Below are positions 1 to 64,000 of a DNA stretch of 64,000 nucleotides, one piece after another; positions within the stretch are counted from its first letter, which is position 1; every line of letters starts with the position of its first letter. Origin of the DNA: Rhodococcus gordoniae. Its GTDB lineage: Bacteria > Actinomycetota > Actinomycetes > Mycobacteriales > Mycobacteriaceae. The stretch is taken from the NCBI RefSeq assembly GCF_001646655.1, contig NZ_LPZN01000011.1, forward strand, positions 62,001 through 126,000. Reading direction: 5' to 3'. The notes beneath the pieces were generated by a model. The model searched no databases. It worked only from the letters and a program-made list of their open reading frames with translations, and was not told the origin of the DNA. The translations under genes were made by a program, and so were the position numbers.

Positions 1-1
1 T

Positions 2-2221
2 GCGCCGGGTCTCTCGCTGTCCACCGACGAAGGCGTCGCTCAGGTCGTCGGCGCGGCACGCGAGTCGATCTGCCGACCCGCGGGAGTCGCTGATCAGTTG
101 CGGTCGTCCGGTATCGCGACATTCGCGGTGGGCCTCGCCAACGGCACCGCGCAGGCCGCCGATTTCGACCTGATGCGCTCCATCGCGACAGGCGAGCCGG
201 TGGCCGGTCAAGCGTGTGGTGTGCGGACGGAACCCACGCCGGGCGACTTCTACCTCGCGCAGAACATCGACGATCTGCTGTTCGCCTTCGACGCGTTCAG
301 CAGTCCCGGTCAGGCTCCGCTCGAGAACGAGACCGGTGTCTGCGCCTACGAGGTGTGCGAGGAGGCCCAGCACCGCTTCGTGCTCGACGACTCGATCGGG
401 TCCGTCACGGTTCTCGGATTCGCCGACGCCGAAGGTCTGGTTCCGACGCTCGTCAACCCGAGTGGCGACGAGCTCCCCATGGCCTACACGTCGGCAGAGT
501 CCGGTTCGTCGGTCGAGGGCGTCGCGGTCGATTACCGCTGGCTCTCCGACCGCTCGGTGTCGTTCACGATGGAGCAGCCCGAGAACGCCGCCGGCGAGTG
601 GCAGGGCATGTGGGCTCTCGTGTTCGTCGACCCCGACGGGTCCGAGCCGGCTGCCCGCTCCAAGTCGAACATCCACATCTCCGGAAACCTGTTCCCGGCG
701 CTGCTCGGCCAGGACGTCACCGCCATCCACGCCGGTGAGGTCACGTCCGCGGTCCGACTGGGAATCGTCGACTCCGACCGCGAGGAGATCGATCCGTCCG
801 AGCTTCTCGGATCCGCGTACCTGGGCGTGTCGCTCACCGACGCGGCGCAGGTGGATCACACGTTGGCGTCCGGGGTGTCCAAGGACGCGATCGGTGAACC
901 GATCGAGCTGGACCTGACGAACGTCGCGCCCGGTGAGGCGACACTGCGTCTCGTCCTCGAAGTGACCACCGCGGACGCCACCGACGAGTCGGGCTCCGTG
1001 ATCGCTCCCGGCACCGACCTCACGCCGCAGTACGTGGACGTGCCGCTGAACTTGGCTCCGCCGATCGGCTACCCGACGGTGCCCGGCCGGATCGACTTCG
1101 GGCAGGTGGAAGGTTCCGGTACCTTCCCCGGCGAGCTCGTGATCCAGGGGCCCGGGTGCGTGTGGGTCGACCCTGCCTCGCCCGTCCGTATCGATGCAAT
1201 TCCCGATGGCGTCGGAAATGCCGCACTCACCGTCGGCGGAGCCACTTCGCCGGACAACTGCCTCACCATCGAGGAAGGAACGAGCGGCAGACTGCCCCTC
1301 GAACTCGCTGTCCCGGAAGCGGGCAACGGTGCCTTCAACGGTGCGGTCCGTCTGATGATCGCCCCCGAAGGCGAGCCGGATCGCGCGATGCCCGTCGACG
1401 TTCCGTTCACGGCGGATCTGCTCAAGCCGCTCGACACCGCACGCTTCCTGCTGGGCTTCCTGGCGGTGTTCCTCCTGGGTGTCGGAATCCCCTTCGCCAT
1501 CCTGTATGCGCTCAAGTGGTGGGCGTCTCGCATCCCGGCCGAAACCCTCAAGTCGCAGAGCTTCCTCGTGCGAGTGTCCGACGGTGGGCTGTTGCGTGAC
1601 GGTCGACCGTTCACCCTCAACGACAACGACCTGCGAGAGATCGTCCGTAATCTCGACAAGCCGGCTCGAAACCTCGACGTCGACGGAGCTCGCCTCGAAG
1701 CCAAGATGGGTAGGGCGCCCGTCGGAGCCGGTTACGTCCTCGTCCGTGCCGAGGGGATGCTCGGCGCTTCGGGTGCGACTCCCGCTACCGATCGCAGCAC
1801 CGGTCAGGCACGTCTGCCCCTCGCGGTGCACAACAACTGGGTGCTGCTCCACGACCCCAAGGGACCCGTCGACGAGGCGGTCCTGCTCCTGCTCGTCGGT
1901 GCCAATGCGTCGAACGAACGGGTACGGGGACTTGTGGACGAGGCAGGTCGGCGAGCACCACGGATCATCGACGATCTGCGAGCCCGCGCACAGGGCTCCG
2001 ACAGCAACACACCGCAGAACCCGACTTCGCCTGAGCCGGCGACGGCCGGCGCTCCGTCGTCGTTCGATCCGTTCGCCGCACCGGGGACACCTTCGGCTCC
2101 GACCTTCGGTGCTCCGCCGCCGTTCACCGGTGGTCCCGGCTTCGGGGGTCAACCGCCGACCGGTCCCGGATCGACACCGCCGGGACAACCCTTCGACCCG
2201 TTCCGTCCGCCCGGTTCCTGA
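2..2221 (+). CDS. Membrane-anchored vWA-domain protein, 5' partial
   Basis: The reading frame is open from the window edge, so the start lies upstream; 739 residues are visible. The first ~60 residues look like the C-terminal half of a von Willebrand factor A domain, with the typical strand 'GIATFAVGLANG' followed by a final helix. A long beta-rich region follows, then one strong transmembrane segment (about bases 1440-1515), a cytoplasmic-type domain, and a Pro/Gly/Phe-rich tail (about bases 2010-2220). Family knowledge: vWA domains bind protein partners, often through a metal site, but the MIDAS half lies outside the window. It is the first visible gene of a coupled operon, 42 bases before the tubulin-like gene, so I infer it is the membrane-facing adaptor of that system. 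Confidence 0.8.
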   Translation, partial: APGLSLSTDEGVAQVVGAARESICRPAGVADQLRSSGIATFAVGLANGTAQAADFDLMRSIATGEPVAGQACGVRTEPTPGDFYLAQNIDDLLFAFDAFSSPGQAPLENETGVCAYEVCEEAQHRFVLDDSIGSVTVLGFADAEGLVPTLVNPSGDELPMAYTSAESGSSVEGVAVDYRWLSDRSVSFTMEQPENAAGEWQGMWALVFVDPDGSEPAARSKSNIHISGNLFPALLGQDVTAIHAGEVTSAVRLGIVDSDREEIDPSELLGSAYLGVSLTDAAQVDHTLASGVSKDAIGEPIELDLTNVAPGEATLRLVLEVTTADATDESGSVIAPGTDLTPQYVDVPLNLAPPIGYPTVPGRIDFGQVEGSGTFPGELVIQGPGCVWVDPASPVRIDAIPDGVGNAALTVGGATSPDNCLTIEEGTSGRLPLELAVPEAGNGAFNGAVRLMIAPEGEPDRAMPVDVPFTADLLKPLDTARFLLGFLAVFLLGVGIPFAILYALKWWASRIPAETLKSQSFLVRVSDGGLLRDGRPFTLNDNDLREIVRNLDKPARNLDVDGARLEAKMGRAPVGAGYVLVRAEGMLGASGATPATDRSTGQARLPLAVHNNWVLLHDPKGPVDEAVLLLLVGANASNERVRGLVDEAGRRAPRIIDDLRARAQGSDSNTPQNPTSPEPATAGAPSSFDPFAAPGTPSAPTFGAPPPFTGGPGFGGQPPTGPGSTPPGQPFDPFRPPGS

Positions 2222-2263
2222 CGGCCGCGCAACAACTCTCTATCTCGATTCGGAAGGACCGCA

Positions 2264-5200
2264 ATGAGGCGATTTCTGGTAGTTGGCTGCGGCGGATCCG
2301 GTGCCGTCACCCTCGCGTACATGATGGACCAGCTCCGGTCCGATCTCGCCGCCGTGGGCATCGACAAGATCCCGGGCGGTTGGCAGTTCGTCAGCGTCGA
2401 CGTGCCCACCGCCCCCGAAGCCGGGCCCGACGGTCTGGGCAACGTACGCGACCAGGGCGGCTACTACTTCGGCAGCGGTCCGCAGGGCGACTCGTATGCC
2501 GTGCTTGACAACGCGCTGAGCAACCAGTTGGGCGCACGGAACAGCCTCCACGAGATCGCGACCTGGGCACCCCGTGACCCCTCCGCGGTGACGGTGCCGA
2601 TCGGCTCGGGCGCCGGCCAGTATCGGGCCCTCGGTCGCATGATCACCCTGAGCAAGGCCGGCGGCATCCGCGACACGCTGCAGCAAGCGTGGGACCAGCT
2701 GTTCACGGTGCAGACGGCGACCGAGATGTCTGCCATGAAGATCCCCGGCGGGGGAAGCTTCGAGCAGGAGGAGTCGCCGATCGTCCTGGTCGTCTCGTCG
2801 ATGGCCGGTGGTGCCGGCGCATCGATGGCCCTGGACATCTGCCGACTGCTCACTCTCATCCCCAAGCTCGACCCGCGCCTGATGGGCGTGTTCATGGTGG
2901 CTCCCGACATCTTCGACGGTCTCGGTCGCAGCGCGACGACCGGTGTGCGCGCGAACGCGCTCGCGATGCTCGGCGAGATCGTCGCCGGCCAGCTCGGCTC
3001 CGCACGCGAACACGACGTCGAGATCCTGCGGGCCCTCGGTCAGCAGGCCGGTGAAGGCGAGAAGGTGCCCTTCGCCCGCGTGTTCCCCGTCGGTCGCCGC
3101 GTGGGTGTCGAGGGTGCACCCTTCGGTGACGGCTCGCAGAAGGCGATCTACCGCGGTCTCGCACGTGGTCTCGCCGGGATGATGATGAGTGGCGCCGCGA
3201 CCCGCCAGTTCGTGCAATACGACCTGACCAACGGTGCGGGTCTGTCCGGCCAGCGCGAGAACATCGGCTGGGGCGGCCAGTGGGACAACCTGCCGTGGGG
3301 CACCTACGGGTTCTCCAGCCTGAGCATGGGACGCGACCGTTACGCCGAGTACTCCGCTCAGCGACTGGCGCGCAGCACCGTGGATCGCCTGCTCGACGGC
3401 CACCGCAACGCGGCCAGCGTCGCCTCCGACGAGGACCAGGTCAATGCGATCCTCGACAGCCAGTGGCAGACACTGCTGACGAACATGGGACTGCCGGTCA
3501 TGCAGAACAATCCCGCTGGAGCGCAGGTCGGTGTCGGACCGTGGTTGACCGACAGCGTTCTTCCGTCGGCGGAAGCCCAGCGGATGGCACGTCAGATCGT
3601 GGAAACCGAGCTGCGTGCCTATCTGCCGTCCGGCAGTGGCCTGAGCGCGTCGCAGTGGGTTCCTGAGGTCCGACGTGCACTCGCGGCGCGTCGTCAGGCA
3701 CTGGTGACCTCGGCCGAGCAACACGCGCTCGGTCACGCCTTCCAGTGGCACCGAGGGCTGGCGCAGCGCATCGAGCAGCAGGTCGCCAAGGCGGTCGCCG
3801 ACCTCGGCCTGCCCTACGCGACGGCAGTGGTCAACAGGCTGTCGATTTTGGTGAAGGACCAGATCCGGGCCGGTGCCGAGGAACTCTCGCGCCATGCGCC
3901 CGAGGACATCACCGTCCAGTCCGCCGACACCCTGCAGATGCTCTCCGCGCTCAAGGGCAACATCGAGAGCGACGCCGACCTCCTCGAGCGGGTGATCTCC
4001 AGCTGCAGCAACAACGTCTACCGCCAGCTGTACGCGTCGTTGTCCGGCAAGGTTTCCGAGGTCGCGGCCGCACTCGTGCCGGAAATCCTCAAGCCGCTGC
4101 TCGACGCCCTCAACGAGTCTCAGACGGCGTTGCGCAAGGCGCGGAGCAAGCCGGCGAGCGACGTGGGTCTCGCTCGCCTTGCCACGGACCAGTACGGTGC
4201 CTGGCCGGCCGACAAGAGTGATCGCGTCCCCAAGCGTTTCGCCGAGGCCAACAACGAGGTGATGCTCACTCCGTCGGCCGATTTCATGGATCAGTACCGG
4301 TCCGACCTTCCGCTCGCCGTGGCATCGGACGGCCTGGGCACTCCGCCGTTCGAGGAGGCCGTCAATCGCGCGGTCGCCGAGGTGGTCACCGGTATCTGGA
4401 CCACCATCGACGGCAGCCGGCCGCCGGGGGAGGAGCACCCGCTGCTCGAACGCACCTCGGCGTGGCGCACCCGTGCCTTCCCGTTCGATCCCGGTACCCG
4501 TGAAGCCCTCGTGCCCTCCGCCGCGCGATTCGACGTGCACGTGCGACCGGCCGAACTGCTCGAACGCGCACGGCAATTCGTGGCCAGGACGGGGGAGTCG
4601 TTCGACAGGTTCTGCCGGGTCTCCCTGCGTGAGTACATCGAGGACATCACGGTGCCCGAGTACGCACTCGACGAGCGTCGCGAGCGTCTCCGCTCCAAGT
4701 TCGTCGAGGCGCTCTCTCTCGCTCGGCCGCTGGCGAGTGTGAACCAGCAGGCACTCGAAGCGCTGCATCCCGGTCAGCAGATCGAGTACCGCTACAAGTT
4801 CACGTCGATCCCGTTCCTCAATCTCCCTGTGGCGGATGCTCTGTCGCAGGTGTTGCAGAAGAACCCGATGATCGATCACGAAACCCGGTCGGAGTTCGTC
4901 CGATTGTTGTCCGAGGAGGACAAGCTCACTCGCATCGACATCTTCGGGTCGTATCCGAACTACTCCCCGCTGGCATACGATTCCGTGCTCGCTCCGGCCG
5001 CGAAGCAGTGGGCGGATTCCACTCCGGCGCAGCAGGAAGCGTTCTGGCAGTGGCGTCGTGCACGTCCGCTCGCCGCATCGTTGCCGATGCACGAGAGCGA
5101 GCGGCGCGCGATGACCGCCGGGTGGTTCCTCGGTCTGGTGACGGGTCGACTGCGTCTGCCCTCCGAGCCCTACGACGAGCCGGTCCGCGTGTGGGACGGT

Positions 5201-5839
5201 GCCACGTCGAGTTGGGTGGACTTCCCGAACCCGCTGCTCACCCCGCCGGCACGGTTCCTCGCGAACAACGACTGGCTTCCCGCCGTCATGGAATCGGTGT
5301 TGATCGCGATGGCTCGCTCGCACGAGTCGCCTGTCATGGCGTCGATGGCTCCCTACCGCGCGTTGCGAGGGATCTACGACGCATCGGCGGAGAAGCCGGC
5401 CAGCGGCATCCTCGAGGTGTCGGCCAAGTCCGTGCTTACCGACTGGCTGCGCACCGGCGACACGGGAACCGGTTGGCAGTCCCAGGTCGCCGACACCGGC
5501 GCGGGCGTCTCGATCGACGCGCGCGCGAAGAACGCGATCGCCTGGTTGACGAAGGTCCGCGATCTGACCGGCCAGCACTACCTGGCACCGGGTCGGGAAG
5601 GAGCACCCGGCGGAGGCGTGTTCTCGACCATCACGGTGCGCGAGCAGGCGTCCCAGACCCCGATCTACCGCGACATCGCCGCCGATGTGTACTGGGCGAC
5701 AGGCGAACTCATCGCTTTGGTCAAGGAATGCAAGACTCGCGCCGAGCAGCCCGAGCACGTCGACACGGTCACTCCCACCGTGAGTACCGCGACCACCTCG
5801 GCGCAGACCTTCCGGATCCCGGACATGGGGCAGTTCTGA
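2264..5839 (+). CDS. Large tubulin-like GTPase-fold protein
   Basis: 1,191 residues. The N-terminus has a nucleotide-binding glycine loop (GCGGSG, residues 8-13). A second glycine-rich loop, SSMAGGAGAS at residues 178-187, sits where tubulin/FtsZ proteins carry GGGTGSG. This pairing is characteristic of the bacterial tubulin-like (Tubulin_2) family. The remaining ~800 residues are mostly helical and I recognise no enzyme in them. The ATG start has a purine-rich AAGGA upstream, and the stop is one base before the next ATG. The context (vWA, GAP1-type protein, GTPase) matches predicted GTPase-centred conflict systems. Whether it polymerises or only binds nucleotide cannot be told from sequence. 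Confidence 0.8.
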   Translation: MRRFLVVGCGGSGAVTLAYMMDQLRSDLAAVGIDKIPGGWQFVSVDVPTAPEAGPDGLGNVRDQGGYYFGSGPQGDSYAVLDNALSNQLGARNSLHEIATWAPRDPSAVTVPIGSGAGQYRALGRMITLSKAGGIRDTLQQAWDQLFTVQTATEMSAMKIPGGGSFEQEESPIVLVVSSMAGGAGASMALDICRLLTLIPKLDPRLMGVFMVAPDIFDGLGRSATTGVRANALAMLGEIVAGQLGSAREHDVEILRALGQQAGEGEKVPFARVFPVGRRVGVEGAPFGDGSQKAIYRGLARGLAGMMMSGAATRQFVQYDLTNGAGLSGQRENIGWGGQWDNLPWGTYGFSSLSMGRDRYAEYSAQRLARSTVDRLLDGHRNAASVASDEDQVNAILDSQWQTLLTNMGLPVMQNNPAGAQVGVGPWLTDSVLPSAEAQRMARQIVETELRAYLPSGSGLSASQWVPEVRRALAARRQALVTSAEQHALGHAFQWHRGLAQRIEQQVAKAVADLGLPYATAVVNRLSILVKDQIRAGAEELSRHAPEDITVQSADTLQMLSALKGNIESDADLLERVISSCSNNVYRQLYASLSGKVSEVAAALVPEILKPLLDALNESQTALRKARSKPASDVGLARLATDQYGAWPADKSDRVPKRFAEANNEVMLTPSADFMDQYRSDLPLAVASDGLGTPPFEEAVNRAVAEVVTGIWTTIDGSRPPGEEHPLLERTSAWRTRAFPFDPGTREALVPSAARFDVHVRPAELLERARQFVARTGESFDRFCRVSLREYIEDITVPEYALDERRERLRSKFVEALSLARPLASVNQQALEALHPGQQIEYRYKFTSIPFLNLPVADALSQVLQKNPMIDHETRSEFVRLLSEEDKLTRIDIFGSYPNYSPLAYDSVLAPAAKQWADSTPAQQEAFWQWRRARPLAASLPMHESERRAMTAGWFLGLVTGRLRLPSEPYDEPVRVWDGATSSWVDFPNPLLTPPARFLANNDWLPAVMESVLIAMARSHESPVMASMAPYRALRGIYDASAEKPASGILEVSAKSVLTDWLRTGDTGTGWQSQVADTGAGVSIDARAKNAIAWLTKVRDLTGQHYLAPGREGAPGGGVFSTITVREQASQTPIYRDIAADVYWATGELIALVKECKTRAEQPEHVDTVTPTVSTATTSAQTFRIPDMGQF

Positions 5840-5840
5840 G

Positions 5841-8570
5841 ATGGCGACGGAGAGCAAGAGCGTTCTGACGGTCTTCGTCGGCTCGGTCGGTCCGGCTGCC
5901 GGCGTGCGGGACGTCCTGCGCGACCTCTCGACAGCGGAACTCGTGGGTTCGTTCGTGTGGGTGGACGACTCCGAGATCGGTGAAGCCGGAGCTCGGGTCC
6001 CGGCCGTGGAGACCGAGCGAGGAATCTCCCGGTCGGTCACGCTTCAGGACGTCTTGGCCTCGCGTCACTACGACCTGGTTCGCCTGTGTGTCCTGGTGCC
6101 GAGTGGGCCGGGCGCTGTACCCGTACGTCTGGGCACCGAGACGATGCTCGCCGAGCTGTTGTCGTCGAACTCCGGAGGCGCGCGGTGCGTGCGTCTGCGG
6201 GTTCTGCTGCGTCGCCCCGCCGATGAACAGCCTGCTTCCGCGACCCCTGCTCTGGCCGGTTGGCACAACCTGCTCGTCGCACCGGAGGACTCCCGTGGAC
6301 CCGGCATGGGCCACGAGTCGCTGACGGTAACGCACGATCCGGTGGATGTGGGCCGCCAGGCCGCGCCGGTGATCGCCGGCATCACCGGCTTGTGGACGGA
6401 TATCGAACACACCCCGTTCGACGATGCTCCCGTCCTTCCGGGCAACTCGCTGCGCGTGGTGCGGTCCTTCTACCGCCGCCTCGATACATCGCACGCCGAA
6501 CACCGGTTGCACTCCGAACTGCTGGAGTTCGACGGACAGCTCCCGCTTCCGCGCGACGCGGGCACCGCGGTGCTCTACGCCGATGATGTTCCGGCAGCGA
6601 CCCGGCAGATGGCACACGCCGTGTGGGTCAAGCACGGACACTTGCTGACCAGCCCGCGAAAGAGCGCGCCCCCGAAGCGGGACGTCCGCACCATCACCTT
6701 CATGGACGCGGTGCGGATGACCGGACGTTTTCTTCTCGCGGTGCTGAAGAACGCTCCGTCCCTCCTCATCACGCGGGCGATCCACCGAGCCTCGACGTCC
6801 GTGGCCTCCGCCGCGCAGCGAGCACTGTTCGGATCGACGCCCGGCGCATACCGGGTCCTCGTGGGTGGTGTCGACGCCGACGGTCAACGCGTGTCGTGGA
6901 CCGAGTACGAATCGGCCTCGCGCCAGCTCGGCGCGGCACTCGACGAGGCGAAGGGCACCCCGCAAGTAGCAGCACCCGACCTGTCGGCCCTGTGGCGGGA
7001 CTACGCCCGCGGTGCGCTGACACTCGCCGACGCCAGTGAACGATCGGCGGGTCTGCCCCCGATCCAGGTGGGTGCGCATCGTGCCGTCCTGCGATCGGCC
7101 GCCGACATCGTGCCCGGTCCTGATAACGACTTCACCGACATCCCCGGCGTCGTCTCCGCCACGACGCAGCTGCACGTGGCCGAGGCCCCCGACATCCTCG
7201 GTGTCGAGGAGCTCCGCACCACACTTCGTGGTCTCGAGCAGGATCCGGTGATCGGTCTCGATGCGCGACGCACCGGCGCAGCCATCCAGACGTGGGCCGC
7301 CAAGCGGCGCCACAGTTTCGCGGTGTCCTTCGGCTCCATTCTCACCAGCCGGCTCAGCGCGGACATCACCGAAGCGGGAACACTGCTCGAACGGATCAAG
7401 GGTGTCGAAGCCCTGCGTGACCCTGCGGAGGAGAGCGCCGAGGTTCAGAGGCGGATGTTCTGGCGCGTGCGCATCGCAACGTTGATCGCGCTCGTGCTGG
7501 GTGTGCTGGCAGGTGTCCTCGCGTGGAAGGAGTTCATCTCCTGGTGGGCGGGTGGCCCGATCATCGCGCTGTGTGTCATCGGGTGGGCCATCGCCGTCAC
7601 GCTGATCTGCCAGAAGGCGCAGCAGTACCTCGAAGATCTGCTGGCGAGTCGCGAAGCCATCACCGCCGCCAACGAGGCCGACCGAGTGAATCTTCGTGCG
7701 GCTCTGCGCGAGATCGAGGTTCTGACCGGTGCCTACCGGCAGTACCTGTCGTGGAGCCGCGCGCTCGGCGCCTTCCTGGCCCGGCCCCTCGGTGTGCCGA
7801 AGCACGTCCTGACTGCTCGCCGGCGGATCGACTGGGGTCTGCCGCGCCACAGTGCCATCGGGTCCGGCAGCCCCGACGACGACAAGATCGCTCGCGTTGC
7901 CGATCAGTTGCGGCAGGATCTGTTCACCGTCGGATGGCTCACCGAACCGTGGGACACGGTCTCGGCAGGAGCCGGTGTGGCTCTCGGCGGGTCAGCACAC
8001 GACATCACCCGCGACCCGAGCCTGCTGACCACCAAGGCCGGTGCCGGGTCGGGCTCTCCCCTCGACGAGTGGTCGCTCATGTTCTACCGCGGCCGGGTGC
8101 AGTCCACCGGTGCGGCGGTGCTCTGGCAGCGGGCGATGAGCGAACTCACCGGTCCTCGCACCGAACTCGCTCGTGACCTTCTCGACGTCATCGAGTACCG
8201 CATCGACGGCACCGTCCATCGCTCCGGTATCGACGACTTCCTCGCCGGGGTCGGAGTGCCGACCGAGGGTGGCTTCCTCGACCGCGCGGCCTTCACCGAC
8301 ACCGCGACGATGCGCGGTGCCTCGGCTGTATCCGGTGAGCTCTACTCACGGACACGGGTCGGTTGCGGCCTCGTCGCGGTCACCACCCAGTTCACCGAGG
8401 GTGTCTCTGCCGAGGATCTCGCCCGACCGACGTCGAAGCATGTCCGGACCGAGGAGATCCACGAGATCCCCGATATCGATCTGCGTCCCGCGCAACGCGA
8501 GGAATCGTCCGCCGACAATTCGGGTCGAACTTCGTACATCGCGCCTGCCGTCGACGGCATCAACTTCTGA
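5841..8570 (+). CDS. Two-TM operon protein of the tubulin-like/GTPase system
   Basis: 909 residues, starting one base after the tubulin-like gene's stop, so the two are probably translationally coupled. Two adjacent hydrophobic helices lie at about residues 540-595 (bases ~7465-7610), separated by a short WKEFISWW turn. They are followed by a likely coiled-coil segment and a C-terminal soluble domain. I recognise no catalytic motif. Strict coupling with the genes on both sides argues that the product is a stoichiometric partner in one complex, probably its membrane anchor. The function is otherwise unknown. Confidence 0.7.
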   Translation: MATESKSVLTVFVGSVGPAAGVRDVLRDLSTAELVGSFVWVDDSEIGEAGARVPAVETERGISRSVTLQDVLASRHYDLVRLCVLVPSGPGAVPVRLGTETMLAELLSSNSGGARCVRLRVLLRRPADEQPASATPALAGWHNLLVAPEDSRGPGMGHESLTVTHDPVDVGRQAAPVIAGITGLWTDIEHTPFDDAPVLPGNSLRVVRSFYRRLDTSHAEHRLHSELLEFDGQLPLPRDAGTAVLYADDVPAATRQMAHAVWVKHGHLLTSPRKSAPPKRDVRTITFMDAVRMTGRFLLAVLKNAPSLLITRAIHRASTSVASAAQRALFGSTPGAYRVLVGGVDADGQRVSWTEYESASRQLGAALDEAKGTPQVAAPDLSALWRDYARGALTLADASERSAGLPPIQVGAHRAVLRSAADIVPGPDNDFTDIPGVVSATTQLHVAEAPDILGVEELRTTLRGLEQDPVIGLDARRTGAAIQTWAAKRRHSFAVSFGSILTSRLSADITEAGTLLERIKGVEALRDPAEESAEVQRRMFWRVRIATLIALVLGVLAGVLAWKEFISWWAGGPIIALCVIGWAIAVTLICQKAQQYLEDLLASREAITAANEADRVNLRAALREIEVLTGAYRQYLSWSRALGAFLARPLGVPKHVLTARRRIDWGLPRHSAIGSGSPDDDKIARVADQLRQDLFTVGWLTEPWDTVSAGAGVALGGSAHDITRDPSLLTTKAGAGSGSPLDEWSLMFYRGRVQSTGAAVLWQRAMSELTGPRTELARDLLDVIEYRIDGTVHRSGIDDFLAGVGVPTEGGFLDRAAFTDTATMRGASAVSGELYSRTRVGCGLVAVTTQFTEGVSAEDLARPTSKHVRTEEIHEIPDIDLRPAQREESSADNSGRTSYIAPAVDGINF

Positions 8571-8584
8571 GAGCGAGGATTTCC

Positions 8585-10597
8585 GTGTCGGAAGGTGTCA
8601 TCGAAGCGCTGCAGGAGTGGCGGCAGACCGAGATCGACAAGGGTCGACTGCGGCCGGGACTGATCAAGGACACGCATCTGCAGCAGATCGTCCGGACGAA
8701 TCGGCGCACGGTCGCCGAGATCGAGTCGATGCTCCCGCGCCACGCGAAGCCTCTCGTCGAGGGTCTCGTCGAAGCGCTCACGTCGGCCACCGCGCTGAGC
8801 ACCGACACCGCTCCGTCCGAGACGACCTCCGCGACGCGGGAGCCAGAGCCGGAACCGGTGGTCGAACCGGTCGAGCCGCTTCCGGGCAGCGAATTCCTGG
8901 TGGACCTCGGAACCGAGGACTTCTGCGAGTATCTGCACGGTGAGTCGGAGTACGAGGTCGGTCCGCTCACCATCACCGCTGAACCGCGAGGTGGGCACCG
9001 CGTCGAATGGACACCGCTGCCCGGGCGGTCCGGAACGACGGTGCTGTATCGAGTGGTGTCGGGGGAGACCCATCGGGCCTACAAGCCCGAGGCAGGGCGA
9101 CTCGTCGGCGTCACCCGTGGCTCGATGATCGTCGATATCGAACCTGCGGCAGCAGCGGTGCGCCATCTGCAGGTGTGGGCGCACATCGGCAGCAACGAGC
9201 GGGATGCCGCGGAGCGTCAGCCGGTGCTCATCGCCGAAGGACACGTTCTCAGTGCCGTCCAGGATTTCGTCGTCATCGAGGACGACGGTGCGGTGATCGG
9301 CCAGTGGTCGGTGTGGCCGGGGGTTTCCCGCGTCCGGGTTCTCCGCATCCCTCTCGACGGTCGCTCGCCCGTCACGAACGACCCGCGCTACCGGATCCTC
9401 GCCGATCAGCCGAACTTCGGTGGCTTCGTCGACCGTGATGCACTGCGTGGTCACCGCTACCTGTACCGCGCGATCTGCGAGATCGAGGTGGACGGTCAGA
9501 CGCGTCTGTCCCCGGCGGCGCAGGCCGAGGTGCTCGTTTCCGCCGTACTCGAACCGGTGACCGATCTGCAGGTCACCACGCACGAACACGAGGACGGTCT
9601 CCACTTCGACCTCGGGTGGACTCCGCCGGACATCGGCAGCGTGGTCATGTACCGCACGGAGACCGCGCCGAAGGCGGGCATCGACCGGGAACTCCTGGAA
9701 GCGAGCGCCCTGGACGTCTCCGGTGGGCTTCCCGCGTCCGCGCGGCTCGTGCACCCGGTCGTCATCGATTCGCAGGGCCGCCACAGCATGGCCAACGTGT
9801 CGTGGCCGCGGGGGTGGGTGCGTGCCTACTTCACTCCGGTGACCGTTCTCGACGGGCAGGTGCAGGTGGGTCGTACCGTCATCGCAACGCGACCGCTCCC
9901 GGCGCTCGAGGGTGTTCGCATCGTCGAGCGGTGTGCTGAGCAGGTGGTGACCTTTCCGTGGCCGGACGGGGCAGCGTCGGTGTCGGTCTACGTGAGCGCC
10001 GCGCAGGTGCCTGCCGAACATGCCATCGAGCAGCGACCGGTCGCGGAGATCTCCCGTTCGCAGTACGAGCGGGACGGTGGGCTGCATCTGCGGGATCAAC
10101 TTCCCGAGCAGGGGTGCGCCGTGCATGTCGTCGCCATCGCTTACACGGCGGGCGAACGCATCGTCGGTAAGCCGTCCACCGTCGACTATCCGGGACTGTT
10201 GCGAATCCAGTACACGATCGAATCCCGGCCTGCTCCGGGTGGAGTCCTGGTCCTGGCTATCCGGTTGGCGTCGGAGATCGAATTGTCCACCGCACCACCC
10301 TTCCTCATCGTGCACAATCTCAGGCGGCTGCCGTTGAGCGCGCGGGACGGTCAACCGCTCGAGGTCCGCGGGGGCAGTGGTACGCAACCGGGAGCGCGGA
10401 GCTTCCACCCGAACGGTCTGCGCCGCGAGTGGTCCCAGCCGTGGTTGGTCGACGTGAGCGACGCCCGGGGATTCGTGCGCGTGTTCGCGGATGTGCGACC
10501 CGAGAAGGCGCGCACCATCGCGTTGCTCGACCCGCCGGTGGAGCAGATCAACCTCGATCTGATCGACCGGCGTCCGATCGACGATCCGCTGGAGTGA
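8585..10597 (+). CDS. FN3-like beta-sandwich repeat protein
   Basis: 670 residues. I chose the GTG at 8585 because GAGCGAGGA lies just upstream and the in-frame sequence before it overlaps the previous gene and reads as non-coding. The first ~120 residues are helical and charged with a Pro/Glu linker. The rest shows repeated beta-rich units with fibronectin-III character (for example 'VEWTPLPG' and 'LGWTPPDIGSVVMYR'), apparently four or five of them. Such repeats usually bind proteins. No signal peptide is visible, so it probably acts in the cytoplasm beside the GAP1-type protein encoded one base downstream. The domain assignment rests on pattern only. Confidence 0.65.
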   Translation: MSEGVIEALQEWRQTEIDKGRLRPGLIKDTHLQQIVRTNRRTVAEIESMLPRHAKPLVEGLVEALTSATALSTDTAPSETTSATREPEPEPVVEPVEPLPGSEFLVDLGTEDFCEYLHGESEYEVGPLTITAEPRGGHRVEWTPLPGRSGTTVLYRVVSGETHRAYKPEAGRLVGVTRGSMIVDIEPAAAAVRHLQVWAHIGSNERDAAERQPVLIAEGHVLSAVQDFVVIEDDGAVIGQWSVWPGVSRVRVLRIPLDGRSPVTNDPRYRILADQPNFGGFVDRDALRGHRYLYRAICEIEVDGQTRLSPAAQAEVLVSAVLEPVTDLQVTTHEHEDGLHFDLGWTPPDIGSVVMYRTETAPKAGIDRELLEASALDVSGGLPASARLVHPVVIDSQGRHSMANVSWPRGWVRAYFTPVTVLDGQVQVGRTVIATRPLPALEGVRIVERCAEQVVTFPWPDGAASVSVYVSAAQVPAEHAIEQRPVAEISRSQYERDGGLHLRDQLPEQGCAVHVVAIAYTAGERIVGKPSTVDYPGLLRIQYTIESRPAPGGVLVLAIRLASEIELSTAPPFLIVHNLRRLPLSARDGQPLEVRGGSGTQPGARSFHPNGLRREWSQPWLVDVSDARGFVRVFADVRPEKARTIALLDPPVEQINLDLIDRRPIDDPLE

Positions 10598-10598
10598 C

Positions 10599-13328
10599 GT
10601 GAGTGCCCACGATGCCGAACGCCCGAGGTTCGGCCAGCTCACCTATACCTCCTTCGACCGTCCGGGTACTGCGACCGCTGGAGGTTGGCAGGTCAAGGAC
10701 ACCACCGGCGACCTCTACGCGGACGAGAAGGAACGGTTGCGAGCGGGGATCGTGACCCGATTCGACGCGATACCTCCGATCCCTCGTTTCCCGAATGCGG
10801 AGGAGCTTCGCAATCGCCCACGACGGTTGATGTACGCGCCCGGAGCGGGCCGTACCGGTATGTACTGGCACACGGTTCCGGCCGGTGCGGATGCGACGGG
10901 ACGACCCGGAAACGTCTTCGCGCACTGCCTCATCGATCGTGTCGGTAGCGAGGCGACCGATGGTCGTCCGATCGAGCGGTGGGGTTCGTCGGGTTGGCTC
11001 GTGCCCTACGGTGCGGACGAGGTCGCCGCAGCAACTCTCGGTGCCACCGAGCCGGAACCGAGTGATCTCGTCTCCCGCGACGCCGTGTTGGATTTCCTGC
11101 TCGATCCGGACACATGGCGCGTGGGTGTCTTCAGCGTTCTTCTGGATGCAGTGGCACGAACGCTCGAAGGCGGGCCGCCGGTGGTTCTCGGTTGTCGGGA
11201 TCCGCACAGAGCAGCACTGTGGATCGCCTCGGTCTCGCACTTCATGTCGCCCGGCACGAGCCGGCGGTTCGGGTGGTCGACGTTCGATCGGCTACACGCA
11301 GTGGACGACGCTGTCGCGTGCGGCGCACACCTGATCGCCGTGCCGCTCGACGACCTGCCCGGAGATACACCTGGATGCGTCGTCTTCGGAGAAGGCGAGT
11401 CGCCCGATCTCGGTGAACTCGACGGCGAACCGCACTGTGTCGAGAACGGCGATCTCGTGCTGGTGACTCCCTGGTCGCTGCTCGCCCAGACGGTCTTGGT
11501 GGAGGAAGACCCAGCACGACGTGCGCTTGCCCGTCAGGACGCGATCGCAGCGGAAGTAGGCGACGACGGTCTCTCACCGATGTGGCCGTTGGCGATGGCC
11601 GTGGTGTCGGACGACGAACTCCACGACGCTCTCGACGAAGCGACGACGATTCTGTTGGAACACAGTCCGGAGACTGTCGCAGGTACGGAATGGGCGGCAC
11701 TGATCGCCAACATCGTGGAACACAACCTCGGCGACAGCACCGAGGACGCGGCTCGAGGACTCGATCGCTGGTCACGCGACGACACCCTGGCACCGGCGGT
11801 GCGCACTCTTGCTGCAGTGGTCTTTGCGCATCGCGCATTCGACGAGGTCGGATGGATCTCAAGTGCCGACCCGATGCGCCGCGAACTCTTCGGTCACTGC
11901 GATCGTGCACCGGAACTCGTCACCGCGGCAGAGCGCGCAATCGACCGGCTCCGACACCACGTGGGTGTGGGAAGCGATCGCCTCGCCGTGGCTGTGGACG
12001 CTCTACGCACGATCGATGTGGTGGTGCGAGCAGGACTTCTCACCACACGCAGTGAGGATCGCGTTTTCGAGATTCTCGAACTCGCGGTCGTGCCCGTCCT
12101 GTGCGCTCCGAAGATAGGACCTGCGGTGGTCGCCGAAATCGGGGAGGTGGAGGAGACCACCTGTGTCGACTTCGTGCAGCCGGCGGTGGTCACGCATCCC
12201 GACTTCCTCGCCCGACCACTGGGGCGCCGCTTGGAGCGTTCGGTCTTCGCATGGGTCGCCAGCAGCCTGAGGGAGCGGCCGACGTTCGACGAGCTCGTGG
12301 CGGACAGCTCTGTCGTGACGTCGCCGGTGAGTGTCCTTGTTGCCGAAGGTGTTTTCGGGCTCACCGCCGACGGTGGACGTGTTCGCAGCGATCTGGCGAC
12401 GGTTGCGCTGTGGCGTGCCTTCTTCGAACTCGAAGACGGCGCTGCGAGTGTCGACAGCCTGGATGAGGTGGTCGCAGCCCAGCAATGGAATGCCGTTCAA
12501 TGGTGTCAGGCAATCGAGACGTTCCCACAGGTGGTCGCGCCGCGGTATCTGCAGGACGCTGTCGTGTGCAACGCATGGGCGTCGGATGTCGAAGCCGTCG
12601 CCGCTCACCTGATCCGAGTACGTCGCGGTGAGCTGAGGGGGCGCTGGCATGAGAATCGGCGTCTCGATGCCCTTGCGGAGAGTTGGGCCGCGATCCGTTG
12701 GCAGGAGAGTTGGTCGACCGTCGGGGGGCCTGAGTTCGATCGGGCCTGGCAGCAGGACGGACTACCGGTACTCATCGATTACGCCCGGCACTACGCAGCC
12801 GACCTTCCGAGTGACGTGCTCGCGCGGCTTGCCGTCTTTCTCCTGGCAGCACTTGCACGACCGTATGGAGATCCGTTGGCGGAAATCGATCTGCCGGCGG
12901 CACACCAGGACGCACTCGTCGACGCTGTTGCAACCGAAGTGAGATATGCAGTCGAGTCGATTGTCGAACTCGTCGAATCAGGTGTCGTCGGAATCGAGTG
13001 GCTGCTCGCGCATGCAGTGTTCAGTTCGCCCAAAGCCCCGAGAGCGGGTGGACTGTCGGCGCAGACCGAGTTGCTGAGTCGGCTCGTGATCGAGTCCGAC
13101 GGTGGCCGGCAGGGACTGCTCGACGAGGTTGTGACGCGCCTGCTACCCGCGTCGTGGTTCAGAGGGCCCGGGGCTGTGATGACGACGATCCGCACTGAAC
13201 TACGAGCGCGTGGTCGCCGTGACGCCGACCGGGTGTGCGAAGCCTACGAGGCCTTCGTCGTGTGGTGGTTCGACCAGCGGCTGGCGGACGCCGAACGTGT
13301 GATTTCCGGACCGAGAGGATCGATCTGA
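10599..13328 (+). CDS. GAP1-type GTPase-associated protein
   Basis: 909 residues from a GTG start one base after the previous stop. The N-terminus carries FGQLTYTSFD (residues 11-20) and the following Gly/Pro-rich block that I associate with the GAP1-N family; the remainder is alpha-helical, consistent with the GAP1-M and GAP1-C regions. These proteins are recurrent neighbours of TRAFAC-type GTPases in predicted NTP-dependent conflict systems and are thought to be GTPase partners; no enzymatic activity is established. The stop overlaps the next ATG by one base (TGATG). The family call is fairly secure; the role is inference from context. Confidence 0.75.
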   Translation: MSAHDAERPRFGQLTYTSFDRPGTATAGGWQVKDTTGDLYADEKERLRAGIVTRFDAIPPIPRFPNAEELRNRPRRLMYAPGAGRTGMYWHTVPAGADATGRPGNVFAHCLIDRVGSEATDGRPIERWGSSGWLVPYGADEVAAATLGATEPEPSDLVSRDAVLDFLLDPDTWRVGVFSVLLDAVARTLEGGPPVVLGCRDPHRAALWIASVSHFMSPGTSRRFGWSTFDRLHAVDDAVACGAHLIAVPLDDLPGDTPGCVVFGEGESPDLGELDGEPHCVENGDLVLVTPWSLLAQTVLVEEDPARRALARQDAIAAEVGDDGLSPMWPLAMAVVSDDELHDALDEATTILLEHSPETVAGTEWAALIANIVEHNLGDSTEDAARGLDRWSRDDTLAPAVRTLAAVVFAHRAFDEVGWISSADPMRRELFGHCDRAPELVTAAERAIDRLRHHVGVGSDRLAVAVDALRTIDVVVRAGLLTTRSEDRVFEILELAVVPVLCAPKIGPAVVAEIGEVEETTCVDFVQPAVVTHPDFLARPLGRRLERSVFAWVASSLRERPTFDELVADSSVVTSPVSVLVAEGVFGLTADGGRVRSDLATVALWRAFFELEDGAASVDSLDEVVAAQQWNAVQWCQAIETFPQVVAPRYLQDAVVCNAWASDVEAVAAHLIRVRRGELRGRWHENRRLDALAESWAAIRWQESWSTVGGPEFDRAWQQDGLPVLIDYARHYAADLPSDVLARLAVFLLAALARPYGDPLAEIDLPAAHQDALVDAVATEVRYAVESIVELVESGVVGIEWLLAHAVFSSPKAPRAGGLSAQTELLSRLVIESDGGRQGLLDEVVTRLLPASWFRGPGAVMTTIRTELRARGRRDADRVCEAYEAFVVWWFDQRLADAERVISGPRGSI

Positions 13329-14344
13329 TGCCGGGTTACGTACTCGACGGGGCAGGGCGAGTGGAGTTGCCTCGGCAACCGCTCGCCGTCACCGTCACAG
13401 CGCTCGACGTTCCGGTGGTCGTTCGTGCGACGACCGCCGACGGCCAGGACCTACCATCGGCGCTGCATCCGAAGCCCGGCTTCGTGGTGTTGCCGCGGAT
13501 CGACAGGGATGTCGTCGTGGTTGCCACCCCTGGGAACGACTCGGGATTCCCGCAGGGCACGGTGCTTCAGGCGATCGTCGCAGTGGACACGACGAATGTC
13601 GTCGACCCGGACCGGGCCGAGCTCACGCCCCTGGACGTGTCGGGACTGCACCATGTCGAACTTGCCACCATCACTCCGGCAGATGATCGGCTCGTCGTCC
13701 GCGCGCGCAAGACCGCAGTCGACGTCCCGCTGAACGAACTCGGTGCGCGAGCGCGCTCGGCGGCCCGAGGAGTGCTGGGTGTGGACCGGTTGCCGGAGTC
13801 CGGACAGGTTCGGGTCGAGGTCGACATCGACACCACAATGTCGATGCTTCCCCTCATCGAGAACGGCACTGTACGCGACGTCGTCGATCTTCTGTCCGGC
13901 ATCGCTGCTGTCGTCGGACGCCGGGAGGAACTGCACGTGAACCTGATCGGACACAGGGTCACGGCCTTGCCGATCGAGGAACTGCGACGCGCTGCCGACA
14001 CCGTGCAGGGCGCTCTGGACGCTGCCGGACTGGGTATCGGTTTCCGGTCTTCCACCGTCGACCGGTCACACCCCGCCGAAACGACCCTTGTCTTCACTGT
14101 GACCGACGCCGTGCCGGCGGATCACACCGCGGTGCCGGTCGAGGGGGTGCGCCGGCGTCCCATCATCCTGCAGGCCGGAGAGGACTCGCGGAACGAACTC
14201 GAACCGGGCGGCACGGTCGTATCGACCGCGACCGAGACGCACGCGAGTCGGGGGTGGCTGGACGATCCGCAGGATCTGTTCCGCACCGTGAAGTCGCTCG
14301 TGGCGGGACTGGCCGCCGGCACGCACACGGAAGGTGCCCTCTGA
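13328..14344 (+). CDS. Soluble vWA-domain protein with MIDAS motif
   Basis: 338 residues; the start ATG overlaps the GAP1-type stop and its own stop overlaps the GTPase ATG. After an N-terminal beta domain there is a vWA-like core with DTTMS at residues 168-172, matching the metal-ion-dependent adhesion site consensus DxSxS/T. The strand/helix pattern that follows (HVNLIGHRVTALP) also fits. vWA domains bind protein partners through the metal ion. This is the second vWA protein in the operon and has no TM segment, so it may bridge the GAP1/GTPase part to the membrane vWA protein. An in-frame upstream extension to 13235 is rejected because it lies wholly inside the preceding gene. Confidence 0.75.
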   Translation: MPGYVLDGAGRVELPRQPLAVTVTALDVPVVVRATTADGQDLPSALHPKPGFVVLPRIDRDVVVVATPGNDSGFPQGTVLQAIVAVDTTNVVDPDRAELTPLDVSGLHHVELATITPADDRLVVRARKTAVDVPLNELGARARSAARGVLGVDRLPESGQVRVEVDIDTTMSMLPLIENGTVRDVVDLLSGIAAVVGRREELHVNLIGHRVTALPIEELRRAADTVQGALDAAGLGIGFRSSTVDRSHPAETTLVFTVTDAVPADHTAVPVEGVRRRPIILQAGEDSRNELEPGGTVVSTATETHASRGWLDDPQDLFRTVKSLVAGLAAGTHTEGAL

Positions 14345-15507
14345 TGACGAAATGCCCACGGTGCTTCACCGAACTGCCGGCCGACCGGACTGCTTGGTTG
14401 CCCACTGCTCCCGCCGAGGTGGAGCCGGACCAGATCGCCACTGCTCATCAAGGGACGCCGGTTCGGTCGGGCAAAGTTGTGTACCTCGACCGCCCGGCTG
14501 CAGCGGGGGAGGACTGGTCGCCCGAGGCCGAGACGGTGGAGGAGAAGGCCGGAGGGCCGGCTGTCGAGGCATGCCCGACCTGCCACTACCGGCTTCCTGT
14601 CGGACTTCGGGGTGCGCAGACCACCTGTATCGCCATGGCCGGAGCGCGTGCCACCGGAAAGACCGTCTACATTGCGGTTCTCGTCAAGGCGCTCCAGCTG
14701 CTCGGCGAGCGACTGAACTGCGTCGTGGAGCCGGCGACATCCGAGACGGAGATGGTGTACCGCGAGCTGTACGAGAAGCCGCTCTATGAAGAACGCGGCA
14801 TCCTCGAACCGACTCCAGCCGCGCACACGAGCAATCAGTATCAGCGTGAACCGCTGATCTTCTCGCTCGGAGTATGGAACGGACGCCGGCAGTACCTGAT
14901 CCTGCGGGACGTGGCGGGGGAGGACCTGGAGAACCCGAACAACGTCCACGTCCAGCACATGCGCTTCTTCGCGCAGGCGGACGGCGTGGTGTTCATGTTC
15001 GATCCGCTCCGGGTCGAATCCGTACGTCAGCAGCTGCACGACCTGGTGCCGGTGCAGGAGCGGGTCGGCGGCGACCCGCGTTCGGTGCTGCGCACAGTTT
15101 TCTCGATCATCGGGAACTCCACACCGAATCTTGCCGTGGTGTTGTCCAAATTCGATGCACTCCAAGCACTTCACAACGTGGAGGGCAGCGACTGGAGTGA
15201 GATCATGGGACAACCGGGTGCAGCGTTCTCCCGCGACCCGAGCCTGCAGTACGCGCCGTACAACGAAATGGACGGGCAACTCCTGCACGAGGAGGTCCGG
15301 AGTCTGCTGGACAAGCTGGAAGCGAAGTCGATGGTGATGTCGGTGGATCAGCCGCATACCGGAGTGACGCTGAACAGCAGATTCTTCGCTGTGTCGGCTC
15401 TCGGCGAGTCGCCGGTGGGGGATCGGCTGCACCACAACGGCATTTCGCCGTTCCGGTGCCTGGATCCGGTGCGGTGGATTCTTGCGCAGCGGGGAGTGTG
15501 GGTGTGA
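14344..15507 (+). CDS. TRAFAC-type GTPase with zinc ribbon (double-GTPase-like)
   Basis: 387 residues, ATG overlapping the previous stop (TGATG). Two CxxC knuckles (CPRC 4-7 and CPTC 77-80) form a split zinc ribbon. The GTPase core follows: Walker A GARATGKT (100-107), a Walker B/switch II-like DVAGED (189-194), and SKFD (268-271) in the place of NKxD. It belongs to the GTPases called DO-GTPase or TRAFAC-like that associate with GAP1 proteins. It is the last gene of the coupled chain and probably the nucleotide-driven switch of the system. The guanine-specificity motif is Ser-Lys-Phe-Asp rather than Asn-Lys-x-Asp, so specificity should not be assumed. Confidence 0.8.
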   Translation: MTKCPRCFTELPADRTAWLPTAPAEVEPDQIATAHQGTPVRSGKVVYLDRPAAAGEDWSPEAETVEEKAGGPAVEACPTCHYRLPVGLRGAQTTCIAMAGARATGKTVYIAVLVKALQLLGERLNCVVEPATSETEMVYRELYEKPLYEERGILEPTPAAHTSNQYQREPLIFSLGVWNGRRQYLILRDVAGEDLENPNNVHVQHMRFFAQADGVVFMFDPLRVESVRQQLHDLVPVQERVGGDPRSVLRTVFSIIGNSTPNLAVVLSKFDALQALHNVEGSDWSEIMGQPGAAFSRDPSLQYAPYNEMDGQLLHEEVRSLLDKLEAKSMVMSVDQPHTGVTLNSRFFAVSALGESPVGDRLHHNGISPFRCLDPVRWILAQRGVWV

Positions 15508-15656
15508 GACAGCGCGTGCGATAGCTAGTTGGCGGTCAGAACGCATGCGCGGTCGAGGCTACCGTTTCGATCCCGAATCCCGTGTAACGACAGAGTTACT
15601 CGCGACGATTCTCCATTGTCCGGCTCGAAGTGCCGGTATCCAGAAGGAGATAGATC

Positions 15657-16172
15657 ATGTCGTGGAGCGTCGGTACTTCTGTTCGTGCTGCAGGAGCCGT
15701 CTTGACGGTTGTGGGGTTGGCGGTAGGTCTGTCGGCCTGCGGTTCGGATTCCGAGTCCACGGCAGAATCGGCCTCGACTTCCGTGACATCGTCGGTGTCT
15801 CAACCGCCTACGACGACCCAGGCACGTACGTCGGCGGAGACCACGACGAAAGCACCCGTGAGTTCTTCCACCACCGAGCTGCCTCCTGCTCCTGTGGCTG
15901 CCCCGAGAGCCACCACGTCGTCGGCTGTGCCTGTCCCGACGACGGTTCCCATGCCGAACGTGGTGTGCATGAATCTTCAGGACGCGCAGAATCTTATTCA
16001 GGAGCTCGGCGTCTTCTACTCGCGTAGTACCGATGCGACCGGAAAGGGTCGGAACCAGGTACTCGATGCGAACTGGGTCGTGGTCGGACAGACTCCGGGC
16101 GTGGGGGTTCCGATCGGTGAAGGTGACGCGGTGCTCTCGGTTGTGAAGCTGACCGAGCCGAATCCCTGCTAG
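15657..16172 (+). CDS. Lipoprotein with C-terminal PASTA-like domain
   Basis: 171 residues. The ATG is preceded by AGAAGGAGA at a good distance. The signal peptide ends in a lipobox (LSAC, Cys28), so the product should be anchored outside the membrane. A Ser/Thr/Pro-rich linker (about residues 30-100) leads to a ~70-residue domain with PASTA character: 'MPNVVCMNLQDAQ' start, a long helix, and the 'VVGQTPGVGVPIGEG' loop. PASTA domains bind peptidoglycan fragments or beta-lactams. It lies 149 bases after the GTPase on the same strand, so it may be co-transcribed or have its own promoter. It could give the system an envelope-facing sensor, which is inference. Confidence 0.75.
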   Translation: MSWSVGTSVRAAGAVLTVVGLAVGLSACGSDSESTAESASTSVTSSVSQPPTTTQARTSAETTTKAPVSSSTTELPPAPVAAPRATTSSAVPVPTTVPMPNVVCMNLQDAQNLIQELGVFYSRSTDATGKGRNQVLDANWVVVGQTPGVGVPIGEGDAVLSVVKLTEPNPC

Positions 16173-16472
16173 ACCTGTCTCCTGCGAGCCAGTTGCACGT
16201 TGAGGCGAACGTATCGGTTGCGCAGACATCTTGATCATGCAAGGGTCTGCGTCTTGCGCCGAATTACTGGATAAAATAGGGGATTTGGATCACTTCCAGG
16301 GCTGATGTCCGCTCTGGGCGCACTGCCCGTGTGGCCGGAGCTGAAGCTCCTCCCGATTCGCTCACCGTCTAGTCTTTTATCTGACCCAGGTTGTCCGACC
16401 TGACTCACGTCTATGGGTTCTCATACATATGGGATGTTTGGGATACCCCATCCCTCCTAAGGAGTTTCAAGA
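16173..16472 (+). other. 300-base intergenic stretch
   Basis: No credible ORF on either strand. It contains a short perfect hairpin, GGAGCT-GA-AGCTCC, at 16337-16350. Just before the next gene the Shine-Dalgarno sequence sits inside the small palindrome CTCCT-A-AGGAG (16454-16464), next to a second inverted pair, GGGATG (16431-16436) and CATCCC (16449-16454). These could pair in the leader and reduce ribosome access, but the stems are short and I claim no riboswitch. Confidence 0.4.
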
Positions 16473-16790
16473 ATGGATGTTCTCGTCCTCGCTTATCTGC
16501 TCGTCGCGATAGTTTGTGCTGTAGTCGCAGGGAATGTAGCAAGTAGGAAAAATCGGGATGCACCGGGATTTGCTCTCGTAGGACTCTTGTTCGGTCCGAT
16601 CGGAGTTCTCGTTGCTGCAGTTGTTGGCCCTGGAGAGCCTCCCGCTCCCCAAGGCTTCGTGGCGGTGACCTGCCCGAGGTGCAATACGAAGCAGAATGTA
16701 ACCAAGGATGACCCGACTTTCGAGTGCTACCAATGCAAGACCAGTACTCGGGTGTTGGAAGCGGGCGGGGATCGCATCGTCCAGAGGTAG
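16473..16790 (+). CDS. Small two-TM protein with zinc ribbon
   Basis: 105 residues with a strong AAGGAG site nine bases before the ATG. An N-terminal hydrophobic helix (residues ~3-22) and a second (~34-50) flank a short basic loop. A CxxC...CxxC zinc ribbon (CPRC and CYQC, residues ~68-90) follows, and the C-terminus is charged. Such short membrane/zinc-ribbon proteins are common and mostly uncharacterised. It sits alone between the GTPase operon and the convergent defence cluster. Function unknown. Confidence 0.7.
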   Translation: MDVLVLAYLLVAIVCAVVAGNVASRKNRDAPGFALVGLLFGPIGVLVAAVVGPGEPPAPQGFVAVTCPRCNTKQNVTKDDPTFECYQCKTSTRVLEAGGDRIVQR

Positions 16791-17228
16791 CGTGAAACGT
16801 AGCGATAGACAGCTGGTTTCCTAGCAGGTACTTCGTCTTGAGTCCATGGTGCCGACGGATTCGATCCGCTGGCACCATGGACTTCGCCACCACTTTCGGC
16901 ACGCCGGTTGATTGTGTTCACTGATGAGCACGTCAGGTGCGCCCACCTTCATCGGCGTTGATCCTTTACTCGGGGTTTGGCGGCCCTGTCGAGAGTCAGA
17001 TCCAAACTTCTTTGCGGCAGCCGGCACCAGTTCCAGAGGGGACTGGGCCTCGACGACGTCTTCGGTGCAGAATTCGTCTTGGGTAGCCCGGCCGGGCCAT
17101 TGGTACCCGAACTCCCTGTGTCACGTCCCCCGCTGCGCGGTGTGCGAGCCGTCGACTCCGAGGTCCGGAGTGCAGGAGTGCGCCAGCACAACGTATCTGC
17201 GGTACGGCACTGCTGTCCACCCTATGCC
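16791..17228. other. Intergenic gap between convergent genes, with one long hairpin
   Basis: 438 bases between a + gene and a - gene that end facing each other. ORFs here are short, differ in frame and show no recognisable product. A degenerate gene on the minus strand cannot be excluded but I cannot name one. The only clear structure is the hairpin at 16841-16883, annotated separately. This gap is also the left border of the defence island. Confidence 0.5.
16841..16883. terminator. Long inverted repeat, likely bidirectional terminator
   Basis: AGTCCATGGTGCC (16841-16853) is repeated in perfect inverse complement at 16871-16883. A smaller nested inverted pair, CGGAT/ATCCG, lies in the 17-base loop. 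There is no T-run on either side, so it is not a textbook intrinsic terminator. It lies 50 bases after one stop codon and ~345 bases after the convergent one. Alternatives are an element end or a recombination scar. Confidence 0.45.
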
Positions 17229-19469
17229 TCAGTCGATTGAGCTCCCTAAAAGCGCAGACTTCCTACCACTCCACGTCACTACCAACGCGTCTCGTGCCCG
17301 GCTCGCCGCGACGTACAGCAGCGACCGCTCCCGTAGCAGCGCTTCGGGTTGTTCTTCTTCGGGAACGGAGCGCATCGTTGCTGCGGAGGGCACATGAGCG
17401 TCGTCAATGCCGGCGAGGACGACGCGGGAGAACTCCATGCCCTTGGAGCGGTGCATGGTGAGAACCTGTACATGACCACTGGTTATCGGGCTGTTGTCGA
17501 GTGCACGAGCTTCGACACCGCGTTCGCCAAGGGCGCGAACGAATTGGCTGCGGTCGTTCTGGCCACGGGTCAAGACCGCGATCGTGCCAGGGTCGATCTC
17601 ATCCTTCTCGATCCAGAATTTGATGAGCTCAGCGACCTTGTCGAGCTCATCCGCAGGATCGACGCATTCGACAAATCTTGGATTCGGACCGAGCCGCGCC
17701 GACCGGTATTCGCTCGTAGATTCCTCTTCCTGCTCCAAGTCCTTGTACTCGGCCCCGGAAAGAATGCTGATTGCGAAATGCAGGTTCTGAGCGGTCGTGC
17801 GGTAATTCAGGGTCAACCGCCGCGCACGTCCCACGATCTTGATGCCGAGGCGGCTCAGCACCACGGGCTGGCCGTAGATCCGCTGGTGAGAGTCCTCGGC
17901 GATGAACAGATCGTTCGGGCCTTCTGCGACGAGATGGCGGAGCAGAGCCCAGTGCGTCGCGTGCAGGTCCTGCGCTTCGTCGACGAGCACGTGATCGGCG
18001 AGGAAGTTCTCTCCGGCCTCGGTGCGCAGCCGCAGCTGCTCAGCGGCAAGCGCCAGAATCTCGGCGAAGCTGAAGCTGCCGTCCATGCGGCTCTGTCGGC
18101 GATATGCCTCGACCAGCTTCCACACTGCGATCCGCTGCGGTCGGCTCAGGCGCACACCACGACCCGGCCGCGCGACCTTCGCGTACTGCTCGAGCGTCGT
18201 CACCTTGTTTGCGAGAATGACCGCAACGTATTCGTTTTCGAGGAATCCCGGCGTGGCGAGCTTGGGGTCGAGTCCGCTGTTGACCGTTTGCGCGACGTCT
18301 CGCCACACCTTGTCGCTCTGGGTACGCGCATGACTGAGTTCGGTGCGGTACCCGAGAACTGCCTCGGTGGCGTCGCCGATATCGCGGGAGTGACTCAGTG
18401 CGGCGTTGCCGAGAGCATCGATCCCGGTGACATAGATGCCGGGTTCGCCGAGCTGGTCCGCCGTGGGGATCTTCGGATCGAGAGTCTTGAGGGCAGCCTT
18501 GAGGTCGGCAGCGAGTGTCTTGTTGAACGTCGTCAGCACGATCCGTGCGGTCGGGTCTTCCTTGGCGAGGCGACGAGCTCGGTGAATCGCGACGACGGTC
18601 TTGCCGGTGCCGGCACCGCCCGACAGGCGGAAGGCGCCGTTGTAGTTCTGCTCGACGTAGGTGCGCTGTTCGGGATGGAGGAAGGTACGCCACGCGGCGA
18701 AGTCGCCGTCCTCGATGATGCGCTTGAGCTCTTCGTTGTCCTCGACGAACGTGAACTGCATCTTCGAGGCGGGCTGTTCGAGAGCCTTGAGGATCTGCTC
18801 GTCCTCGTCCAGGGACTCGTCGACGGGGTTCTCGGTGAAGCCGAGCTTCTCTCGGATGACGTCGATGTGTGTGCCGGTTGCGAGCTCGAGCAGTGCGCTG
18901 CCCTGCCACTCGACTGCGTGTGCTGCGATGGTGAGGAGCGTGGCCTCGTCGGGGGCGGCAAAGGCGCGTTCGGCCAGCTCGGCATCCAAGCCCAGTCGAT
19001 CGGTGAGGTCGGTAAGGCTGAAGGTGCGACCGAGGTACGACGTCGGGGCAGCGGTGACAGCGCGGTTCAGTTCGCCGCGTGGGTCGGGGACCACGGTGCG
19101 CTTCTTGCGGTCCTCTTCGCCGTCGAGCTCACCGATGATGCCTTCGAGAACACCGTTGATGGGGTTGACCCGCAGCTTGGACCGCTCGGCGAGCTTGTTC
19201 GCATCGTCGTGCGGCCAGGTGCCCATGTAGATGAAGGTGGGGTCGTCGCCGAGCTTGGCTTCGATCTTGAACAGGATGGCTCGGAAGTTCAGGTCGATGC
19301 GACCGGTTCGGACGCGCGGATCGATCGCACCCTTGATCGGTTCGATGTGGAGGCCCGCGGCGGTGTGATCGGCGGAGAGCTTCTCGATGAACGCCCAAAC
19401 CTTGTCGCTGACCGACTTGTCGAGCTTCTTCATCGCCTTGGTGTTCGACGCGATGACCAGATTCGCCAC
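17229..19469 (-). CDS. UvrD-like SF1 helicase with RelE/ParE-like N-terminal domain
   Basis: 746 residues from a GTG that immediately follows the upstream gene's TAA; GGAG lies in front. Residues ~1-95 resemble RelE/ParE-fold toxins (compact domain, 'RTGRIDLNFRAILFKI', then 'FIYMGTWPHDDANKLAER'). The rest is a superfamily 1 helicase: Walker A SGGAGTGKT (~282-290), Walker B VDEAQD (~496), 'LNYRTT', and the C-terminal 'MHRSKGMEF' and 'LLYVAASRARDAL' motifs. It is the last gene of the minus-strand defence module. The RelE-like part may be an RNase effector, a nucleic-acid-binding module or a relic; its catalytic residues cannot be judged by eye. The helicase assignment is secure. Confidence 0.85.
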   Translation of the reverse strand: MANLVIASNTKAMKKLDKSVSDKVWAFIEKLSADHTAAGLHIEPIKGAIDPRVRTGRIDLNFRAILFKIEAKLGDDPTFIYMGTWPHDDANKLAERSKLRVNPINGVLEGIIGELDGEEDRKKRTVVPDPRGELNRAVTAAPTSYLGRTFSLTDLTDRLGLDAELAERAFAAPDEATLLTIAAHAVEWQGSALLELATGTHIDVIREKLGFTENPVDESLDEDEQILKALEQPASKMQFTFVEDNEELKRIIEDGDFAAWRTFLHPEQRTYVEQNYNGAFRLSGGAGTGKTVVAIHRARRLAKEDPTARIVLTTFNKTLAADLKAALKTLDPKIPTADQLGEPGIYVTGIDALGNAALSHSRDIGDATEAVLGYRTELSHARTQSDKVWRDVAQTVNSGLDPKLATPGFLENEYVAVILANKVTTLEQYAKVARPGRGVRLSRPQRIAVWKLVEAYRRQSRMDGSFSFAEILALAAEQLRLRTEAGENFLADHVLVDEAQDLHATHWALLRHLVAEGPNDLFIAEDSHQRIYGQPVVLSRLGIKIVGRARRLTLNYRTTAQNLHFAISILSGAEYKDLEQEEESTSEYRSARLGPNPRFVECVDPADELDKVAELIKFWIEKDEIDPGTIAVLTRGQNDRSQFVRALGERGVEARALDNSPITSGHVQVLTMHRSKGMEFSRVVLAGIDDAHVPSAATMRSVPEEEQPEALLRERSLLYVAASRARDALVVTWSGRKSALLGSSID

Positions 19470-22214
19470 TTACGACACTCCATTCTTCAGCGCAGCCGCG
19501 ATGCGTTCGGCATCCGGCGGGCACATCGTCCACCCCGATTCGGACATCGTACGAGTGACCTCGTCGTCCGATTCGAGGAGGACGCCGATGCGGTTGTTTT
19601 CCCACGCGAAGTCCAGGACGTCGGCTTCGCTGGTCTCGTAGCCGACGGTCGGTACCGGCAGATCGGCTGCGGCGAGGGCGAGCACCAACTGCCTCTCCAC
19701 GTCGGAGACGGTGGCATCGAAGAGTTCCTGCCACTGCGGGGCGAGCGTTATTGTGGTCTGCACGGTGGCAGGATCACCCGTGCGATCCCTGCTGGTGGTG
19801 ATTCCCAGCGTGCTCGATGTCAGCGTGGTCAGCCACTGCGCGATAGTTCCCGTGGTGATCAGACGGTGGAACTGAGGCGCGATGCTCTCGACCTGAAGCG
19901 TCATGCTCACCGCAGCGAGAATATCGTCGGCTGTTGCCTTCTCGATAAAGCCGGATGTTTCCAGATCCAGGATGTTCTTGCCAGGAAGGGCCGCTTGGGG
20001 GTTCGCGACGGTGAACCCGGCGAACGCCTTGGTGAACTCGTCACGGAGGTCACGAGTGTCGTCCTCAGTGGCGGTGGAAGATGAGTATTCCTCCATGGCA
20101 GGAAGGAACTTGGTCAGCTCCGCAAACGGACCGGGTTCTTCGACTGTGTCCTCGGGCTCGGCGGTGTCGTTGTTGCGGAGTGTGAACACCAGGTCGTCGG
20201 TGTCCAGATCGAGATGGTTGAACAGTTTCCGCAGTATCACCAGCTTCGCGCGAGTGGAGTTCCCCGTCACCACCGTCAGACCCGGAACCACCAGTGATTC
20301 CCAGTCCGTGATCTCATGCGAGTCCGATACCAACGTCAGCTCGTTCGAGTCGCCGGCGTAGGCGAAGAGCTCCTCACGGTGGTCCTCGACGAGTGTGCGG
20401 ATCACCTCGACAAAAGCGTCCTTCCAACTCGCGATGGTCTTACGGATGTCGCCGAACTCGAACGAGACGATCTTGCGGTTGGTGAACGACTCGTCGTCGC
20501 CCATTGGGATGGAGGGCAGCGGTGGCACGTACGGTTCGAAGTCCGTGGAGGGCAGCGGCCAGTATTTCAGGGCGATGGCGGTCAGCGCCCTTGTTCGCTC
20601 TTCGAGCTGGGGAACCGTCCACACCTCGGAGCTCTTCAACAGCGCATTGAGACGATACGGCGAGGCATCGAACCCGTTGTCGCGCTTCTTCTTATCTGCG
20701 AACGTTGAGTTGGAGTAGCTGGAGTTGTAGCCGGTCACGGTCAGGTTCCCGATGCGGTTACACCAGGTTGCGTGGATCTCTTCGGCGTCGGGGCCCAGGT
20801 CCTGCCGCCACGCCGAGGTCAGCGTCTGCGGCATGATGTGTTCGATACTGATCGACTGGCCCTCGAGCGCGATGGCGATGTCGTGGGTGTCGTTGGACCA
20901 GTTGTTCTCGAGGCACTCGAACAGGTAGCTGCGGTTCTCGCTCTTGATGTTGTACAGGTTGCGGGTGGCGAATGACTCCTTGAACTCGTCATCGGTCGGG
21001 AAGCGGCCGGAGGCGGCTCGTCGGCGCAAGGAATACGCCAGCACGTCGGAGAACCGGTCTCCTTCGCCGCGGAGGCGGTGAATCTCGGAGTACAGGGTCG
21101 CGAAGATCTTGTTGAGGGCGCTGGTGAGGACACCGCTGACGAAGCGTCGGAACAGGTAGGAATCGAGGATGATGATCACATCGGTGAAGTCCTCACCCGA
21201 CACCGTGCCGGCCTTCACCTCGCCCAGCAGGGGCATGGTCAGCGGCAGCGTCACGTCGTGCTTGACCATGTTGAAGCGACGTAGCCTCTTGTCCGCCGCG
21301 GGAATGCCGGTGCTGGCGGTGTTTAGCTCGCGACTGTACTCGGCGTAGTCCCGCATTTCCGAGAGGATGTCGCGGGTGCTTGCCTTGACGTTATTTTGAT
21401 AGTCGCGGAACGCCTCGTACACGCCGTCCTGTCGAGGAGTTTTGCCTGTCTTCGAAACGAGGTAGAAGCGGATGAACCAGTCAGTGCGGTACTCGACCGC
21501 CTTCTCGATGCGATTCCAGTAGTTCTCGTACAGGTCTTCTTGCTCGTGGCTCGGATGGTGCATGAGCACCACATTGCGGATCTTGTCAGCCTCGCTGAGT
21601 TCGAGGCCGGTTGAGTTGATGCTCTCGAAGATCCGCTGGGGATCATCCTGTTCCTCCAGGTCCAGTGCCATTACCTGGAGGCGGAAGATGGCGTCCCATA
21701 TCTGGTCCCCATCGAGCTCGCCACGTGCGATTCGGTTGCGGAAGTACCGGTAGTTGGCCGTGATGGTGGAGGACTCGATCGGGGTGTCGTTATTGTGCAG
21801 CAAGCGGCTGTATGCAGCGTTGTCGTTCTTGACAGGCTTGAGCTTGAACTTGACGGCATTGTGTTCGTTCTTGAGTACGAGATAACTCTCACGGATCTTT
21901 GTCGATAGATCTGGATCCGTTGAGGTGACGTCGTTGGCATCGAGTGCGTGGACCAAAGCCAGCATGAGCAAGCTGGTGGTGGTCAATCGCTGTTGGCCAT
22001 CGATCACAACGTAAGTGAACGAAGTCTCCGGGTTTCCCACGATCGCACCGAAGAAATGTGTCTTGCGGTCAGTGCGAATGATGTCTACGAGATCGTCGAA
22101 GAGCCGAGCACAGTGCTTTTCCTTCCAGTCGTAATTGCGCTGGTAGACCGGGATCAGAAGGTGCTTGCTGTTTCCGTCGAAGAGATCGGTGATTCGTCTG
22201 ATGCTGCCCTGCAC
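19470..22214 (-). CDS. DUF262/DUF1524 GmrSD-like restriction protein with extra C-terminal domain
   Basis: 914 residues from a GTG with AAGGAAGGG upstream. The N-terminal DUF262 (GmrS/ParB-like fold) shows PVYQRNYDW (22-30) and the NTP-binding signature IDGQQRLTT (71-79). A DUF1524 HNH-type nuclease domain carries 'SIEHIMPQ' (~455-465) and 'GNLTV' (~485). GmrSD enzymes are type IV restriction systems that cut modified (glucosylated hydroxymethylcytosine) phage DNA; the modification recognised here is unknown. The C-terminus has ~200 extra residues. The last ~92 are about two-thirds identical by eye to the end of the DUF1998 helicase encoded just upstream. Stop and next start are adjacent, so this is one operon. 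Confidence 0.85.
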   Translation of the reverse strand: MQGSIRRITDLFDGNSKHLLIPVYQRNYDWKEKHCARLFDDLVDIIRTDRKTHFFGAIVGNPETSFTYVVIDGQQRLTTTSLLMLALVHALDANDVTSTDPDLSTKIRESYLVLKNEHNAVKFKLKPVKNDNAAYSRLLHNNDTPIESSTITANYRYFRNRIARGELDGDQIWDAIFRLQVMALDLEEQDDPQRIFESINSTGLELSEADKIRNVVLMHHPSHEQEDLYENYWNRIEKAVEYRTDWFIRFYLVSKTGKTPRQDGVYEAFRDYQNNVKASTRDILSEMRDYAEYSRELNTASTGIPAADKRLRRFNMVKHDVTLPLTMPLLGEVKAGTVSGEDFTDVIIILDSYLFRRFVSGVLTSALNKIFATLYSEIHRLRGEGDRFSDVLAYSLRRRAASGRFPTDDEFKESFATRNLYNIKSENRSYLFECLENNWSNDTHDIAIALEGQSISIEHIMPQTLTSAWRQDLGPDAEEIHATWCNRIGNLTVTGYNSSYSNSTFADKKKRDNGFDASPYRLNALLKSSEVWTVPQLEERTRALTAIALKYWPLPSTDFEPYVPPLPSIPMGDDESFTNRKIVSFEFGDIRKTIASWKDAFVEVIRTLVEDHREELFAYAGDSNELTLVSDSHEITDWESLVVPGLTVVTGNSTRAKLVILRKLFNHLDLDTDDLVFTLRNNDTAEPEDTVEEPGPFAELTKFLPAMEEYSSSTATEDDTRDLRDEFTKAFAGFTVANPQAALPGKNILDLETSGFIEKATADDILAAVSMTLQVESIAPQFHRLITTGTIAQWLTTLTSSTLGITTSRDRTGDPATVQTTITLAPQWQELFDATVSDVERQLVLALAAADLPVPTVGYETSEADVLDFAWENNRIGVLLESDDEVTRTMSESGWTMCPPDAERIAAALKNGVS
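19473..19750 (-). repeat. Copy 1 of duplicated 3' gene segment (shared C-terminal domain)
   Basis: About 275 bases encoding the last ~92 residues of the GmrSD-like protein. They are clearly similar in DNA and protein to 22280-22556, the end of the DUF1998 helicase gene. Long runs around the 'ESGWTMCPPD' codons are almost identical at base level. This implies a rather recent duplication or ongoing gene conversion between neighbouring genes. Confidence 0.85.
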
Positions 22215-22276
22215 TGGTTAGCCCTTCCTTGAGACCGCTGCGCTTCTATATTCGTTGCGATGGCCAGGTTCGCTAC

Positions 22277-25200
22277 TCACGAACCTGCACGCTTCACCAC
22301 TGCTGCGATCTGTTCGACATCTGGCGGGCACATCGTCCACCCCGATTCGGCCATCGTACGAGCGACCTCGTCGTTCGGCGCGAGCAGCACGCCGATGCGG
22401 TGTTCGCCCCACGCGAAGTCCACGACGTCGCCGTCGTCGGTCTCGTAGCTCAGCTCGGGGACGGGCACGCCGCTCTCGGCGAGCGCGAGGACGAGCTGCT
22501 TCTCGGCGTCGGAGACTGTGGAGTCGAACAACTCCTGCCACTCTGGGCTGAGCGTGGCGGCCGTCGGTGCCTCGACGGGGGCGCTGGTGTCGAGCTCCAA
22601 CAGCTTCCGGGTGGTGATGCGGTGGCTGCCCCCGAGCCCGAACCAGTTAGACAGCCGCAGCCATTCCTTCCAGGCGCGGCCGTCGAGGATCTCGAGCTGA
22701 TCGTCGTGGTCGTCCACGACGACAACGGCATTCATTGCGCGGGTGCCCGTGCGCATGGTGGCGGTGACGGTCAACGGTCCGTCGGTATATGACCAGCACA
22801 TGTCGACGCCGTCTCCGAACGAGGGTTTGCCGCCGTTGAGGAGATCCAGCGCGGCGGCGGCGATGGTGTCGCCGTCACCCTTGCTGCGGTTGCTGCCGCC
22901 CACGAATCCGAACGGCAGCCAACGACCGACGGTTTCCCACGCTTCGAGGTCGGGGTCGCTGATGAACGCGAGCAGCATCGTGATCGGGTCCGCGGACAGC
23001 AGTTTGACGAGTGCCGGCCGGAGGTTGCCTGCCTTCATCATGTTGGTGGTGGCCTGTTCGGAGAGCCACGTCGGTGTGGCGGCTACGTTCTCCTTGAACC
23101 GCTGCAGGTCCTCGTGGCCGAACGACCACACCAGATGGCCGCTGTCGCGCAGGATGGCCCGCTTGCCCGCATCGTCGGCAACGCGATTGCAGCCGGCCAT
23201 CGCGTGGTACTTGCGGCCATCGGCGAACAGCGCGATCCGCGGGATCTCCGGATCGGTGGTGCTCAGCTCGTAGTCGGGCTTCGAATTGGCCATGTGCACC
23301 TGCGGAGTGAGCTTCCAGGTGCGGATCTTCTTGCCGGGCAGCACAACCGTCGCAGACGGACCGTAAGTGCCGGGGGATTCCTTCACGGTCGCACCGATGG
23401 ACCGGAGCCGCTCCACGAACGCGGCGTAGAACTCCTTCTCCAGCGGTGATTCCTCACTACCGACCGGTTGGGACGGGGCTTCCTCGGTGACGGCGTCGAG
23501 CCACGCCTGCCGATCAGGTTCCGCGTCGTTGTCGACACCGAGGATCTGTTCGAGGACCCGCAGCGCGACCTTCCGCGACACCTTGTCGAGTTCGTGCGGG
23601 GGAGAGAACGGCAGCAGGCACTTGTGGCAGGCGAGCCGGTCGTGTTGGGAGCAGTCGCAGTCGCGCACCACGGTGCGCGCGGCGTCGAGCACCGCCCACA
23701 CCTTCGCCGGGTCGGCGAACTCGGCGAGGTATCCGGTGCCGCCGGGCACTGTGTCGTGGATCAGCAGCGCGCGTTGCGTCGGTGCGTAGAGGGCGTCGGT
23801 GATGGTGACGACGTCGAGGTGTTCGGGGGAGCCGCCGATCACCTGCCGAAGACCGAGCAGGATCGCCGCGCTCAGGCTGGGATGCGCGAACATGTCGTAT
23901 TCGAGCGAGCGCGGCAGGTGCAGCAGCACCCCCTGGGTGCGCAGGGTGCGGGCGAGCGCGATCTCCCGCACATGCTCGGTCGCGGCGTTGCGGTGCCGGC
24001 ACCAACTGCGGTGTTCGTAGCGGGAATTGCGGCCCGCGGCCTTGTCGAGCTGTCCGCACGAGGAGCACACCCGGAACAGGCCGGTGGTGGTTTCCTGCCC
24101 GGCGATGTGCCGGGTGCGGCCCTGTGACGTGCGCCGACCCATGTTCAGCCAGCGAACATCCATGCGGCGCAGGTACTCCGCGCCGAACTCGTGCTCCTCG
24201 ACGAACCACGCCCGGTCCACGTTGACGGGGTCGATGTCGGCAGCGGTGACGACGGTGAACGATTCCTTGTGCCGCTCGTCGCGGGAGTCGTTGATCGACG
24301 CCTCGTCGCGACGGACCTCAGCGGACACCCGCGCCATCTCGACGACCTGCAGTTGCTGGCTGACGTCGGCGATGGCCCCGGTCCCGCAGCGGGGGCACGA
24401 ATGCAAGATCGGGGGTTCCTCCCCGGCGAGGGTGATGCCCGCCCACCCGCACTGCGGGCACAGCCGCCACGTGTGGATGTTGGACTCGCCGGCACCGAGG
24501 TCGACGGCATCGATGCGCGCCGCAAGGCCCTGCGCGTAGAAGGTGGCGCCGGGGGCGAGTTCGGTCAGCGCGACGCGGGAGCCGCGCTGATAACTGGTGG
24601 CCTCACCCATGTACTGGTTGGTGTCGGGGTCGATCCAGGTGACGCCGACATCGAGGGTGACGGAGTCGTCGAGCAGCGTGTAGTTGGGCAGTACGCCGTA
24701 GCGTTCGAGGACGCTGATCCAGTAGTCGTCGGTGAGGTCGTGGATCTGCCCGCCGAGCAGGCGCAACGACCCCTTGGCGGTGCGCAGGTCGCGCAGGTCG
24801 TCGTCGGTGGCGGCGGGCGAGGCCGCGCGGCGCTCGAACTCGGACATCTCGGCTTCGACGGCGGCGCGTCGTGCGGCGAGTTCGGTGAGGTCGCGGTTCC
24901 AGCGGTGCACGGCCTCCTGCAGATCAGTGACGAGTCCGCTGGGCATCCCGTCGTCACCCGGGGTTGCCCAGGTGCGCAACGAGTCTCGGGTGTGGGCGTC
25001 GAGGACTTCGTCGAACTGGGCGAGGAATTCGTCGACCTGCTGATCGGCGTCGGTGTCCACTGCGGTGAGCAGACCGGCCATCCAACTGTCCGGGTCGAAG
25101 CTGCCGAGCACGGCGCGGGCGCCGCGCGGGGCGACGGTGTTGGGGTCGCGGGCGAGCCGGTCGATGACGTGCGCGACGTACTGGCGTTGCAGGATCTCCT

Positions 25201-28200
25201 CGGCGGTGAGGAAGGTCGCGGGCGGGCGGACGTCGCCCTGGATCACCGATGTCGGGTCGTACAGTTTCGGCAGGTGCTCACCGCGACCGCGGACGAACGC
25301 GAGGACCAGCGAATTGCCGGTCAGGCGTCCGGCGCGGCCGACGCGCTGCAGATACGACGAAACGGTGCGCGGCAGCGAGCCGAGCATCACCGTGGACAGG
25401 TCGCCGATGTCGATACCCATCTCGAGCGTCGGGGTGGCGACGAGGACGTTGGGGGCCTGCGGGTCGGCGCCGCCGCGTTTGAACGCGGTTTCGTAGCCCA
25501 ATCGGGTCGCGGTGGGCAGCAGGGAGGTGTGCTCGCGCGCGACGACCCGCTTCATCTCGGAGCTGTCGTAGAGGCTCCGGTAGAAGTTCTGTGCCTTCGG
25601 TGCGCGGGTGAGCGTGCCGGGGCAGCGGACGAGCAGGCACGGTGCGCCGTCGAGCTCGTCGACGACCGTGGCCGAACCCGGGGTGGGGGTTTGGCACACG
25701 CTGCACACCAGCAGGTGCCGGCGGGCGGCGAGGTCCTCGTCCGACGGAGCGGACACGGTGATTGAGGTGGGCGGCAGTCCGTAGGCGGTGAGTCCGCTTT
25801 CGGTGAGGACCGCGGTGAGTACTCGTTGTTCGGCGAGGACGGAGAACAGCGACCGCGCGAGGAAGCTGCCGTCGAACGGGGAGACGTCGAGGCACTGCGA
25901 CGCCCAGCGTGCGTACCAGGAGGAGACAGCGGTGATCGCGTCGAATCCTTCGGGGACCGTGCGTGATCCGATCGCGGGGAACGCGGGGGCCGGTCGGCCC
26001 TTGGGGAATGCGGGCATGCCTTCACCTTTGGGGCGTGCGCCCCACACCCAGCGGCGGTTGGCGTCCTTCTCGATGTATTTGAGCAGCCACGGGTGACGGA
26101 TGGCGCCGCGGGTGCGGACCCGCTCGACGGTGCCGCGGACCCAACGAGCGATGGCTGCGTTGTCCGGAGGCGTGAGCGAGAGCTGGTGTTCGGTGGCGTT
26201 GAGGGCAGCACGACCGAGCCGCACCGGTCGCTCCGCGCCGCCGAGATCGACCTCGGCGACGGTGCTGCCGGTGAGCTCGAGTGTGCGGCCGAGCCTCGAC
26301 TGCAGGCCGAATTCCAGATCGATGTCGAATTCGAGCCGCTTTCGCACCTTGTCGGTGGCGTTCTTTCGGGCCTGGTTCGGCGCGTCGGCTTTCCAGAACG
26401 GGGTGAACTCGTCGTGATCGACGATGTCGGGGGCGAGGAGGTGGTAGCGGCGGGCCGGGTCGTCGCCGGCACGTGCGATGACCGCATCACGTAGTTCGGG
26501 CAGGCTCAGCGCGGAATCGCCGAGGGCGCTGCGCAGCGTCGAGCGCAGGCTGAGGGTGTGCGAGCGGGCCTGCACGAAACCGGCGCGATGCGCGGCGTCC
26601 TGCACGCTGTCGGTGAACATCAACGCCTTCTTCTCGTCGGCGTCGAGGGAGGCGTCGCCGAACAGATTCGACAGTGTCACCGAGAGCTGGGTGGCGACGG
26701 CACTACCGAGGAAGCGGATGCCATCGGCGACACCGCAGGCCGGGCACATGTCGTTCTTGGAGTCCTCCTCGGCGTTCTCGCCGGTGAGGACGAGCACCGG
26801 CAGGACTTTGCCTTCGAGTTGTTCGGTGCCGTCGGGGTCGGGCGCATCGTCGGAGATTTCGCGGTCGTCGATGCGGAACCAGCGCAGACCCTCGATGGGT
26901 GAGTCGGGTCGGGTTGCGGCGAGTAGCGCTTCGGCGGGCGCGGAGATCAGCGCGCGGAAGCGGGACGCGCCGGCGGCGTGGTCGGCACGGATGGCGTCGT
27001 CGGTGACGTCGAGGGTGTGCCCCGTAGGCGCGAGGCGCGCACCCCATCCGGAACGACCGCAGTGTCGGCAGAAAACTGCCGGTAGGTGCATGACGTCGCC
27101 GTCTTCGTGGACGCCGTCGTCGGACCAGCGGTAGGACGTGGCGGTAGCGACGACCCGGTCGATGCGGGACAGCTCCCGAATCCACAGGTGCACATCGACG
27201 CTCAATGCGGCACGGCCGACTTCGGCACGGATGTGGGAGAGCGCTGCGAACAAATAGTCGAGGAAGCGTTGCTGCGCAGCGCGGACGCGGCGGGTATCGC
27301 GCTCGGAGGCGGGTGCGTCGAACAGAGCCTCTGCGAGGTCGGCGAGAGAGATCGCGTCGACGGCCTTCTCGAGTAGTCGCCGCATCAGCGGATGGCCCTT
27401 GAGCAGGTGTAACTGTTCGGCGGCGTCGAGGTGTCGCAACTCTGTGGGAGAGAGACGATGGTCCGTGTCGAGGTCGTCGGCGCGCTCGAACAGTTCCGCG
27501 AGCATGGCCGCCGTCAGCGCGGCGTTTCCGAGGGCTTCGGCGCTGTCGTCGAGGCGCGCGGAGGTGTCGGCGACGGGCGGCGAGATCGGCCGGTAGAGCC
27601 GATCAAGCGCAGTGTCGCGATCAGCGAGCCACTCGGACGGGCTCAGCCGGGTCTCACCGATCACGGCGTCGGCGTCGAACTTTTCGCCGAAGACGGTGTG
27701 TGCAAAGTCGAGCATCGCGGTGGGTGCGGCTTTGGAACCGAGGGTCGCGGAGGTCGCGACGGGGGTGATGAGGCCGAGGGGGCGAGCGCGATCGTCGTCG
27801 GTGACAGGCGAGGCGTCGGTCCAGTGGGCTTTGACTGTGAGGCCAAGGCGGCGAAGGAGCATCGCGACGTCGGTGCCTTGCGCGCCGTCGTAGGTGTGGA
27901 ACTCGTCGAGAACGACGTACTGCAGCGAGTCCGCCGAGAGACGCCAGATGTCGGCACGGTCAGGGTGCAGTAGCAGGTGGTCGAGCATCTTGTAATTGGT
28001 GAGCAGGATGTCCGGAGGAGCGGCGTGCATCAACGAGCGGTCGGTGATGAGGCCTTCTTCGGAGACCTTGGTGCGTCCACCGGTGGATTGTTCGCCGGTG
28101 TAGAGACCGGCGGAGACACCCGAAAGTTCGGGGTGTTGGGTGATGAGTCGGGCGAGCCGTTCGGCTTGGTCGTTGGCGAGCGCGTTCATCGGGTAGAGGA

Positions 28201-28612
28201 TGAGCGCCTTCATCCCGGTGACACCGGCAGCTTTGGCACGAAGGACGTGGTCGAGGATCGGGTAGAGGAATGCCTCGGTTTTGCCGGAGCCAGTGCCGGT
28301 GGTGACGAGCGTGGGTTGCGGGCGGTCGTGAAATTTCGTGGAGAGGCGTTCGAATGCGCCCGCCTGGTGGCCGTAGGGGGTGAATCTCTTTGGCCGCCAG
28401 TCCAAGTGCATGCCCCAGTTGCCGCCCGCCGGTGCGAACGGCAGGCGCAGGCGGGCGTAGGGACCCTTGAACATGCCGGTGTCGGGATGGCCGACAAAGT
28501 CCGACAGCGCATCCTGAGCGTCAGGGTCGGTGAGCGCGAACGTTGTCGAGAGGTAGTCGGTCAGGCCCTCGCGCAGATGGTTAGCCTGGAGAGTCGGAAG
28601 CAATCGCGACAC
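22277..28612 (-). CDS. Giant DEAD/DEAH helicase with DUF1998 domain (DISARM DrmA/B-like or DruE-like)
   Basis: 2,111 residues. I prefer the GTG at 28612, which overlaps the upstream TAG by one base, over a TTG at 28627. The N-terminal SF2 helicase has Walker A TGTGSGKTEAF (~103-113), DEFH (~233) and a C-terminal helicase motif 'GIDIGDLS...QRVGRAGR' (~1068-1098). Several CxxC pairs are scattered through the protein. A DUF1998 region has 'VPGGTGYLAEF' and 'CDCSQHDRLACHKC' (~1640-1675). The last ~92 residues are the domain shared with the neighbouring GmrSD-like protein. In DISARM, a helicase (DrmA) and a DUF1998 protein (DrmB) act together on incoming DNA; this could be a fusion. Druantia DruE has a similar layout. 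The family is secure; the system name is tentative. Confidence 0.8.
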   Translation of the reverse strand: MSRLLPTLQANHLREGLTDYLSTTFALTDPDAQDALSDFVGHPDTGMFKGPYARLRLPFAPAGGNWGMHLDWRPKRFTPYGHQAGAFERLSTKFHDRPQPTLVTTGTGSGKTEAFLYPILDHVLRAKAAGVTGMKALILYPMNALANDQAERLARLITQHPELSGVSAGLYTGEQSTGGRTKVSEEGLITDRSLMHAAPPDILLTNYKMLDHLLLHPDRADIWRLSADSLQYVVLDEFHTYDGAQGTDVAMLLRRLGLTVKAHWTDASPVTDDDRARPLGLITPVATSATLGSKAAPTAMLDFAHTVFGEKFDADAVIGETRLSPSEWLADRDTALDRLYRPISPPVADTSARLDDSAEALGNAALTAAMLAELFERADDLDTDHRLSPTELRHLDAAEQLHLLKGHPLMRRLLEKAVDAISLADLAEALFDAPASERDTRRVRAAQQRFLDYLFAALSHIRAEVGRAALSVDVHLWIRELSRIDRVVATATSYRWSDDGVHEDGDVMHLPAVFCRHCGRSGWGARLAPTGHTLDVTDDAIRADHAAGASRFRALISAPAEALLAATRPDSPIEGLRWFRIDDREISDDAPDPDGTEQLEGKVLPVLVLTGENAEEDSKNDMCPACGVADGIRFLGSAVATQLSVTLSNLFGDASLDADEKKALMFTDSVQDAAHRAGFVQARSHTLSLRSTLRSALGDSALSLPELRDAVIARAGDDPARRYHLLAPDIVDHDEFTPFWKADAPNQARKNATDKVRKRLEFDIDLEFGLQSRLGRTLELTGSTVAEVDLGGAERPVRLGRAALNATEHQLSLTPPDNAAIARWVRGTVERVRTRGAIRHPWLLKYIEKDANRRWVWGARPKGEGMPAFPKGRPAPAFPAIGSRTVPEGFDAITAVSSWYARWASQCLDVSPFDGSFLARSLFSVLAEQRVLTAVLTESGLTAYGLPPTSITVSAPSDEDLAARRHLLVCSVCQTPTPGSATVVDELDGAPCLLVRCPGTLTRAPKAQNFYRSLYDSSEMKRVVAREHTSLLPTATRLGYETAFKRGGADPQAPNVLVATPTLEMGIDIGDLSTVMLGSLPRTVSSYLQRVGRAGRLTGNSLVLAFVRGRGEHLPKLYDPTSVIQGDVRPPATFLTAEEILQRQYVAHVIDRLARDPNTVAPRGARAVLGSFDPDSWMAGLLTAVDTDADQQVDEFLAQFDEVLDAHTRDSLRTWATPGDDGMPSGLVTDLQEAVHRWNRDLTELAARRAAVEAEMSEFERRAASPAATDDDLRDLRTAKGSLRLLGGQIHDLTDDYWISVLERYGVLPNYTLLDDSVTLDVGVTWIDPDTNQYMGEATSYQRGSRVALTELAPGATFYAQGLAARIDAVDLGAGESNIHTWRLCPQCGWAGITLAGEEPPILHSCPRCGTGAIADVSQQLQVVEMARVSAEVRRDEASINDSRDERHKESFTVVTAADIDPVNVDRAWFVEEHEFGAEYLRRMDVRWLNMGRRTSQGRTRHIAGQETTTGLFRVCSSCGQLDKAAGRNSRYEHRSWCRHRNAATEHVREIALARTLRTQGVLLHLPRSLEYDMFAHPSLSAAILLGLRQVIGGSPEHLDVVTITDALYAPTQRALLIHDTVPGGTGYLAEFADPAKVWAVLDAARTVVRDCDCSQHDRLACHKCLLPFSPPHELDKVSRKVALRVLEQILGVDNDAEPDRQAWLDAVTEEAPSQPVGSEESPLEKEFYAAFVERLRSIGATVKESPGTYGPSATVVLPGKKIRTWKLTPQVHMANSKPDYELSTTDPEIPRIALFADGRKYHAMAGCNRVADDAGKRAILRDSGHLVWSFGHEDLQRFKENVAATPTWLSEQATTNMMKAGNLRPALVKLLSADPITMLLAFISDPDLEAWETVGRWLPFGFVGGSNRSKGDGDTIAAAALDLLNGGKPSFGDGVDMCWSYTDGPLTVTATMRTGTRAMNAVVVVDDHDDQLEILDGRAWKEWLRLSNWFGLGGSHRITTRKLLELDTSAPVEAPTAATLSPEWQELFDSTVSDAEKQLVLALAESGVPVPELSYETDDGDVVDFAWGEHRIGVLLAPNDEVARTMAESGWTMCPPDVEQIAAVVKRAGS
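22280..22556 (-). repeat. Copy 2 of duplicated 3' gene segment (shared C-terminal domain)
   Basis: The matching segment at the end of the DUF1998 helicase gene. Counting by eye, about 61 of 92 residues are identical to copy 1, including WQELFD, YET, DFAW, RIGVLL and ESGWTMCPPD. A more diverged third version ends the plus-strand DUF1998 helicase (about 46080-46343). Confidence 0.85.
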
Positions 28613-30354
28613 TATCTTCCACCCCAAATTACATCGCGCAACGACGTAATTGCTTCAATTGCGGCTTCCGAGGCAATCGGTCCTTCTGTGTTGCTGATGG
28701 CCTCGGCCACTGCGGTCTTCGCAACACTCGGCAGGTCCTCGGGGTCGACCGCAACACCAAGTGAATGCGCGGCTTCGACCAGATTGTCGGTCCACTTGCG
28801 CGACCTATTCGAGAAGTGTCGTCTTGAGAAAGATCTCCCGAACCTCTTTGATATTGCTGGCAAGAAGATTTCCGGTTTTAGTAAGTCTTCAATCTCGGTG
28901 TTCTTGCGTCCGGATCCCCTCAGCTGAAATACGCATTCGTCACTGAGTAGGTTGGCGCCTATTAGGCGTTTCGCTTCCTCTCGGCCTGCTGCATCGTCGT
29001 CGAGGACGGCGACGATGCGACAGACTGTTGATTTCTCCCTCACGATGGACTGTCGCATCTTTCCGGCGCCGGTAACCGCCTTGAATACGACGCGTTGATT
29101 TCTGATGTCGCTAGCTTTGCTTGGGTCGAACTCGATGATAAGACGTGGGAGGAGCTTAGCATCGGTGTGCCCCTCTACGAGAACAATGACTTCGGCTGAT
29201 GACAGGTTGTCGTGAAGCTGGACACCGAGTGCTTCTCGCACCTGTGGAATAGATTGCGCAGGTCGCGCCCTGTTGCCGAGCACCAGAATATTCGATCCGA
29301 CGTGGTCTCTGTTAACAAAAATTGGATTGTGGGTAGCTAGAATTACCTGCTGTGATGCCGAGAGCTTCGTGAACAGGATCTGCAATTCGTGAACTGCGGA
29401 AGAGTGCAAATGTGCTTCGGGTTCGTCGACAGCGAGAATGAAGCTGTGGCTGTGGCTTTGCTCTCCAACTAGTTCCTGAATCAGAGCGAGTGTTACGAGG
29501 CTTTTGACCCCATCGCCCTTGCGTGAGAGTGATGTGATCGAACCGTCGTCCATGAGGATGTCTTCGACCGAGTCGCTCCGCCCAAAGTCCTCCGGGACAA
29601 TCTCTACTCCTTTGACGCCTGGTAGGTATCGTTGGATTGATCCGACGAGTCCCTTTCCTACTTCCGCGACTGCATTGTGCCGTAGGAGGTTGATTTCTTC
29701 GATAAGGGCTAGGTACTCTTTGGAGCGTGCGAGCTCGCGCATACGCAGTCTTGCCAGGTCATTAACCAATCTCCGTGCTTGGAGCACCGTTCGAACGGCG
29801 GGGATTGACACCAGGCTTAGTCGCTGGGAAATAAACTCGGCAATCGCTCGGGCCTTTGCGCGGTGCGTAGCCGCCCCACGTCCAGGCTTCACCACGCCGA
29901 AGGATGCGTTCGTGCGTCCCAGGTTGATTTCTACAGGAAGTACTCCATTGTTTTTGATTCCTGTCGAAGTTGTGAAGTCGGCTCGTTCCGACTCGTCCAA
30001 TTCGAACTTTAGGCGGATTACAGTTGGCTGACTGCCGCGCTTTTCTTGCTTAGCTATCGGATAGTCGTCGCTCCAGCTGAAGCCCGGGCTATCGCTGCTG
30101 ACACTCCGCATTGTGTTGCGGTTCATCTGGAGCAGCATGCGCGCGTCAAGGCCGGTCAGTTCCGTCTGCTTTGAAAGGCGGTCGGGTAGTCGGCTCCAGC
30201 GGTCAATGAGTGACATAGCAAGGTCGAGCGCCCTTAGTAGATTTGATTTTCCCTCGTTATTGGGTCCGACAAGTGTGGTGAGGTCCTCGACGAAGAATTT
30301 TGTCTCCGACTCGATCGATCGGTAGTTCCTCACCGTAACTTCGATTAGTCGCAT
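28612..30354 (-). CDS. OLD-family ATPase/TOPRIM nuclease
   Basis: 580 residues. An N-terminal ABC/SMC-type ATPase has Walker A GPNNEGKS (30-37), Walker B with DEPEAHLH (~305-314) and a following 'ATHNP' histidine loop. The C-terminal TOPRIM domain has LVEGHTD (~389-395) and DDDAAG (~450). This order defines OLD-type overcoming-lysogenization-defect nucleases, whose relatives (GajA of Gabija, Old of P2) act in phage defence by cutting or nicking DNA. The ATG overlaps the end of the methyltransferase gene by 10 bases and the stop overlaps the next GTG, so it is embedded in the operon. No UvrD-type GajB lies beside it, though a UvrD-like gene is the last of the operon. Confidence 0.85.
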   Translation of the reverse strand: MRLIEVTVRNYRSIESETKFFVEDLTTLVGPNNEGKSNLLRALDLAMSLIDRWSRLPDRLSKQTELTGLDARMLLQMNRNTMRSVSSDSPGFSWSDDYPIAKQEKRGSQPTVIRLKFELDESERADFTTSTGIKNNGVLPVEINLGRTNASFGVVKPGRGAATHRAKARAIAEFISQRLSLVSIPAVRTVLQARRLVNDLARLRMRELARSKEYLALIEEINLLRHNAVAEVGKGLVGSIQRYLPGVKGVEIVPEDFGRSDSVEDILMDDGSITSLSRKGDGVKSLVTLALIQELVGEQSHSHSFILAVDEPEAHLHSSAVHELQILFTKLSASQQVILATHNPIFVNRDHVGSNILVLGNRARPAQSIPQVREALGVQLHDNLSSAEVIVLVEGHTDAKLLPRLIIEFDPSKASDIRNQRVVFKAVTGAGKMRQSIVREKSTVCRIVAVLDDDAAGREEAKRLIGANLLSDECVFQLRGSGRKNTEIEDLLKPEIFLPAISKRFGRSFSRRHFSNRSRKWTDNLVEAAHSLGVAVDPEDLPSVAKTAVAEAISNTEGPIASEAAIEAITSLRDVIWGGR

Positions 30355-33300
30355 TGTTCTATGGTTCCGTTCGGGTTCGGGTCGGAAGTAGCAATGGATT
30401 GGCTGCGGAGCAATCGTTGAAAGTGTTGGTGAGCCAGTTCCATGTCGCGTTCGCGGTCGACGTCGCTGAAGGGTTCCTGGTAGGTGGTGCCGTCGACCGT
30501 GAGGTCGGCCGCCTTGAGGGAGCCCTTCTTGCGGTACTCGGAGGCGAGCTTGGTGGGGAGCTGGCGGCCGGTGGCGTCATACAGGGCTTCGCGCTCGTAC
30601 TTCTGCAACACCGGGAACTGGGTGCGGTAGATCGTCAGCAGTTCCTCGGCGGTGATACCGAGCATGATCGCGACGATCGCGTCGATCTCGACCAATGCCT
30701 GGCGGCGGTCGGCGCCGCGGCGCATGGGAGTTTCCCATTCCCACGTCGGGCTGACTTCGCCGAGGGGTGCGCGGTCGGCATAGCTGACGCCGACACCCGG
30801 AACCCACGAATCCTGCTGCCATGCCTCGTTGTACAGCTCCTTCCACAGGGGTGCGAACGGCCGGGTGAGGCAGTTCAGCCGGAGGATTCGCAGTATCAGT
30901 TGAGCTTCAAGGTCGTGGTCCATTATGTGGGGGACCTTGCCGATCACGCCGATCTTGATGTTCGCGACGCCAGTCACTTTGATGAGAAAGTCTGCGACTA
31001 ACGAGCCAGAGAAGGCGGATGCGAGCGCAATATCTGTGTGTGAGTGGGTTGTTAGCGAGAACAGTCCCGATACGTGTGTGGGACCAGGAGGCAATATTGC
31101 TGAATGAAGGGTGCGCACGGTGGCTGAGTCAGCCATTGCACGCCAGGCGAGGCGGAAAAACGATGAGCTGGGTTCATCGTGCCACTTCGGGTAGGCGGCG
31201 ATGTACTCGTCGTATGGCTTGGCGATCTGGTAGTTGGTGCGGGGGATGTAGTCTGCACCGAACTTGCAGGGGTCGAGCTGCTGAGTGTCCTGCCTACTCT
31301 TCGGGTTCGGATTTGGCTGTTGATAGAGCGGTGTCGCGACTGTGAGATGCGGGCCTTGCAGGATCGCTTCGTCCCATTGGTCGGGTGTTGTGGTTCGCGT
31401 TTCAAAGTATCCGAGCTTGCGGTCGCGGTCCTCTTCCCATCCTCGTGTCCACTCAAAGCTAATGTCTCCGAGTCGTGGTGCAGTCGAGATCTTCTTGAGA
31501 ACCTGGGTACTCGCGCGATTCACGGGATAGAGCATGCGTGCTTCATCAGCGGGTGTGCCTGGCTCGTCGATTAGTTCAGCCCAGCCAGCCAAAACTGCGG
31601 CATCAACCACAACAACACGCTGTTTGTGCGGTCGCGTGTCCCACTGATCGTCTTCATCTCGTACTCCGGGTTCCGGACCAGAACCGTCATGCGCGAGTGA
31701 TCTCTCGGCGACAGATGGGTGGTAAAGCCATGCGCCTTGAACGAAGCTCACATCTGGTGAAGCATGCCCGTAGATGTGGACGCCAAAGTCGCGCTTGTCG
31801 CTGATCTCGCGGAAGATGTAGGCGTTGTTCTTGAACTGCCAGTGGCGCCTTAGCCTGCGATATGCCTGGCGACGTAGGTGTTTCGCTCGTAGTTCGGTGA
31901 AGTGGCTTTCAGGGTGTATCAGCGCGGTTATTCCGCTCGAGGCTGCGGACCGCCATGTGCGCTCCATAAAGCAGCGATACAGATCGGGCTGTAGACCGGT
32001 CAGTGCCGGCCGGTCGATCCCTGACCCAAGGCTTTCCTTGGCTCCGGCCTGTTCAGAACGCTCGTCGATGAAGCAGATCAGTGCGTTCGGGTCGCGCAGG
32101 GCAGACTCGCGCTTGGCACGTTTTACGGCCTCGGCCGGTTTGTCCGCCAACTGCCACCACGGGTCGAACTCGGCCAGCACCCCAGCCTCATCCCAGTCCG
32201 GCCGCACCCATGGCGGGTTACCAACCTGGAGTTCAAAGCCGCCACGTGCGAACACCGGTGCAAAGTCGAGCTCCCAGTGGAAGAAGCCCTGCCGCTTGGC
32301 GATCTCCTGTGCCACCTCCAGCCATGGGAACTGGTGGTACGTATGACCGACCGCCGTGGCGCGTGAAAGCAGTAGGTCGTTCTCCTCGCCGACTCCGAGC
32401 TCCTGCCAACTGGTGTCGCGGCCGATGCTCAACTGCCCGCGGCGTTCAGCTGCGGTTTCCTTGACCTGTATGCCGAGCACGGCCTCGAGGCCCCCGACCC
32501 ACTGATCCCAATCCGGCGGATCGAACTGTGATGTCAACGGCCACGACCAGATCGCACACCACGCATCCATCACCCGACGCAGACGCTGGTACGCGCCGTT
32601 CGGATTGCTGAGGACGTTCTCGATCTCCTCACGCGACACCGCCGGTGTGTGTTCGACCGGATCCGATCCCCAGAGGTGAATGTCGCGTCGAATCTCCGAT
32701 TCCGCGATCGTCAGCCGTCGCAGGGTGAACTCCCACAACGTCTCTACTCGCTGTGCGAGCGCCTGCAGCCGCTTGACGATCACCTTGCTCGGTGGCTTCC
32801 GGATCTCGTTGCGCCACAGTCGCAACTCCTCGCGCTTCTCCGACGCGTACGTCTTGGCCTCGGGGGTATCGATCACCGCGCCCCAGCCCTCGGACGGCAG
32901 GAGGAAGTGGTGGATACCGGCGCCGATCTCCTCGCCCAGCGGAACGTCCTTCGCAGGTGTCTTGAGCCACTGCTTCTTCGAGAGCAGACTTGGTGCGTAG
33001 ACCGAACGCCGCGCACCGATGAGCGAGTTGCCGCGGCGCAGGTGCAGACCGAACCACGGGGCCTGCAATCCCGCCACCATCGTGTCCAGCCAGAGCGAGA
33101 TCTCGGCGAGTTCGACCGCGGTGGTGTTGAGGTCCACCCCGTATACCTGGTGCAGGGCGATGTGCGCCTTCACCTTCTGCAGCTCGATCGGGTACTGATC
33201 GGCATCGATCAGCTCGCCCAGGTCCTCCTGCTTGCGCTTGAGGTACTCGGCGGCGAGCTGACGGACCGCCTCGATCGCGAACGCGCCCGACCCGAGGGCG

Positions 33301-34985
33301 GGCTCGCAAATCGTGAGTTCCAGTATCTGCTCCGGCGTTGTCCGCTCGTCGTTCTGATCCAGCAACTCTTCGAGGGCCTGCGATACAACGAACTTCGTCA
33401 GCACCTCGGGGGTGTAGTATGACGCCGACTGTTGGCGTTCGCGGCCCGCGAGGCGGAACACGAAGGTGCCCTTTTCATGCAGGACCGGCTTCTCCTCGCC
33501 GGTTACCGCGTCCACCTTCCGGACGAAGTCGGTAGGTGAGAGGTGATCGGAGCGGTCCACCGGGACCACCCAGGATCCCTTCTCCGGGTCACCGTTCTTT
33601 GCGACCTCGTACAGATCCCCCTCGGCGAAGAAGCCGGTGTACGACATCAGACCCTCGTACACCGCACCGAGCTGATTGATGCCCAGTTCCGCATACGAGA
33701 TGAAGCCACGATCGGCGCCCTTACGCCCCTTGCTTTCCTTGGACAACAGCAGGTGCTCGAGAACCCGCTGGGTAGCCTCGTTTCCGAGACCTACCTCGTC
33801 GATCAGGGCGGTTGCGGCGGGGGAGAACAGGTCTGCGCGCAGAGGCTGGAACTCGATACCCGGCGCCGGATCATCGGCGATGTGCTCCCGGACGGCGGGC
33901 GTATGCCCGAACTCGACGAGACGGAACAGTGTCGCCAGCGACTCGTACAGGTGCGTGCCGTGGCGGGCTTGCTCCGATACCAGCTCGGTGAGCGTCAGCT
34001 CCCGGAGCCGGTCCAAGCCGTAGCCCTCTTCGTATTCGGCGGCACCGGTCGGCAGCACCCGCATCTCGGGTGATGCCTCCGCATACAGCAGGAACAGGAT
34101 CCGATACAGGAACCGCAGCGAATGCTTTGCCAGGTCCTGCCCGTCGATCCCGTCGAGGGTCAGGCCGTTCGCGGCTCGGCGTCGGACCACCTCGTTGGCG
34201 ATGATCTCGATGGACAGGCGGATGCCCTCGCGCAGATCCTTCGACACCCCGACGGTGTGCTTGACCGAATCCTCCAGCACCCCCGCCCACCAGAGGTTGC
34301 CGTCCGCGTCGGGCAGTAACGCCTGCTTGCCGAACATGGCAGCGACACGGTCGATTTCGCCACCCTTCGCTTCGTGGCGGCGCTCGGTGACGACCAGCAT
34401 GTCGACAGCGAGGTAGCGGCCCTCGGCCCAGCGCTCGGCCTCGGCGAGCAGTAACCACTGCCCAGCCTGCACAACCACGAACGTGGGCGGTGCGTCCGAT
34501 CGGAACGCGGCGGACACGACCTTCGACGCGGCCTCGATCGGCTTGTTGTCCTCGACTGCGGGGGTGATCAGAAGGCCGGTGTCGGGGTCGAGGAGGTCCT
34601 CGATCGACGCGATAGGAACGGCCTGCAGGAACAACACCTCGGCGACACCGTCGAGCTTCGCGTTCGGGATCTCCAACTCGGAGCCCGCGCGTTCGGCGGT
34701 GAAGGTCGACAGCGCCGCCGGGTAGCCGAACGTCGTCCGCACCAGGGCATGCACCTCGGAGGCGTTATCCGGGTTCTCGGCGAGCGCGGCAAGCGCGGTC
34801 TGCAGGTCCTTGGTGGCGGCGAGCAGGTCGTCGCGGACCGTCGTGCGCCCTTCCTTCTTCTCCGCATCCCACAGCTTGCGTAGTTCGAGCACCTTGCCGT
34901 GGAACGACTCCTTCGCCGAGTCGGTGGTGAAGTAGTGCTCGCTGATCCAATCCTCGCCGATGACGATGGAATCGAAGGAGGCCAC
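30345..34985 (-). CDS. Eco57I-type N6-adenine DNA methyltransferase (DrmMI/PglX-like)
   Basis: 1,546 residues. I chose the GTG at 34985, two bases after the upstream stop and behind AAGGAC; longer readings run into the upstream gene's frame. The N-terminal ~500 residues have the beta/helical character of type I/IIG specificity regions. The methyltransferase core has a motif X-like 'SYYTPEVLTKFVV', motif I EPALGSGAFAIEA (~561-572) and catalytic motif IV NPPW (~922-925). It probably methylates adenine in a specific site so that host DNA is spared by the module's nucleases. The context next to a SNF2-type helicase fits class 1 DISARM (drmD-drmMI order), but BREX PglX-type enzymes are also alike. 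Confidence 0.85.
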   Translation of the reverse strand: MASFDSIVIGEDWISEHYFTTDSAKESFHGKVLELRKLWDAEKKEGRTTVRDDLLAATKDLQTALAALAENPDNASEVHALVRTTFGYPAALSTFTAERAGSELEIPNAKLDGVAEVLFLQAVPIASIEDLLDPDTGLLITPAVEDNKPIEAASKVVSAAFRSDAPPTFVVVQAGQWLLLAEAERWAEGRYLAVDMLVVTERRHEAKGGEIDRVAAMFGKQALLPDADGNLWWAGVLEDSVKHTVGVSKDLREGIRLSIEIIANEVVRRRAANGLTLDGIDGQDLAKHSLRFLYRILFLLYAEASPEMRVLPTGAAEYEEGYGLDRLRELTLTELVSEQARHGTHLYESLATLFRLVEFGHTPAVREHIADDPAPGIEFQPLRADLFSPAATALIDEVGLGNEATQRVLEHLLLSKESKGRKGADRGFISYAELGINQLGAVYEGLMSYTGFFAEGDLYEVAKNGDPEKGSWVVPVDRSDHLSPTDFVRKVDAVTGEEKPVLHEKGTFVFRLAGRERQQSASYYTPEVLTKFVVSQALEELLDQNDERTTPEQILELTICEPALGSGAFAIEAVRQLAAEYLKRKQEDLGELIDADQYPIELQKVKAHIALHQVYGVDLNTTAVELAEISLWLDTMVAGLQAPWFGLHLRRGNSLIGARRSVYAPSLLSKKQWLKTPAKDVPLGEEIGAGIHHFLLPSEGWGAVIDTPEAKTYASEKREELRLWRNEIRKPPSKVIVKRLQALAQRVETLWEFTLRRLTIAESEIRRDIHLWGSDPVEHTPAVSREEIENVLSNPNGAYQRLRRVMDAWCAIWSWPLTSQFDPPDWDQWVGGLEAVLGIQVKETAAERRGQLSIGRDTSWQELGVGEENDLLLSRATAVGHTYHQFPWLEVAQEIAKRQGFFHWELDFAPVFARGGFELQVGNPPWVRPDWDEAGVLAEFDPWWQLADKPAEAVKRAKRESALRDPNALICFIDERSEQAGAKESLGSGIDRPALTGLQPDLYRCFMERTWRSAASSGITALIHPESHFTELRAKHLRRQAYRRLRRHWQFKNNAYIFREISDKRDFGVHIYGHASPDVSFVQGAWLYHPSVAERSLAHDGSGPEPGVRDEDDQWDTRPHKQRVVVVDAAVLAGWAELIDEPGTPADEARMLYPVNRASTQVLKKISTAPRLGDISFEWTRGWEEDRDRKLGYFETRTTTPDQWDEAILQGPHLTVATPLYQQPNPNPKSRQDTQQLDPCKFGADYIPRTNYQIAKPYDEYIAAYPKWHDEPSSSFFRLAWRAMADSATVRTLHSAILPPGPTHVSGLFSLTTHSHTDIALASAFSGSLVADFLIKVTGVANIKIGVIGKVPHIMDHDLEAQLILRILRLNCLTRPFAPLWKELYNEAWQQDSWVPGVGVSYADRAPLGEVSPTWEWETPMRRGADRRQALVEIDAIVAIMLGITAEELLTIYRTQFPVLQKYEREALYDATGRQLPTKLASEYRKKGSLKAADLTVDGTTYQEPFSDVDRERDMELAHQHFQRLLRSQSIATSDPNPNGTIEQCD

Positions 34986-34987
34986 GC

Positions 34988-37888
34988 CTACTGGTCCTTT
35001 CCGTTGGTCTGAACAGCAGGAACGATCAGGAGCAGCGGACGCACCAACTGCTGGGTGGGGGCGAGAGATTCGGCGAGGCGTTGTTCTTCCGCGATCCGTC
35101 GCGACAACACGTCCACCTTCTTGCGTTGCCCGCCGAAGAGTTCGAGCTGTTCGGCACCGGAGTGCCATCGGTCGGCACGCTTACGCCACCGATCGAGCCG
35201 TTCGGTGGCGGTGGCCTCCTGCGCGTCGAGCACCATCTGCATCGCCGTTGTCGCCTCGTCCACCGCGATCGGGACCAGCGTGCGGTACTGCTCGGCGTTC
35301 GGCACGGGACCGGGATTCGCGGACCCCGCCCGCAGTCCCGTGTCGGTGGTGAGGAAGTCGAGGTCCGCGAGCGTTTCCACCACACAGAACGACAGATTGC
35401 TCGGATTGGGGAACGCGGCGGTCGAGAACACCCGCGAGATCAGCTGCCCGCGCCGGTTCATCAAGGTGCCCATCAGCAGCACCGTGGGGGCGTGCACGTC
35501 GCCGCGGATCACGAAGATCTGATTGCGGCCCAATGCGCTCAGCGCGCGGTCGCTGGCCCAGTCCAAGACCGGGTGTAGCGGGCCGAGGTAGTGCGCCTCC
35601 GGCCACGTCGTACCCGCGACACCCTTGCCCTCCCGCGCGGAAGCGAGCTGGGCGTTGCCGATCTCGGGGGACGTGGCGAGGGTGAGACGTTCGAGGACCT
35701 TGCCGTGCTGCAGGTAGTTCTGCGGCAACTGGGCCAGACGCTGCCGCAGATCCCGTGGCGGCGTCAGCTCAGCGACCGCATGATTGGCGTGCACCGTCCA
35801 CCCGACACCACCGTCCTCGAGCCTGGCGTTCGGCACATCGTGGAACGCGGCCTTGAGTGCCTCGTCGAGGAAGGTGAGGTCGTCCGGGTACAAGCTCTGC
35901 CGCGGTGCCTGTGGCAGCGCGGCTTCCGGTGCATCGTCAGCGGTTTCGTCGAGGTCGAACTGCGCGAAGAACGCATCCAGGTCGTCGCCGTCGGCGACCT
36001 CGTCGATGTCGCGGATCTGCTCGTCGAGGGTGGACTTGCCGACCAGCACGTCGCGGATCGCATTCTCCTCGTCGGTCACCGAGTGCTTACCCATCAGCGA
36101 CGCGACGTCGCCGAGGGTGCCGTGCGCCTGGTTCTCCCGCTCGAGCAATCGGGAAAGCACCCGCAGGTCGCCGGAGAAGTCCGGGTCCGACGGTTCGAGG
36201 ATCAGCGACGAGATCACCGGTGGATGCTTCTGCCCGTACCGGTCGACGCGACCGTTGCGCTGTTCGATGCGGATCAGCGACCACGGAATGTCGTAGTGGA
36301 TCAGGTGATGACACTGCGCGTGCAGGTTCACGCCCTCGGATGCGACATCGCCAGTGACGAGCACCCGGATCGGGGAGGTCCCCAGCTTGAAGCTGTCGAC
36401 GATCTCCTGCTGCTCCACGTCGGACAGGCCGCCATGCAGCATCGCGACGTTCTCGGCCTTGAGACCCAATGCCTTCGGCAAATGCTCGGAGAGCCACCGC
36501 AGCGTCGCGACACGTTCGGCGAACACCACCGCCCGAATCGGCGATTTCGCGCCGACGCCGATGCCCTTTAGTCGCTGAACCAACGCGGCCTGCTTGCCGG
36601 CGGACTCGTTCAACGCTTTCGCATTGAGTTCGTCGAGTGTGGTCAGTGCCGTCAGCTCGGTGGCCTGTACGGGGTTGTGCGGGTCGAGCTTGTTGCGGCG
36701 TTGCTTGATCGACTCCGCGAGCGCGGCGGGGGAGGACAGGAATGCCTTCGCCAACGTCCACGGGAACAATGCCCTCGTCTCACCCGAGTACGGGGAGCTA
36801 CCCGATTCCGGATGCAGCCAGGTTTGCGAGAGTTCCTGCGCGACGGCATCTTCCGCTGGGGACGGCGTGACCAGCATGTGCACCGGCTCGGCGCGTTCGG
36901 CCCAGTCGCTGCCGACCTCCGCAGCCACCTCCGGGTGGTGGCGATGCCGGCGGATCAACAGGGCGGCTACGTCGTCTTTGGTGAACGAGCCGTCGGCTGC
37001 GACCGCCGTCGGATCCAGCAGGCGCAGCAGCTCCGCGAACGACTCTTCCCGTCCGTTGTGCGGGGTGGCGGACGCGAGGATCAGTGCTTCGGTGTTCGGG
37101 GCGAGGACACGGGCCAGCTCATTGTTCTGGGTGCCGACGTTGGTGAGGTTGTGCGACTCGTCGATCACCACCGCATCCCAGTGCTGACGCTGCAGGTGCG
37201 CCTTGTAGCGGGGGCTCTTGAGCGTGTCGATCGAGATGATGGCCCGCTTGAAGTAGGTGAACGGGTTGCGGGTGGCGGGCAGCTTCTGCCGCACCTTCTG
37301 GATGCCGGCCGAGTCCAGGCGAACGAACGGCAACGCAAATCGGCACCACAGCTCGTGCTGCATCTGCTCGAGCACATGCTTCGGCGTGACGATGAGGATC
37401 CGCTCACCGCGGCCGCGTCGCACCAGCTCCGACAGGATCATGCCGATCTCGAGGGTCTTGCCCAGGCCGACCGCGTCCGCGATGAGGATGCGCGGGCGGA
37501 TGTGCTGCGGGTCGAGGGCCATCGCCACCGCGGCCCGCTGATAACCCAGCGAGTCGGCGAGCATCTGGGTCGACACCGTCAAAGTCTGATCGCCGTACGG
37601 GAACGGCGTCTTGCGCAGCAGCGCTTCGAGCCAGAGCCGCGACTTGCGGTATCCGGAGGAGTCGTCGGCGATCACCTCGGTGTCGCGCGGATTCTGCACC
37701 TTGATCTTGTCGAGGCTCGAGTAGAACGTCGCCGTGGTTTCCGCGACCAGTTCCGACAGGCCACGTGCTTTGACCAGCCATCCGTCCGATCCTTGCTCGG
37801 CCGATGTGACCAGCCACTCCTCATCGCGGACGACCACGATCGAGCCCGGGGCGACGTTGAGCTCTTCGCTCGGTACGGAGGTGGTCAT
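34988..37888 (-). CDS. SNF2-type helicase (DISARM DrmD-like)
   Basis: 966 residues from an ATG at 37888 with AGGAG ten bases upstream; an in-frame extension to 37951 is rejected because it would start beyond this site. SF2/SNF2 motifs: Walker A ADAVGLGKTLE (~140-150), DESH (~240) and a C-terminal block 'TGDVASEGVNLH' to 'RNGRVDRYGQKH' (~508-556). The protein starts with a small SH3-like beta domain. SNF2 proteins translocate on double-stranded DNA. In class 1 DISARM a protein of this type (DrmD) precedes the adenine methyltransferase, as here. It is the first gene of the six-gene minus-strand operon. Confidence 0.85.
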   Translation of the reverse strand: MTTSVPSEELNVAPGSIVVVRDEEWLVTSAEQGSDGWLVKARGLSELVAETTATFYSSLDKIKVQNPRDTEVIADDSSGYRKSRLWLEALLRKTPFPYGDQTLTVSTQMLADSLGYQRAAVAMALDPQHIRPRILIADAVGLGKTLEIGMILSELVRRGRGERILIVTPKHVLEQMQHELWCRFALPFVRLDSAGIQKVRQKLPATRNPFTYFKRAIISIDTLKSPRYKAHLQRQHWDAVVIDESHNLTNVGTQNNELARVLAPNTEALILASATPHNGREESFAELLRLLDPTAVAADGSFTKDDVAALLIRRHRHHPEVAAEVGSDWAERAEPVHMLVTPSPAEDAVAQELSQTWLHPESGSSPYSGETRALFPWTLAKAFLSSPAALAESIKQRRNKLDPHNPVQATELTALTTLDELNAKALNESAGKQAALVQRLKGIGVGAKSPIRAVVFAERVATLRWLSEHLPKALGLKAENVAMLHGGLSDVEQQEIVDSFKLGTSPIRVLVTGDVASEGVNLHAQCHHLIHYDIPWSLIRIEQRNGRVDRYGQKHPPVISSLILEPSDPDFSGDLRVLSRLLERENQAHGTLGDVASLMGKHSVTDEENAIRDVLVGKSTLDEQIRDIDEVADGDDLDAFFAQFDLDETADDAPEAALPQAPRQSLYPDDLTFLDEALKAAFHDVPNARLEDGGVGWTVHANHAVAELTPPRDLRQRLAQLPQNYLQHGKVLERLTLATSPEIGNAQLASAREGKGVAGTTWPEAHYLGPLHPVLDWASDRALSALGRNQIFVIRGDVHAPTVLLMGTLMNRRGQLISRVFSTAAFPNPSNLSFCVVETLADLDFLTTDTGLRAGSANPGPVPNAEQYRTLVPIAVDEATTAMQMVLDAQEATATERLDRWRKRADRWHSGAEQLELFGGQRKKVDVLSRRIAEEQRLAESLAPTQQLVRPLLLIVPAVQTNGKDQ

Positions 37889-38028
37889 GTGCTGGTGACT
37901 CCTGGCGTTCGACAGTTTGATGTACCAACTTAACGTTTGCGAACGAAACACTTGTTACATGACCTTTTCGTGAGGTCTGTCGGTTTGGTGTGCGAAGGTG
38001 TCGGCGGGCTGGTACGGGAGGAGTTTTC
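37889..38028. promoter_or_regulatory. Divergent promoter region between two defence modules
   Basis: 140 bases separate the SNF2-type gene's ATG (minus strand) from the TTG of the plus-strand module. Positions ~37915-37975 are clearly more AT-rich than the surroundings (AACTTAACG, AAACACTTGTTACATG), as expected for back-to-back promoters. I cannot assign -35/-10 boxes with certainty. No regulator gene is encoded nearby. Expression of both modules probably starts here. Confidence 0.5.
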
Positions 38029-41000
38029 TTGAGTGGGGCGTCGTTCAGACAGCAGTGGCTGTCCGACCAGGAGTTCGAGATCACGCGGCGACTGGAGAAG
38101 GCGTCTCTCGTAGTCGAGATCAACCTCGATGAGGACGAGATCCGGCGTGCTCAAGACATGTACGGTCGCCAGGCCGCCGAGATGTTGCGTGTGGGCAAAG
38201 CCGCCGAGGATGTCATCGCCAAGTACCCCGCACTGACGCTCGCCATCCTCGTCGGTCAGGCGGCCCTGGGATACGAACAGCATCGCTACTGGGACGAGTT
38301 CTTCGCCCGGCTCGACCTCCCGCGCGAGCAGACCTTCGAACAAGCGCTCCGCAAGTCGCTCGAGCGCCTCTTGACGCGGTTCACGCTGCGCAAGTTCCCC
38401 GAGCTGAAGAACGACTACGTGCAGTTGATGGCCCTGCACGCCGGCTTCCCGGTGTATTGCATGGGCGACATCATCGACCTCCTCGAGGAACGTATGGTCG
38501 CAGGTACGGAGGCCACGGGCGCGGCGATCATCGAGTGGTTGCGCGAACCGGGCAAGAAGCACCGGATGAACTCGTTGGATGTGCCTGTCCGCAACTTCAT
38601 CCTGTACGGCGACCAGCTCGCGGTGGACATCCTCAACCGGATCATCGAGTTCGTCCAGTTCACGGTGGACAACGAGGGGTGGGCTGCTTCGGAGATCGAC
38701 CTCGAGACATCCACGACCGGGCTGCCGACGCTGCTGCTCGACAAGCTCATCGAGCTGCTGCGCGATCGGCCGTTCGGAAGCGGACCGCGGCCCGTCACAC
38801 CGCGAACCCGGCGTCGACGCAAACCGACGATTGCATACCTGCCGCTGGATCGGCAGATCGTCGTCGAGGTGCCATACCCGGATGTCGAACCCGACGTGCC
38901 GTGGCGCGTGTCGTTCGACGGAGTATCTCGGGAGGCTCTGGCCGAACGCGGATGGGGTGTCCGTGCCGACGAGGAACATCCGCCGACGCAGGTCCCCGTC
39001 ACCGGTCCCGTCCGCGAGATCTTGCTGCAGCACGTACCCAGCGAGGAGTCTGCTCAGCTCTCGGTGATCGACAAGGACGACCCGCTGCTGATCTTCGACC
39101 TCGATGGTCGATGGATCCCCCGTCACACGGTGCTCCCGCGCCAGTGCGTGCTCGCCGTATACCCCAGCGATGCTCAAGTGGTCGATACGGCCACGGGGCA
39201 CACGCTGATGCCGACCTTCACCCCCGACGTCCCTGTCGGTTGGACCGGTTGGTCCGTCGCCGAGCTCGACCTCTCGACATGCAGATCTATCGTTCTGACT
39301 CGGCGCGGTTCGCGCGCGCCCGGTGGAGTTCGCACAGTCCGCGACGCGACGACTCCGACCTTCGAACACGGCGAGGCTGTCGACGGGTTGCAGACCCTCA
39401 ACGGTCTCACCGTGTACGGATCGCGTCCGGAAATCACACTGCCTGCCAATCCCGGCAAGCAGGAGATGGTCTGGCGCATCCGTGTGAAGCGGCCCGACTC
39501 GTCCGGCTGGATGGTCGATACCGAAGTGCACGGAACGGACGAAGAGCTCGTCGTCGATCCTTTCGAACCGATCGAGGACGCAGTGCTGGGTCTCTTCGAG
39601 ATCCACGTTTCGGGTCCGATCGGGTCTGATCTGCGGCAGCAGGCGTTCCTCGCCGAAGGTATCTCGATCGAGTACACCCGTCCGTTCCGCTTCCCGGTGG
39701 CCGGAGGTCTCGCCCCAGTAGTCGCTACCGTGAGCAGCGAATGGGACCTCGCGGTGCCACATCCGCGCGTCGAGTTCGCACCGGGCGATCGCGACAAGCT
39801 CGTGACGATCACGCAGCGTGAGCGTGCCTATCGGCTGCGAGTGACTCCGCCGTACGTGCAGATGCGCGTCGATCCTGTGGGCGCGGCTGCGGCATGGCGC
39901 ACGGCAGCCGCAGTCCTCACGCCGGCCGAACTCGACGAAGACCGGAACCTCGCTCTGCATGCTCCGAAGTCGGAGGCCGCGGTCTTTCAACTGGAGACTG
40001 TCGACGGCGCACTGATCAAGGATGTCACTCCTGACACCCCGCATTACGACTACTTCCAGGCCCCCAGTCGTGTCTTCGTCGACGCTGCCCGGACAGCCGG
40101 TCAATGCCGCATCGTCGCCCTCGTCGACGACGAACACGGCCGTACGACGAAAATTGTTCTGGCACATATTCGACCGGCAGCGCTGTGCACGGGAATGACC
40201 GTCGACGACGGTGTTCTGGTGCTGGAGAATCCGGCCGAAGAAGAAGACCTCGCCGTCTATCTCTGGGCCCGCACTGCTCCGTGGCTGCCTGTACAGACGG
40301 TCCAGGTCACCGAGGGGCGTGCCAAACTGCCCGAAGCCTATGTCGATGCCGGGCCTCTGCTCGCGCACGTGTTCGTCGACGATCCGTGGGTGACGGTCAC
40401 GCCCCCGTCCTGGCCGGGGGACAACGCCCTCGAGATCGACCAGCCCGGATGGATGCACGACCTGTCGCGCGAACGCGACAATCTGTCACGCTTCCTCGCT
40501 GGCGAAGGTCCGGCACCGGCCGACGCCGTGAGCATGCCCGAGGTATGGGCTGCGTTGGCTCTCCTCCCTCAGGATTCGGAAGACGTCCACACCCAGCAGT
40601 TGCGGTCCGCGTTGGGTCGTATCCTCTCCGAGAACCCGCGGGCGGCGCTCGAAGCGCTCGGGAGCAGCACGATTCCGTTGCCGGAAATGATGGCACTTCT
40701 CATCCGCACTGGGCTGGTGTACCGCAGTTTCGCGGCGGACTTCACGATGAACGATCTGCACCCGAATCCGTGGGTGGGCTGCATGATCGAGATCTCCGAC
40801 CTACCTTCCCTGTACGACCGGCGCGACTACGTGGCAGCCGAGCGCGCGGAGACACTGGACTATTTGGAAGACAAGGGTGGAAAGACACTCATCGAAGTAC
40901 TGATGAGAGGTAAGTCCGCCAAGCTCTACGGCGGTGTCTTCGACAAGGACACCATCCTGCTCGACGGGATGCCTGCATCGCAGGTCGAGTCGATCTTCGA

Positions 41001-41442
41001 ACACGCTCGTCTCGTCCCGGGCGCCGTTCTCGACGAGGACACGCGTGTCAGCGCAGTCATCGACGCGTTCCACAATCGCAGGACATGGATCGAGCAGGGA
41101 TGGTCGCAGTCCTTCGGCTCGGCCACAGTGCGGACGCTCGAAGTCATCAAACGCACCCGAGGTCAGATCTACAGGGAAGTCGCCGCACGCAACGAGAAAC
41201 TCGAGGGTGTCAGCACAGGGAAACACCCCTGGATGTTGTTGTCCCTCCAGTCGCTGACCTTCGCTGTACTGGCGCGCATGAAGGCCCACGACATGCTGCG
41301 GCACCCACCTGTCACATCGGACTTCGAGGAAGCGTGGGCAGTGATGGCCCGACTGTGCCCAGGTCTCGTGATGACAGACCTCCTCATCGCTGAAGCTCTT
41401 GTAACACACGCCTGCTACGGCAATCTGATCGGAGAGAACTGA
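38029..41442 (+). CDS. Large uncharacterised defence protein (Druantia DruH-like candidate)
   Basis: 1,137 residues. The TTG at 38029 is chosen because GGGAGGAG lies five bases upstream; the longer GTG start at 37990 has no such site. The N-terminal ~250 residues are helical. The middle is beta-rich with repeated sandwich-like stretches, and the C-terminal ~300 residues are helical again. I see no nuclease, helicase or ATPase motif. The stop overlaps the ATG of the DUF1998 helicase by one base, so the two are obligately co-expressed. A large protein without recognisable domains directly before a DruE-type helicase is the arrangement of Druantia type III (druH-druE). That parallel rests on gene order and size, not on verified homology. 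Confidence 0.6.
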   Translation: MSGASFRQQWLSDQEFEITRRLEKASLVVEINLDEDEIRRAQDMYGRQAAEMLRVGKAAEDVIAKYPALTLAILVGQAALGYEQHRYWDEFFARLDLPREQTFEQALRKSLERLLTRFTLRKFPELKNDYVQLMALHAGFPVYCMGDIIDLLEERMVAGTEATGAAIIEWLREPGKKHRMNSLDVPVRNFILYGDQLAVDILNRIIEFVQFTVDNEGWAASEIDLETSTTGLPTLLLDKLIELLRDRPFGSGPRPVTPRTRRRRKPTIAYLPLDRQIVVEVPYPDVEPDVPWRVSFDGVSREALAERGWGVRADEEHPPTQVPVTGPVREILLQHVPSEESAQLSVIDKDDPLLIFDLDGRWIPRHTVLPRQCVLAVYPSDAQVVDTATGHTLMPTFTPDVPVGWTGWSVAELDLSTCRSIVLTRRGSRAPGGVRTVRDATTPTFEHGEAVDGLQTLNGLTVYGSRPEITLPANPGKQEMVWRIRVKRPDSSGWMVDTEVHGTDEELVVDPFEPIEDAVLGLFEIHVSGPIGSDLRQQAFLAEGISIEYTRPFRFPVAGGLAPVVATVSSEWDLAVPHPRVEFAPGDRDKLVTITQRERAYRLRVTPPYVQMRVDPVGAAAAWRTAAAVLTPAELDEDRNLALHAPKSEAAVFQLETVDGALIKDVTPDTPHYDYFQAPSRVFVDAARTAGQCRIVALVDDEHGRTTKIVLAHIRPAALCTGMTVDDGVLVLENPAEEEDLAVYLWARTAPWLPVQTVQVTEGRAKLPEAYVDAGPLLAHVFVDDPWVTVTPPSWPGDNALEIDQPGWMHDLSRERDNLSRFLAGEGPAPADAVSMPEVWAALALLPQDSEDVHTQQLRSALGRILSENPRAALEALGSSTIPLPEMMALLIRTGLVYRSFAADFTMNDLHPNPWVGCMIEISDLPSLYDRRDYVAAERAETLDYLEDKGGKTLIEVLMRGKSAKLYGGVFDKDTILLDGMPASQVESIFEHARLVPGAVLDEDTRVSAVIDAFHNRRTWIEQGWSQSFGSATVRTLEVIKRTRGQIYREVAARNEKLEGVSTGKHPWMLLSLQSLTFAVLARMKAHDMLRHPPVTSDFEEAWAVMARLCPGLVMTDLLIAEALVTHACYGNLIGEN

Positions 41443-44400
41443 TGTCGACTCGACTCGACCCGTTGGTCACTGCGCGCCAGATCGATGAGACCTACAAGCG
41501 GTACCTGAAGACACTGCTCGGTCCGAGCGATCCTGCGATGGCGGCTGCATTCGATTCGGCGATCGACGAGACACGTCTCCTCACCAAGGGACCGCTGTTG
41601 GAGCTGACCCCTCCGTATGCGCCGGGCAAGTCGATTCCGGAGCTCATCGCGGAAGGGGTGCTGCAGCCCGGATTGACTGCGCTGTACAAGAACCCTGATG
41701 ACCTGAGCCGGCCGCTCTATCAGCACCAGGAACGAGCGATCCGCAAGGTCACCTCGGGTCGCAATATCGTGGTGAGCACCGGTACAGGTTCGGGTAAGAC
41801 CGAAAGCTTCCTGCTCCCGATCATCAACTCGTTGATCGCCGAACGCGAGGCCGGCACCCTCGGACCTGGCGTGCGTGCTCTTCTTCTGTATCCCATGAAC
41901 GCTCTCGCCAACGACCAGCTCAAGCGCCTACGCGGGATGCTGAAGGACCTTCCGGAGATCACTTTCGGGCGCTACACGGGTGAGACCGAGCAGTATGCCG
42001 ACAAGGCCGAGAGTCTGTTCCGGGCTACGAACCCGGGGCAGGAGCGGTGTAGCAACGAACTGCTCAGTCGTGAGGAAATGCGGACCCACCCGCCACACAT
42101 CCTTCTCACGAACTACGCCATGCTCGAGTACCTCCTGCTGCGACCCGCCGATCTCGACCTTTTCGACGGACCCTATGCCGGTACGTGGAAGTTCATCGCT
42201 CTCGACGAGGCTCACGTCTACGACGGTGCGCAGGGTTCTGAGGTTGCCCTTCTGCTCCGGCGCCTGAGGCAGCGGGTCGCGCCGAACAACTCCCTGCAGT
42301 GCATCGCTACGTCCGCGTCGCTCGATGGCGATCCAGAAGAGGCGATGACGTTTGCACGCAATCTTTTTCATGCGGACTTCGAATTCGTCGAGGACGATCC
42401 TGCTCGTCAAGACCTGGTGACCCCAACGCGTCTGGAGCGGCGCGAGCCCGCCACCTGGCAAATGACCGACGCCGAGCTGATGGACTGGGCCAGGCCGGGG
42501 GCTGACCTCACCGAACTGGCTTCGCGCTCGCCAGATAGCGACGCCGCTGAGGCGCTGCATTCGGAGAAGACCATCGTGTCCTTGCGTGAGACCTTGGCTG
42601 AGGGGCCTCTCGATGCCTTCGCATTGGCAGATCGTTTGTGGTCCGGTGACCCGCACGCAGGCGAAAGGCTCCAAGCGCTCGTCACACTCGGTTCCTCGGT
42701 GATGGACTCGAGTGGGAATCCGGTGCTTTCCGCGCGGTACCACATGTTCGTGCGCGCCACGGAAGGTGCCTTCGTCAGCTTCGGCGACGACGAGCCGACA
42801 GTGCTGTTGGGTCGACATGAGATCGATCCGACGACTCGGCGCGCGATGTTCGAGTTCGGTACCTGCCAGCGCTGTGGGGCCGTGCACCTGGCCGGTGAAG
42901 TCTCGATTCGCAAAAACGGAAAGTTCTTCACTCCGAGTGTCAAGGAAGACGCATCGGTGAAGTGGTTGGTCCTCACCGATGCGCCGGACACAAGCGTGGA
43001 CGAGGACGAGGAAACGCTGGGCGACAGCGCCACTACGCATGAGTCCGGGGTCCGATACCTGTGCACGGGGTGCGGCCTGCTGAGTGACTCGGACGGCTTG
43101 TGCCCGATCGCCGACTGCCCCGGCGGTGAATTTCGCCGAGTACGTGAACATCGCGGCACTAAGAAGGTCATGAGCACCTGCACCGAGTGCGGAGGCAGTG
43201 CGCGCCAGCTCATTCGTCGATTGCGTACGGATGTCAATGCTGCACCATCGGTTATCACCACAACGCTGTACCAGCAACTTCCGGCCGCAACCGATGAGAC
43301 CGTCAAGGAGGTGGGGGAGGGTAGGAAGCTTCTGATGTTCTCCGACTCCCGTCAAGCCGCAGCATTCGCGGCGCCTTATCTGGGCCGCACATACGGGCGA
43401 CTTCTCGAGCGTCGCTATCTGACCATGGCGCTACAGGACCGTAAGTACGCAGACGAGGATCTCACAGTCGAAGACCTCGCTTATGTCGCGCAGAAGAAGG
43501 CCAAGGCGGCGCATCACTTTCCCCAGACGGCCGGCCGGGTCGTGATGGAGAAGGCCGCGAACGAATGGGCCATGGGCGAGCTCATGACGATGGACCACAA
43601 GCAGTCCTTGGAAGGTCTCGGGTTGATGCGGGTGGCTATTTCCCGGGACAACGTCACCGTGCCGAGGGGTCTTATCCAGCTCGGCCTGTCGGAGGACGAG
43701 TCGTGGGACCTCATCGACGAACTCCTCAAGACCGTTCGCCTGCAGGGCGCAGTGAATCTCCTGGACGAAGTCGACATCCGCAGCGAGCGCTTCGAGCCCC
43801 GCAACATGCGAATCCGAATCACCCGTGTGGGTTCCAGCCCGAAGAGCAAGGTCCTGTCGTGGCTTCCGAGTGGACGCGCGAACGGAACGAACAATCGTGT
43901 CCGCTTCATGTCCAAGGTGTTGGCCGAACTCGGTAAGGGCATGGATTCGACCAAGGTTCTCGACGGTTGCTGGCGTTTCCTACTCGACAACGGGTTCGTC
44001 AAGCATGAACCCGACAAGTTCGAGGCCGACGCTTACCAGATCGATCACACGAGGCTCGCGGTTCACAACGGAATGGACTGCCACTGGCATCGGTGCGATA
44101 CCTGTCGGCGCATCACTGCGTTCAATGTGCGAGGGGTGTGCCCCAACAGCAGTTGCACAGGGAAGCTGCTCCCGTACGAGGTTCCTCCGCTCGAACGGGA
44201 CACCAACCATTACCGGAACATCTACGGCACTCTCAATCCCGCCCCGCTGAGGGCGAAAGAGCACACCGCGCAATGGACAGCGCGGCAGGCGGCGGAGATC
44301 CAGCGCGAATTCATCGACGGCAAGGTCAACGTGCTGTCGTGCTCGACCACATTCGAGCTGGGTGTCGACGTCGGTGACCTGCAAGCCGTAGTGATGCGCA

Positions 44401-46346
44401 ACATGCCACCCAAGACTGCCAATTACGTGCAGCGCGCAGGACGTGCCGGCCGTCGAGCGGCGTCGGCGGCGCTCGTCCTGACCTACGCCAAGCGCAGTTC
44501 CCACGATCTGTCCAAATTCCAGGACCCGAAATCGATGATCGCAGGCCAGATGCGGATCCCTTGGATTCCCATCGAGAACGAACGGATCGGTCGACGCCAC
44601 GCCCATTCCGTCGCGTTGGCCGCATACTTCAGGCACGGTGTCGAGGCGACCGGAAAGCCCTGGACACAGGCAGGTCAGTTCTTCCGGGCGGATACTGAGG
44701 GCGGTGTGTCTCCCGCTGCGCAGGTGAAGGACTTCCTCACCCCTGTCCCCGAGCAGATGCGCGAAGACCTCCGAAGGATTCTTCCGCCTGAGGTACGTCA
44801 ACAGATCGGGGTGGAGAACGACGAATGGGTCGATTACCTCGCCGACCTCTTGGACAAGGTCGAGAAGGACGTGGAGAACGATTTCCAGACTTTCCGTGAA
44901 CTGATCGAGGAAGCAAAAACCGCGGAACAGTTCCGGGTCGCCGATCATCTGCAGAAGACACTGCGCACGATCGACGAGCGCCAACTTCTCGGATTCCTCG
45001 CGAACAAGAATATTCTGCCGAAATACGGATTCCCGGTGGACACCGTCGAATTGAGAACCCAGCACTGCCAGGAGCCGGTCGGGCGGAACCTCGAGCTGTC
45101 ACGTGACCTGAGTCAGGCGATCTACGACTATGCTCCGGGCAACCAGATCGTCGCTGGCGGAAAGGTGTGGACCGCGCGCGGCGTTCATCGAGTGCCGAAG
45201 CGTGAACTCGAACAGTTCGAGTATCGAGTGTGCCGAAACTGCGACAGATTTGAAGCGGCGCATACTCTCGATGCGGGTGAAGTATGCGGTGGTTGCCAGG
45301 AGCCGTTCACTTCGATCCAACGGTTCGTCATCCCCGAGTACGGTTTCGTTGCGGATGGCAAGGCTGACGATGTAGGAACTGCTCCGCCGGAACGCAAGTG
45401 GAATGGCGCCAGCTACGTCGAGGACATCGGTGAGGTCGTCGACACCTTCACCTGGAAGTCCACGGGTGGTATCACGGTCGAAGCCAAGGCCGGAGTCCGT
45501 GCCCGCATGGCAGTGATTTCCGAAGGCCAAGGCGCCGGTTTTGTGCTGTGCAAGTGGTGTGGTTGGGCGACACCTCATTCCGGACGTAACACTGTCCGCA
45601 CACACGAGCGTCCGGCCACCGGAAAGGCATGCGACGGACCGCTCGACCGCGTGTCCCTCGCGCACCGTTACGAGACGGACGTTGCCGAGTTCACATTCGG
45701 AGATGTGAATTACGACAAGGAAACCGAAGCGCGTTGGCTTTCGGTTCTCTACGCCCTTCTGGAAGGGGCGTCCAAGGTGCTCGAGATCAGTCGAGATGAC
45801 ATCGACGGCACCTTGTCCTGGAGTCGCGACGGGCGCAGAAGCATCGTGCTGTTCGACACGGTGCCTGCCGGTGCCGGGGCAGCCAAGAAGATTGCCGAGA
45901 ATCTGGAGACTGTTCTCGCGGGGGCGATCGAGCGTCTGAATTCGTGCGACTGTGGTGAAGAAACGTCATGCTACGGATGCCTCCGGACCTACCGGAACTC
46001 CAAGCATCACGACAAGTTGACTCGCGGCGGAGCGCTCACCATCTTCCGAGAGATCTCGATTGCCGGTGGAACATCGACACCATGGCAAGAAGCACTCGAC
46101 CTGGTGGACAGTGAGGCGCGACCGTTGCTGTCGCACCTCGCAGAGTCCGAAGTGACAGTCCCTGAGATCGGCGTCGAAATGGGTGACGGTTGGCTCGTAG
46201 AAATCATGTGGAAGAACGAGAAGCTCGCAGTCCTCGTTGGAGACGACAGCGATCGCGACGAGTGGTTGACCACGAATGGGTATGACTCTGTGCCACTCGA
46301 GCAGGCCGATGTCGCCACCTTGATCGCGAAACTGACACTCGACTGA
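41442..46346 (+). CDS. DEAD/DEAH helicase with DUF1998/MZB region (DruE-like)
   Basis: 1,634 residues. SF2 helicase motifs: Walker A TGTGSGKTES (~113-121), DEAH (~255-258) and 'GVDVGDLQ...QRAGRAGR' (~974-1004). CxxC zinc-type pairs occur at ~475, ~540, ~575, ~885 and ~1270. Near the end is the DUF1998 zinc cluster CDCGEETSCYGCLRTYRNS (~1503-1521) preceded by 'DTVPAGAGAAKKI'. The last ~88 residues match, at moderate similarity, the terminal domain of two proteins in the opposite module. Helicases of this type drive DNA processing in Druantia and DISARM. Followed by a strong hairpin terminator. Confidence 0.8.
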   Translation: MSTRLDPLVTARQIDETYKRYLKTLLGPSDPAMAAAFDSAIDETRLLTKGPLLELTPPYAPGKSIPELIAEGVLQPGLTALYKNPDDLSRPLYQHQERAIRKVTSGRNIVVSTGTGSGKTESFLLPIINSLIAEREAGTLGPGVRALLLYPMNALANDQLKRLRGMLKDLPEITFGRYTGETEQYADKAESLFRATNPGQERCSNELLSREEMRTHPPHILLTNYAMLEYLLLRPADLDLFDGPYAGTWKFIALDEAHVYDGAQGSEVALLLRRLRQRVAPNNSLQCIATSASLDGDPEEAMTFARNLFHADFEFVEDDPARQDLVTPTRLERREPATWQMTDAELMDWARPGADLTELASRSPDSDAAEALHSEKTIVSLRETLAEGPLDAFALADRLWSGDPHAGERLQALVTLGSSVMDSSGNPVLSARYHMFVRATEGAFVSFGDDEPTVLLGRHEIDPTTRRAMFEFGTCQRCGAVHLAGEVSIRKNGKFFTPSVKEDASVKWLVLTDAPDTSVDEDEETLGDSATTHESGVRYLCTGCGLLSDSDGLCPIADCPGGEFRRVREHRGTKKVMSTCTECGGSARQLIRRLRTDVNAAPSVITTTLYQQLPAATDETVKEVGEGRKLLMFSDSRQAAAFAAPYLGRTYGRLLERRYLTMALQDRKYADEDLTVEDLAYVAQKKAKAAHHFPQTAGRVVMEKAANEWAMGELMTMDHKQSLEGLGLMRVAISRDNVTVPRGLIQLGLSEDESWDLIDELLKTVRLQGAVNLLDEVDIRSERFEPRNMRIRITRVGSSPKSKVLSWLPSGRANGTNNRVRFMSKVLAELGKGMDSTKVLDGCWRFLLDNGFVKHEPDKFEADAYQIDHTRLAVHNGMDCHWHRCDTCRRITAFNVRGVCPNSSCTGKLLPYEVPPLERDTNHYRNIYGTLNPAPLRAKEHTAQWTARQAAEIQREFIDGKVNVLSCSTTFELGVDVGDLQAVVMRNMPPKTANYVQRAGRAGRRAASAALVLTYAKRSSHDLSKFQDPKSMIAGQMRIPWIPIENERIGRRHAHSVALAAYFRHGVEATGKPWTQAGQFFRADTEGGVSPAAQVKDFLTPVPEQMREDLRRILPPEVRQQIGVENDEWVDYLADLLDKVEKDVENDFQTFRELIEEAKTAEQFRVADHLQKTLRTIDERQLLGFLANKNILPKYGFPVDTVELRTQHCQEPVGRNLELSRDLSQAIYDYAPGNQIVAGGKVWTARGVHRVPKRELEQFEYRVCRNCDRFEAAHTLDAGEVCGGCQEPFTSIQRFVIPEYGFVADGKADDVGTAPPERKWNGASYVEDIGEVVDTFTWKSTGGITVEAKAGVRARMAVISEGQGAGFVLCKWCGWATPHSGRNTVRTHERPATGKACDGPLDRVSLAHRYETDVAEFTFGDVNYDKETEARWLSVLYALLEGASKVLEISRDDIDGTLSWSRDGRRSIVLFDTVPAGAGAAKKIAENLETVLAGAIERLNSCDCGEETSCYGCLRTYRNSKHHDKLTRGGALTIFREISIAGGTSTPWQEALDLVDSEARPLLSHLAESEVTVPEIGVEMGDGWLVEIMWKNEKLAVLVGDDSDRDEWLTTNGYDSVPLEQADVATLIAKLTLD

Positions 46347-46358
46347 TTGGCGCTCGTG

Positions 46359-46398
46359 CTCGGTGGGGTCTTCAGAGAAGGCTCGGGACCCCACCGAG
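46359..46398. terminator. Bidirectional terminator hairpin
   Basis: A perfect 12-base stem (CTCGGTGGGGTC at 46359-46370 and its complement at 46387-46398) with a 16-base loop. It lies 13 bases after the + strand helicase stop and 46 bases from the convergent small gene's stop. There is no T-run, as is common in high-GC actinobacteria. Confidence 0.7.
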
Positions 46399-46444
46399 GT
46401 GCCTGTACGTGAGTGCCCGTGGTGGTACCTCGCAGGCGCATGCC

Positions 46445-46795
46445 TCAGTCGGTGATTCCGAGCTCCTTGAGAAGCGACTGGAAAATGGGGGACTCGTCCG
46501 CCGGCCACGCGACATCGGTGGTATTCCGAGAGCTCGGCAGCGCTGCCTTGGCCGCAGGAAGAATGTCGGGGAAGGCCTTCAGCAGGACCTCGATGAGCTG
46601 CACCGCCATATCGCGGTCGAGCTGGATGGATTGGCTACTCTTCGGCTTCGATTGTCGGTAGTCTGATCCGAACGTGCTCAGGTGAAGCAGTCGCGGACCG
46701 TCGTTATCGTCGATGATGTTGTAGAAACAGTCGACTTCCGTCGGATGAGCTTGAACCTTCTGTGTACCTGCGTCAATGGAGCGAATGCGAGCCAT
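46445..46795 (-). CDS. Small conserved protein of unknown function
   Basis: 116 residues. The ATG at 46795 is chosen over a longer reading because a -10-like TACAAT lies six bases in front of it, which would give a leaderless transcript. The protein reads as one compact alpha/beta domain: 'MARIRSI' start, a beta-rich centre with 'HLSTFGSDYRQ', then 'SQSIQLDRDMAVQLIEVL' and 'AFPD'. Similar ~120-residue proteins with 'GS..R....SQS.QLD' occur in actinobacteria without a known role. It is divergent from a McrA-like gene at the edge of the defence island. Confidence 0.65.
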   Translation of the reverse strand: MARIRSIDAGTQKVQAHPTEVDCFYNIIDDNDGPRLLHLSTFGSDYRQSKPKSSQSIQLDRDMAVQLIEVLLKAFPDILPAAKAALPSSRNTTDVAWPADESPIFQSLLKELGITD

Positions 46796-46801
46796 GGCGG
46801 A

Positions 46802-46807
46802 ATTGTA
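46802..46807 (-). promoter_or_regulatory. Probable -10 box of a leaderless promoter
   Basis: On the minus strand TACAAT ends six bases before the ATG of the 116-residue gene, so transcription would begin at or next to the start codon. No Shine-Dalgarno sequence is present, and the -35 region is poor. Leaderless mRNAs are frequent in this bacterial order. Confidence 0.4.
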
Positions 46808-46877
46808 AGCGACGCTCAAGATCATCCAGGTCGGACTCCCACTCAGTTCGTTGCATGCGAACACTAAGATCACAGCT

Positions 46878-47639
46878 GTGGCTGTGAAGGTGGACCTTTC
46901 TGCGATAACCCGACCGACGGTCCTGTCCGCGATCGAAGAGTTCGACACACTCGGACAAGAGGAGTTCCTGCGTACACGGGGCTATGCCGAAGCGCGAAAC
47001 TTCAGGCTGGTCTATCGCGGCCGCTTCTACGATTCGAAAGCGATCGCCGGTGTCGCACACGGGTACGCGACGGGGCACTTCTGCGACAGCTCTGAATTCT
47101 CCGGTGGGCTCGCAACGGTTTCCGATTGCCTCACCGCACTCGGGTTCGTCGTCGATCACGGCGGTAAGCACGCCCGTGGTGGTCTCTTGTGGGACCTCGA
47201 GACCACCCAGGTGTTCAAGATGGGTGGCCGAAGTGCTGCGTACAAGTTCGTCGTGCTGCTCTGGGCCGTCATCCGTGCAGATACGTACACCGGGCTTGTG
47301 CCGTTCTCCGAGGTTCGGAAGGAACTGGCGGCATTATTGGCGCCCTTTGCGCTGGCTCAGTCCGCACCGAACCCCGCGGACCCCTGGGTGGCGTTGAGGG
47401 GAAGCAGCTGGTGGACGCTGGAAGTCCCCGAGGGAGTCGATCAAGCCGAAGCCCGGCATCAGGTCCTGAGCTCGCTGGCCGTGCGGAAAGACTTACGCGC
47501 CGGCCTCTCGGAATCTGTCAGGTACAGACTCCGAGAGGCCGAATGGCGTCAGGAAGCTACCGAAGTACTCGAACGGCGAATCGCGGAGCTGTCCAGTCCT
47601 GCCCGCGCTTACGACCTCGTCAAGCAACTCCGCAATTGA
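46878..47639 (+). CDS. McrA-like protein: ScoMcrA head domain plus sulfur-binding-like domain, no HNH
   Basis: About 253 residues; the start is uncertain (GTG 46878 chosen; TTG 46851 and GTG 46884 are possible). Residues ~1-100 resemble the N-terminal head domain of the type IV restriction enzyme ScoMcrA ('AIEEFDTLGQEEFL', 'YDSKAIAGVAHGYA'). A second part ('AYKFVVLLWAVIRADTYTG', 'LVPFSEVRKEL', 'SSWWTLEVP') fits the helical sulfur-binding domain that reads phosphorothioate DNA. The SRA and HNH domains of ScoMcrA are absent, and the protein ends in helices. It may be a DNA-modification sensor without its own nuclease, or a truncated relic. Domain calls are by pattern only. Confidence 0.6.
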   Translation: MAVKVDLSAITRPTVLSAIEEFDTLGQEEFLRTRGYAEARNFRLVYRGRFYDSKAIAGVAHGYATGHFCDSSEFSGGLATVSDCLTALGFVVDHGGKHARGGLLWDLETTQVFKMGGRSAAYKFVVLLWAVIRADTYTGLVPFSEVRKELAALLAPFALAQSAPNPADPWVALRGSSWWTLEVPEGVDQAEARHQVLSSLAVRKDLRAGLSESVRYRLREAEWRQEATEVLERRIAELSSPARAYDLVKQLRN

Positions 47640-47678
47640 GGGGCTACTGGTGTATTCCGGGCCGGCCCGCCTGCTCGC

Positions 47679-49010
47679 CTACAGCCATTCGTCCACGCCA
47701 CCATGGCCCGAACACGTGCCGCGTCGATTCTGGCTGAAGGAGTACGTGCCATCAGCGCATCGGGCGGATGCTCCAGCCGGAGCTGTGGGCGCCTGGACAG
47801 GGCCGGGAATGCAGTTGCCGTTCACATTGACGTAGCTGTTCGCTCCGCAACCGCCGCTGTAACCGCTGTCGGGAGCGGGAGCGGGAGCGGGAGCGGGAGC
47901 AGGTGCTGGTGCCGGTTCGATCTCGACCGGCGCCGGTTCGATCTCGACCGGCGGGGGAGGAGCGACGAACGCAGCCGCCGGCGGCGGTGTGTACTGCTCT
48001 GTGGTCGGCGCGGGCTCGGTCGTCGTGGGCGCCGTGGTTGGAGCAATACCACCGCACGAAAGCAATTCACGCTCGAGCGCTTGGTGTTCCGTGATCGTGG
48101 TCCACAGCTGGTAAGCGGCTTTCACCTCGACCTGTCGTACTGCATACGTGCAGCGGTATCCCTCGTTCGATGGAAGCCATGCAGAAGCGTCCCTCTCGTC
48201 CTTTTCCGTGCTGACGCTCTGTGCGACCGCCTGAAGGTTACGAGGATCGTTTGCCAGGTCCCGGAGGGTCTCGGCATCGAGTTCGTACGCACCCTTCTGC
48301 CATGCATCGCTCAACGAGACGACGTGGTCGATGACGACATCGTCGAATGCGACCGAATCACCAGTGTAGACGTCTCCGAGCGTTCCGGTGCGGACTGTGC
48401 ACGCAGACTGCGGATCGAGTGCTACGGCCGTCAGGTCGCGGCGGAGGATGTCGTTACGCGTGTCGCAGCCATTGTGGCCACCGTCGACTGCCACGTCGTC
48501 GGACCATTCTTCGCCGAAACGAGAGAGATCGAACTGCGTGGAAGGTGCTTCATCGCGGACGCTGATCGTTGCAAGAGTCTTCAGCGCTTGCGTTGCGCCA
48601 TCGCTGTCGACCAACTCGAAACTGGCCGGTGCCGGTAGTGGCTCCGGTGGCGGCATAGTCGTAGTCGATGTGGAGGAGGAGATGGGTGCTGCAATAGCGG
48701 AAGTCTGCTCAGCAGTAGGCGTTTCCGGCTCAGATTCGGGCTCCGGGGCAGTAGCGCCAGCGAGTATGAAGCCGGGGATCAGGGCCCACGCCGCCCATTT
48801 GTAGCGCGCAGGCCGGGTGCGGTCCTCGCGCAGGTACATGACGCCTGCAGCAATCGCAAGGAGTCCGAAGACTGCCATGCCCCACGCTCCCGTGAAACCG
48901 GCCAATGCAAATATCGCGCCGAGCACGATCGCGATTACAGCGATGAGCTTCCCCAGGCGAGTGCGTGCTCCCCGATCACGTTGGGACGTTCGGGAGGGAT
49001 TCGTCGACAT
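47679..49010 (-). CDS. Membrane-anchored HNH (DUF1524-type) nuclease with DUF3761 tail
   Basis: 443 residues from the ATG at 49010. Two or three hydrophobic helices occupy residues ~20-85, followed by a Thr/Ser/Pro linker. The nuclease domain has 'VVIDHVVSLSDAW', 'ANDPRNLQAV', 'KDERDASAWLP' and the Cys-containing 'RCTYAVRQVEVK', the pattern of actinobacterial exported HNH nucleases. A Pro/Ala/Glu repeat (encoded by GGGAGC repeats at 47871-47901 and a short tandem repeat beside them) joins it to a C-terminal DUF3761-like domain ending 'GTCSGHGGVDEWL'. It is probably outside the membrane, acting in nucleotide scavenging or exclusion of incoming DNA. Confidence 0.75.
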   Translation of the reverse strand: MSTNPSRTSQRDRGARTRLGKLIAVIAIVLGAIFALAGFTGAWGMAVFGLLAIAAGVMYLREDRTRPARYKWAAWALIPGFILAGATAPEPESEPETPTAEQTSAIAAPISSSTSTTTMPPPEPLPAPASFELVDSDGATQALKTLATISVRDEAPSTQFDLSRFGEEWSDDVAVDGGHNGCDTRNDILRRDLTAVALDPQSACTVRTGTLGDVYTGDSVAFDDVVIDHVVSLSDAWQKGAYELDAETLRDLANDPRNLQAVAQSVSTEKDERDASAWLPSNEGYRCTYAVRQVEVKAAYQLWTTITEHQALERELLSCGGIAPTTAPTTTEPAPTTEQYTPPPAAAFVAPPPPVEIEPAPVEIEPAPAPAPAPAPAPAPDSGYSGGCGANSYVNVNGNCIPGPVQAPTAPAGASARCADGTYSFSQNRRGTCSGHGGVDEWL

Positions 49011-49230
49011 GGTTACACCTGCCCGACGCGGAAGCAGGTATGGATGACCGCGGCAAGAATGGAATGCGCGGGGGTGGAGTAGAGCATGTGGATACCAATT
49101 CATAGGGGCTGGCAATGGACGCCGAACCGGTGCACTTGCTTGTTTCGGCGGCAGCGTGAAATCCGTTACGGCATGTCCGAAAAGACTGAAATTCTGCTTC
49201 TCAGAGGTGATCCAACGGGTGTAAGCCTGC

Positions 49231-50001
49231 TTACGCGACGCGAGCGACGCGGCACCGGCACTTCACCGCACGCCCGTACTCGTCGTCCGGTAACCATCCG
49301 TACTCGTCGCAGTCGTCGCACTTCTCCGGGACGCTGCGCGGGACGGTCAATTCTTGCCACATCCGCACCCACGCTTGTGCGTACTTCATGGGGTTCTCCG
49401 GACGATGGACTGCCCTGGCTGCTGCGACCAGCTTCGCGGTGCCGTGGGTTTCGATCAGATTCTCGATTGCAGCTGCCGCCTCAGGCTTGAGGTACGCGAA
49501 CGTCGCCATCAATCCCGCTTGCTTGCAGGCTGTTGCCAGACCTGCCACGGCCGGAGTGAGCGGAGCATTGGACGCCGGTGGGGTGCGGTTGGTTTTCGTT
49601 CTTGGTTCATCAGTACTGATAAGAGCGCCTGGCATACCGTTGTCCGCGCGACCGCGCGTCGGCTTTTCAGGCTCCGGGCCGGTGCGCGGCTCCTCGTAGA
49701 TCGTCTGGATGGTGATCCACTGTCCGCGCTCGTTCTGGATCTTCTCGCGGATCAGGTAGCCAAGCTCTGCCAGCTCTCGGAGGGCGGAGCGTATGGCGTC
49801 TCGTCCCTCTTTCGGTGACTGGGCGGCTATCGAGTCGGATCGAGTGCGCCAGTCGTCCGGCTTCGACAGCAACCAGATGAGCACGCCACGGGCGCGGAAG
49901 GACAGGCGTTCGTCGTTGATGACGGCATTGCTGAGGATGGTGAAGTTGCTGGCGAGGCGCGGTCCACGACGCACGCCGCCAGCCAGGGTATTCTGGCCCA
50001 C
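49231..50001 (-). CDS. Phage/ICE-type replication-like winged-HTH protein
   Basis: 256 residues from a GTG with GGGAG six bases upstream. The N-terminus ('FTILSNAVINDERLSFRARG', 'VLIWLLSKPDDWRT', 'IRSALRELAELGYLIREK') is a winged-helix domain of the type found in plasmid, phage and integrative-element replication or DnaD-like proteins of actinobacteria. A low-complexity linker leads to a helical region, then a CxxC...CxC zinc-type ending (CDDC, CRC). No integrase or relaxase lies nearby, so it is probably a remnant of an integrated element. Confidence 0.65.
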   Translation of the reverse strand: MGQNTLAGGVRRGPRLASNFTILSNAVINDERLSFRARGVLIWLLSKPDDWRTRSDSIAAQSPKEGRDAIRSALRELAELGYLIREKIQNERGQWITIQTIYEEPRTGPEPEKPTRGRADNGMPGALISTDEPRTKTNRTPPASNAPLTPAVAGLATACKQAGLMATFAYLKPEAAAAIENLIETHGTAKLVAAARAVHRPENPMKYAQAWVRMWQELTVPRSVPEKCDDCDEYGWLPDDEYGRAVKCRCRVARVA

Positions 50002-50028
50002 GTTCGACTCCCAACTAGTCGGACATCC

Positions 50029-50060
50029 GGCCCGTCGGGAGTTGCCGCTCCTGGCGGGCC
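50029..50060 (+). terminator. GC hairpin with pyrimidine tail
   Basis: GGCCCG (50029-50034) pairs with CGGGCC (50055-50060), with an inner GGAG/CTCC pair, and is followed by TTCTTC on the + strand. It lies just upstream of the HTH gene's GTG (minus strand). It could stop + strand readthrough, or separate the GIY-YIG gene from the HTH gene on the minus strand. Confidence 0.4.
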
Positions 50061-50270
50061 TTCTTCAATTGTGACGCCACGCCGGTCGGTGACGATCTTG
50101 GAATCTTGGCACCAGTTCTGCGGTAAGCGCAAGAGATCCCTCAATGTTGTTTCGAGTCAAGGCATTTCATGCGCTCCATGAAGGAAGGGTCTACCTGAGT
50201 CTTTGGCGGAACGGCCACGTACGTCCTGGAACCCACCGCCGAATAGACGAGGGGTTCCAGGACAAATCCA

Positions 50271-51272
50271 CTACGCCGGATCGGGCAATGCCGAGTGAAG
50301 CGCGGCCTGTGCGAGCTGTGCGCAATGTGACCGGGTTTGCGAGCTCCGGCCCTTACGCATCAGCGCGAGGTTCATGCTCGCAGCTGCGCGCGCAATCACA
50401 GGGTCCGTAATCATTGCCGCGATAGCCTCGGGGCCGCGTGCAATGAGGTGTTTCTGGGTCGGCCCGCCCGGCGCGTGCGTGATGCCGCTTCGGCGGATAC
50501 CTCGTCGTCGGAGATAGAGGGCCTGCCGGATCCGCCCTTGTGGAAGCTCTTCGCCGTCGACGAACAAAGATGCGCGTACTTGTCCCGAGGGGGCGACGAA
50601 CAGGACGAAGGTTTCCATCCAATTCAATGTCATGCAGGCCAGCCGATTCGGGTTCGAGGTCGGGAGGCAGCTGATAGACCAGAACTGGGCCTCTGTGCGG
50701 TGCGGGTGGCATACCGCATTCGACAGATAGACGTTCACGAGCCGCACTAGCTCGTCGGCATCAGGGCGATCGGTGAATCGTTTCCAGCGATGCGCGTAAC
50801 CCTCGATATGACTCGCGGGCAGCTCCGGTGACGCGCACACGTCGTCGAGAGCGTTTCTCACACTCGGCTCTTCGAGCCATAGCTCTTGTTCGTCGGGATC
50901 CACGACGTCATCGAAGACCGACGTGCCTTCGAAACAAAGTGCGTGCTCCCGGTTACGTACAACAAGCCCGTGCTTTTCGGCATCGTGAATGAGTTCACGT
51001 TCTCGCGCGCGCAACGCCGAATACGAACCGGAGAATCGTTGCAACCGAAACGCCGAGATGTCGTCGTAAGTCTTGCCGTGTGCGGCTAGGCGATGAGCGC
51101 AATTGCTACCGGAGATCCCGATGTAGCAGGCTCCGTTGGAAAACTCGACGAGGTAGATGCCACGCGCACCTCGAGGTCCGCGCGGTGAGCGTGAGACCGA
51201 TAATGCTTCGGGGGTGTAGGTGACGCGTGGACCGAAGCCGTTCGTCGAAGCCCATGAATCTATCGATTGCAT
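50271..51272 (-). CDS. GIY-YIG-type nuclease domain protein
   Basis: 333 residues from an ATG with a GCAGGAC site. Residues ~38-110 fit a GIY-YIG nuclease: GIYLVEF, CYIGIS, an Arg in 'RLAAHG', and a late Glu in 'RARERELIH'. The C-terminal ~200 residues are not recognisable; they include Arg-rich and helical segments. GIY-YIG nucleases cut DNA and are common in homing, repair and mobile elements. With the neighbouring replication-like gene it suggests a decayed mobile element. Confidence 0.65.
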   Translation of the reverse strand: MQSIDSWASTNGFGPRVTYTPEALSVSRSPRGPRGARGIYLVEFSNGACYIGISGSNCAHRLAAHGKTYDDISAFRLQRFSGSYSALRARERELIHDAEKHGLVVRNREHALCFEGTSVFDDVVDPDEQELWLEEPSVRNALDDVCASPELPASHIEGYAHRWKRFTDRPDADELVRLVNVYLSNAVCHPHRTEAQFWSISCLPTSNPNRLACMTLNWMETFVLFVAPSGQVRASLFVDGEELPQGRIRQALYLRRRGIRRSGITHAPGGPTQKHLIARGPEAIAAMITDPVIARAAASMNLALMRKGRSSQTRSHCAQLAQAALHSALPDPA

Positions 51273-51543
51273 CAAATGTCCTGCCTGATGGATCTGGTTG
51301 CACCGCTTGAGGACCCGCGGTGCGAAGAGCTGTTGTACGTGAGGGGGATAATCGTCCGACTACCTGTCGCCACACTTGCGATGAAAGGCTCGTCGATGAC
51401 CGCTGCCGTTTAGAGCTCCGACCATATGTTTCGTCGGTCTTCCGTCCCTTTCTGCTGGCTGCTGGTACACGCCGACCTGGCCGTGTGCCCGGGCTGCTTT
51501 GGAGACATCGGTTCGTCAATGCGAAATGTAACAACTATCCAGT

Positions 51544-52971
51544 ATGTCGCTCTCATCCGATCTGAGTGAACAGGCATACTTCCCGCTCATGAGCGGTATA
51601 CGAACTGACGATGTCTTGGTGCCGGACGGACGTCTTCTCGGGGTCAGGCCGTGGGAAGAGCGGCGGACAGAAGGCTGGTTGGCGTTCAAGAATTGGCTCG
51701 CGAAGGAGACCGAACTTTTCAAGGAACCGTCCTCCATCACCCTCATGGGGGTTATGGACGATCGTGAAGTCCGTCTCGGGGTCGAAATAGGTTCCTCGAG
51801 CGGAACGGCCAGGCTCTCGATCGCTCCGGAGTCTGTGACAGCTGACCAGGTCGAGCGTTTGATGAAGCGGCGCGAATGGTCGGTGCGGCACGCTCCCTCT
51901 GAGCGCGGCGCTGAAACCAAGGACAAGACTGTAGTGGAGTACCGGGCCTCACGCCCCACAGCACTCGGTACCGGCCTCCTTGCCGATGTGGTCGACATCT
52001 TCCAGCACGTATTCAAGGTCCCTCACGCCGACGGCATCACCCTGAGAATGACGTTCCGTCTGACTGGGCGCGTACGAGCATCTCAGTTCGTTCAGTCCAC
52101 TCTTCCGATCATCGGAGGTCGGTTGTCGTCGATAACCGAGGACGAAGTGAACACCGCGGTCTTTGCTCGAGACCAGGATGATCTCGGCCGCATCGTCTAT
52201 CGGCACCTGTGCCGGATACTCGGGCGTGCACCGAAAATCGACAAGGCGAACTCGTGGGAATTTTCATTGGGCAGTCGCACAGTGCACACAAGGGTGAGCC
52301 CTACCTACCCGAGAGTGATCCTGATAGTCCCGGCAGTCCCCAAGCCGTTCGGGCTCAAAGAATTCCCGAAACGGCACGTGGAGCTCGTCGTCAAGACCGC
52401 GTATCTCAGGTTGCTCGAACATGAGAACTCCTTGTCGGCAATGATCGACATACCGGCCTACCCGTTCGTTCCTCGGCATTTTGACGACGCAATCGATAAC
52501 CTGCACACTTTCTTCAATCGGCTCGCCAGTGAGTACTCGATGAGCACAGAGGGCAGCATGCGGTATCGCGCGATCTTCCCCGAGGTCGGGAAGACAGCAA
52601 CCGAGCCGAAAAGCTCCGAAGAAGACGACCCGCTTCCTCCAGCATTGCAAGCTTTGACCCATCTCGATGAGGATGGAACAGGAACCCTCGACCCGCATCA
52701 TGTCGCCCACGTTTGTGGACATGATCGGGATGCAATTCTCGCCTACTTGAGAATCGTGCAGGAACAAGAAATCGATTGGCGTTCCGGTGCGGATGAGGCC
52801 ACGGCCGATGGCGACGAAGAGGAAGCAGCTGCGCAGAACCACGAGGCCGATGGCTGGGCAAACACGTACCGACATTTGAGGTCGGCGTTGGAAGTTACGG
52901 TGCTGCCCGGTGGTAAGGGTTCATGCGTGCACTGTGAAGTGCCCATGGCCACCGCAGTATCGAGTTCTTGA
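51544..52971 (+). CDS. Uncharacterised protein, possibly two YbjN/TY-Chap-like halves
   Basis: 475 residues. There is no clear ribosome site at the ATG at 51544; an ATG at 51589 is an alternative. Two halves each show an alpha/beta pattern resembling YbjN or type III-secretion-chaperone-like (TY-Chap) folds: 'SIAPESVTADQVERLMKRREW' to 'DVVDIFQHVFKVP', and later 'RIVYRHLCRILG' to 'DAIDNLHTFFNRL'. The C-terminal ~110 residues are acidic. TY-Chap domains recur in the same predicted conflict systems as GAP1 proteins, which are encoded 36 kb away. The fold assignment is weak. Confidence 0.45.
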   Translation: MSLSSDLSEQAYFPLMSGIRTDDVLVPDGRLLGVRPWEERRTEGWLAFKNWLAKETELFKEPSSITLMGVMDDREVRLGVEIGSSSGTARLSIAPESVTADQVERLMKRREWSVRHAPSERGAETKDKTVVEYRASRPTALGTGLLADVVDIFQHVFKVPHADGITLRMTFRLTGRVRASQFVQSTLPIIGGRLSSITEDEVNTAVFARDQDDLGRIVYRHLCRILGRAPKIDKANSWEFSLGSRTVHTRVSPTYPRVILIVPAVPKPFGLKEFPKRHVELVVKTAYLRLLEHENSLSAMIDIPAYPFVPRHFDDAIDNLHTFFNRLASEYSMSTEGSMRYRAIFPEVGKTATEPKSSEEDDPLPPALQALTHLDEDGTGTLDPHHVAHVCGHDRDAILAYLRIVQEQEIDWRSGADEATADGDEEEAAAQNHEADGWANTYRHLRSALEVTVLPGGKGSCVHCEVPMATAVSSS

Positions 52972-53009
52972 CCATAGTGCCGACATTCGAGTCGAGCCGT
53001 CGCGACCTC

Positions 53010-53035
53010 GCGCGCCGAACCGGGGTTCGCTCGCG
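53010..53035. terminator. Probable terminator hairpin between convergent genes
   Basis: CGAAC-CGGG-GTTCG (53016-53029, including flanking pairs) is surrounded by GC-rich inverted sequence. It sits in the 147-base gap between a + stop (52971) and a - stop (53119). Confidence 0.4.
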
Positions 53036-53118
53036 CTACACGCGGGGCGAGCCTCGATTCAGCGCGCGGGAGTTGTACGGGCGCAGTCGACCCGGGAACG
53101 ACGCCCGGTTTTGCTGGA

Positions 53119-54990
53119 CTACGAACCCTTCCACCACGACGTGTACACGCGACCGTCGTTGCCGCAGATGACCGCGTCGAGGTTCTTCGGCCCCCGCGCG
53201 ATCGCCGTCACCTTGCGACCGGCCGGGAAAACCCCGCCGATGTTGCGCCAGCGGTCGCCGATGCCGGACCAATCACCACCCTGATACCACCACGACGTGT
53301 AGATGCGACCATCGTTTCCGCAGATGAACAGGTCGATGCTGTCGCGGGACTTGGCAACCGCACTTACCGGCGCACCCCTCGGGAAGACACCGCCGATATT
53401 CCGCCACGTGTTGTTGAGGCCCGACCAGTCGCCGCCCTGGTACCACCAGGAGGTGTAGACGCGACCGTCGTTGCCCGTGATGAAGGCGTCGAGGTTGCCG
53501 GCGCTGCGCGACGTGACCGCGACAGGTGCGCCCGGTGGGAAGAATCCACCGATCGAACGCCAGCGGTCGCCGAGGCCCGACCAGTCGCCGCCCTGGTACC
53601 ACCAGGAGGTGTAGACGCGGCCGTCGTTGCCGGTGATGAACAGGTCGATGCTGTTCGACGACTTGGTGATTGCGGTGACCGGTGCGCCCTTCGGGAACAC
53701 GCCACCGATGTTGCGCCAGTTGTTGTTGATGCCGGACCAGTCGCCACCCTGGTACCACCACGAGGTGTAGACACGTCCGTCGTTCCCGGTGACGAACAGA
53801 TCGAGATTGCCAGGACTCCGCGAGGTGACCGAGATAGGCGCGCCGGGAGGGAAGAACCCACCGATCGAACGCCAACGGTCGCCGAGTCCGGACCAGTCGC
53901 TGCCGTAGTACCACCACGATGTGTAGACGCGACCGTCGTTTCCCGTGATGAACAGGTCGATGCTGTTCGACGACTTGGCGATCGCGGTGACCGGCGCGCC
54001 CTTGGGGAAGACACCACCGATATTGCGCCATCGATCGCCGATACCCGACCAGTCGTTGCCCTGGTACCACCACGACGTGTAGACGCGACCGTCGTTGCCC
54101 GTGATGAACGCGTCGAGGTTTCCGGCGCCACGTGAGGTGACAGACAGCGGTGCCCCTGGCGGGAAGACGCCGCCGATGTTGCGCCATCGGTCACCGATGC
54201 CGGACCAATCGGGATACAGCGTGTGCACCGCGTTGATGTCGCCGCGCGACAGTCCGTTACGTTGCCCCATCACCACACCGGGCGGTAGTGGAACTCTCGG
54301 CACGATGGTGGGTTGCCCGTTGGTGCTGAACGCTGTCGCCGGGTAGTGCATGACGGAACCGAAGTCGTATGCGCCGATATCGTCGCCGTCGGTGATGTGC
54401 TGGTCGAAATTGTGCGCACTGGCGGGATCGATGTTGGCGAAGCGGATCTCGACCAGAGTGTTGCGGTCCTCCCGGCTCTGTTCGTGCCACAACCCGAGTG
54501 CATGGGCCATCTCGTGGACGACCGTGCCGACAGGAGCGTTGGCGGTGATCTCGATGTCCTGGCGGCCACCGCGCATTCCGACCGGTGACCGGCTCGCTGT
54601 GCTCGGTCGGAATCGAACGAAGTTCGCGTGCCCGGCGCGGGCGATGAACCGTATTCGGGTGTTGGCGGTCCAATGCGCTACCGCATCGGTGATGCGCTGG
54701 GGATTGGGGAATGCGGGGTCGACCTCGAACGGGACGGTTGCGTTCGGCCAGCGCAGGTGAGCTCCTGTGATGCCGATTCCCTCGGGACCGGCTTGTTCGG
54801 CGATCTCCTCGACCGTACCCAGCACGATGTCGCCTTCGAACACGGCCAGGCCGTCCACGTCGGCGTACTGGACTTCCCGATCACCGTCGACGGTGCGGAC
54901 GATGGTTGTACCGGCGACAGGTCCTGATCGGAACTCGCCGGTGTCGCCGTAGTCCTCGGTGTGGGTGAGTGGTGCTTCGTCGATGGACAT
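53119..54990 (-). CDS. Astacin-like metalloprotease with seven-bladed beta-propeller
   Basis: 623 residues. The zinc site HEMAHALGLWHE (His159, Glu160, His163, His169) and the Met-turn SVMHYP (Met214, Tyr216) identify an M12A astacin. From ~residue 260 there are seven units of about 50 residues, each with 'W..IGG.FP.GAP', 'GNDGR.YTSWW' and 'DWSG'. Seven such units predict a closed propeller of the lectin-like (PLL) type. No signal peptide is visible, which is unusual for an astacin. It ends a minus-strand run with a YbaY-like protein, a protease-nuclease fusion and DUF1036. The propeller probably binds glycans or another ligand and targets the protease; this is inference. Confidence 0.9.
   Translation of the reverse strand: MSIDEAPLTHTEDYGDTGEFRSGPVAGTTIVRTVDGDREVQYADVDGLAVFEGDIVLGTVEEIAEQAGPEGIGITGAHLRWPNATVPFEVDPAFPNPQRITDAVAHWTANTRIRFIARAGHANFVRFRPSTASRSPVGMRGGRQDIEITANAPVGTVVHEMAHALGLWHEQSREDRNTLVEIRFANIDPASAHNFDQHITDGDDIGAYDFGSVMHYPATAFSTNGQPTIVPRVPLPPGVVMGQRNGLSRGDINAVHTLYPDWSGIGDRWRNIGGVFPPGAPLSVTSRGAGNLDAFITGNDGRVYTSWWYQGNDWSGIGDRWRNIGGVFPKGAPVTAIAKSSNSIDLFITGNDGRVYTSWWYYGSDWSGLGDRWRSIGGFFPPGAPISVTSRSPGNLDLFVTGNDGRVYTSWWYQGGDWSGINNNWRNIGGVFPKGAPVTAITKSSNSIDLFITGNDGRVYTSWWYQGGDWSGLGDRWRSIGGFFPPGAPVAVTSRSAGNLDAFITGNDGRVYTSWWYQGGDWSGLNNTWRNIGGVFPRGAPVSAVAKSRDSIDLFICGNDGRIYTSWWYQGGDWSGIGDRWRNIGGVFPAGRKVTAIARGPKNLDAVICGNDGRVYTSWWKGS
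53120..54215 (-). repeat. Seven ~150-base coding repeats (propeller blades)
   Basis: Tandem units of about 50 codons. Units 1, 3 and 5 share 'FPPGAP' and 'GNLD', while 2, 4 and 6 share 'FPKGAP/FPRGAP' and 'SIDLFI'. The array therefore seems to have grown by duplication of a two-blade unit. It is coding and not CRISPR. Confidence 0.9.
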
Positions 54991-55095
54991 GGGATGTGTT
55001 CCTTCCGTGGGGTGCGAACCGTCCCGATCGGGAGTCGATTCGTTCGATACGGGATCCGATGGCCCTCTCCCGCAGAGGTTGTGATCGCAGAGTCG

Positions 55096-55443
55096 TCAGG
55101 TGACCACGTCGACCGGCACTGTGAGCGGACCGGCGTCACCGGTCACCGGCACCGGTATCGACCGGGTCGACAGGAGGTCGCCGACCGCAACGACCCCATC
55201 GCCGACGATGTCGAGGTGACAGCGCAGCGACAGCGCCGTTGTAGCAGGAACTTCCGGTGCATCGAGTACGAAAGGGATACGCCCACCAGGTCGTACGGGC
55301 GTGTCTTCGATCGCGACACTCGCCAGCACAGGCGCAGCTCCGTCCGCGTACGACACGTCCCTGACCTCCACCACGACTCGCGCCGTCGTGGTGGGTGCAT
55401 CGGCCGGAATCGTCACGACTCCGCGGACACGCCTCACGCACAC
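55096..55443 (-). CDS. YbaY/YscW-like beta-domain protein
   Basis: 115 residues. The sequence 'VRGVVTIPADAP', 'VVVEVRDVSYADG', 'IPFVLDAP' and 'YbaY-like' spacing match the small immunoglobulin-like domain of YbaY lipoproteins and type III pilotins. It lacks the lipoprotein signal those carry, so it should be cytoplasmic unless exported otherwise. It lies between the protease-nuclease and the astacin genes on the same strand, 21 bases after the former. Confidence 0.65.
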   Translation of the reverse strand: MCVRRVRGVVTIPADAPTTTARVVVEVRDVSYADGAAPVLASVAIEDTPVRPGGRIPFVLDAPEVPATTALSLRCHLDIVGDGVVAVGDLLSTRSIPVPVTGDAGPLTVPVDVVT

Positions 55444-55464
55444 GTCCTCACATCGGCTGAGCCG

Positions 55465-57318
55465 TCACCAGTGGATGGCTGCCACCGAATCCAGTGGTTC
55501 GGTGATCGCCTCCGCCGCGACCTGCAGATCCGCATCACGCAACGCCTGCGGAAACCGCAGCAGTGCGCGCTGTTCGATCTCGGTCAACGGCACCTGGAAG
55601 ACCCGGAACTCGTCGAGGTCGAGCACCTCGAGCTGGTCGAGGTTCTGGCTCAGCAGGAAGCCTCGGGCCTCGAGCTCGCCGTTCTCCATGAACACGAGCA
55701 CCTTCCAGAACTCGCGGGGGATCTTCACCCTCCTGAACTCGCGGTCGTCGTCCGCGAACACCGGGCCGCCGAACGCCGACACCTTCAGATCGTCGACGTC
55801 CACGTCTGCGAAGACGGCGTCCTCGAGCTTGCCCCAGACGCCGTCGCGGGCGCTCTGGTTGAAGTCGTCCACCTGCGGGGTGATGTTGGTGTAGAAGAAC
55901 GAGTCGGTGTTCGCCTTCTTCGCCTCGCTCGTGCTGCCCCACAGCAGGTCGGCCCGTCGTGCGAGGTGCCCGCGATCGAGTCGGTTCGCCCGGTACAGCT
56001 CGTTGCCGACCTGGGCGTCCGCTGCCAGCCGTGGATCCTTGACGAAGTCGATGTTCTTGCGACTGAGTTTCTTCATGGATCCGCCGTCGATGTTCCACGC
56101 CACCCAGGCCGCGAACCGGCGCGACTTCCGCATGGCCAGCGAGAAGTGCGTGTAGTGCAGCACCTCGGACCCGTCGTTCGCCTTCGCGATGTCGGGTTTC
56201 ACCTCGGCCGTCACCTTGGGAAGAGGCACGGGCGTCGACAGGAAGTTCGGGTCGTAGCCGACTGCGACCGCCTCTTCCGACGCGGGCGGGGTGAGAGTTA
56301 CACCCAGCTTCTCGAAGACGGACTGCGGCAGGCACGCCAGCGCGTGCTCGTCGGAGTTGCCGTTGGCTTCGCCGGCGAAATGCAGACCGGCCAGGACGGT
56401 GGTCGCCGCGCCGGTTCCGGACCGGAACATCCACGCCGCTCCCGAGTCGCCGCCGCTGCTGATCTCGCCGTCGGCTGCGGGGTGTTTCGGGTCGGGTCCG
56501 ATCTCGAACCCACCGATGGACTTCGTGCCGACCCCTCGATACGTGATCTTGGCGATCACGTCGACACGACGCACCAGGCCATGGGTGATACCGGTGGTGC
56601 GGCCACTCTTGATCACCTTGTCGCCGAGCTCGGGTTCCCCGATCGCGTCCGGGACCACGCCGAGCCCACAGATCTCCGGATCGAACTGCCGATCCTCGAT
56701 CGTCGCCACGGCACAGTCCCCGGCCGGCCCCAGGTGTGACCGCACGAGTCGTCCTACCCGGTTGTCGTTGATGCGGTTGTCGTCGTGCGGGCCGGGCTGG
56801 ACGATCGTGTCACCCACCCGACCCGTCGCGTTGTGCAGCACGTGCCAGTTGCTGAGGATGTACGGGGTGTGGTTGTCGACGTCGTAGACGATGCATCCGA
56901 TCGTCCCGGCACTGACACTCGTGTGCCCGACGCTCACACCCGGGACGATCGGATCCAGTCGCGTCTTCCGGGGCGGCGTCGCTGCCTCCGGGACGCGATG
57001 GAATGCGGGTTCGTACGACCGCTCGATCACATCGGTCGGAACCTCCACACCGTTCACGGTGATGCTCTCGGGAAGCGGGGAGGTGCCCAATGCTTCGAGA
57101 GCCTCGGGCTCCGATACCTTCTCGTTCACCGTGAACTGCACGGCGAGCTCACCGGTGGGTTTGCCGTCCACGTGCTTGTAACCGACGCCGACGGACGAGA
57201 CGTTCGGATCGTCGAGGTAGTCCGCGCCCTTGGTGCGGATGAATTTCCGCAGGGCGACGGCGAGTTCGTCCTTCTCCGGGCGGGGTGTACGGCCGTTTCC
57301 GCGATTCTTTGTAACCAT
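55465..57318 (-). CDS. Trypsin-like protease fused to DNA/RNA non-specific nuclease
   Basis: 617 residues from the ATG at 57318. Residues ~130-330 form a chymotrypsin-fold protease with the full triad in context: His159 (SNWHVL), Asp201 (GDCAVA) and Ser292 (GGDSGA). Residues ~385-600 form a NUC-type endonuclease with the DRGH motif (448-451) and a downstream 'FYTNITPQ'. Both active sites look intact. No signal peptide is seen. The combination could release the nuclease by self-cleavage or attack two targets at once; both are inference. It belongs to the minus-strand run starting at 57963. Confidence 0.85.
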   Translation of the reverse strand: MVTKNRGNGRTPRPEKDELAVALRKFIRTKGADYLDDPNVSSVGVGYKHVDGKPTGELAVQFTVNEKVSEPEALEALGTSPLPESITVNGVEVPTDVIERSYEPAFHRVPEAATPPRKTRLDPIVPGVSVGHTSVSAGTIGCIVYDVDNHTPYILSNWHVLHNATGRVGDTIVQPGPHDDNRINDNRVGRLVRSHLGPAGDCAVATIEDRQFDPEICGLGVVPDAIGEPELGDKVIKSGRTTGITHGLVRRVDVIAKITYRGVGTKSIGGFEIGPDPKHPAADGEISSGGDSGAAWMFRSGTGAATTVLAGLHFAGEANGNSDEHALACLPQSVFEKLGVTLTPPASEEAVAVGYDPNFLSTPVPLPKVTAEVKPDIAKANDGSEVLHYTHFSLAMRKSRRFAAWVAWNIDGGSMKKLSRKNIDFVKDPRLAADAQVGNELYRANRLDRGHLARRADLLWGSTSEAKKANTDSFFYTNITPQVDDFNQSARDGVWGKLEDAVFADVDVDDLKVSAFGGPVFADDDREFRRVKIPREFWKVLVFMENGELEARGFLLSQNLDQLEVLDLDEFRVFQVPLTEIEQRALLRFPQALRDADLQVAAEAITEPLDSVAAIHW

Positions 57319-57384
57319 GGTCGATCCTTGTGGATACGGCGCGACGATGACGCGGCGCCGTCGGGTGGATGAATCGGTAGCCGA

Positions 57385-57732
57385 TCAGCTGAACACGACC
57401 GTGTGATCCAGGCTCGTGGTGGGAACGATCAGCTTCTGGAGACCGCGGTTCGTTCCCGACGAGCCGGCGGTGTTCCAGCACCAGTCGAATGCCTGCTGCG
57501 GCAGGTTTGTGACGAACGGGCCGCTCCATTCCGGGCTGCCACCTTCGCCGTGCGCGTAGAAGAAGAACTTGCTTCCACCGACGAAACCCGAGCGGACCTT
57601 GGCCGTGGCACCCGGCGTGAGCCGCCACCAGCCCTTCTTCGCCCAGTCGCCGCCGTCCGGACAACCCGGTGAACTGTATGCGTATGCAACCCAGACGGAT
57701 TCACCCGTCCGATTGCGGAAGAAGAGTCCCAT
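57385..57732 (-). CDS. DUF1036 protein
   Basis: 115 residues; the ATG follows the upstream stop by three bases. 'FFRNRTGESVWVAYAY', 'WAKKGWWRLTPG' and the late Cys fit the DUF1036 family, a small beta-sandwich domain of unknown function. Second gene of the minus-strand run. Confidence 0.75.
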   Translation of the reverse strand: MGLFFRNRTGESVWVAYAYSSPGCPDGGDWAKKGWWRLTPGATAKVRSGFVGGSKFFFYAHGEGGSPEWSGPFVTNLPQQAFDWCWNTAGSSGTNRGLQKLIVPTTSLDHTVVFS

Positions 57733-57735
57733 GAT

Positions 57736-57963
57736 CTATTCCTGTGTCGTGAGCGGTGGGTCGGCCGGCAGGTCGGCGTCCCCGTTGTCGCCGGTGACAT
57801 CATTCGAGCCGGGGAAGTGCTCCGAGGCGGTTGCCGTGTAGGCCGGGGAGTCGGTATCGGGTTTGTCGACGGTCGGTGTCACCGGCATCGACTCGTCGGC
57901 CAGGGAGAGTGCGGCGGTCTCGGCTTCGTCCAACAGCCGCCACTGTCCGGGTTGCGTACTCAT
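57736..57963 (-). CDS. Small acidic protein, first gene of the protease/nuclease run
   Basis: 75 residues from the ATG at 57963 (AGATCGGAG upstream). It is Asp/Thr/Pro-rich and probably disordered, with no recognisable domain. It lies three bases before the DUF1036 gene and 82 bases downstream of a shared palindrome, so it probably leads the transcript. Confidence 0.6.
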   Translation of the reverse strand: MSTQPGQWRLLDEAETAALSLADESMPVTPTVDKPDTDSPAYTATASEHFPGSNDVTGDNGDADLPADPPLTTQE

Positions 57964-58045
57964 TCTCGGTACTCCGATCTGGAGGAACGCGGATCCGTCC
58001 GCGGTCTGTGAGAAGAAAGCTACGAGCGCGCAAGCACTCCGGGGA

Positions 58046-58061
58046 GAGTAGAGGGCTACTC
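58046..58061 (-). promoter_or_regulatory. Shared palindrome, copy 1 (upstream of the protease/nuclease run)
   Basis: GAGTAG-AGGG-CTACTC, a perfect 6-4-6 palindrome. It lies 82 bases upstream of the ATG at 57963 on the minus strand. See the three other copies at 58156, 59587 and 63432. Confidence 0.75.
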
Positions 58062-58155
58062 GATTCGTGGTGGGACAGCGCGTGTGGCGCTGCGGGACCG
58101 GCAACTTGGCTCCGCTGCGGCAACTCTGCAGGGGGTCGTGCGTCTGCCGGTGAAC

Positions 58156-58171
58156 GAGTAGTGGAGTACTC
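58156..58171 (+). promoter_or_regulatory. Shared palindrome, copy 2 (upstream of lipoprotein)
   Basis: GAGTAG-TGGA-GTACTC, with one base changed in the right half but extra flanking pairs (ACGAGTA/TACTCGT). It lies 75 bases before the ATG at 58247 and is divergent from copy 1. Confidence 0.75.
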
Positions 58172-58246
58172 GTGACCGGACGTATCCGTCGGTTCTACGG
58201 TCATGACGAATCGAAGAACTGCCGGAGCTCCAGCAGAGGTTGCGAG

Positions 58247-58618
58247 ATGCGCGCGCTCGAAGGCTTCAACACACGATCTCGGTATCGGACGGCCGGTGCC
58301 GTTGCGGCGTTGGCGCTCTGCGTCGTGGGAGTCGCGGGGTGTGATCGGACGTCCGGGGGATCGGGGTCGCCGACATCGTCGATGACGGGGAGTGCGCCTC
58401 GGCCTTCGTCGGAGTCCGTGCCGCCGACGATCGAAACAACGACGTGGTCGGCAACGACGTCATACACGGTGCCGACACGTAACCCGGGTCCTCGACCGAC
58501 TACGACGGACACACCGCCTGGCCCGACGACGACCACAGAGCCCACGGTTCCCACCACAACCGACGTGACGGGTGACGACGTACCACCCGACGAGGATGTG
58601 CCGGTCCCCGATGAGTGA
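58247..58618 (+). CDS. Small Ser/Thr/Pro-rich lipoprotein
   Basis: 123 residues; the ATG at 58247 follows AGAGG. A signal peptide with lipobox VAGC precedes a low-complexity Thr/Pro/Asp tail, so it is probably anchored to the outer face of the membrane. The last codons overlap the ATG of the next membrane protein gene, so the two are coupled. Function unknown. Confidence 0.7.
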   Translation: MRALEGFNTRSRYRTAGAVAALALCVVGVAGCDRTSGGSGSPTSSMTGSAPRPSSESVPPTIETTTWSATTSYTVPTRNPGPRPTTTDTPPGPTTTTEPTVPTTTDVTGDDVPPDEDVPVPDE

Positions 58619-59566
58619 CGACGCCACCCGCTCGACAACGGCATATCCGCCCCATATGTGGGTCGGCCTGCTCGCCGGCATCGTCGCTCCGACAACCCTG
58701 CTGACGGGTCTGTGTTACTACTTCGGTTTCGTCTCCGCCCGAGCATATTCGCGTACTTCGCTGTCGACACGGGCGCTTTCGGTTTCACGACGGCCGATTA
58801 CGTGTTGCGCAGCGTCAGCGTCCTGTATCCCGCGCTCGTCTCGTTCCTCGCGGTGGCGTGTGTGGCGTTCTGGGTCCGCACCTACGGTCTGCGGCTGGTT
58901 CGGCGAGGCCGGCAACGTCGAGTCGTCCGGCACGCCGGATGGAGCGCGATCGGCGTGGGAGTCCTGCTCGTGGCCCTGTCGGTGTCGGCTGTGATGGTGC
59001 CGCGGTTCTCTCCGGTACGCAGCGCGATGCTCGTTCCGATCTTCCTGGCGGTAGGAGCTGTGCTGATCATCGTCGGAGTGGGCATCCGGTCGGCGCTGGG
59101 CGCGGACGGTGTCTCGACGGTGTCTGCCGCGGAGCGATCGACCTGGTTGTTCGCGGGTGTTGCGCTCGTGTTGGCGCTGTTCTGGTGCACCAACATCTTC
59201 GCCACCGAGTACGGACGTGGTCAGGCACAGAACGTTGCGTCCGAACTGTGGGACAAGGAGAGCGTCGTCGTGCTCGACACCGCCGACCGTCTGTATGCGC
59301 CTGCGAACCTCGTGCACGAGACGGTTCTCGATCCGAGTTCGGAGGAACGATTCGGTTATCGGTACCAATGCCTGAGATCGCTGTTGGTCGGACAGAACTA
59401 CTGGGTGCTGCTGCCTGCGCGGTGGACGACCCAGTACGGATACGTCCTGGTTCTCCCCGTCGACGAGTACTCGCGCATCAGCATGACGCGGCTGGAAGGG
59501 ATCGACGAGACTGACGCGGCGAACTGGGATGGGGAATGGACGTGCCCGGAGGTCGCCCCGTTCTGA
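58611..59566 (+). pseudogene. Multi-TM membrane protein gene with a -1 frameshift
   Basis: The ATG at 58611 overlaps the lipoprotein stop and reads a good N-terminus with a TM helix ('LLAGIVAPTTLLTGLCYYFGF') to about base 58745. From there the sensible protein continues in another frame ('FAYFAVDTGAFGFTTADYVL') through three or four more TM helices to 59566. One missing base near 58741-58747 explains it. The 5' part of the second frame reads as non-coding. This could be a sequencing error, a true inactivation or, less likely, programmed frameshifting; I see no slippery heptamer. The intact product would be ~320 residues, of unknown function. Confidence 0.7.
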
Positions 59567-59586
59567 GACGCCACGTGAGCACATTC

Positions 59587-59602
59587 GCGTAGCGCACTAC
59601 TC
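59587..59602 (+). promoter_or_regulatory. Shared palindrome, copy 3 (upstream of DUF2235 gene)
   Basis: GCGTAG-CGCA-CTACTC, 71 bases before the ATG at 59674. The right half and spacer are identical to copy 4. Confidence 0.75.
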
Positions 59603-59673
59603 GTGCCTGCCGCACCCCGCCGCGTGACGATCGTTGCACCAGCTTCGAACCGATGCGGCAAGGACGAATCGAC

Positions 59674-60699
59674 ATGCCGAAGAACATCATCTATTGCGCT
59701 GACGGAACCTGGAACTCGGGAGAGCGTACGCGCACGAATGTGCACCGCTTCCACGAAGCGCTGGCGACGACCACCACTCAGGACAAGATCTACGACCCCG
59801 GAGTGGGTACGGAAGGGAACCTGCTGTCGCGTTTGCGCGGTGGCGCCTTCGGGCACGGTCTGATCGAGAACGTACGGGAAGGCTACGGACGTATCGCCGA
59901 CGTCTTCGAAGAAGGTGACCGTCTCTTCCTCGTCGGCTTCAGCCGCGGCGCGTACACCGCGCGGAGCCTCGGCGGCATGATTGCCTACTGCGGGCTGCCG
60001 TCCCGTCGTCCCACCGATCGCCTCGTCGACCAGGCCTTCCACGCCTACCGCAACCGGACAGGCGACGACTCGAAGTGGGCCGGTCTTCCTGACGGAATCC
60101 GTATGGTCGACGGGCACATCGAGATGATCGGCGTGTGGGACACGGTCGGAACACTCGGAATCCCGGGTGCGCTCTTCGGTCGGCTCGACCAGAAGGACTA
60201 CGGCTTCCTGGATACCCGGCTCCATCGGAACGTCAAGGCCGGCTACCACGCGCTGTCGCTCGACGAGCGGCGCCGCCAGTTCCCACCGACTCTCTGGGAA
60301 GGCCCAGCGGCGGACGGACAGACCATCGAACAGGTGTGGTTCGCGGGAGTGCATTGCGACGTCGGCGGTGGCTTCCCGACGACCTCGCTCGCCGACATCA
60401 GCCTCGCCTGGATGTTGTCGAACGCCGAAAGGCACGGCGTCGAGATCGACCCGGCCGTCGCGGCGACCTATCCCGCACTTCTGCTGGACTGCACCGCGGC
60501 GCTCGGACCGGTCAACGAGTCGTGGAATCCCCTGTGGGGCTTCCCGCATCGCCGGACGGTGGGGGACGATGCGCGCGTGGCCGACTCGGTGGTCTTCCGG
60601 GTGACCATGAACTCCCGGTACTCACCTCCGCTGACCATGGACAACAACCCCCGGCGGCTGTCGGCGTCGTACCGGCTCGCCTCGGTGGTTCGCATCTAG
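59674..60699 (+). CDS. DUF2235 alpha/beta hydrolase (Tle1-like lipase family)
   Basis: 341 residues from an ATG preceded by AAGGA. The start 'NIIYCADGTWN' and the nucleophile elbow GFSRGA (Ser90), with later 'GVWDTVG' and 'GVHCDVGGG' supplying Asp and His, define DUF2235. Members of this family include the type VI secretion phospholipase effector Tle1; others are uncharacterised hydrolases. No signal peptide and no T6SS genes are present. The gene is followed after 40 bases by a cyclooxygenase-like gene, so a lipid substrate shared by both is a reasonable inference. Confidence 0.8.
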   Translation: MPKNIIYCADGTWNSGERTRTNVHRFHEALATTTTQDKIYDPGVGTEGNLLSRLRGGAFGHGLIENVREGYGRIADVFEEGDRLFLVGFSRGAYTARSLGGMIAYCGLPSRRPTDRLVDQAFHAYRNRTGDDSKWAGLPDGIRMVDGHIEMIGVWDTVGTLGIPGALFGRLDQKDYGFLDTRLHRNVKAGYHALSLDERRRQFPPTLWEGPAADGQTIEQVWFAGVHCDVGGGFPTTSLADISLAWMLSNAERHGVEIDPAVAATYPALLLDCTAALGPVNESWNPLWGFPHRRTVGDDARVADSVVFRVTMNSRYSPPLTMDNNPRRLSASYRLASVVRI

Positions 60700-60739
60700 C
60701 CGGTCTCCACCGGCATCGATATCGACGACGGGAACCTCG

Positions 60740-62362
60740 ATGTTCACACCTTTGCTGTTACCGACTCGCCGTCCACGTCGGCACCACTCCACGATGAAGT
60801 TGTCGCCCCTGCTCTCCGGTCGCCTCCCGTGGATCGGGGCCGAGCTGGTCGGGCGGATCCCGGTCGCTCGACGGCAGGCCAGCAGACTGGCGATCGAGAA
60901 GTATGCCAACGCTGTGCCGCCGCGTCCGCGCCCGCTGACGCTGGCTGCCGACTACACCACGTGGACGAGTCTGACCGACCGCACCTACAGCGGTCGTCAC
61001 CTCCCTCCGTCCACCACACCGCCGGAGGAACTGCCGGCGGTCGGGGACGTGGTAGCGCTGTTCCGGCGCACCCGTGAGATTCCCTCGACCGACACGAGTG
61101 TGTGGTTCGCGTTCTTCGCGCAGTGGTTCACCGACAGCTTCCTGCGCACGAACAGCAAGGACCCGCGGAAGAACGACTCGAACCACGAGATCGACCTGTG
61201 TCAGATCTACGGGGTGAACCAGGCCAAGACGACGATGCTGCGGGCCGGCTACGGAGGCCGCCTCGACAGTCAGGTCATCGACAAGAAGGAGTATCCGCCG
61301 TTCCTGTTCGCAGCGCGCACACCGGGGGAGGAGCTCCGGTTCGTTCCGAAGTTCGAGGGTCTGCACGACCGGGAGTACTTGCTGGACACGGTTCTCCGAC
61401 TGTGCCCGGACGAGCGGAAGAAGTCTGTGTTCGCAGTCGGACTCGAACACGGCAACAGCACGATCGGCAACACCGTGCTGAACGTGCTGTTCCTCCGCGA
61501 ACACAACCGGATCGCCGGCATTCTCGAAGGCGCGTACCCGGAGTGGGACGACGACCGGTTGTTCGAGACCACCCGCAACATCATGATCGTCATCCTGTTG
61601 AAGATCGTCATCGAGGAGTACATCAAGCACATCGGACCGTTCGACTTCCCGATCGAGTTCGTCCCGTTCATGGCGGACAATGCGCCGTGGAACAGAACGA
61701 ACTGGTGTGCAATCGAATTCAACCTCCTGTACCGGTGGCATTCGCTGATTCCGGATACGGTGGTGTTCGATTCGCAGCGGGTGAGTACGCGGATATTGGT
61801 CGACAACAATCCCTTGGTGCTCGACAGGGGCATCGAGTCGATCATCGACCAGTGCTCGCGGCAGAAGGCGTCGAGGATCGGCCTCGGGAACACCCCGGCC
61901 TTCCTGATCGACCGCCATCCGATGTGCCCCGACCGTGAGTCGGTGGAGGAGAGGACCGTCGGGCTGATGCGTCAGGCGCGGCTGCGTTCGTTCAACGATT
62001 ACCGGGAGGCGTTCGGACTCGGGCGGCTGACGAGCTTCACCGAGCTCACCGGGGACGTCGAGGTGCAGCAGAAGCTCGCGCGGCTCTACGGCGATGTCGA
62101 CGCGGTCGAGTGGTATGTGGGGATCTTCGCCGAGGACTATCCCCGGCACCGCATGATGGGGGAGCTGCTGACCACGATGGTCGCCCACGACGCGTTCACG
62201 CAGGCGTTCACGAACCCGCTGCTGGCGCGCCACGTCTACCACGAGGACACCTTCTCGAAGATCGGCATGGGGATCATCGAGCAAACGCACTGCCTGCAGC
62301 AGATCGTCGAACGAAACTCGCGCACCTGCGACAAGGCGTACGCGAGCTTCCGCATCGAGTGA
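60740..62362 (+). CDS. Cyclooxygenase-like (animal haem peroxidase) protein lacking the distal His
   Basis: 540 residues if the ATG at 60740 is used (60794 is also possible). It follows mammalian COX closely: 'FAFFAQWFTDSF' (123-134), 'IYGVNQ', EHNR (254-257), 'KIVIEEYI', 'FNLLYRWHSLIPD' (328-339) and 'RSFNDYREAFGL'. By alignment from memory, Tyr331 corresponds to the radical Tyr385 and His334 to the proximal haem ligand His388 of COX-1. Gln128 matches Gln203, but Asp132 replaces the distal His207 needed for peroxidase activity. The enzyme may therefore be a fatty-acid dioxygenase with altered peroxidase chemistry. No signal peptide. It is probably co-transcribed with the DUF2235 gene. Confidence 0.85.
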   Translation: MFTPLLLPTRRPRRHHSTMKLSPLLSGRLPWIGAELVGRIPVARRQASRLAIEKYANAVPPRPRPLTLAADYTTWTSLTDRTYSGRHLPPSTTPPEELPAVGDVVALFRRTREIPSTDTSVWFAFFAQWFTDSFLRTNSKDPRKNDSNHEIDLCQIYGVNQAKTTMLRAGYGGRLDSQVIDKKEYPPFLFAARTPGEELRFVPKFEGLHDREYLLDTVLRLCPDERKKSVFAVGLEHGNSTIGNTVLNVLFLREHNRIAGILEGAYPEWDDDRLFETTRNIMIVILLKIVIEEYIKHIGPFDFPIEFVPFMADNAPWNRTNWCAIEFNLLYRWHSLIPDTVVFDSQRVSTRILVDNNPLVLDRGIESIIDQCSRQKASRIGLGNTPAFLIDRHPMCPDRESVEERTVGLMRQARLRSFNDYREAFGLGRLTSFTELTGDVEVQQKLARLYGDVDAVEWYVGIFAEDYPRHRMMGELLTTMVAHDAFTQAFTNPLLARHVYHEDTFSKIGMGIIEQTHCLQQIVERNSRTCDKAYASFRIE

Positions 62363-62371
62363 GCGGGCCTG

Positions 62372-63337
62372 TCAGAGGAGACGCACGACGACCGGCGCGT
62401 GATCGGAGTTCACTGTGGCCCGCCGCAAGCGGGGGTCTGCGGTGATTCCGGTCAGTGCATCGGTGACGGCTGTGGCGGACTCGAGGTGGTCGAGCAGCCG
62501 ATGGCTGACCAGGATGTGGTCGATCAGCTCGGGTTGCCCTTCGAAGATTCGTGAGAAGCGGTGCTCCTCGGGAATCAATGAGGCGACGTTCCACAGGCGG
62601 GTTCGGCCGCCGTGGGCGGGGCGTAGGGACCCGCCGGTGCCGATCTGGGAGCCGGGCGGCCCGTGGAGCACCCGGGTGGTGGCGGCGTCGGCGGTGTCGT
62701 TGAGGTCGCCGAGCACGATGACGGCGGGGTCGTCGCGCGGCGACCGGTCCTCGATCGCACCGTCGAGCAGAGCGGTCGCCGCTGCTCGCACGGTGGCGGC
62801 TTCGGCTGCCCGCCGGTAGAGCGCGTAGGCACCGAAGCGGGCACGTTCGTCCTCGTCGCGTGGAGCGAACCGGTTACCGGGATAGGTGAGCAGCTTGGAC
62901 TTCAGATGCGCGGTGATCAGATCGAGCACACCGATCTCCGTCGCGACCCGAACCCTCAACGCGCCCCGTCCCATTCGCGTGGCGAAGCTGTCGGGCGCAG
63001 ACCCGTCGGCCACCCGCACGGATCCCAGTGGCTCCGGATAGACGGTGATCTCGGACGAGTCGAGAAACGCCGGTCGGGACACGAAACCCACCCGGATCCC
63101 GCGCGGATCCGGATGGGCGGACAGGCATCGGTGCCAGTGGTCGGGTAGCAGGGCGACGAGGTCGTCGAGGGCGGCAGGGTCGCCGACCTCCTGGACCGCA
63201 AGGATGTCGGCGTCGACTTCGGTCACGATGTCGGCGAGAGTGTCGAGCTTGCGCTGGTAGACCTCGTCGTTCGGAGGTCCGGATTCGTGCCCCGGACGGT
63301 ACAGGTTCTCCAGGTTCCACGTCGCAACGGTGACCAT
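62372..63337 (-). CDS. Endonuclease/exonuclease/phosphatase (EEP) family protein
   Basis: 321 residues from the ATG at 63337 with GGGAGGAG upstream. EEP signatures are intact: 'TWNLENLY' (Asn8, Glu10), 'VQEVGD' (Glu50), 'TAHLKS', 'GDLND' and terminal 'NSDHAP'. The family includes DNases, phosphodiesterases and sphingomyelinases; the substrate cannot be told. No signal peptide. Its stop is nine bases from the convergent COX-like gene's stop. A copy of the shared palindrome lies 94 bases upstream. Confidence 0.8.
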   Translation of the reverse strand: MVTVATWNLENLYRPGHESGPPNDEVYQRKLDTLADIVTEVDADILAVQEVGDPAALDDLVALLPDHWHRCLSAHPDPRGIRVGFVSRPAFLDSSEITVYPEPLGSVRVADGSAPDSFATRMGRGALRVRVATEIGVLDLITAHLKSKLLTYPGNRFAPRDEDERARFGAYALYRRAAEAATVRAAATALLDGAIEDRSPRDDPAVIVLGDLNDTADAATTRVLHGPPGSQIGTGGSLRPAHGGRTRLWNVASLIPEEHRFSRIFEGQPELIDHILVSHRLLDHLESATAVTDALTGITADPRLRRATVNSDHAPVVVRLL

Positions 63338-63431
63338 GCGCTCCTCCCGGGATCTCCGCGTCGTCACGATGCGGATCCGGACGGCGCTGCGTTCTTCTCC
63401 CCAGCATGGAGGGCGGCCGTCGGCATGTCGC

Positions 63432-63447
63432 GAGTAGCGCACTACTC
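63432..63447 (-). promoter_or_regulatory. Shared palindrome, copy 4 (upstream of EEP gene)
   Basis: GAGTAG-CGCA-CTACTC, perfect 6-4-6 with flanking C/G pairs. It lies 94 bases upstream of the EEP gene's ATG and just after the LuxR-type gene's stop. Confidence 0.75.
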
Positions 63448-63455
63448 GTCGAGCG

Positions 63456-64000
63456 TCACTCGTCCTCGTTGCGCATCAAGCGTCCGAGCTGTTCGCGATC
63501 GCAAACACCGAGCTTGATACACGCCCGATAGAGATGGCCTTCGACGGTGCGGACCGACACGAACAGTCGCTCGGAGATCTGCCGGTTCGTCAGACCCGTG
63601 GCGACGAGCGCGGCGATCTCCCGCTCGCGGGCGGTCAACGGCAAAGGGTGGGCCGCAGACTGGATCGCAGGTGTCGTGATCCCACCGCAGCGGGCGGCGA
63701 ATTTGAATGCCCGGGCGGCGGATTCGGTGCTCTGTCGCCTGTCGCCGTCGTGCGTGTGGGCGGACGCCGCGAGCGCTGCGGCATCCGCAGCGTGAAGGAA
63801 CAGCCCATGTTGCTCGAAGTCATCGCTGACCGCGTCCAGTTCGGCCGCATCCGCCTTGGCCACGGCGGCCGCGTGGCGGGCTTGGAGCGACGCCACCGGA
63901 CCGTCGACGTGGTCGACGAGTTCGGCCAGGCGGCACGCGACACTGCGGTCTCCGAAGCGCGCGGCGTCGTGAAGGGCGTCGGCCTCGACGGCGTACTGCC
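63456..64000 (-). CDS. LuxR-family transcriptional regulator, 5' partial
   Basis: The reading frame is open to the right window edge, so the start lies outside; about 181 residues are visible. The C-terminus is a LuxR/NarL helix-turn-helix: 'LTAREREIAALVATGLTNRQ', then 'ISERLFVSVRTVEGHLYRAC'. The preceding Ala-rich helices fit the TPR-like region of a large MalT/LAL-type regulator. It is the nearest regulator to the four shared palindromes and therefore the first candidate to bind them; this is inference. Confidence 0.8.
   Translation of the reverse strand, partial: QYAVEADALHDAARFGDRSVACRLAELVDHVDGPVASLQARHAAAVAKADAAELDAVSDDFEQHGLFLHAADAAALAASAHTHDGDRRQSTESAARAFKFAARCGGITTPAIQSAAHPLPLTAREREIAALVATGLTNRQISERLFVSVRTVEGHLYRACIKLGVCDREQLGRLMRNEDE

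Follow-up and report, generated by a model that had tools for sequence, protein, structure and literature searches.

The closest described systems are NTP-dependent systems for which Kaur et al. (2020, PMC7159879) proposed a function in anti-phage immunity, and the combination of proteins reported below already appears there as the actinobacterial tubulin theme of the GAP1-N2 systems. This theme is stated to exclude VMAP systems, and the main text names TerD once, outside of the tubulin-theme section. Operons containing FtsZ-like-1, a vWA protein and a GTPase have been known since 2010, when Makarova and Koonin (PMC2875224) named a Corynebacterium glutamicum vWA member and guessed that such operons function in membrane remodelling. 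The original prediction for the locus analysed here held that no function had been assigned to its combination of proteins; the combination itself is not new, but no functional test of DO-GTPase/GAP1/tubulin systems was found in the literature searched.

The phenotypes of the Ter network include responses to tellurite, phage and colicin, and we know of no tubulin, GAP1 or DO-GTPase protein counted among the Ter components.

Composition of the operon

The locus lies at the start of a 64,000-nucleotide stretch of Rhodococcus gordoniae DNA (the window), where the open reading frames belong to a tight operon of eight genes, A to H, on the + strand. The original prediction was of a seven-gene operon with spacing of -1 to 42 bases and two TGATG overlaps. 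When positions and gaps were re-read from the sequence, all seven reading frames in the window and their spacing were recovered, but the first of them is truncated and an eighth gene, A, lies upstream. The intergenic distances are 42 bp (B-C), 1 bp (C-D), 14 bp (D-E, assuming that gene E starts at the GTG at 8585; a longer listed reading frame from 8363 overlaps D) and 1 bp (E-F), and there are 1-base overlaps between F and G (TGATG at 13326-13330) and between G and H (TGATG at 14342-14346). Gene B is cut by the window edge, its true start being at window position -526 (a GTG, followed by a signal peptide), which gives a protein of 915 aa. Gene A overlaps the start of gene B by 4 bases and is conserved, being present in 73 loci. 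The genes are as follows.

Gene A: window about -1092 to -523 (upstream, outside the window), + strand; about 189 aa, with three hydrophobic segments and a start rich in proline
Gene B: 1..2221 in the window, + strand; signal peptide followed by an extracellular vWA (DxSxS MIDAS), a putative beta-rich region, a single TM and a cytoplasmic tail
Gene C: 2264..5839, + strand; 1191-aa GTP-binding protein of tubulin-like type (Tubulin_2), its C-terminal region long
Gene D: 5841..8570, + strand; 909-aa membrane protein with Rossmann-like N-terminal domain, helical region and C-terminal alpha/beta part
Gene E: 8585..10597, + strand; 670-aa soluble protein, probable counterpart of the FNIII/HRDC protein in the Kaur et al. 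theme
Gene F: 10599..13328, + strand; GAP1 protein (GAP1-N2, GAP1-M and a variable C-terminal part), 909 aa
Gene G: 13328..14344, + strand; 338 aa, predicted TerD-like beta domain (2-152) and vWA with D-x-S/T-x-S MIDAS
Gene H: 14344..15507, + strand; 387-aa DO-GTPase of the double-GTPase 2 family, with zinc ribbon
Gene I (tentative accessory): 15657..16172, + strand; starts 150 bp past H and encodes a secreted lipoprotein that has a PASTA-like domain

Profile searches placed the GTPase and the GAP1 protein in the families that had been named for them, and the tubulin-like protein in Tubulin_2. Gene C matched PF13809 (Tubulin_2) with an E value of 3.4e-48 (165 bits), and its GTP-binding motifs are intact, with GGSG at residues 10-13 in 80/80 sequences and the MAGGxGAS glycines in 81/81. 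Those of gene H are likewise intact: the P-loop G-K, the Walker-B RDVAGE and SKFD are essentially invariant (44/44), as is the conserved Glu of RDVAGE near Walker B (44/44). The zinc-ribbon CxxC cysteines are kept in 37-43 of 44, and the match of H to PF19993 (DO-GTPase2) had an E value of 1.5e-11 (44.8 bits, cut-off 27). Gene F matched PF20013 (GAP1-N2; E 4.7e-20, 72.5 bits) and PF20014 (GAP1-M; E 4.2e-09, 37 bits), with cut-offs of 24.

The description of B as a membrane vWA protein and of D as a two-TM protein was also borne out. Gene B matched VWA_2 just under the profile cut-off (E 2.9e-5), the D and second S of its MIDAS are kept in 75/75 sequences, and hydrophobic segments at 4-22 and 659-677 correspond to the signal peptide and the single TM. 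Gene D has a 2-TM hairpin (543-561 and 572-590) within its helical region. In VIA-align, the structure model of D (pLDDT 86) matched FtsZ chains with Z of 7.3-8.7 and a doublet-microtubule chain with Z of 9.5, spanning the N- and C-terminal parts of the protein. With an E limit of 0.001, Foldseek comparison of the model with PDB and BFVD gave no match, and sequence profiles did not relate D to C or to the tubulins in PDB. By its predicted fold, D bears a weak resemblance to FtsZ/tubulin and is possibly a degenerate second tubulin.

Protein G had been predicted to be a MIDAS vWA protein, and the MIDAS was found together with a TerF-type vWA match (PF10138) at about 1e-3 (E 0.0009; 19.9 bits, below the cut-off of 29.4), which recurred in 6/32 members of the family at E up to 0.01. 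The structure model (pLDDT 89) gave vWA matches with Z up to 14.6 in VIA-align. The N-terminal part matched a single PDB model, 9a6r_B (SCP2, which we take to be of the TerD family), with Z 11.8 and rmsd 2.6 over 126 aligned residues. The TerD chains 3ibz and 2kxt were absent among the 50 matches listed by VIA-align for G (mostly vWA), and this part of G matched TerD sequence profiles weakly (best E 0.012 and 0.69 in two comparisons). The predicted structure suggests a TerD-like domain followed by a vWA domain, in a TerF-like layout.

The one component that was not recognized as described was gene E, called FN3-like: the Pfam fn3 profile matched 1/30 members of the family (E 0.059), and HRDC was not listed among the Pfam matches of these 30 members. 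A weak HRDC match in the longer frame of gene E (E 0.17) fits the FNIII and HRDC protein of Kaur et al., of which we take E to be the counterpart, and gene E occupies a conserved place in the 74 loci that have a complete copy.

The PASTA lipoprotein I (PASTA match E 1.3e-4, below the cut-off) was considered as a core gene and dropped, homologues being found near few loci only (R. aetherivorans, three Williamsia loci and G109).

Conserved order and linkage to TerD

The gene order was evaluated in 80 of the 202 loci found with the operon. One eight-gene order on one strand was present in 67/80 loci, and in each of the remaining 13 the operon runs into the end of a contig or locus. Therefore, the arrangement is more than chance, and the homologues are not scattered. 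This fixed order of all eight genes across related loci is new, as are the linkage of the operon to TerD, the GAP1-TerD fusion described below and the resemblances that the predicted structures of G and D suggest.

TerD was counted in the genomes of 48 of the 80 loci, chosen mostly by contig extent. It was absent from 22/48, and adjoined the operon in 24 of the 26 genomes that carry it, compared to an expected 0.57. GAP1-N2 systems without tubulin were used as a control, and here TerD was adjacent in 2 of 21 TerD-bearing genomes (Fisher p 1e-8; this and the Poisson figure ignore kinship). The control comprised 34/37 GAP1-N2 genomes, with G000 and G262 (tubulin type) and G528 (contig edge) left out; it retained L192 (tubulin type) and L187 (which keeps E, F and H), neither of which is among the 21. 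L192 has no Pfam TerD match, and a custom profile gave a TerD-like ORF after H (E 5e-7).

In three Rhodococcus loci (L034, L035 and L093), a GAP1 middle domain and TerD are fused in one protein directly 3' of H (F part E 2e-41, TerD E 2e-25). In Salinibacterium, a full Ter module directly follows H, consisting of three TerD, TerC/DUF475, a C-C bond lyase and StiP-PRTase_2-TRSP-PELOTA. The adjacency and the fusion tie the tubulin/GAP1/DO-GTPase operon to the Ter stress genes. TerD is not essential, because no TerD match was found in the mycobacterial, corynebacterial and propionibacterial operon genomes searched, apart from L081. Within the genus, TerD is present in all 18 genomes and the operon in 4. 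In the R. gordoniae genome the nearest TerD gene is non-adjacent, 20.5 kb upstream of the operon, and in the more distant tubulin operons G047 and G083 it is more than 100 kb off.

A mobile-island reading was dropped: the flanks in the sister species G113 are the same as those of the window (96% DNA identity), and, leaving aside TerD and the DUF4190 cluster of the mycobacteria, upstream flanks are common mainly to close relatives.

Possible functions

The operon belongs to the GAP1-N2/DO-GTPase tubulin theme, and the reading that we favor, with middling confidence, is that it encodes a membrane-anchored, GTP-switched polymer device that acts in envelope stress or conflict together with Ter (TerD/TerF-type) proteins. 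With A in the membrane, B would use its extracellular vWA to sense or dock something at the cell surface, and the signal would pass to a switch in which GAP1 (F) is the partner of the zinc-ribbon GTPase H. G may bind to F and adjust its activity through a metal or small ligand, as may the adjacent or fused TerD proteins in many genomes. The switch would then trigger assembly of the tubulin C on the membrane through D, and the filament could reinforce, remodel or seal off the membrane. Polymerization, the ligand, the direction of signalling and the benefit to the cell we infer from the anatomy of the operon. The DUF4190 and PknH_C extracellular-domain proteins that flank mycobacterial loci on both sides fit envelope sensing, and the Ter linkage points to envelope or chemical stress at least as much as to immunity. 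The original interpretation, a membrane-linked, GTP-driven signalling or immunity device, is supported in part: the family placements and the conserved gene order hold, whereas the immunity part is still a prediction, with no PADLOC model for any of the seven window proteins.

Dedicated anti-phage immunity, abortive or sequestering, would have the GAP1 and FNIII proteins sense an invader and the GTPase license tubulin assembly as the effector. This would suit the patchy distribution: the tubulin gene was found in 4/18 genomes of the genus and in 3/101 of the order sample, and the Tubulin_2 profile matched in 17/151 genomes of the family (three of the 17 being short partial matches). It would also suit the rapid evolution of F and G, the fastest-evolving components by per-gene identities in the 39 loci with all eight genes complete, and the defence-type island (UvrD, GmrSD, DruE-like helicase, OLD-like ATPase, type IIG R-M) that starts 1.7 kb past H in R. 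gordoniae. However, the eight genes are fixed, with no variable effector inside the operon; PADLOC gave no family for any of the seven window proteins scanned (E up to 1); five Gordonia loci adjoin adk/map, with secY homologues further upstream; and the tubulin tree largely follows the genera (19 label changes, minimum 17). We consider this alternative unlikely.

The conserved order, the membrane proteins on both sides and the near-vertical tree are consistent with a housekeeping role apart from stress or conflict, in which FtsZ-like-1, as discussed by Makarova and Koonin (2010), would be the basis of a machine for membrane remodelling or vesicles. Such a role is distinctly unlikely for an operon that most genomes of the genus and order lack, in which an IS21-like insertion splits the GAP1 gene in G113, and of which a Mycobacterium relative retains E, F and H without A-D. 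Secreted and surface neighbours do recur (DUF4190-PknH_C in mycobacteria, the PASTA lipoprotein and DUF1524/Excalibur proteins), as would be expected if the operon served to secrete the extracellular vWA and PknH_C/PASTA proteins or to assemble them on the cell surface. However, it has no channel, ATPase motor or peptidase and the surface partners vary among lineages, and we consider this highly unlikely.

A bolder form of the favored polymer device, possible but doubtful, is that the operon serves as the cytoskeletal arm of a Ter system, in which a ligand- or metal-dependent TerF-like/GAP1/DO-GTPase switch would co-assemble the soluble, GTP-binding C and a membrane-embedded, degenerate D on the inner membrane face. 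If so, Ter systems would gain a polymer effector, the actinobacterial theme would resemble the firmicute one in having two tubulins, and D, as a membrane tubulin, would be an unusual way of docking a tubulin polymer on the membrane. The stress-resistance network to which the TerD linkage and the GAP1-TerD fusion tie these systems has phenotypes that existing assays can measure.

Comparison with described systems

The operon shares with the tubulin theme of Kaur et al. (PMC7159879) its occurrence in actinobacteria, the zinc-ribbon DO-GTPase, GAP1-N2/M, the membrane vWA protein, one Tubulin_2 with a long C-terminal region and, probably, an FNIII/HRDC-type protein. It differs in that the theme section of that paper does not feature genes A and D, the predicted TerF-like layout of G, the TerD linkage or the GAP1-TerD fusion, and in that variable effectors are stressed there, whereas the eight genes here are fixed. 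With the FtsZl1 operons (PMC2875224) it has in common FtsZ-like-1 (here matched to Pfam Tubulin_2), a vWA protein and a P-loop GTPase; the passages on those operons in that paper name no GAP1, FNIII or Ter components. Ter systems are adjacent to the operon in many relatives, and G may share with them a TerF-type vWA and, from its predicted structure, a TerD-like fold.

Composition and distribution of the operon

The window covers 62001-126000 of its contig within an assembly of 4.82 Mb, and the seven genes that the original prediction had assigned to one operon are all real. When the stretch upstream of the window was added, the operon was found to comprise eight genes, A to H; neighbouring genes overlap by at most 4 bases (A-B) and are at most 42 bp apart (B-C). 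PADLOC returned no entry for any of the seven window proteins.

Genes of the operon, in order, all on the plus strand
A: about 189 aa, three hydrophobic segments
B: 915 aa, signal peptide, vWA and one TM
C: 1191 aa, Tubulin_2
D: 909 aa, two TM
E: 670 aa
F: 909 aa, GAP1-N2/M
G: 338 aa, vWA
H: 387 aa, zinc-ribbon DO-GTPase

A profile of C was used to scan 84,980 species genomes, and the best 80 of the 202 relatives obtained were retained, with 10 kb flanks where available, and searched for the other genes using one iterated profile per gene. It was found that A to H are present on one strand and in identical order in 67 of these 80 loci, and that the remaining 13 end at contig or locus ends. The hosts include Rhodococcus, Williamsia, Gordonia, Nocardia, mycobacteria, Propionibacteriaceae, Micrococcaceae, Microbacteriaceae and Corynebacterium, among others, and the closest relatives of the window tubulin are those of R. 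aetherivorans (84%) and R. tukisamuensis (77%).

The tubulin tree, made by a quick method and having long branches, tracks genera almost fully (19 label changes vs. a minimum of 17), with exceptions that include the Mycolicibacterium locus L081, placed beside Gordonia. Despite this, the presence of the operon is patchy: the tubulin gene was found in 4/18 genomes of the genus, 3/101 of the order sample and 6/246 of the class sample (one of the six being a 64-residue match), and the Tubulin_2 profile in 17/151 of the family, three of these being short partial matches. Five Gordonia operons (L041, L042, L046, L058 and L078) share a single chromosomal location next to adk/map-like genes (a secY-like gene lies farther upstream), which suggests stable inheritance at that site. 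In a sister species (genome G113, loci L020/L030), the GAP1 gene is split by a 2.6 kb IS21-like element with IstA-like and IstB-like ORFs, at the equivalent of about window 10691-10705; the flanking matches overlap by about 15 bp, consistent with target duplication, and the system may be non-functional in G113.

The operon is followed in the window by a defence-type island (17229-46346; 17229-37951 on the minus strand and 41442-46346 on the plus strand) that contains a UvrD-like helicase, a GmrSD enzyme, a DruE-like DEAD/MZB helicase, an OLD-like AAA ATPase, a type IIG R-M enzyme, a SNF2 helicase and a second DEAD/MZB helicase. A GmrSD_C protein is encoded at 47679-49115, and DUF1524 (GmrSD_C)/Excalibur secreted-nuclease-like homologues recur by the operon in 7 of 49 regions, with one member scanned (flanks of L036, L037, L038, L054, L081, L084 and L091).

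TerD genes near the operon

The upstream ORFs common to several genera were identified as TerD (Pfam TerD E 2e-44 for one flank member), which belongs to the tellurite/stress resistance (Ter) gene network. TerD was present in 26 of 48 operon-bearing genomes searched, and in 24 of these 26 (the exceptions being L033 and L084) its distance from the operon is at most about 6.7 kb on the upstream side or 11 kb on the downstream side, as measured on loci joined to downstream flanks, whereas 0.57 would be expected if each genome's TerD genes were placed at random. TerD is immediately 5′ of A in Williamsia and one Rhodococcus group, immediately 3′ of H in several Gordonia, Salinibacterium and L091, on both sides in L074, L080 and L081, and upstream in reversed orientation in Arthrobacter; in R. 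aetherivorans it takes the form of an exonuclease-BRCT-TerD gene. Downstream of H in Salinibacterium come three TerD genes, then TerC/DUF475 and genes for a C-C bond lyase and for a StiP-PRTase_2-TRSP-PELOTA protein. Three Rhodococcus loci have a gene that overlaps the end of H and whose product joins a TerD domain to a region resembling the middle of F (33-40% identity). In another Rhodococcus (locus L162, genome G109), positions 4152-7537 of the locus, downstream of H, contain TerD together with a second paralogue of GAP1, which shares 59% identity with F.

As a control, GAP1-N2 was found in 37 of 296 genomes of the class sample, and the surroundings were read in 34 of the 37 across roughly 20 kb, or 10-20 kb where a contig end was close. 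One locus (L192) is of the tubulin type, and another, in a Mycobacterium relative (L187, genome G084), has E, F and H only, with A to D absent within the stretch read, and is possibly a remnant or minimal form. TerD was present in 21 of the 34 genomes, at 6-16 copies each, and was near the GAP1 gene in just 2. Therefore, the closeness of TerD is specific to the tubulin type and not general to GAP1-N2 systems (24/26 vs. 2/21, Fisher p 1e-8, kinship ignored).

Against a Ter link, the R. gordoniae genome has its closest TerD gene, of the exonuclease-BRCT-TerD type, 20.5 kb from A on the upstream side, TerD is more than 100 kb from the distant operons of genomes G047 and G083, and the mycobacterial, corynebacterial and propionibacterial operon genomes searched gave zero TerD matches, except for L081. 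Mycobacterial operons are instead flanked on both sides by DUF4190 proteins, some with a PknH-like extracellular domain (52 genes across 14 loci, one locus non-mycobacterial), which likewise suggests envelope sensing. These flanks, for example in L095 and L152, contain same-strand arrays of DUF4190 proteins with varied C-terminal domains, one protein having PknH_C.

Conserved residues and predicted structures

Across 44 sequences of H, there is essentially no variation in the glycines and lysine of the P-loop, in RDVAGE (Arg in 43/44) or in SKFD, and in C the GGSG glycines are invariant in 80 sequences and the MAGGxGAS glycines in 81. The MIDAS of B retains D and the second S in 75/75, and that of G has D in 65/73 and the last S in 69/73, with T in place of the first S in the window copy. 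Among 133 pairs with tubulins 50-60% identical, median identity was 51% for H, 40% for B, 37% for E, 35% for D and A, 30% for F and 27% for G. GAP1 (F) and G change fastest, and the tubulin and GTPase change slowest.

The model of G (pLDDT 89, 32-row alignment) predicts a vWA domain at residues 135-338 (maximum Z 14.6); the N-terminal part, residues 2-152, aligns with 9a6r_B (entry title 'GLPD-SCP2'; Z 11.8, rmsd 2.6, 126 aligned). SCP2 (B. subtilis YceC), as in 9a6r_B, is presumably a TerD-family protein; searching the PDB sequences with a TerD profile did not return 9a6r. For D (pLDDT 86), Foldseek gave no match at E up to 0.001, but a chain of a doublet microtubule (Z 9.5, 243 aligned) and chains of FtsZ (Z 7.3-8.7) ranked first in VIA-align or close to it. 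The FtsZ and microtubule alignments span residues 7-865, whereas Rab-like matches are restricted to 1-197. We hypothesize that D may be built as a tubulin-like body that carries a helical insertion with the two TM and lacks a GTP signature; this is put cautiously because the Z values are moderate and no support came from sequence profiles.

Relation to described systems

The operon type is already known from genome comparisons, and its genomic tie to Ter in relatives is new and strong; the route from signal to filament is one that we infer. Among the papers listed by searches of open-licence PMC text for TerD with tubulin or vWA, and for GAP1/DO-GTPase, none links Ter to the A-H operon. The actinobacterial tubulin theme is described by Kaur et al. 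2020 (PMC7159879), which names TerD separately, and PMC11237479 places a DO-GTPase close to psp genes. Synechocystis sll0445, a Tubulin_2 gene, is reported to affect phototaxis, and its gene context differs from that of the A-H operon. FtsZl1-vWA-GTPase operons are described by Makarova and Koonin 2010 (PMC2875224), where the proposed role is membrane remodelling.

Follow-up and report, generated by a model that had tools for sequence, protein, structure and literature searches.

Introduction

ARMADA II, Druantia III and Zorya II are defence systems whose co-occurrence, together with synergy between pairs of them, has been published. According to Bell et al. (2025 preprint, PMC12458937), the ARMADA II helicase ends in an active Vsr domain, behind which an inactivated EEP and an inactivated Vsr domain often come. 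As for Zorya II, an extension was found on 53 of 59 Druantia-III-associated ZorE proteins, in which nuclease-like residues were remarked and to which no family could be assigned (PMC13192584). The ZorE extension marks a 'synergy-competent' subset, again with no family given. ARMADA II, its inactivated Vsr and the ZorE extension without a family are already known. In the open-licence literature, no paper was found that links the dead Vsr of ARMADA II with the ZorE extension or a GmrSD-like protein with such a tail, nor was any physical link between ARMADA II, Druantia III and Zorya II found to be described there; the main text of PMC12458937 does not mention GmrSD, DUF262 or ZorE.

This paper describes a 64,000-nucleotide stretch of a Rhodococcus gordoniae contig (NZ_LPZN01000011.1, positions 62,001 to 126,000), hereafter the window, in which two DUF1998 helicases and a GmrSD-like protein carry one and the same C-terminal domain, here called the tail.

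The ARMADA type II operon and its helicase

By predicted products and their order, the minus-strand genes at 17229-37951 fit the definition that PMC12458937 gives of ARMADA type II. They comprise SNF2/BrxHII, a PglX-like methylase, a YprA helicase and a UvrD/GajB-like helicase, with two genes added, and the same four-gene order is seen, within the fetched stretch, in most tail-bearing relatives and also in the island of E. coli ATCC 8739.

34988-37951, minus strand: SNF2/BrxHII/DrmD-like helicase of ARMADA II
30345-35168, minus strand: PglX/type IIG-like methyltransferase of ARMADA II (the listed ORF may begin ahead of the true start)
28612-30354, minus strand: OLD/AAA_15-like ATPase, between the methylase and HelA, a place where the relatives examined have no such gene
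22277-28627, minus strand: HelA, the YprA/DUF1998 helicase of ARMADA II, 2116 aa (Pfam DEAD, Helicase_C, MZB)
23084-23449, minus strand: upstream Vsr-like domain of HelA, residues about 1727-1848 (family naming after PMC12458937)
22586-23083, minus strand: middle domain of HelA, between the Vsr-like domain and the tail
19470-22214, minus strand: GmrSD-like protein B (DUF262 + DUF1524), 914 aa, between HelA and UvrD (Pfam GmrSD_N 4e-34, GmrSD_C 2e-25)
17229-19469, minus strand: UvrD/GajB-like helicase of ARMADA II (Pfam UvrD), operon position conserved

HelA aligns with the ARMADA II YprA of E. coli ATCC 8739 at E 2e-200 and is laid out as a DEAD helicase, MZB, a Vsr-like nuclease that retains its catalytic residues, the middle domain and the pseudo-Vsr tail. 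In the upstream Vsr-like domain the PD, DG..H, D and KR motifs are invariant in 14 relatives, and the middle domain probably corresponds to what PMC12458937 calls 'inactivated EEP'. The body of this helicase was found at 31 loci in 297 genomes of the class, and the tail profile matches 29 of the 31, the helicases without a match being those of genomes G369 and G628; ARMADA II helicases normally carry the tail. Because an inactivated Vsr is already named on these helicases in PMC12458937, tail A of HelA is by itself not new. The window operon shares with the published type II the gene order and the C-terminal Vsr plus dead Vsr of the helicase, but differs from it by the inserted OLD-like ATPase and by a GmrSD-like gene with an inactivated Vsr.

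Several observations concern the surroundings. Genome G981 has, at the methylase/helicase spot where the window has its OLD-like ATPase, a different, tail-less DUF262 protein (L159:12597-14600), so this gap looks like an insertion hot spot. Locus L157 has two UvrD/GajB-like genes in succession after the ARMADA II helicase (12963-15470 and 16441-18780, minus strand). ARMADA II is described with a RelE-like domain at the N-terminus of its GajB-like helicase; no RelE match by Pfam was found in the first 120 aa of the window's protein, and the E. coli GajB-like helicase gave a ParE_like match below threshold only. About 8 kb before the window, a 1516-aa ORF ends in an MTES_1575 nuclease domain (G000:C12:53760-54041), and large proteins similar to it occur in most of the same-genus genomes searched.

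The plus-strand DruE-like block

Divergent from this operon, a second helicase gene follows a gene for a large protein.

37990-41442, plus strand: 1150-aa protein, no Pfam domain, occupying the place of DruH before the DruE-like helicase
41442-46346, plus strand: HelC, a DruE-like DUF1998 helicase, 1634 aa (PADLOC DruE1 8e-186, DruE3 4e-173)

With a DruE-like helicase, a large protein in the DruH position and ARMADA II adjoining as in E. coli, the block resembles Druantia III, but HelC is without PLD domains and its pseudo-Vsr tail comes directly after MZB. Relatives of the 1150-aa protein adjoin DruE-like genes in loci L063, L157 and L161; no homology of this protein to E. coli DruH was detected by profile comparison. 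The spacer between the listed ORFs of the two blocks is about 40 bases (37952-37989), and the divergent ARMADA II operon and DruE-like pair are possibly co-regulated. Just after the DruE-like gene, a 262-aa ORF (46851-47639, plus strand) matches the model of a type IV methyl-directed restriction enzyme (PADLOC PDLC03662, E 7e-19).

Three homologous tails

The earlier note on this DNA had proposed that three different proteins end in the same domain, and the three tails lie in frame where it had placed them.

22280-22573, minus strand: tail A, 98 aa including a linker (core W.. at 22280-22540), C-terminus of ORF 22277-28627
19473-19766, minus strand: tail B, 98 aa (core W.. at 19473-19733), C-terminus of ORF 19470-22214
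19734-19817, minus strand: linker joining tail B to the GmrSD-like protein
46050-46343, plus strand: tail C, 98 aa (core W.. at 46083-46343), C-terminus of ORF 41442-46346

The proposal is borne out. When the last 130 residues are compared by blastp, A and B are 62% identical (E 1e-41; 74% at the DNA level) and A and C are 29% identical (E 6e-11), so that the plus-strand tail, whose alignment had been named as the test, does align. Tail A also recovered tail C from the window by tblastn at 1e-8, and the BLOSUM62 scores of the three pairs lie above those of all 2000 shuffles (z = 60, 16 and 14); B and C, which gave no direct blastp report, are significant in this shuffle test. By their sequences, then, the tails of helicase A, GmrSD-like protein B and helicase C are homologous. 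A tblastn search of plasmids with tail A gave no match, and a scan of the genome contigs returned one locus.

A dead, acidic Vsr-type fold

A resemblance to Vsr/DUF559 nucleases had also been suggested, and profile-profile comparison supports it. The helicase-tail profile used for hhalign, which comprises 33 sequences, aligns with MTES_1575/DUF559 domains at E 7e-8, 94.6%, in the expected register; the E-values of hhalign are those of single comparisons, and the comparison set was picked by Pfam and not via the tail profile, since a set found with the tail would be biased. Taken alone, the small sets of ZorE, E. coli YprA and DrmB tails gave no significant profile-profile match to DUF559, to which they connect via the large tail set. 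The tail is out of reach of every Pfam model, and sequence searches of the PDB gave chance matches only for the tail and none for ZorE.

The AlphaFold2 model of the tail (pLDDT 88) has the order aa-bbb-a-b-a. Its best PDB folds include I-Bth0305I, AbaSI, PvuRts1I and NGO0050, which are of the Vsr/DUF559 type. The statistical support is modest: Foldseek gave 3r3p with probability 0.95 and TM 0.54 and 3hrl with TM 0.62, the best E being 0.09 and none lying under 0.001. The first catalytic acid is kept as D/E in 40 of the 44 tails compared, while no tail of the 44 has Glu at the second catalytic place, in agreement with the suggested replacement of the catalytic Glu by Leu, and the DG..H loop is shortened. 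Compared with Vsr, DUF559 and REase_MTES_1575 nucleases, therefore, the tail is alike in fold and in the register of its DF/GW motif, but differs in having neither the second catalytic acid nor the DG..H loop and in being strongly acidic. Its net charge is negative in all 44 cases, with a mean of -11, where the upstream Vsr domain of these proteins has +0.2 and MTES_1575 has -3. That the tail is a degenerate, inactivated nuclease fold of Vsr/DUF559 type is supported by the profile-profile comparison together with AlphaFold and the fold search.

The suggestion of an inactivated-nuclease tag is supported for the dead nuclease fold but not for a DNA-binding role. A tag that directs all its hosts to common phage DNA intermediates would suit a fold derived from a nuclease, but it is made very improbable by the strong acidity of every tail beside a neutral adjoining Vsr domain and by the loss of the DG..H loop, and acidity rules it out as the lead reading. 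The same acidity could be read in the opposite way: the tail might mimic DNA, occupying the DNA channel of its host or of a neighbouring protein and keeping the nuclease or helicase off until phage DNA displaces it. In favour are the uniform, strong acidity on a nuclease-derived fold and the C-terminal position, and the activity of E. coli DruE rises when an acidic patch of its CTD is neutralised (PMC13192584), which is an analogy only as DruE is tail-less; but one plug would have to fit every host from helicases to HNH nucleases, and this reading is considered unlikely.

The tail on other defence proteins

Outside ARMADA II helicases, the carriers of the tail are DruE-like helicases, DrmB, ZorE and a pair of proteins that stand free; most of them adjoin ARMADA II. 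In E. coli ATCC 8739, the YprA tail aligns with ZorE of the same island by blastp (5e-9) and by profile-profile comparison (2e-10), and ZorE2, the only PADLOC family matched, is matched by all four tails tested. The C-terminal 'nuclease-like' extension of Zorya II ZorE is thus homologous to the tail: it has no family in PMC13192584, and what it aligns with in this analysis is the dead Vsr tail on the ARMADA II helicase from the same E. coli island. Tail-bearing ZorE also occurs on Vibrio and Pseudomonas plasmids, where the stretches read show neither ARMADA nor Druantia annotated nearby; a viral scan with ZorE found none.

A tail-bearing DrmB (DISARM) of 701 aa in genome G640 adjoins DrmA and lies 1 kb from ARMADA II, and a second is present in Arthrobacter OVS8; within a sample of 50 DrmB, one has the tail. 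Tail-bearing DruE-like helicases lie near ARMADA II genes in the window and in genomes G641, G949 and G981, while that of G263 has no ARMADA II genes in the approximately 44 kb read. The tail of the G641 DruE-like helicase groups with ARMADA tails and not with other DruE-like tails, which suggests a swap; the deeper joins of the tail tree are unsure because of long branches. Furthermore, the middle domain plus tail can stand free. A 357-aa ORF of this kind lies between SNF2 and UvrD at L063:2667-3737 (minus strand), and a 403-aa protein at L161:14995-16203 (plus strand), which has neither a Pfam nor a PADLOC match, adjoins tail-less DruE-like genes and a DUF262 gene. The L063 locus is without the methylase and the helicase core and has a DruE-like pair upstream, as in a hybrid or decaying system.

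The possibility that the tail is a domain of all DUF1998 helicases, which the earlier note had named as a refutation, is ruled out by the tail-less E. coli DruE and L161 DruE-like proteins and by the rarity of the tail in DrmB.

Origin of the tail on the GmrSD-like protein

Protein B has, in residues 1-550, both domains of the GmrSD / DUF262-DUF1524 type IV restriction enzymes, whose activity is the cleavage of DNA with glucosylated hydroxymethylcytosine, and is probably a modification-dependent nuclease. It differs from those enzymes by a linker and tail of 115 residues from HelA. Its closest relative found outside ARMADA, on the Rhodococcus plasmid pCP3, is 69% identical and tail-less, and stops exactly at B residue 799, from where B continues for the 115 residues of linker and tail. 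A further trace lies directly after the HelA stop codon.

22241-22276, minus strand: relic of the UvrD 5' end, which agrees with the first 36 bases of the UvrD gene at 26 places, exactly in register

The local score of this relic was reached by 2 of 5000 shuffles at any offset, and it is present in the same register in G1082, a genome of another genus of the same family. In G649 the helicase directly adjoins UvrD with no GmrSD between, and the tree joins A and B as sisters, nested among the helicase tails of G641/G649. Since the fusion point comes after the native C-terminus and the UvrD relic stands behind HelA, tail B derives from a duplication of the HelA 3' end. As read from the genes, these comparisons show that the HelA 3' end and the UvrD start were duplicated around the incoming GmrSD-like gene on its entry into the operon. 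The earlier idea of a common tag joining two modules stands in part: helicase and GmrSD-like protein are linked beyond adjacency, by duplication and by concerted evolution, but they do not form two modules, since B is inserted into the ARMADA II operon itself.

Concerted evolution in two genera

G1082 has the helicase, the GmrSD-like protein with its tail and UvrD in identical order. Between the window and G1082 the bodies are 84% (GmrSD) and 85% (HelA) identical, and the tails of the same protein 57% and 60% in amino acids; inside one genome, the A and B tails are 69% and 77% identical. Of the informative tail sites, 26 group by genome and 4 by protein (p 6e-5), and 25 of the 26 that group by genome lie in the second part of the tail. 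As far as aligned sites can tell, this shows that tails A and B have changed in concert in each genome since the duplication. Their synonymous sites are homogenised too, with a low synonymous distance in the second part, which indicates gene conversion and does not by itself prove selection. The tail has a dN/dS of about 0.4 and its reading frame is kept open in the two genera. In a comparison with L155:7185-7544, the tail at 22280-22573 is 57% identical in amino acids versus 85% for the rest of the helicase, and so diverges faster.

From these data it could be argued that tail B is a by-product, an insertion scar which keeps the translation context of UvrD and stays alike to tail A through gene conversion, with no common function. 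The UvrD relic with its exact junctions, the homogenised synonymous sites that gene conversion predicts, and a tail diverging faster than the bodies (57% versus 84-85%) would fit such a scar, but the open frame in two genera with its dN/dS does not, and the tails on DrmB, ZorE, DruE-like and free-standing proteins are left unexplained by it; it is held to be improbable, somewhat more so than DNA mimicry.

A possible docking module

One acidic dead-nuclease domain recurs on chemically different proteins near the same helicase system, and docking to a common partner is the simplest explanation of this and the best-supported reading. By sequence comparison, there is about an even chance that the dead, acidic Vsr-type tail, whose native place is at the end of the ARMADA II helicase, serves to dock proteins. 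It would bind a basic surface of a partner common to several hosts, and this partner might most likely be an ARMADA II subunit, for example, guessing from gene order, the UvrD/GajB-like helicase encoded just downstream. A tail-bearing protein, here the GmrSD-like nuclease, would in this way be brought to the same DNA-processing assembly. Against docking stand the two ARMADA II helicases, out of 31, without a tail match, the tail-bearing plasmid ZorE with no ARMADA neighbour visible, and the possibility that gene conversion between direct repeats could keep A and B alike without selection. In addition, no stable ZorE-Druantia complex was found in PMC13192584, where the partners reported are Druantia proteins only; this is qualified by the lack of a tail on E. 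coli DruE.

More broadly, and more tentatively than docking itself, the portable acidic dead-Vsr domain is proposed as a docking code used in common, within one island, by ARMADA II, Druantia-III-like and Zorya II systems and by some of the DISARM and type IV kinds. In this picture nucleases of unrelated families would join the ARMADA assembly by copying the domain from its helicase, the tails then co-evolving within each island.

Significance

The identity of the ZorE extension with the ARMADA II helicase tail, together with a natural GmrSD-like fusion that shows concerted evolution, provides a small and well-delimited domain for deletion, exchange and pull-down work. If the tail docks, it would be a plug-in rule for defence islands which could predict pairings of nucleases and helicases, and if the docking code is true, it would give a physical basis for the reported synergy. 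The tail may be a common plug through which separate defence systems cooperate.
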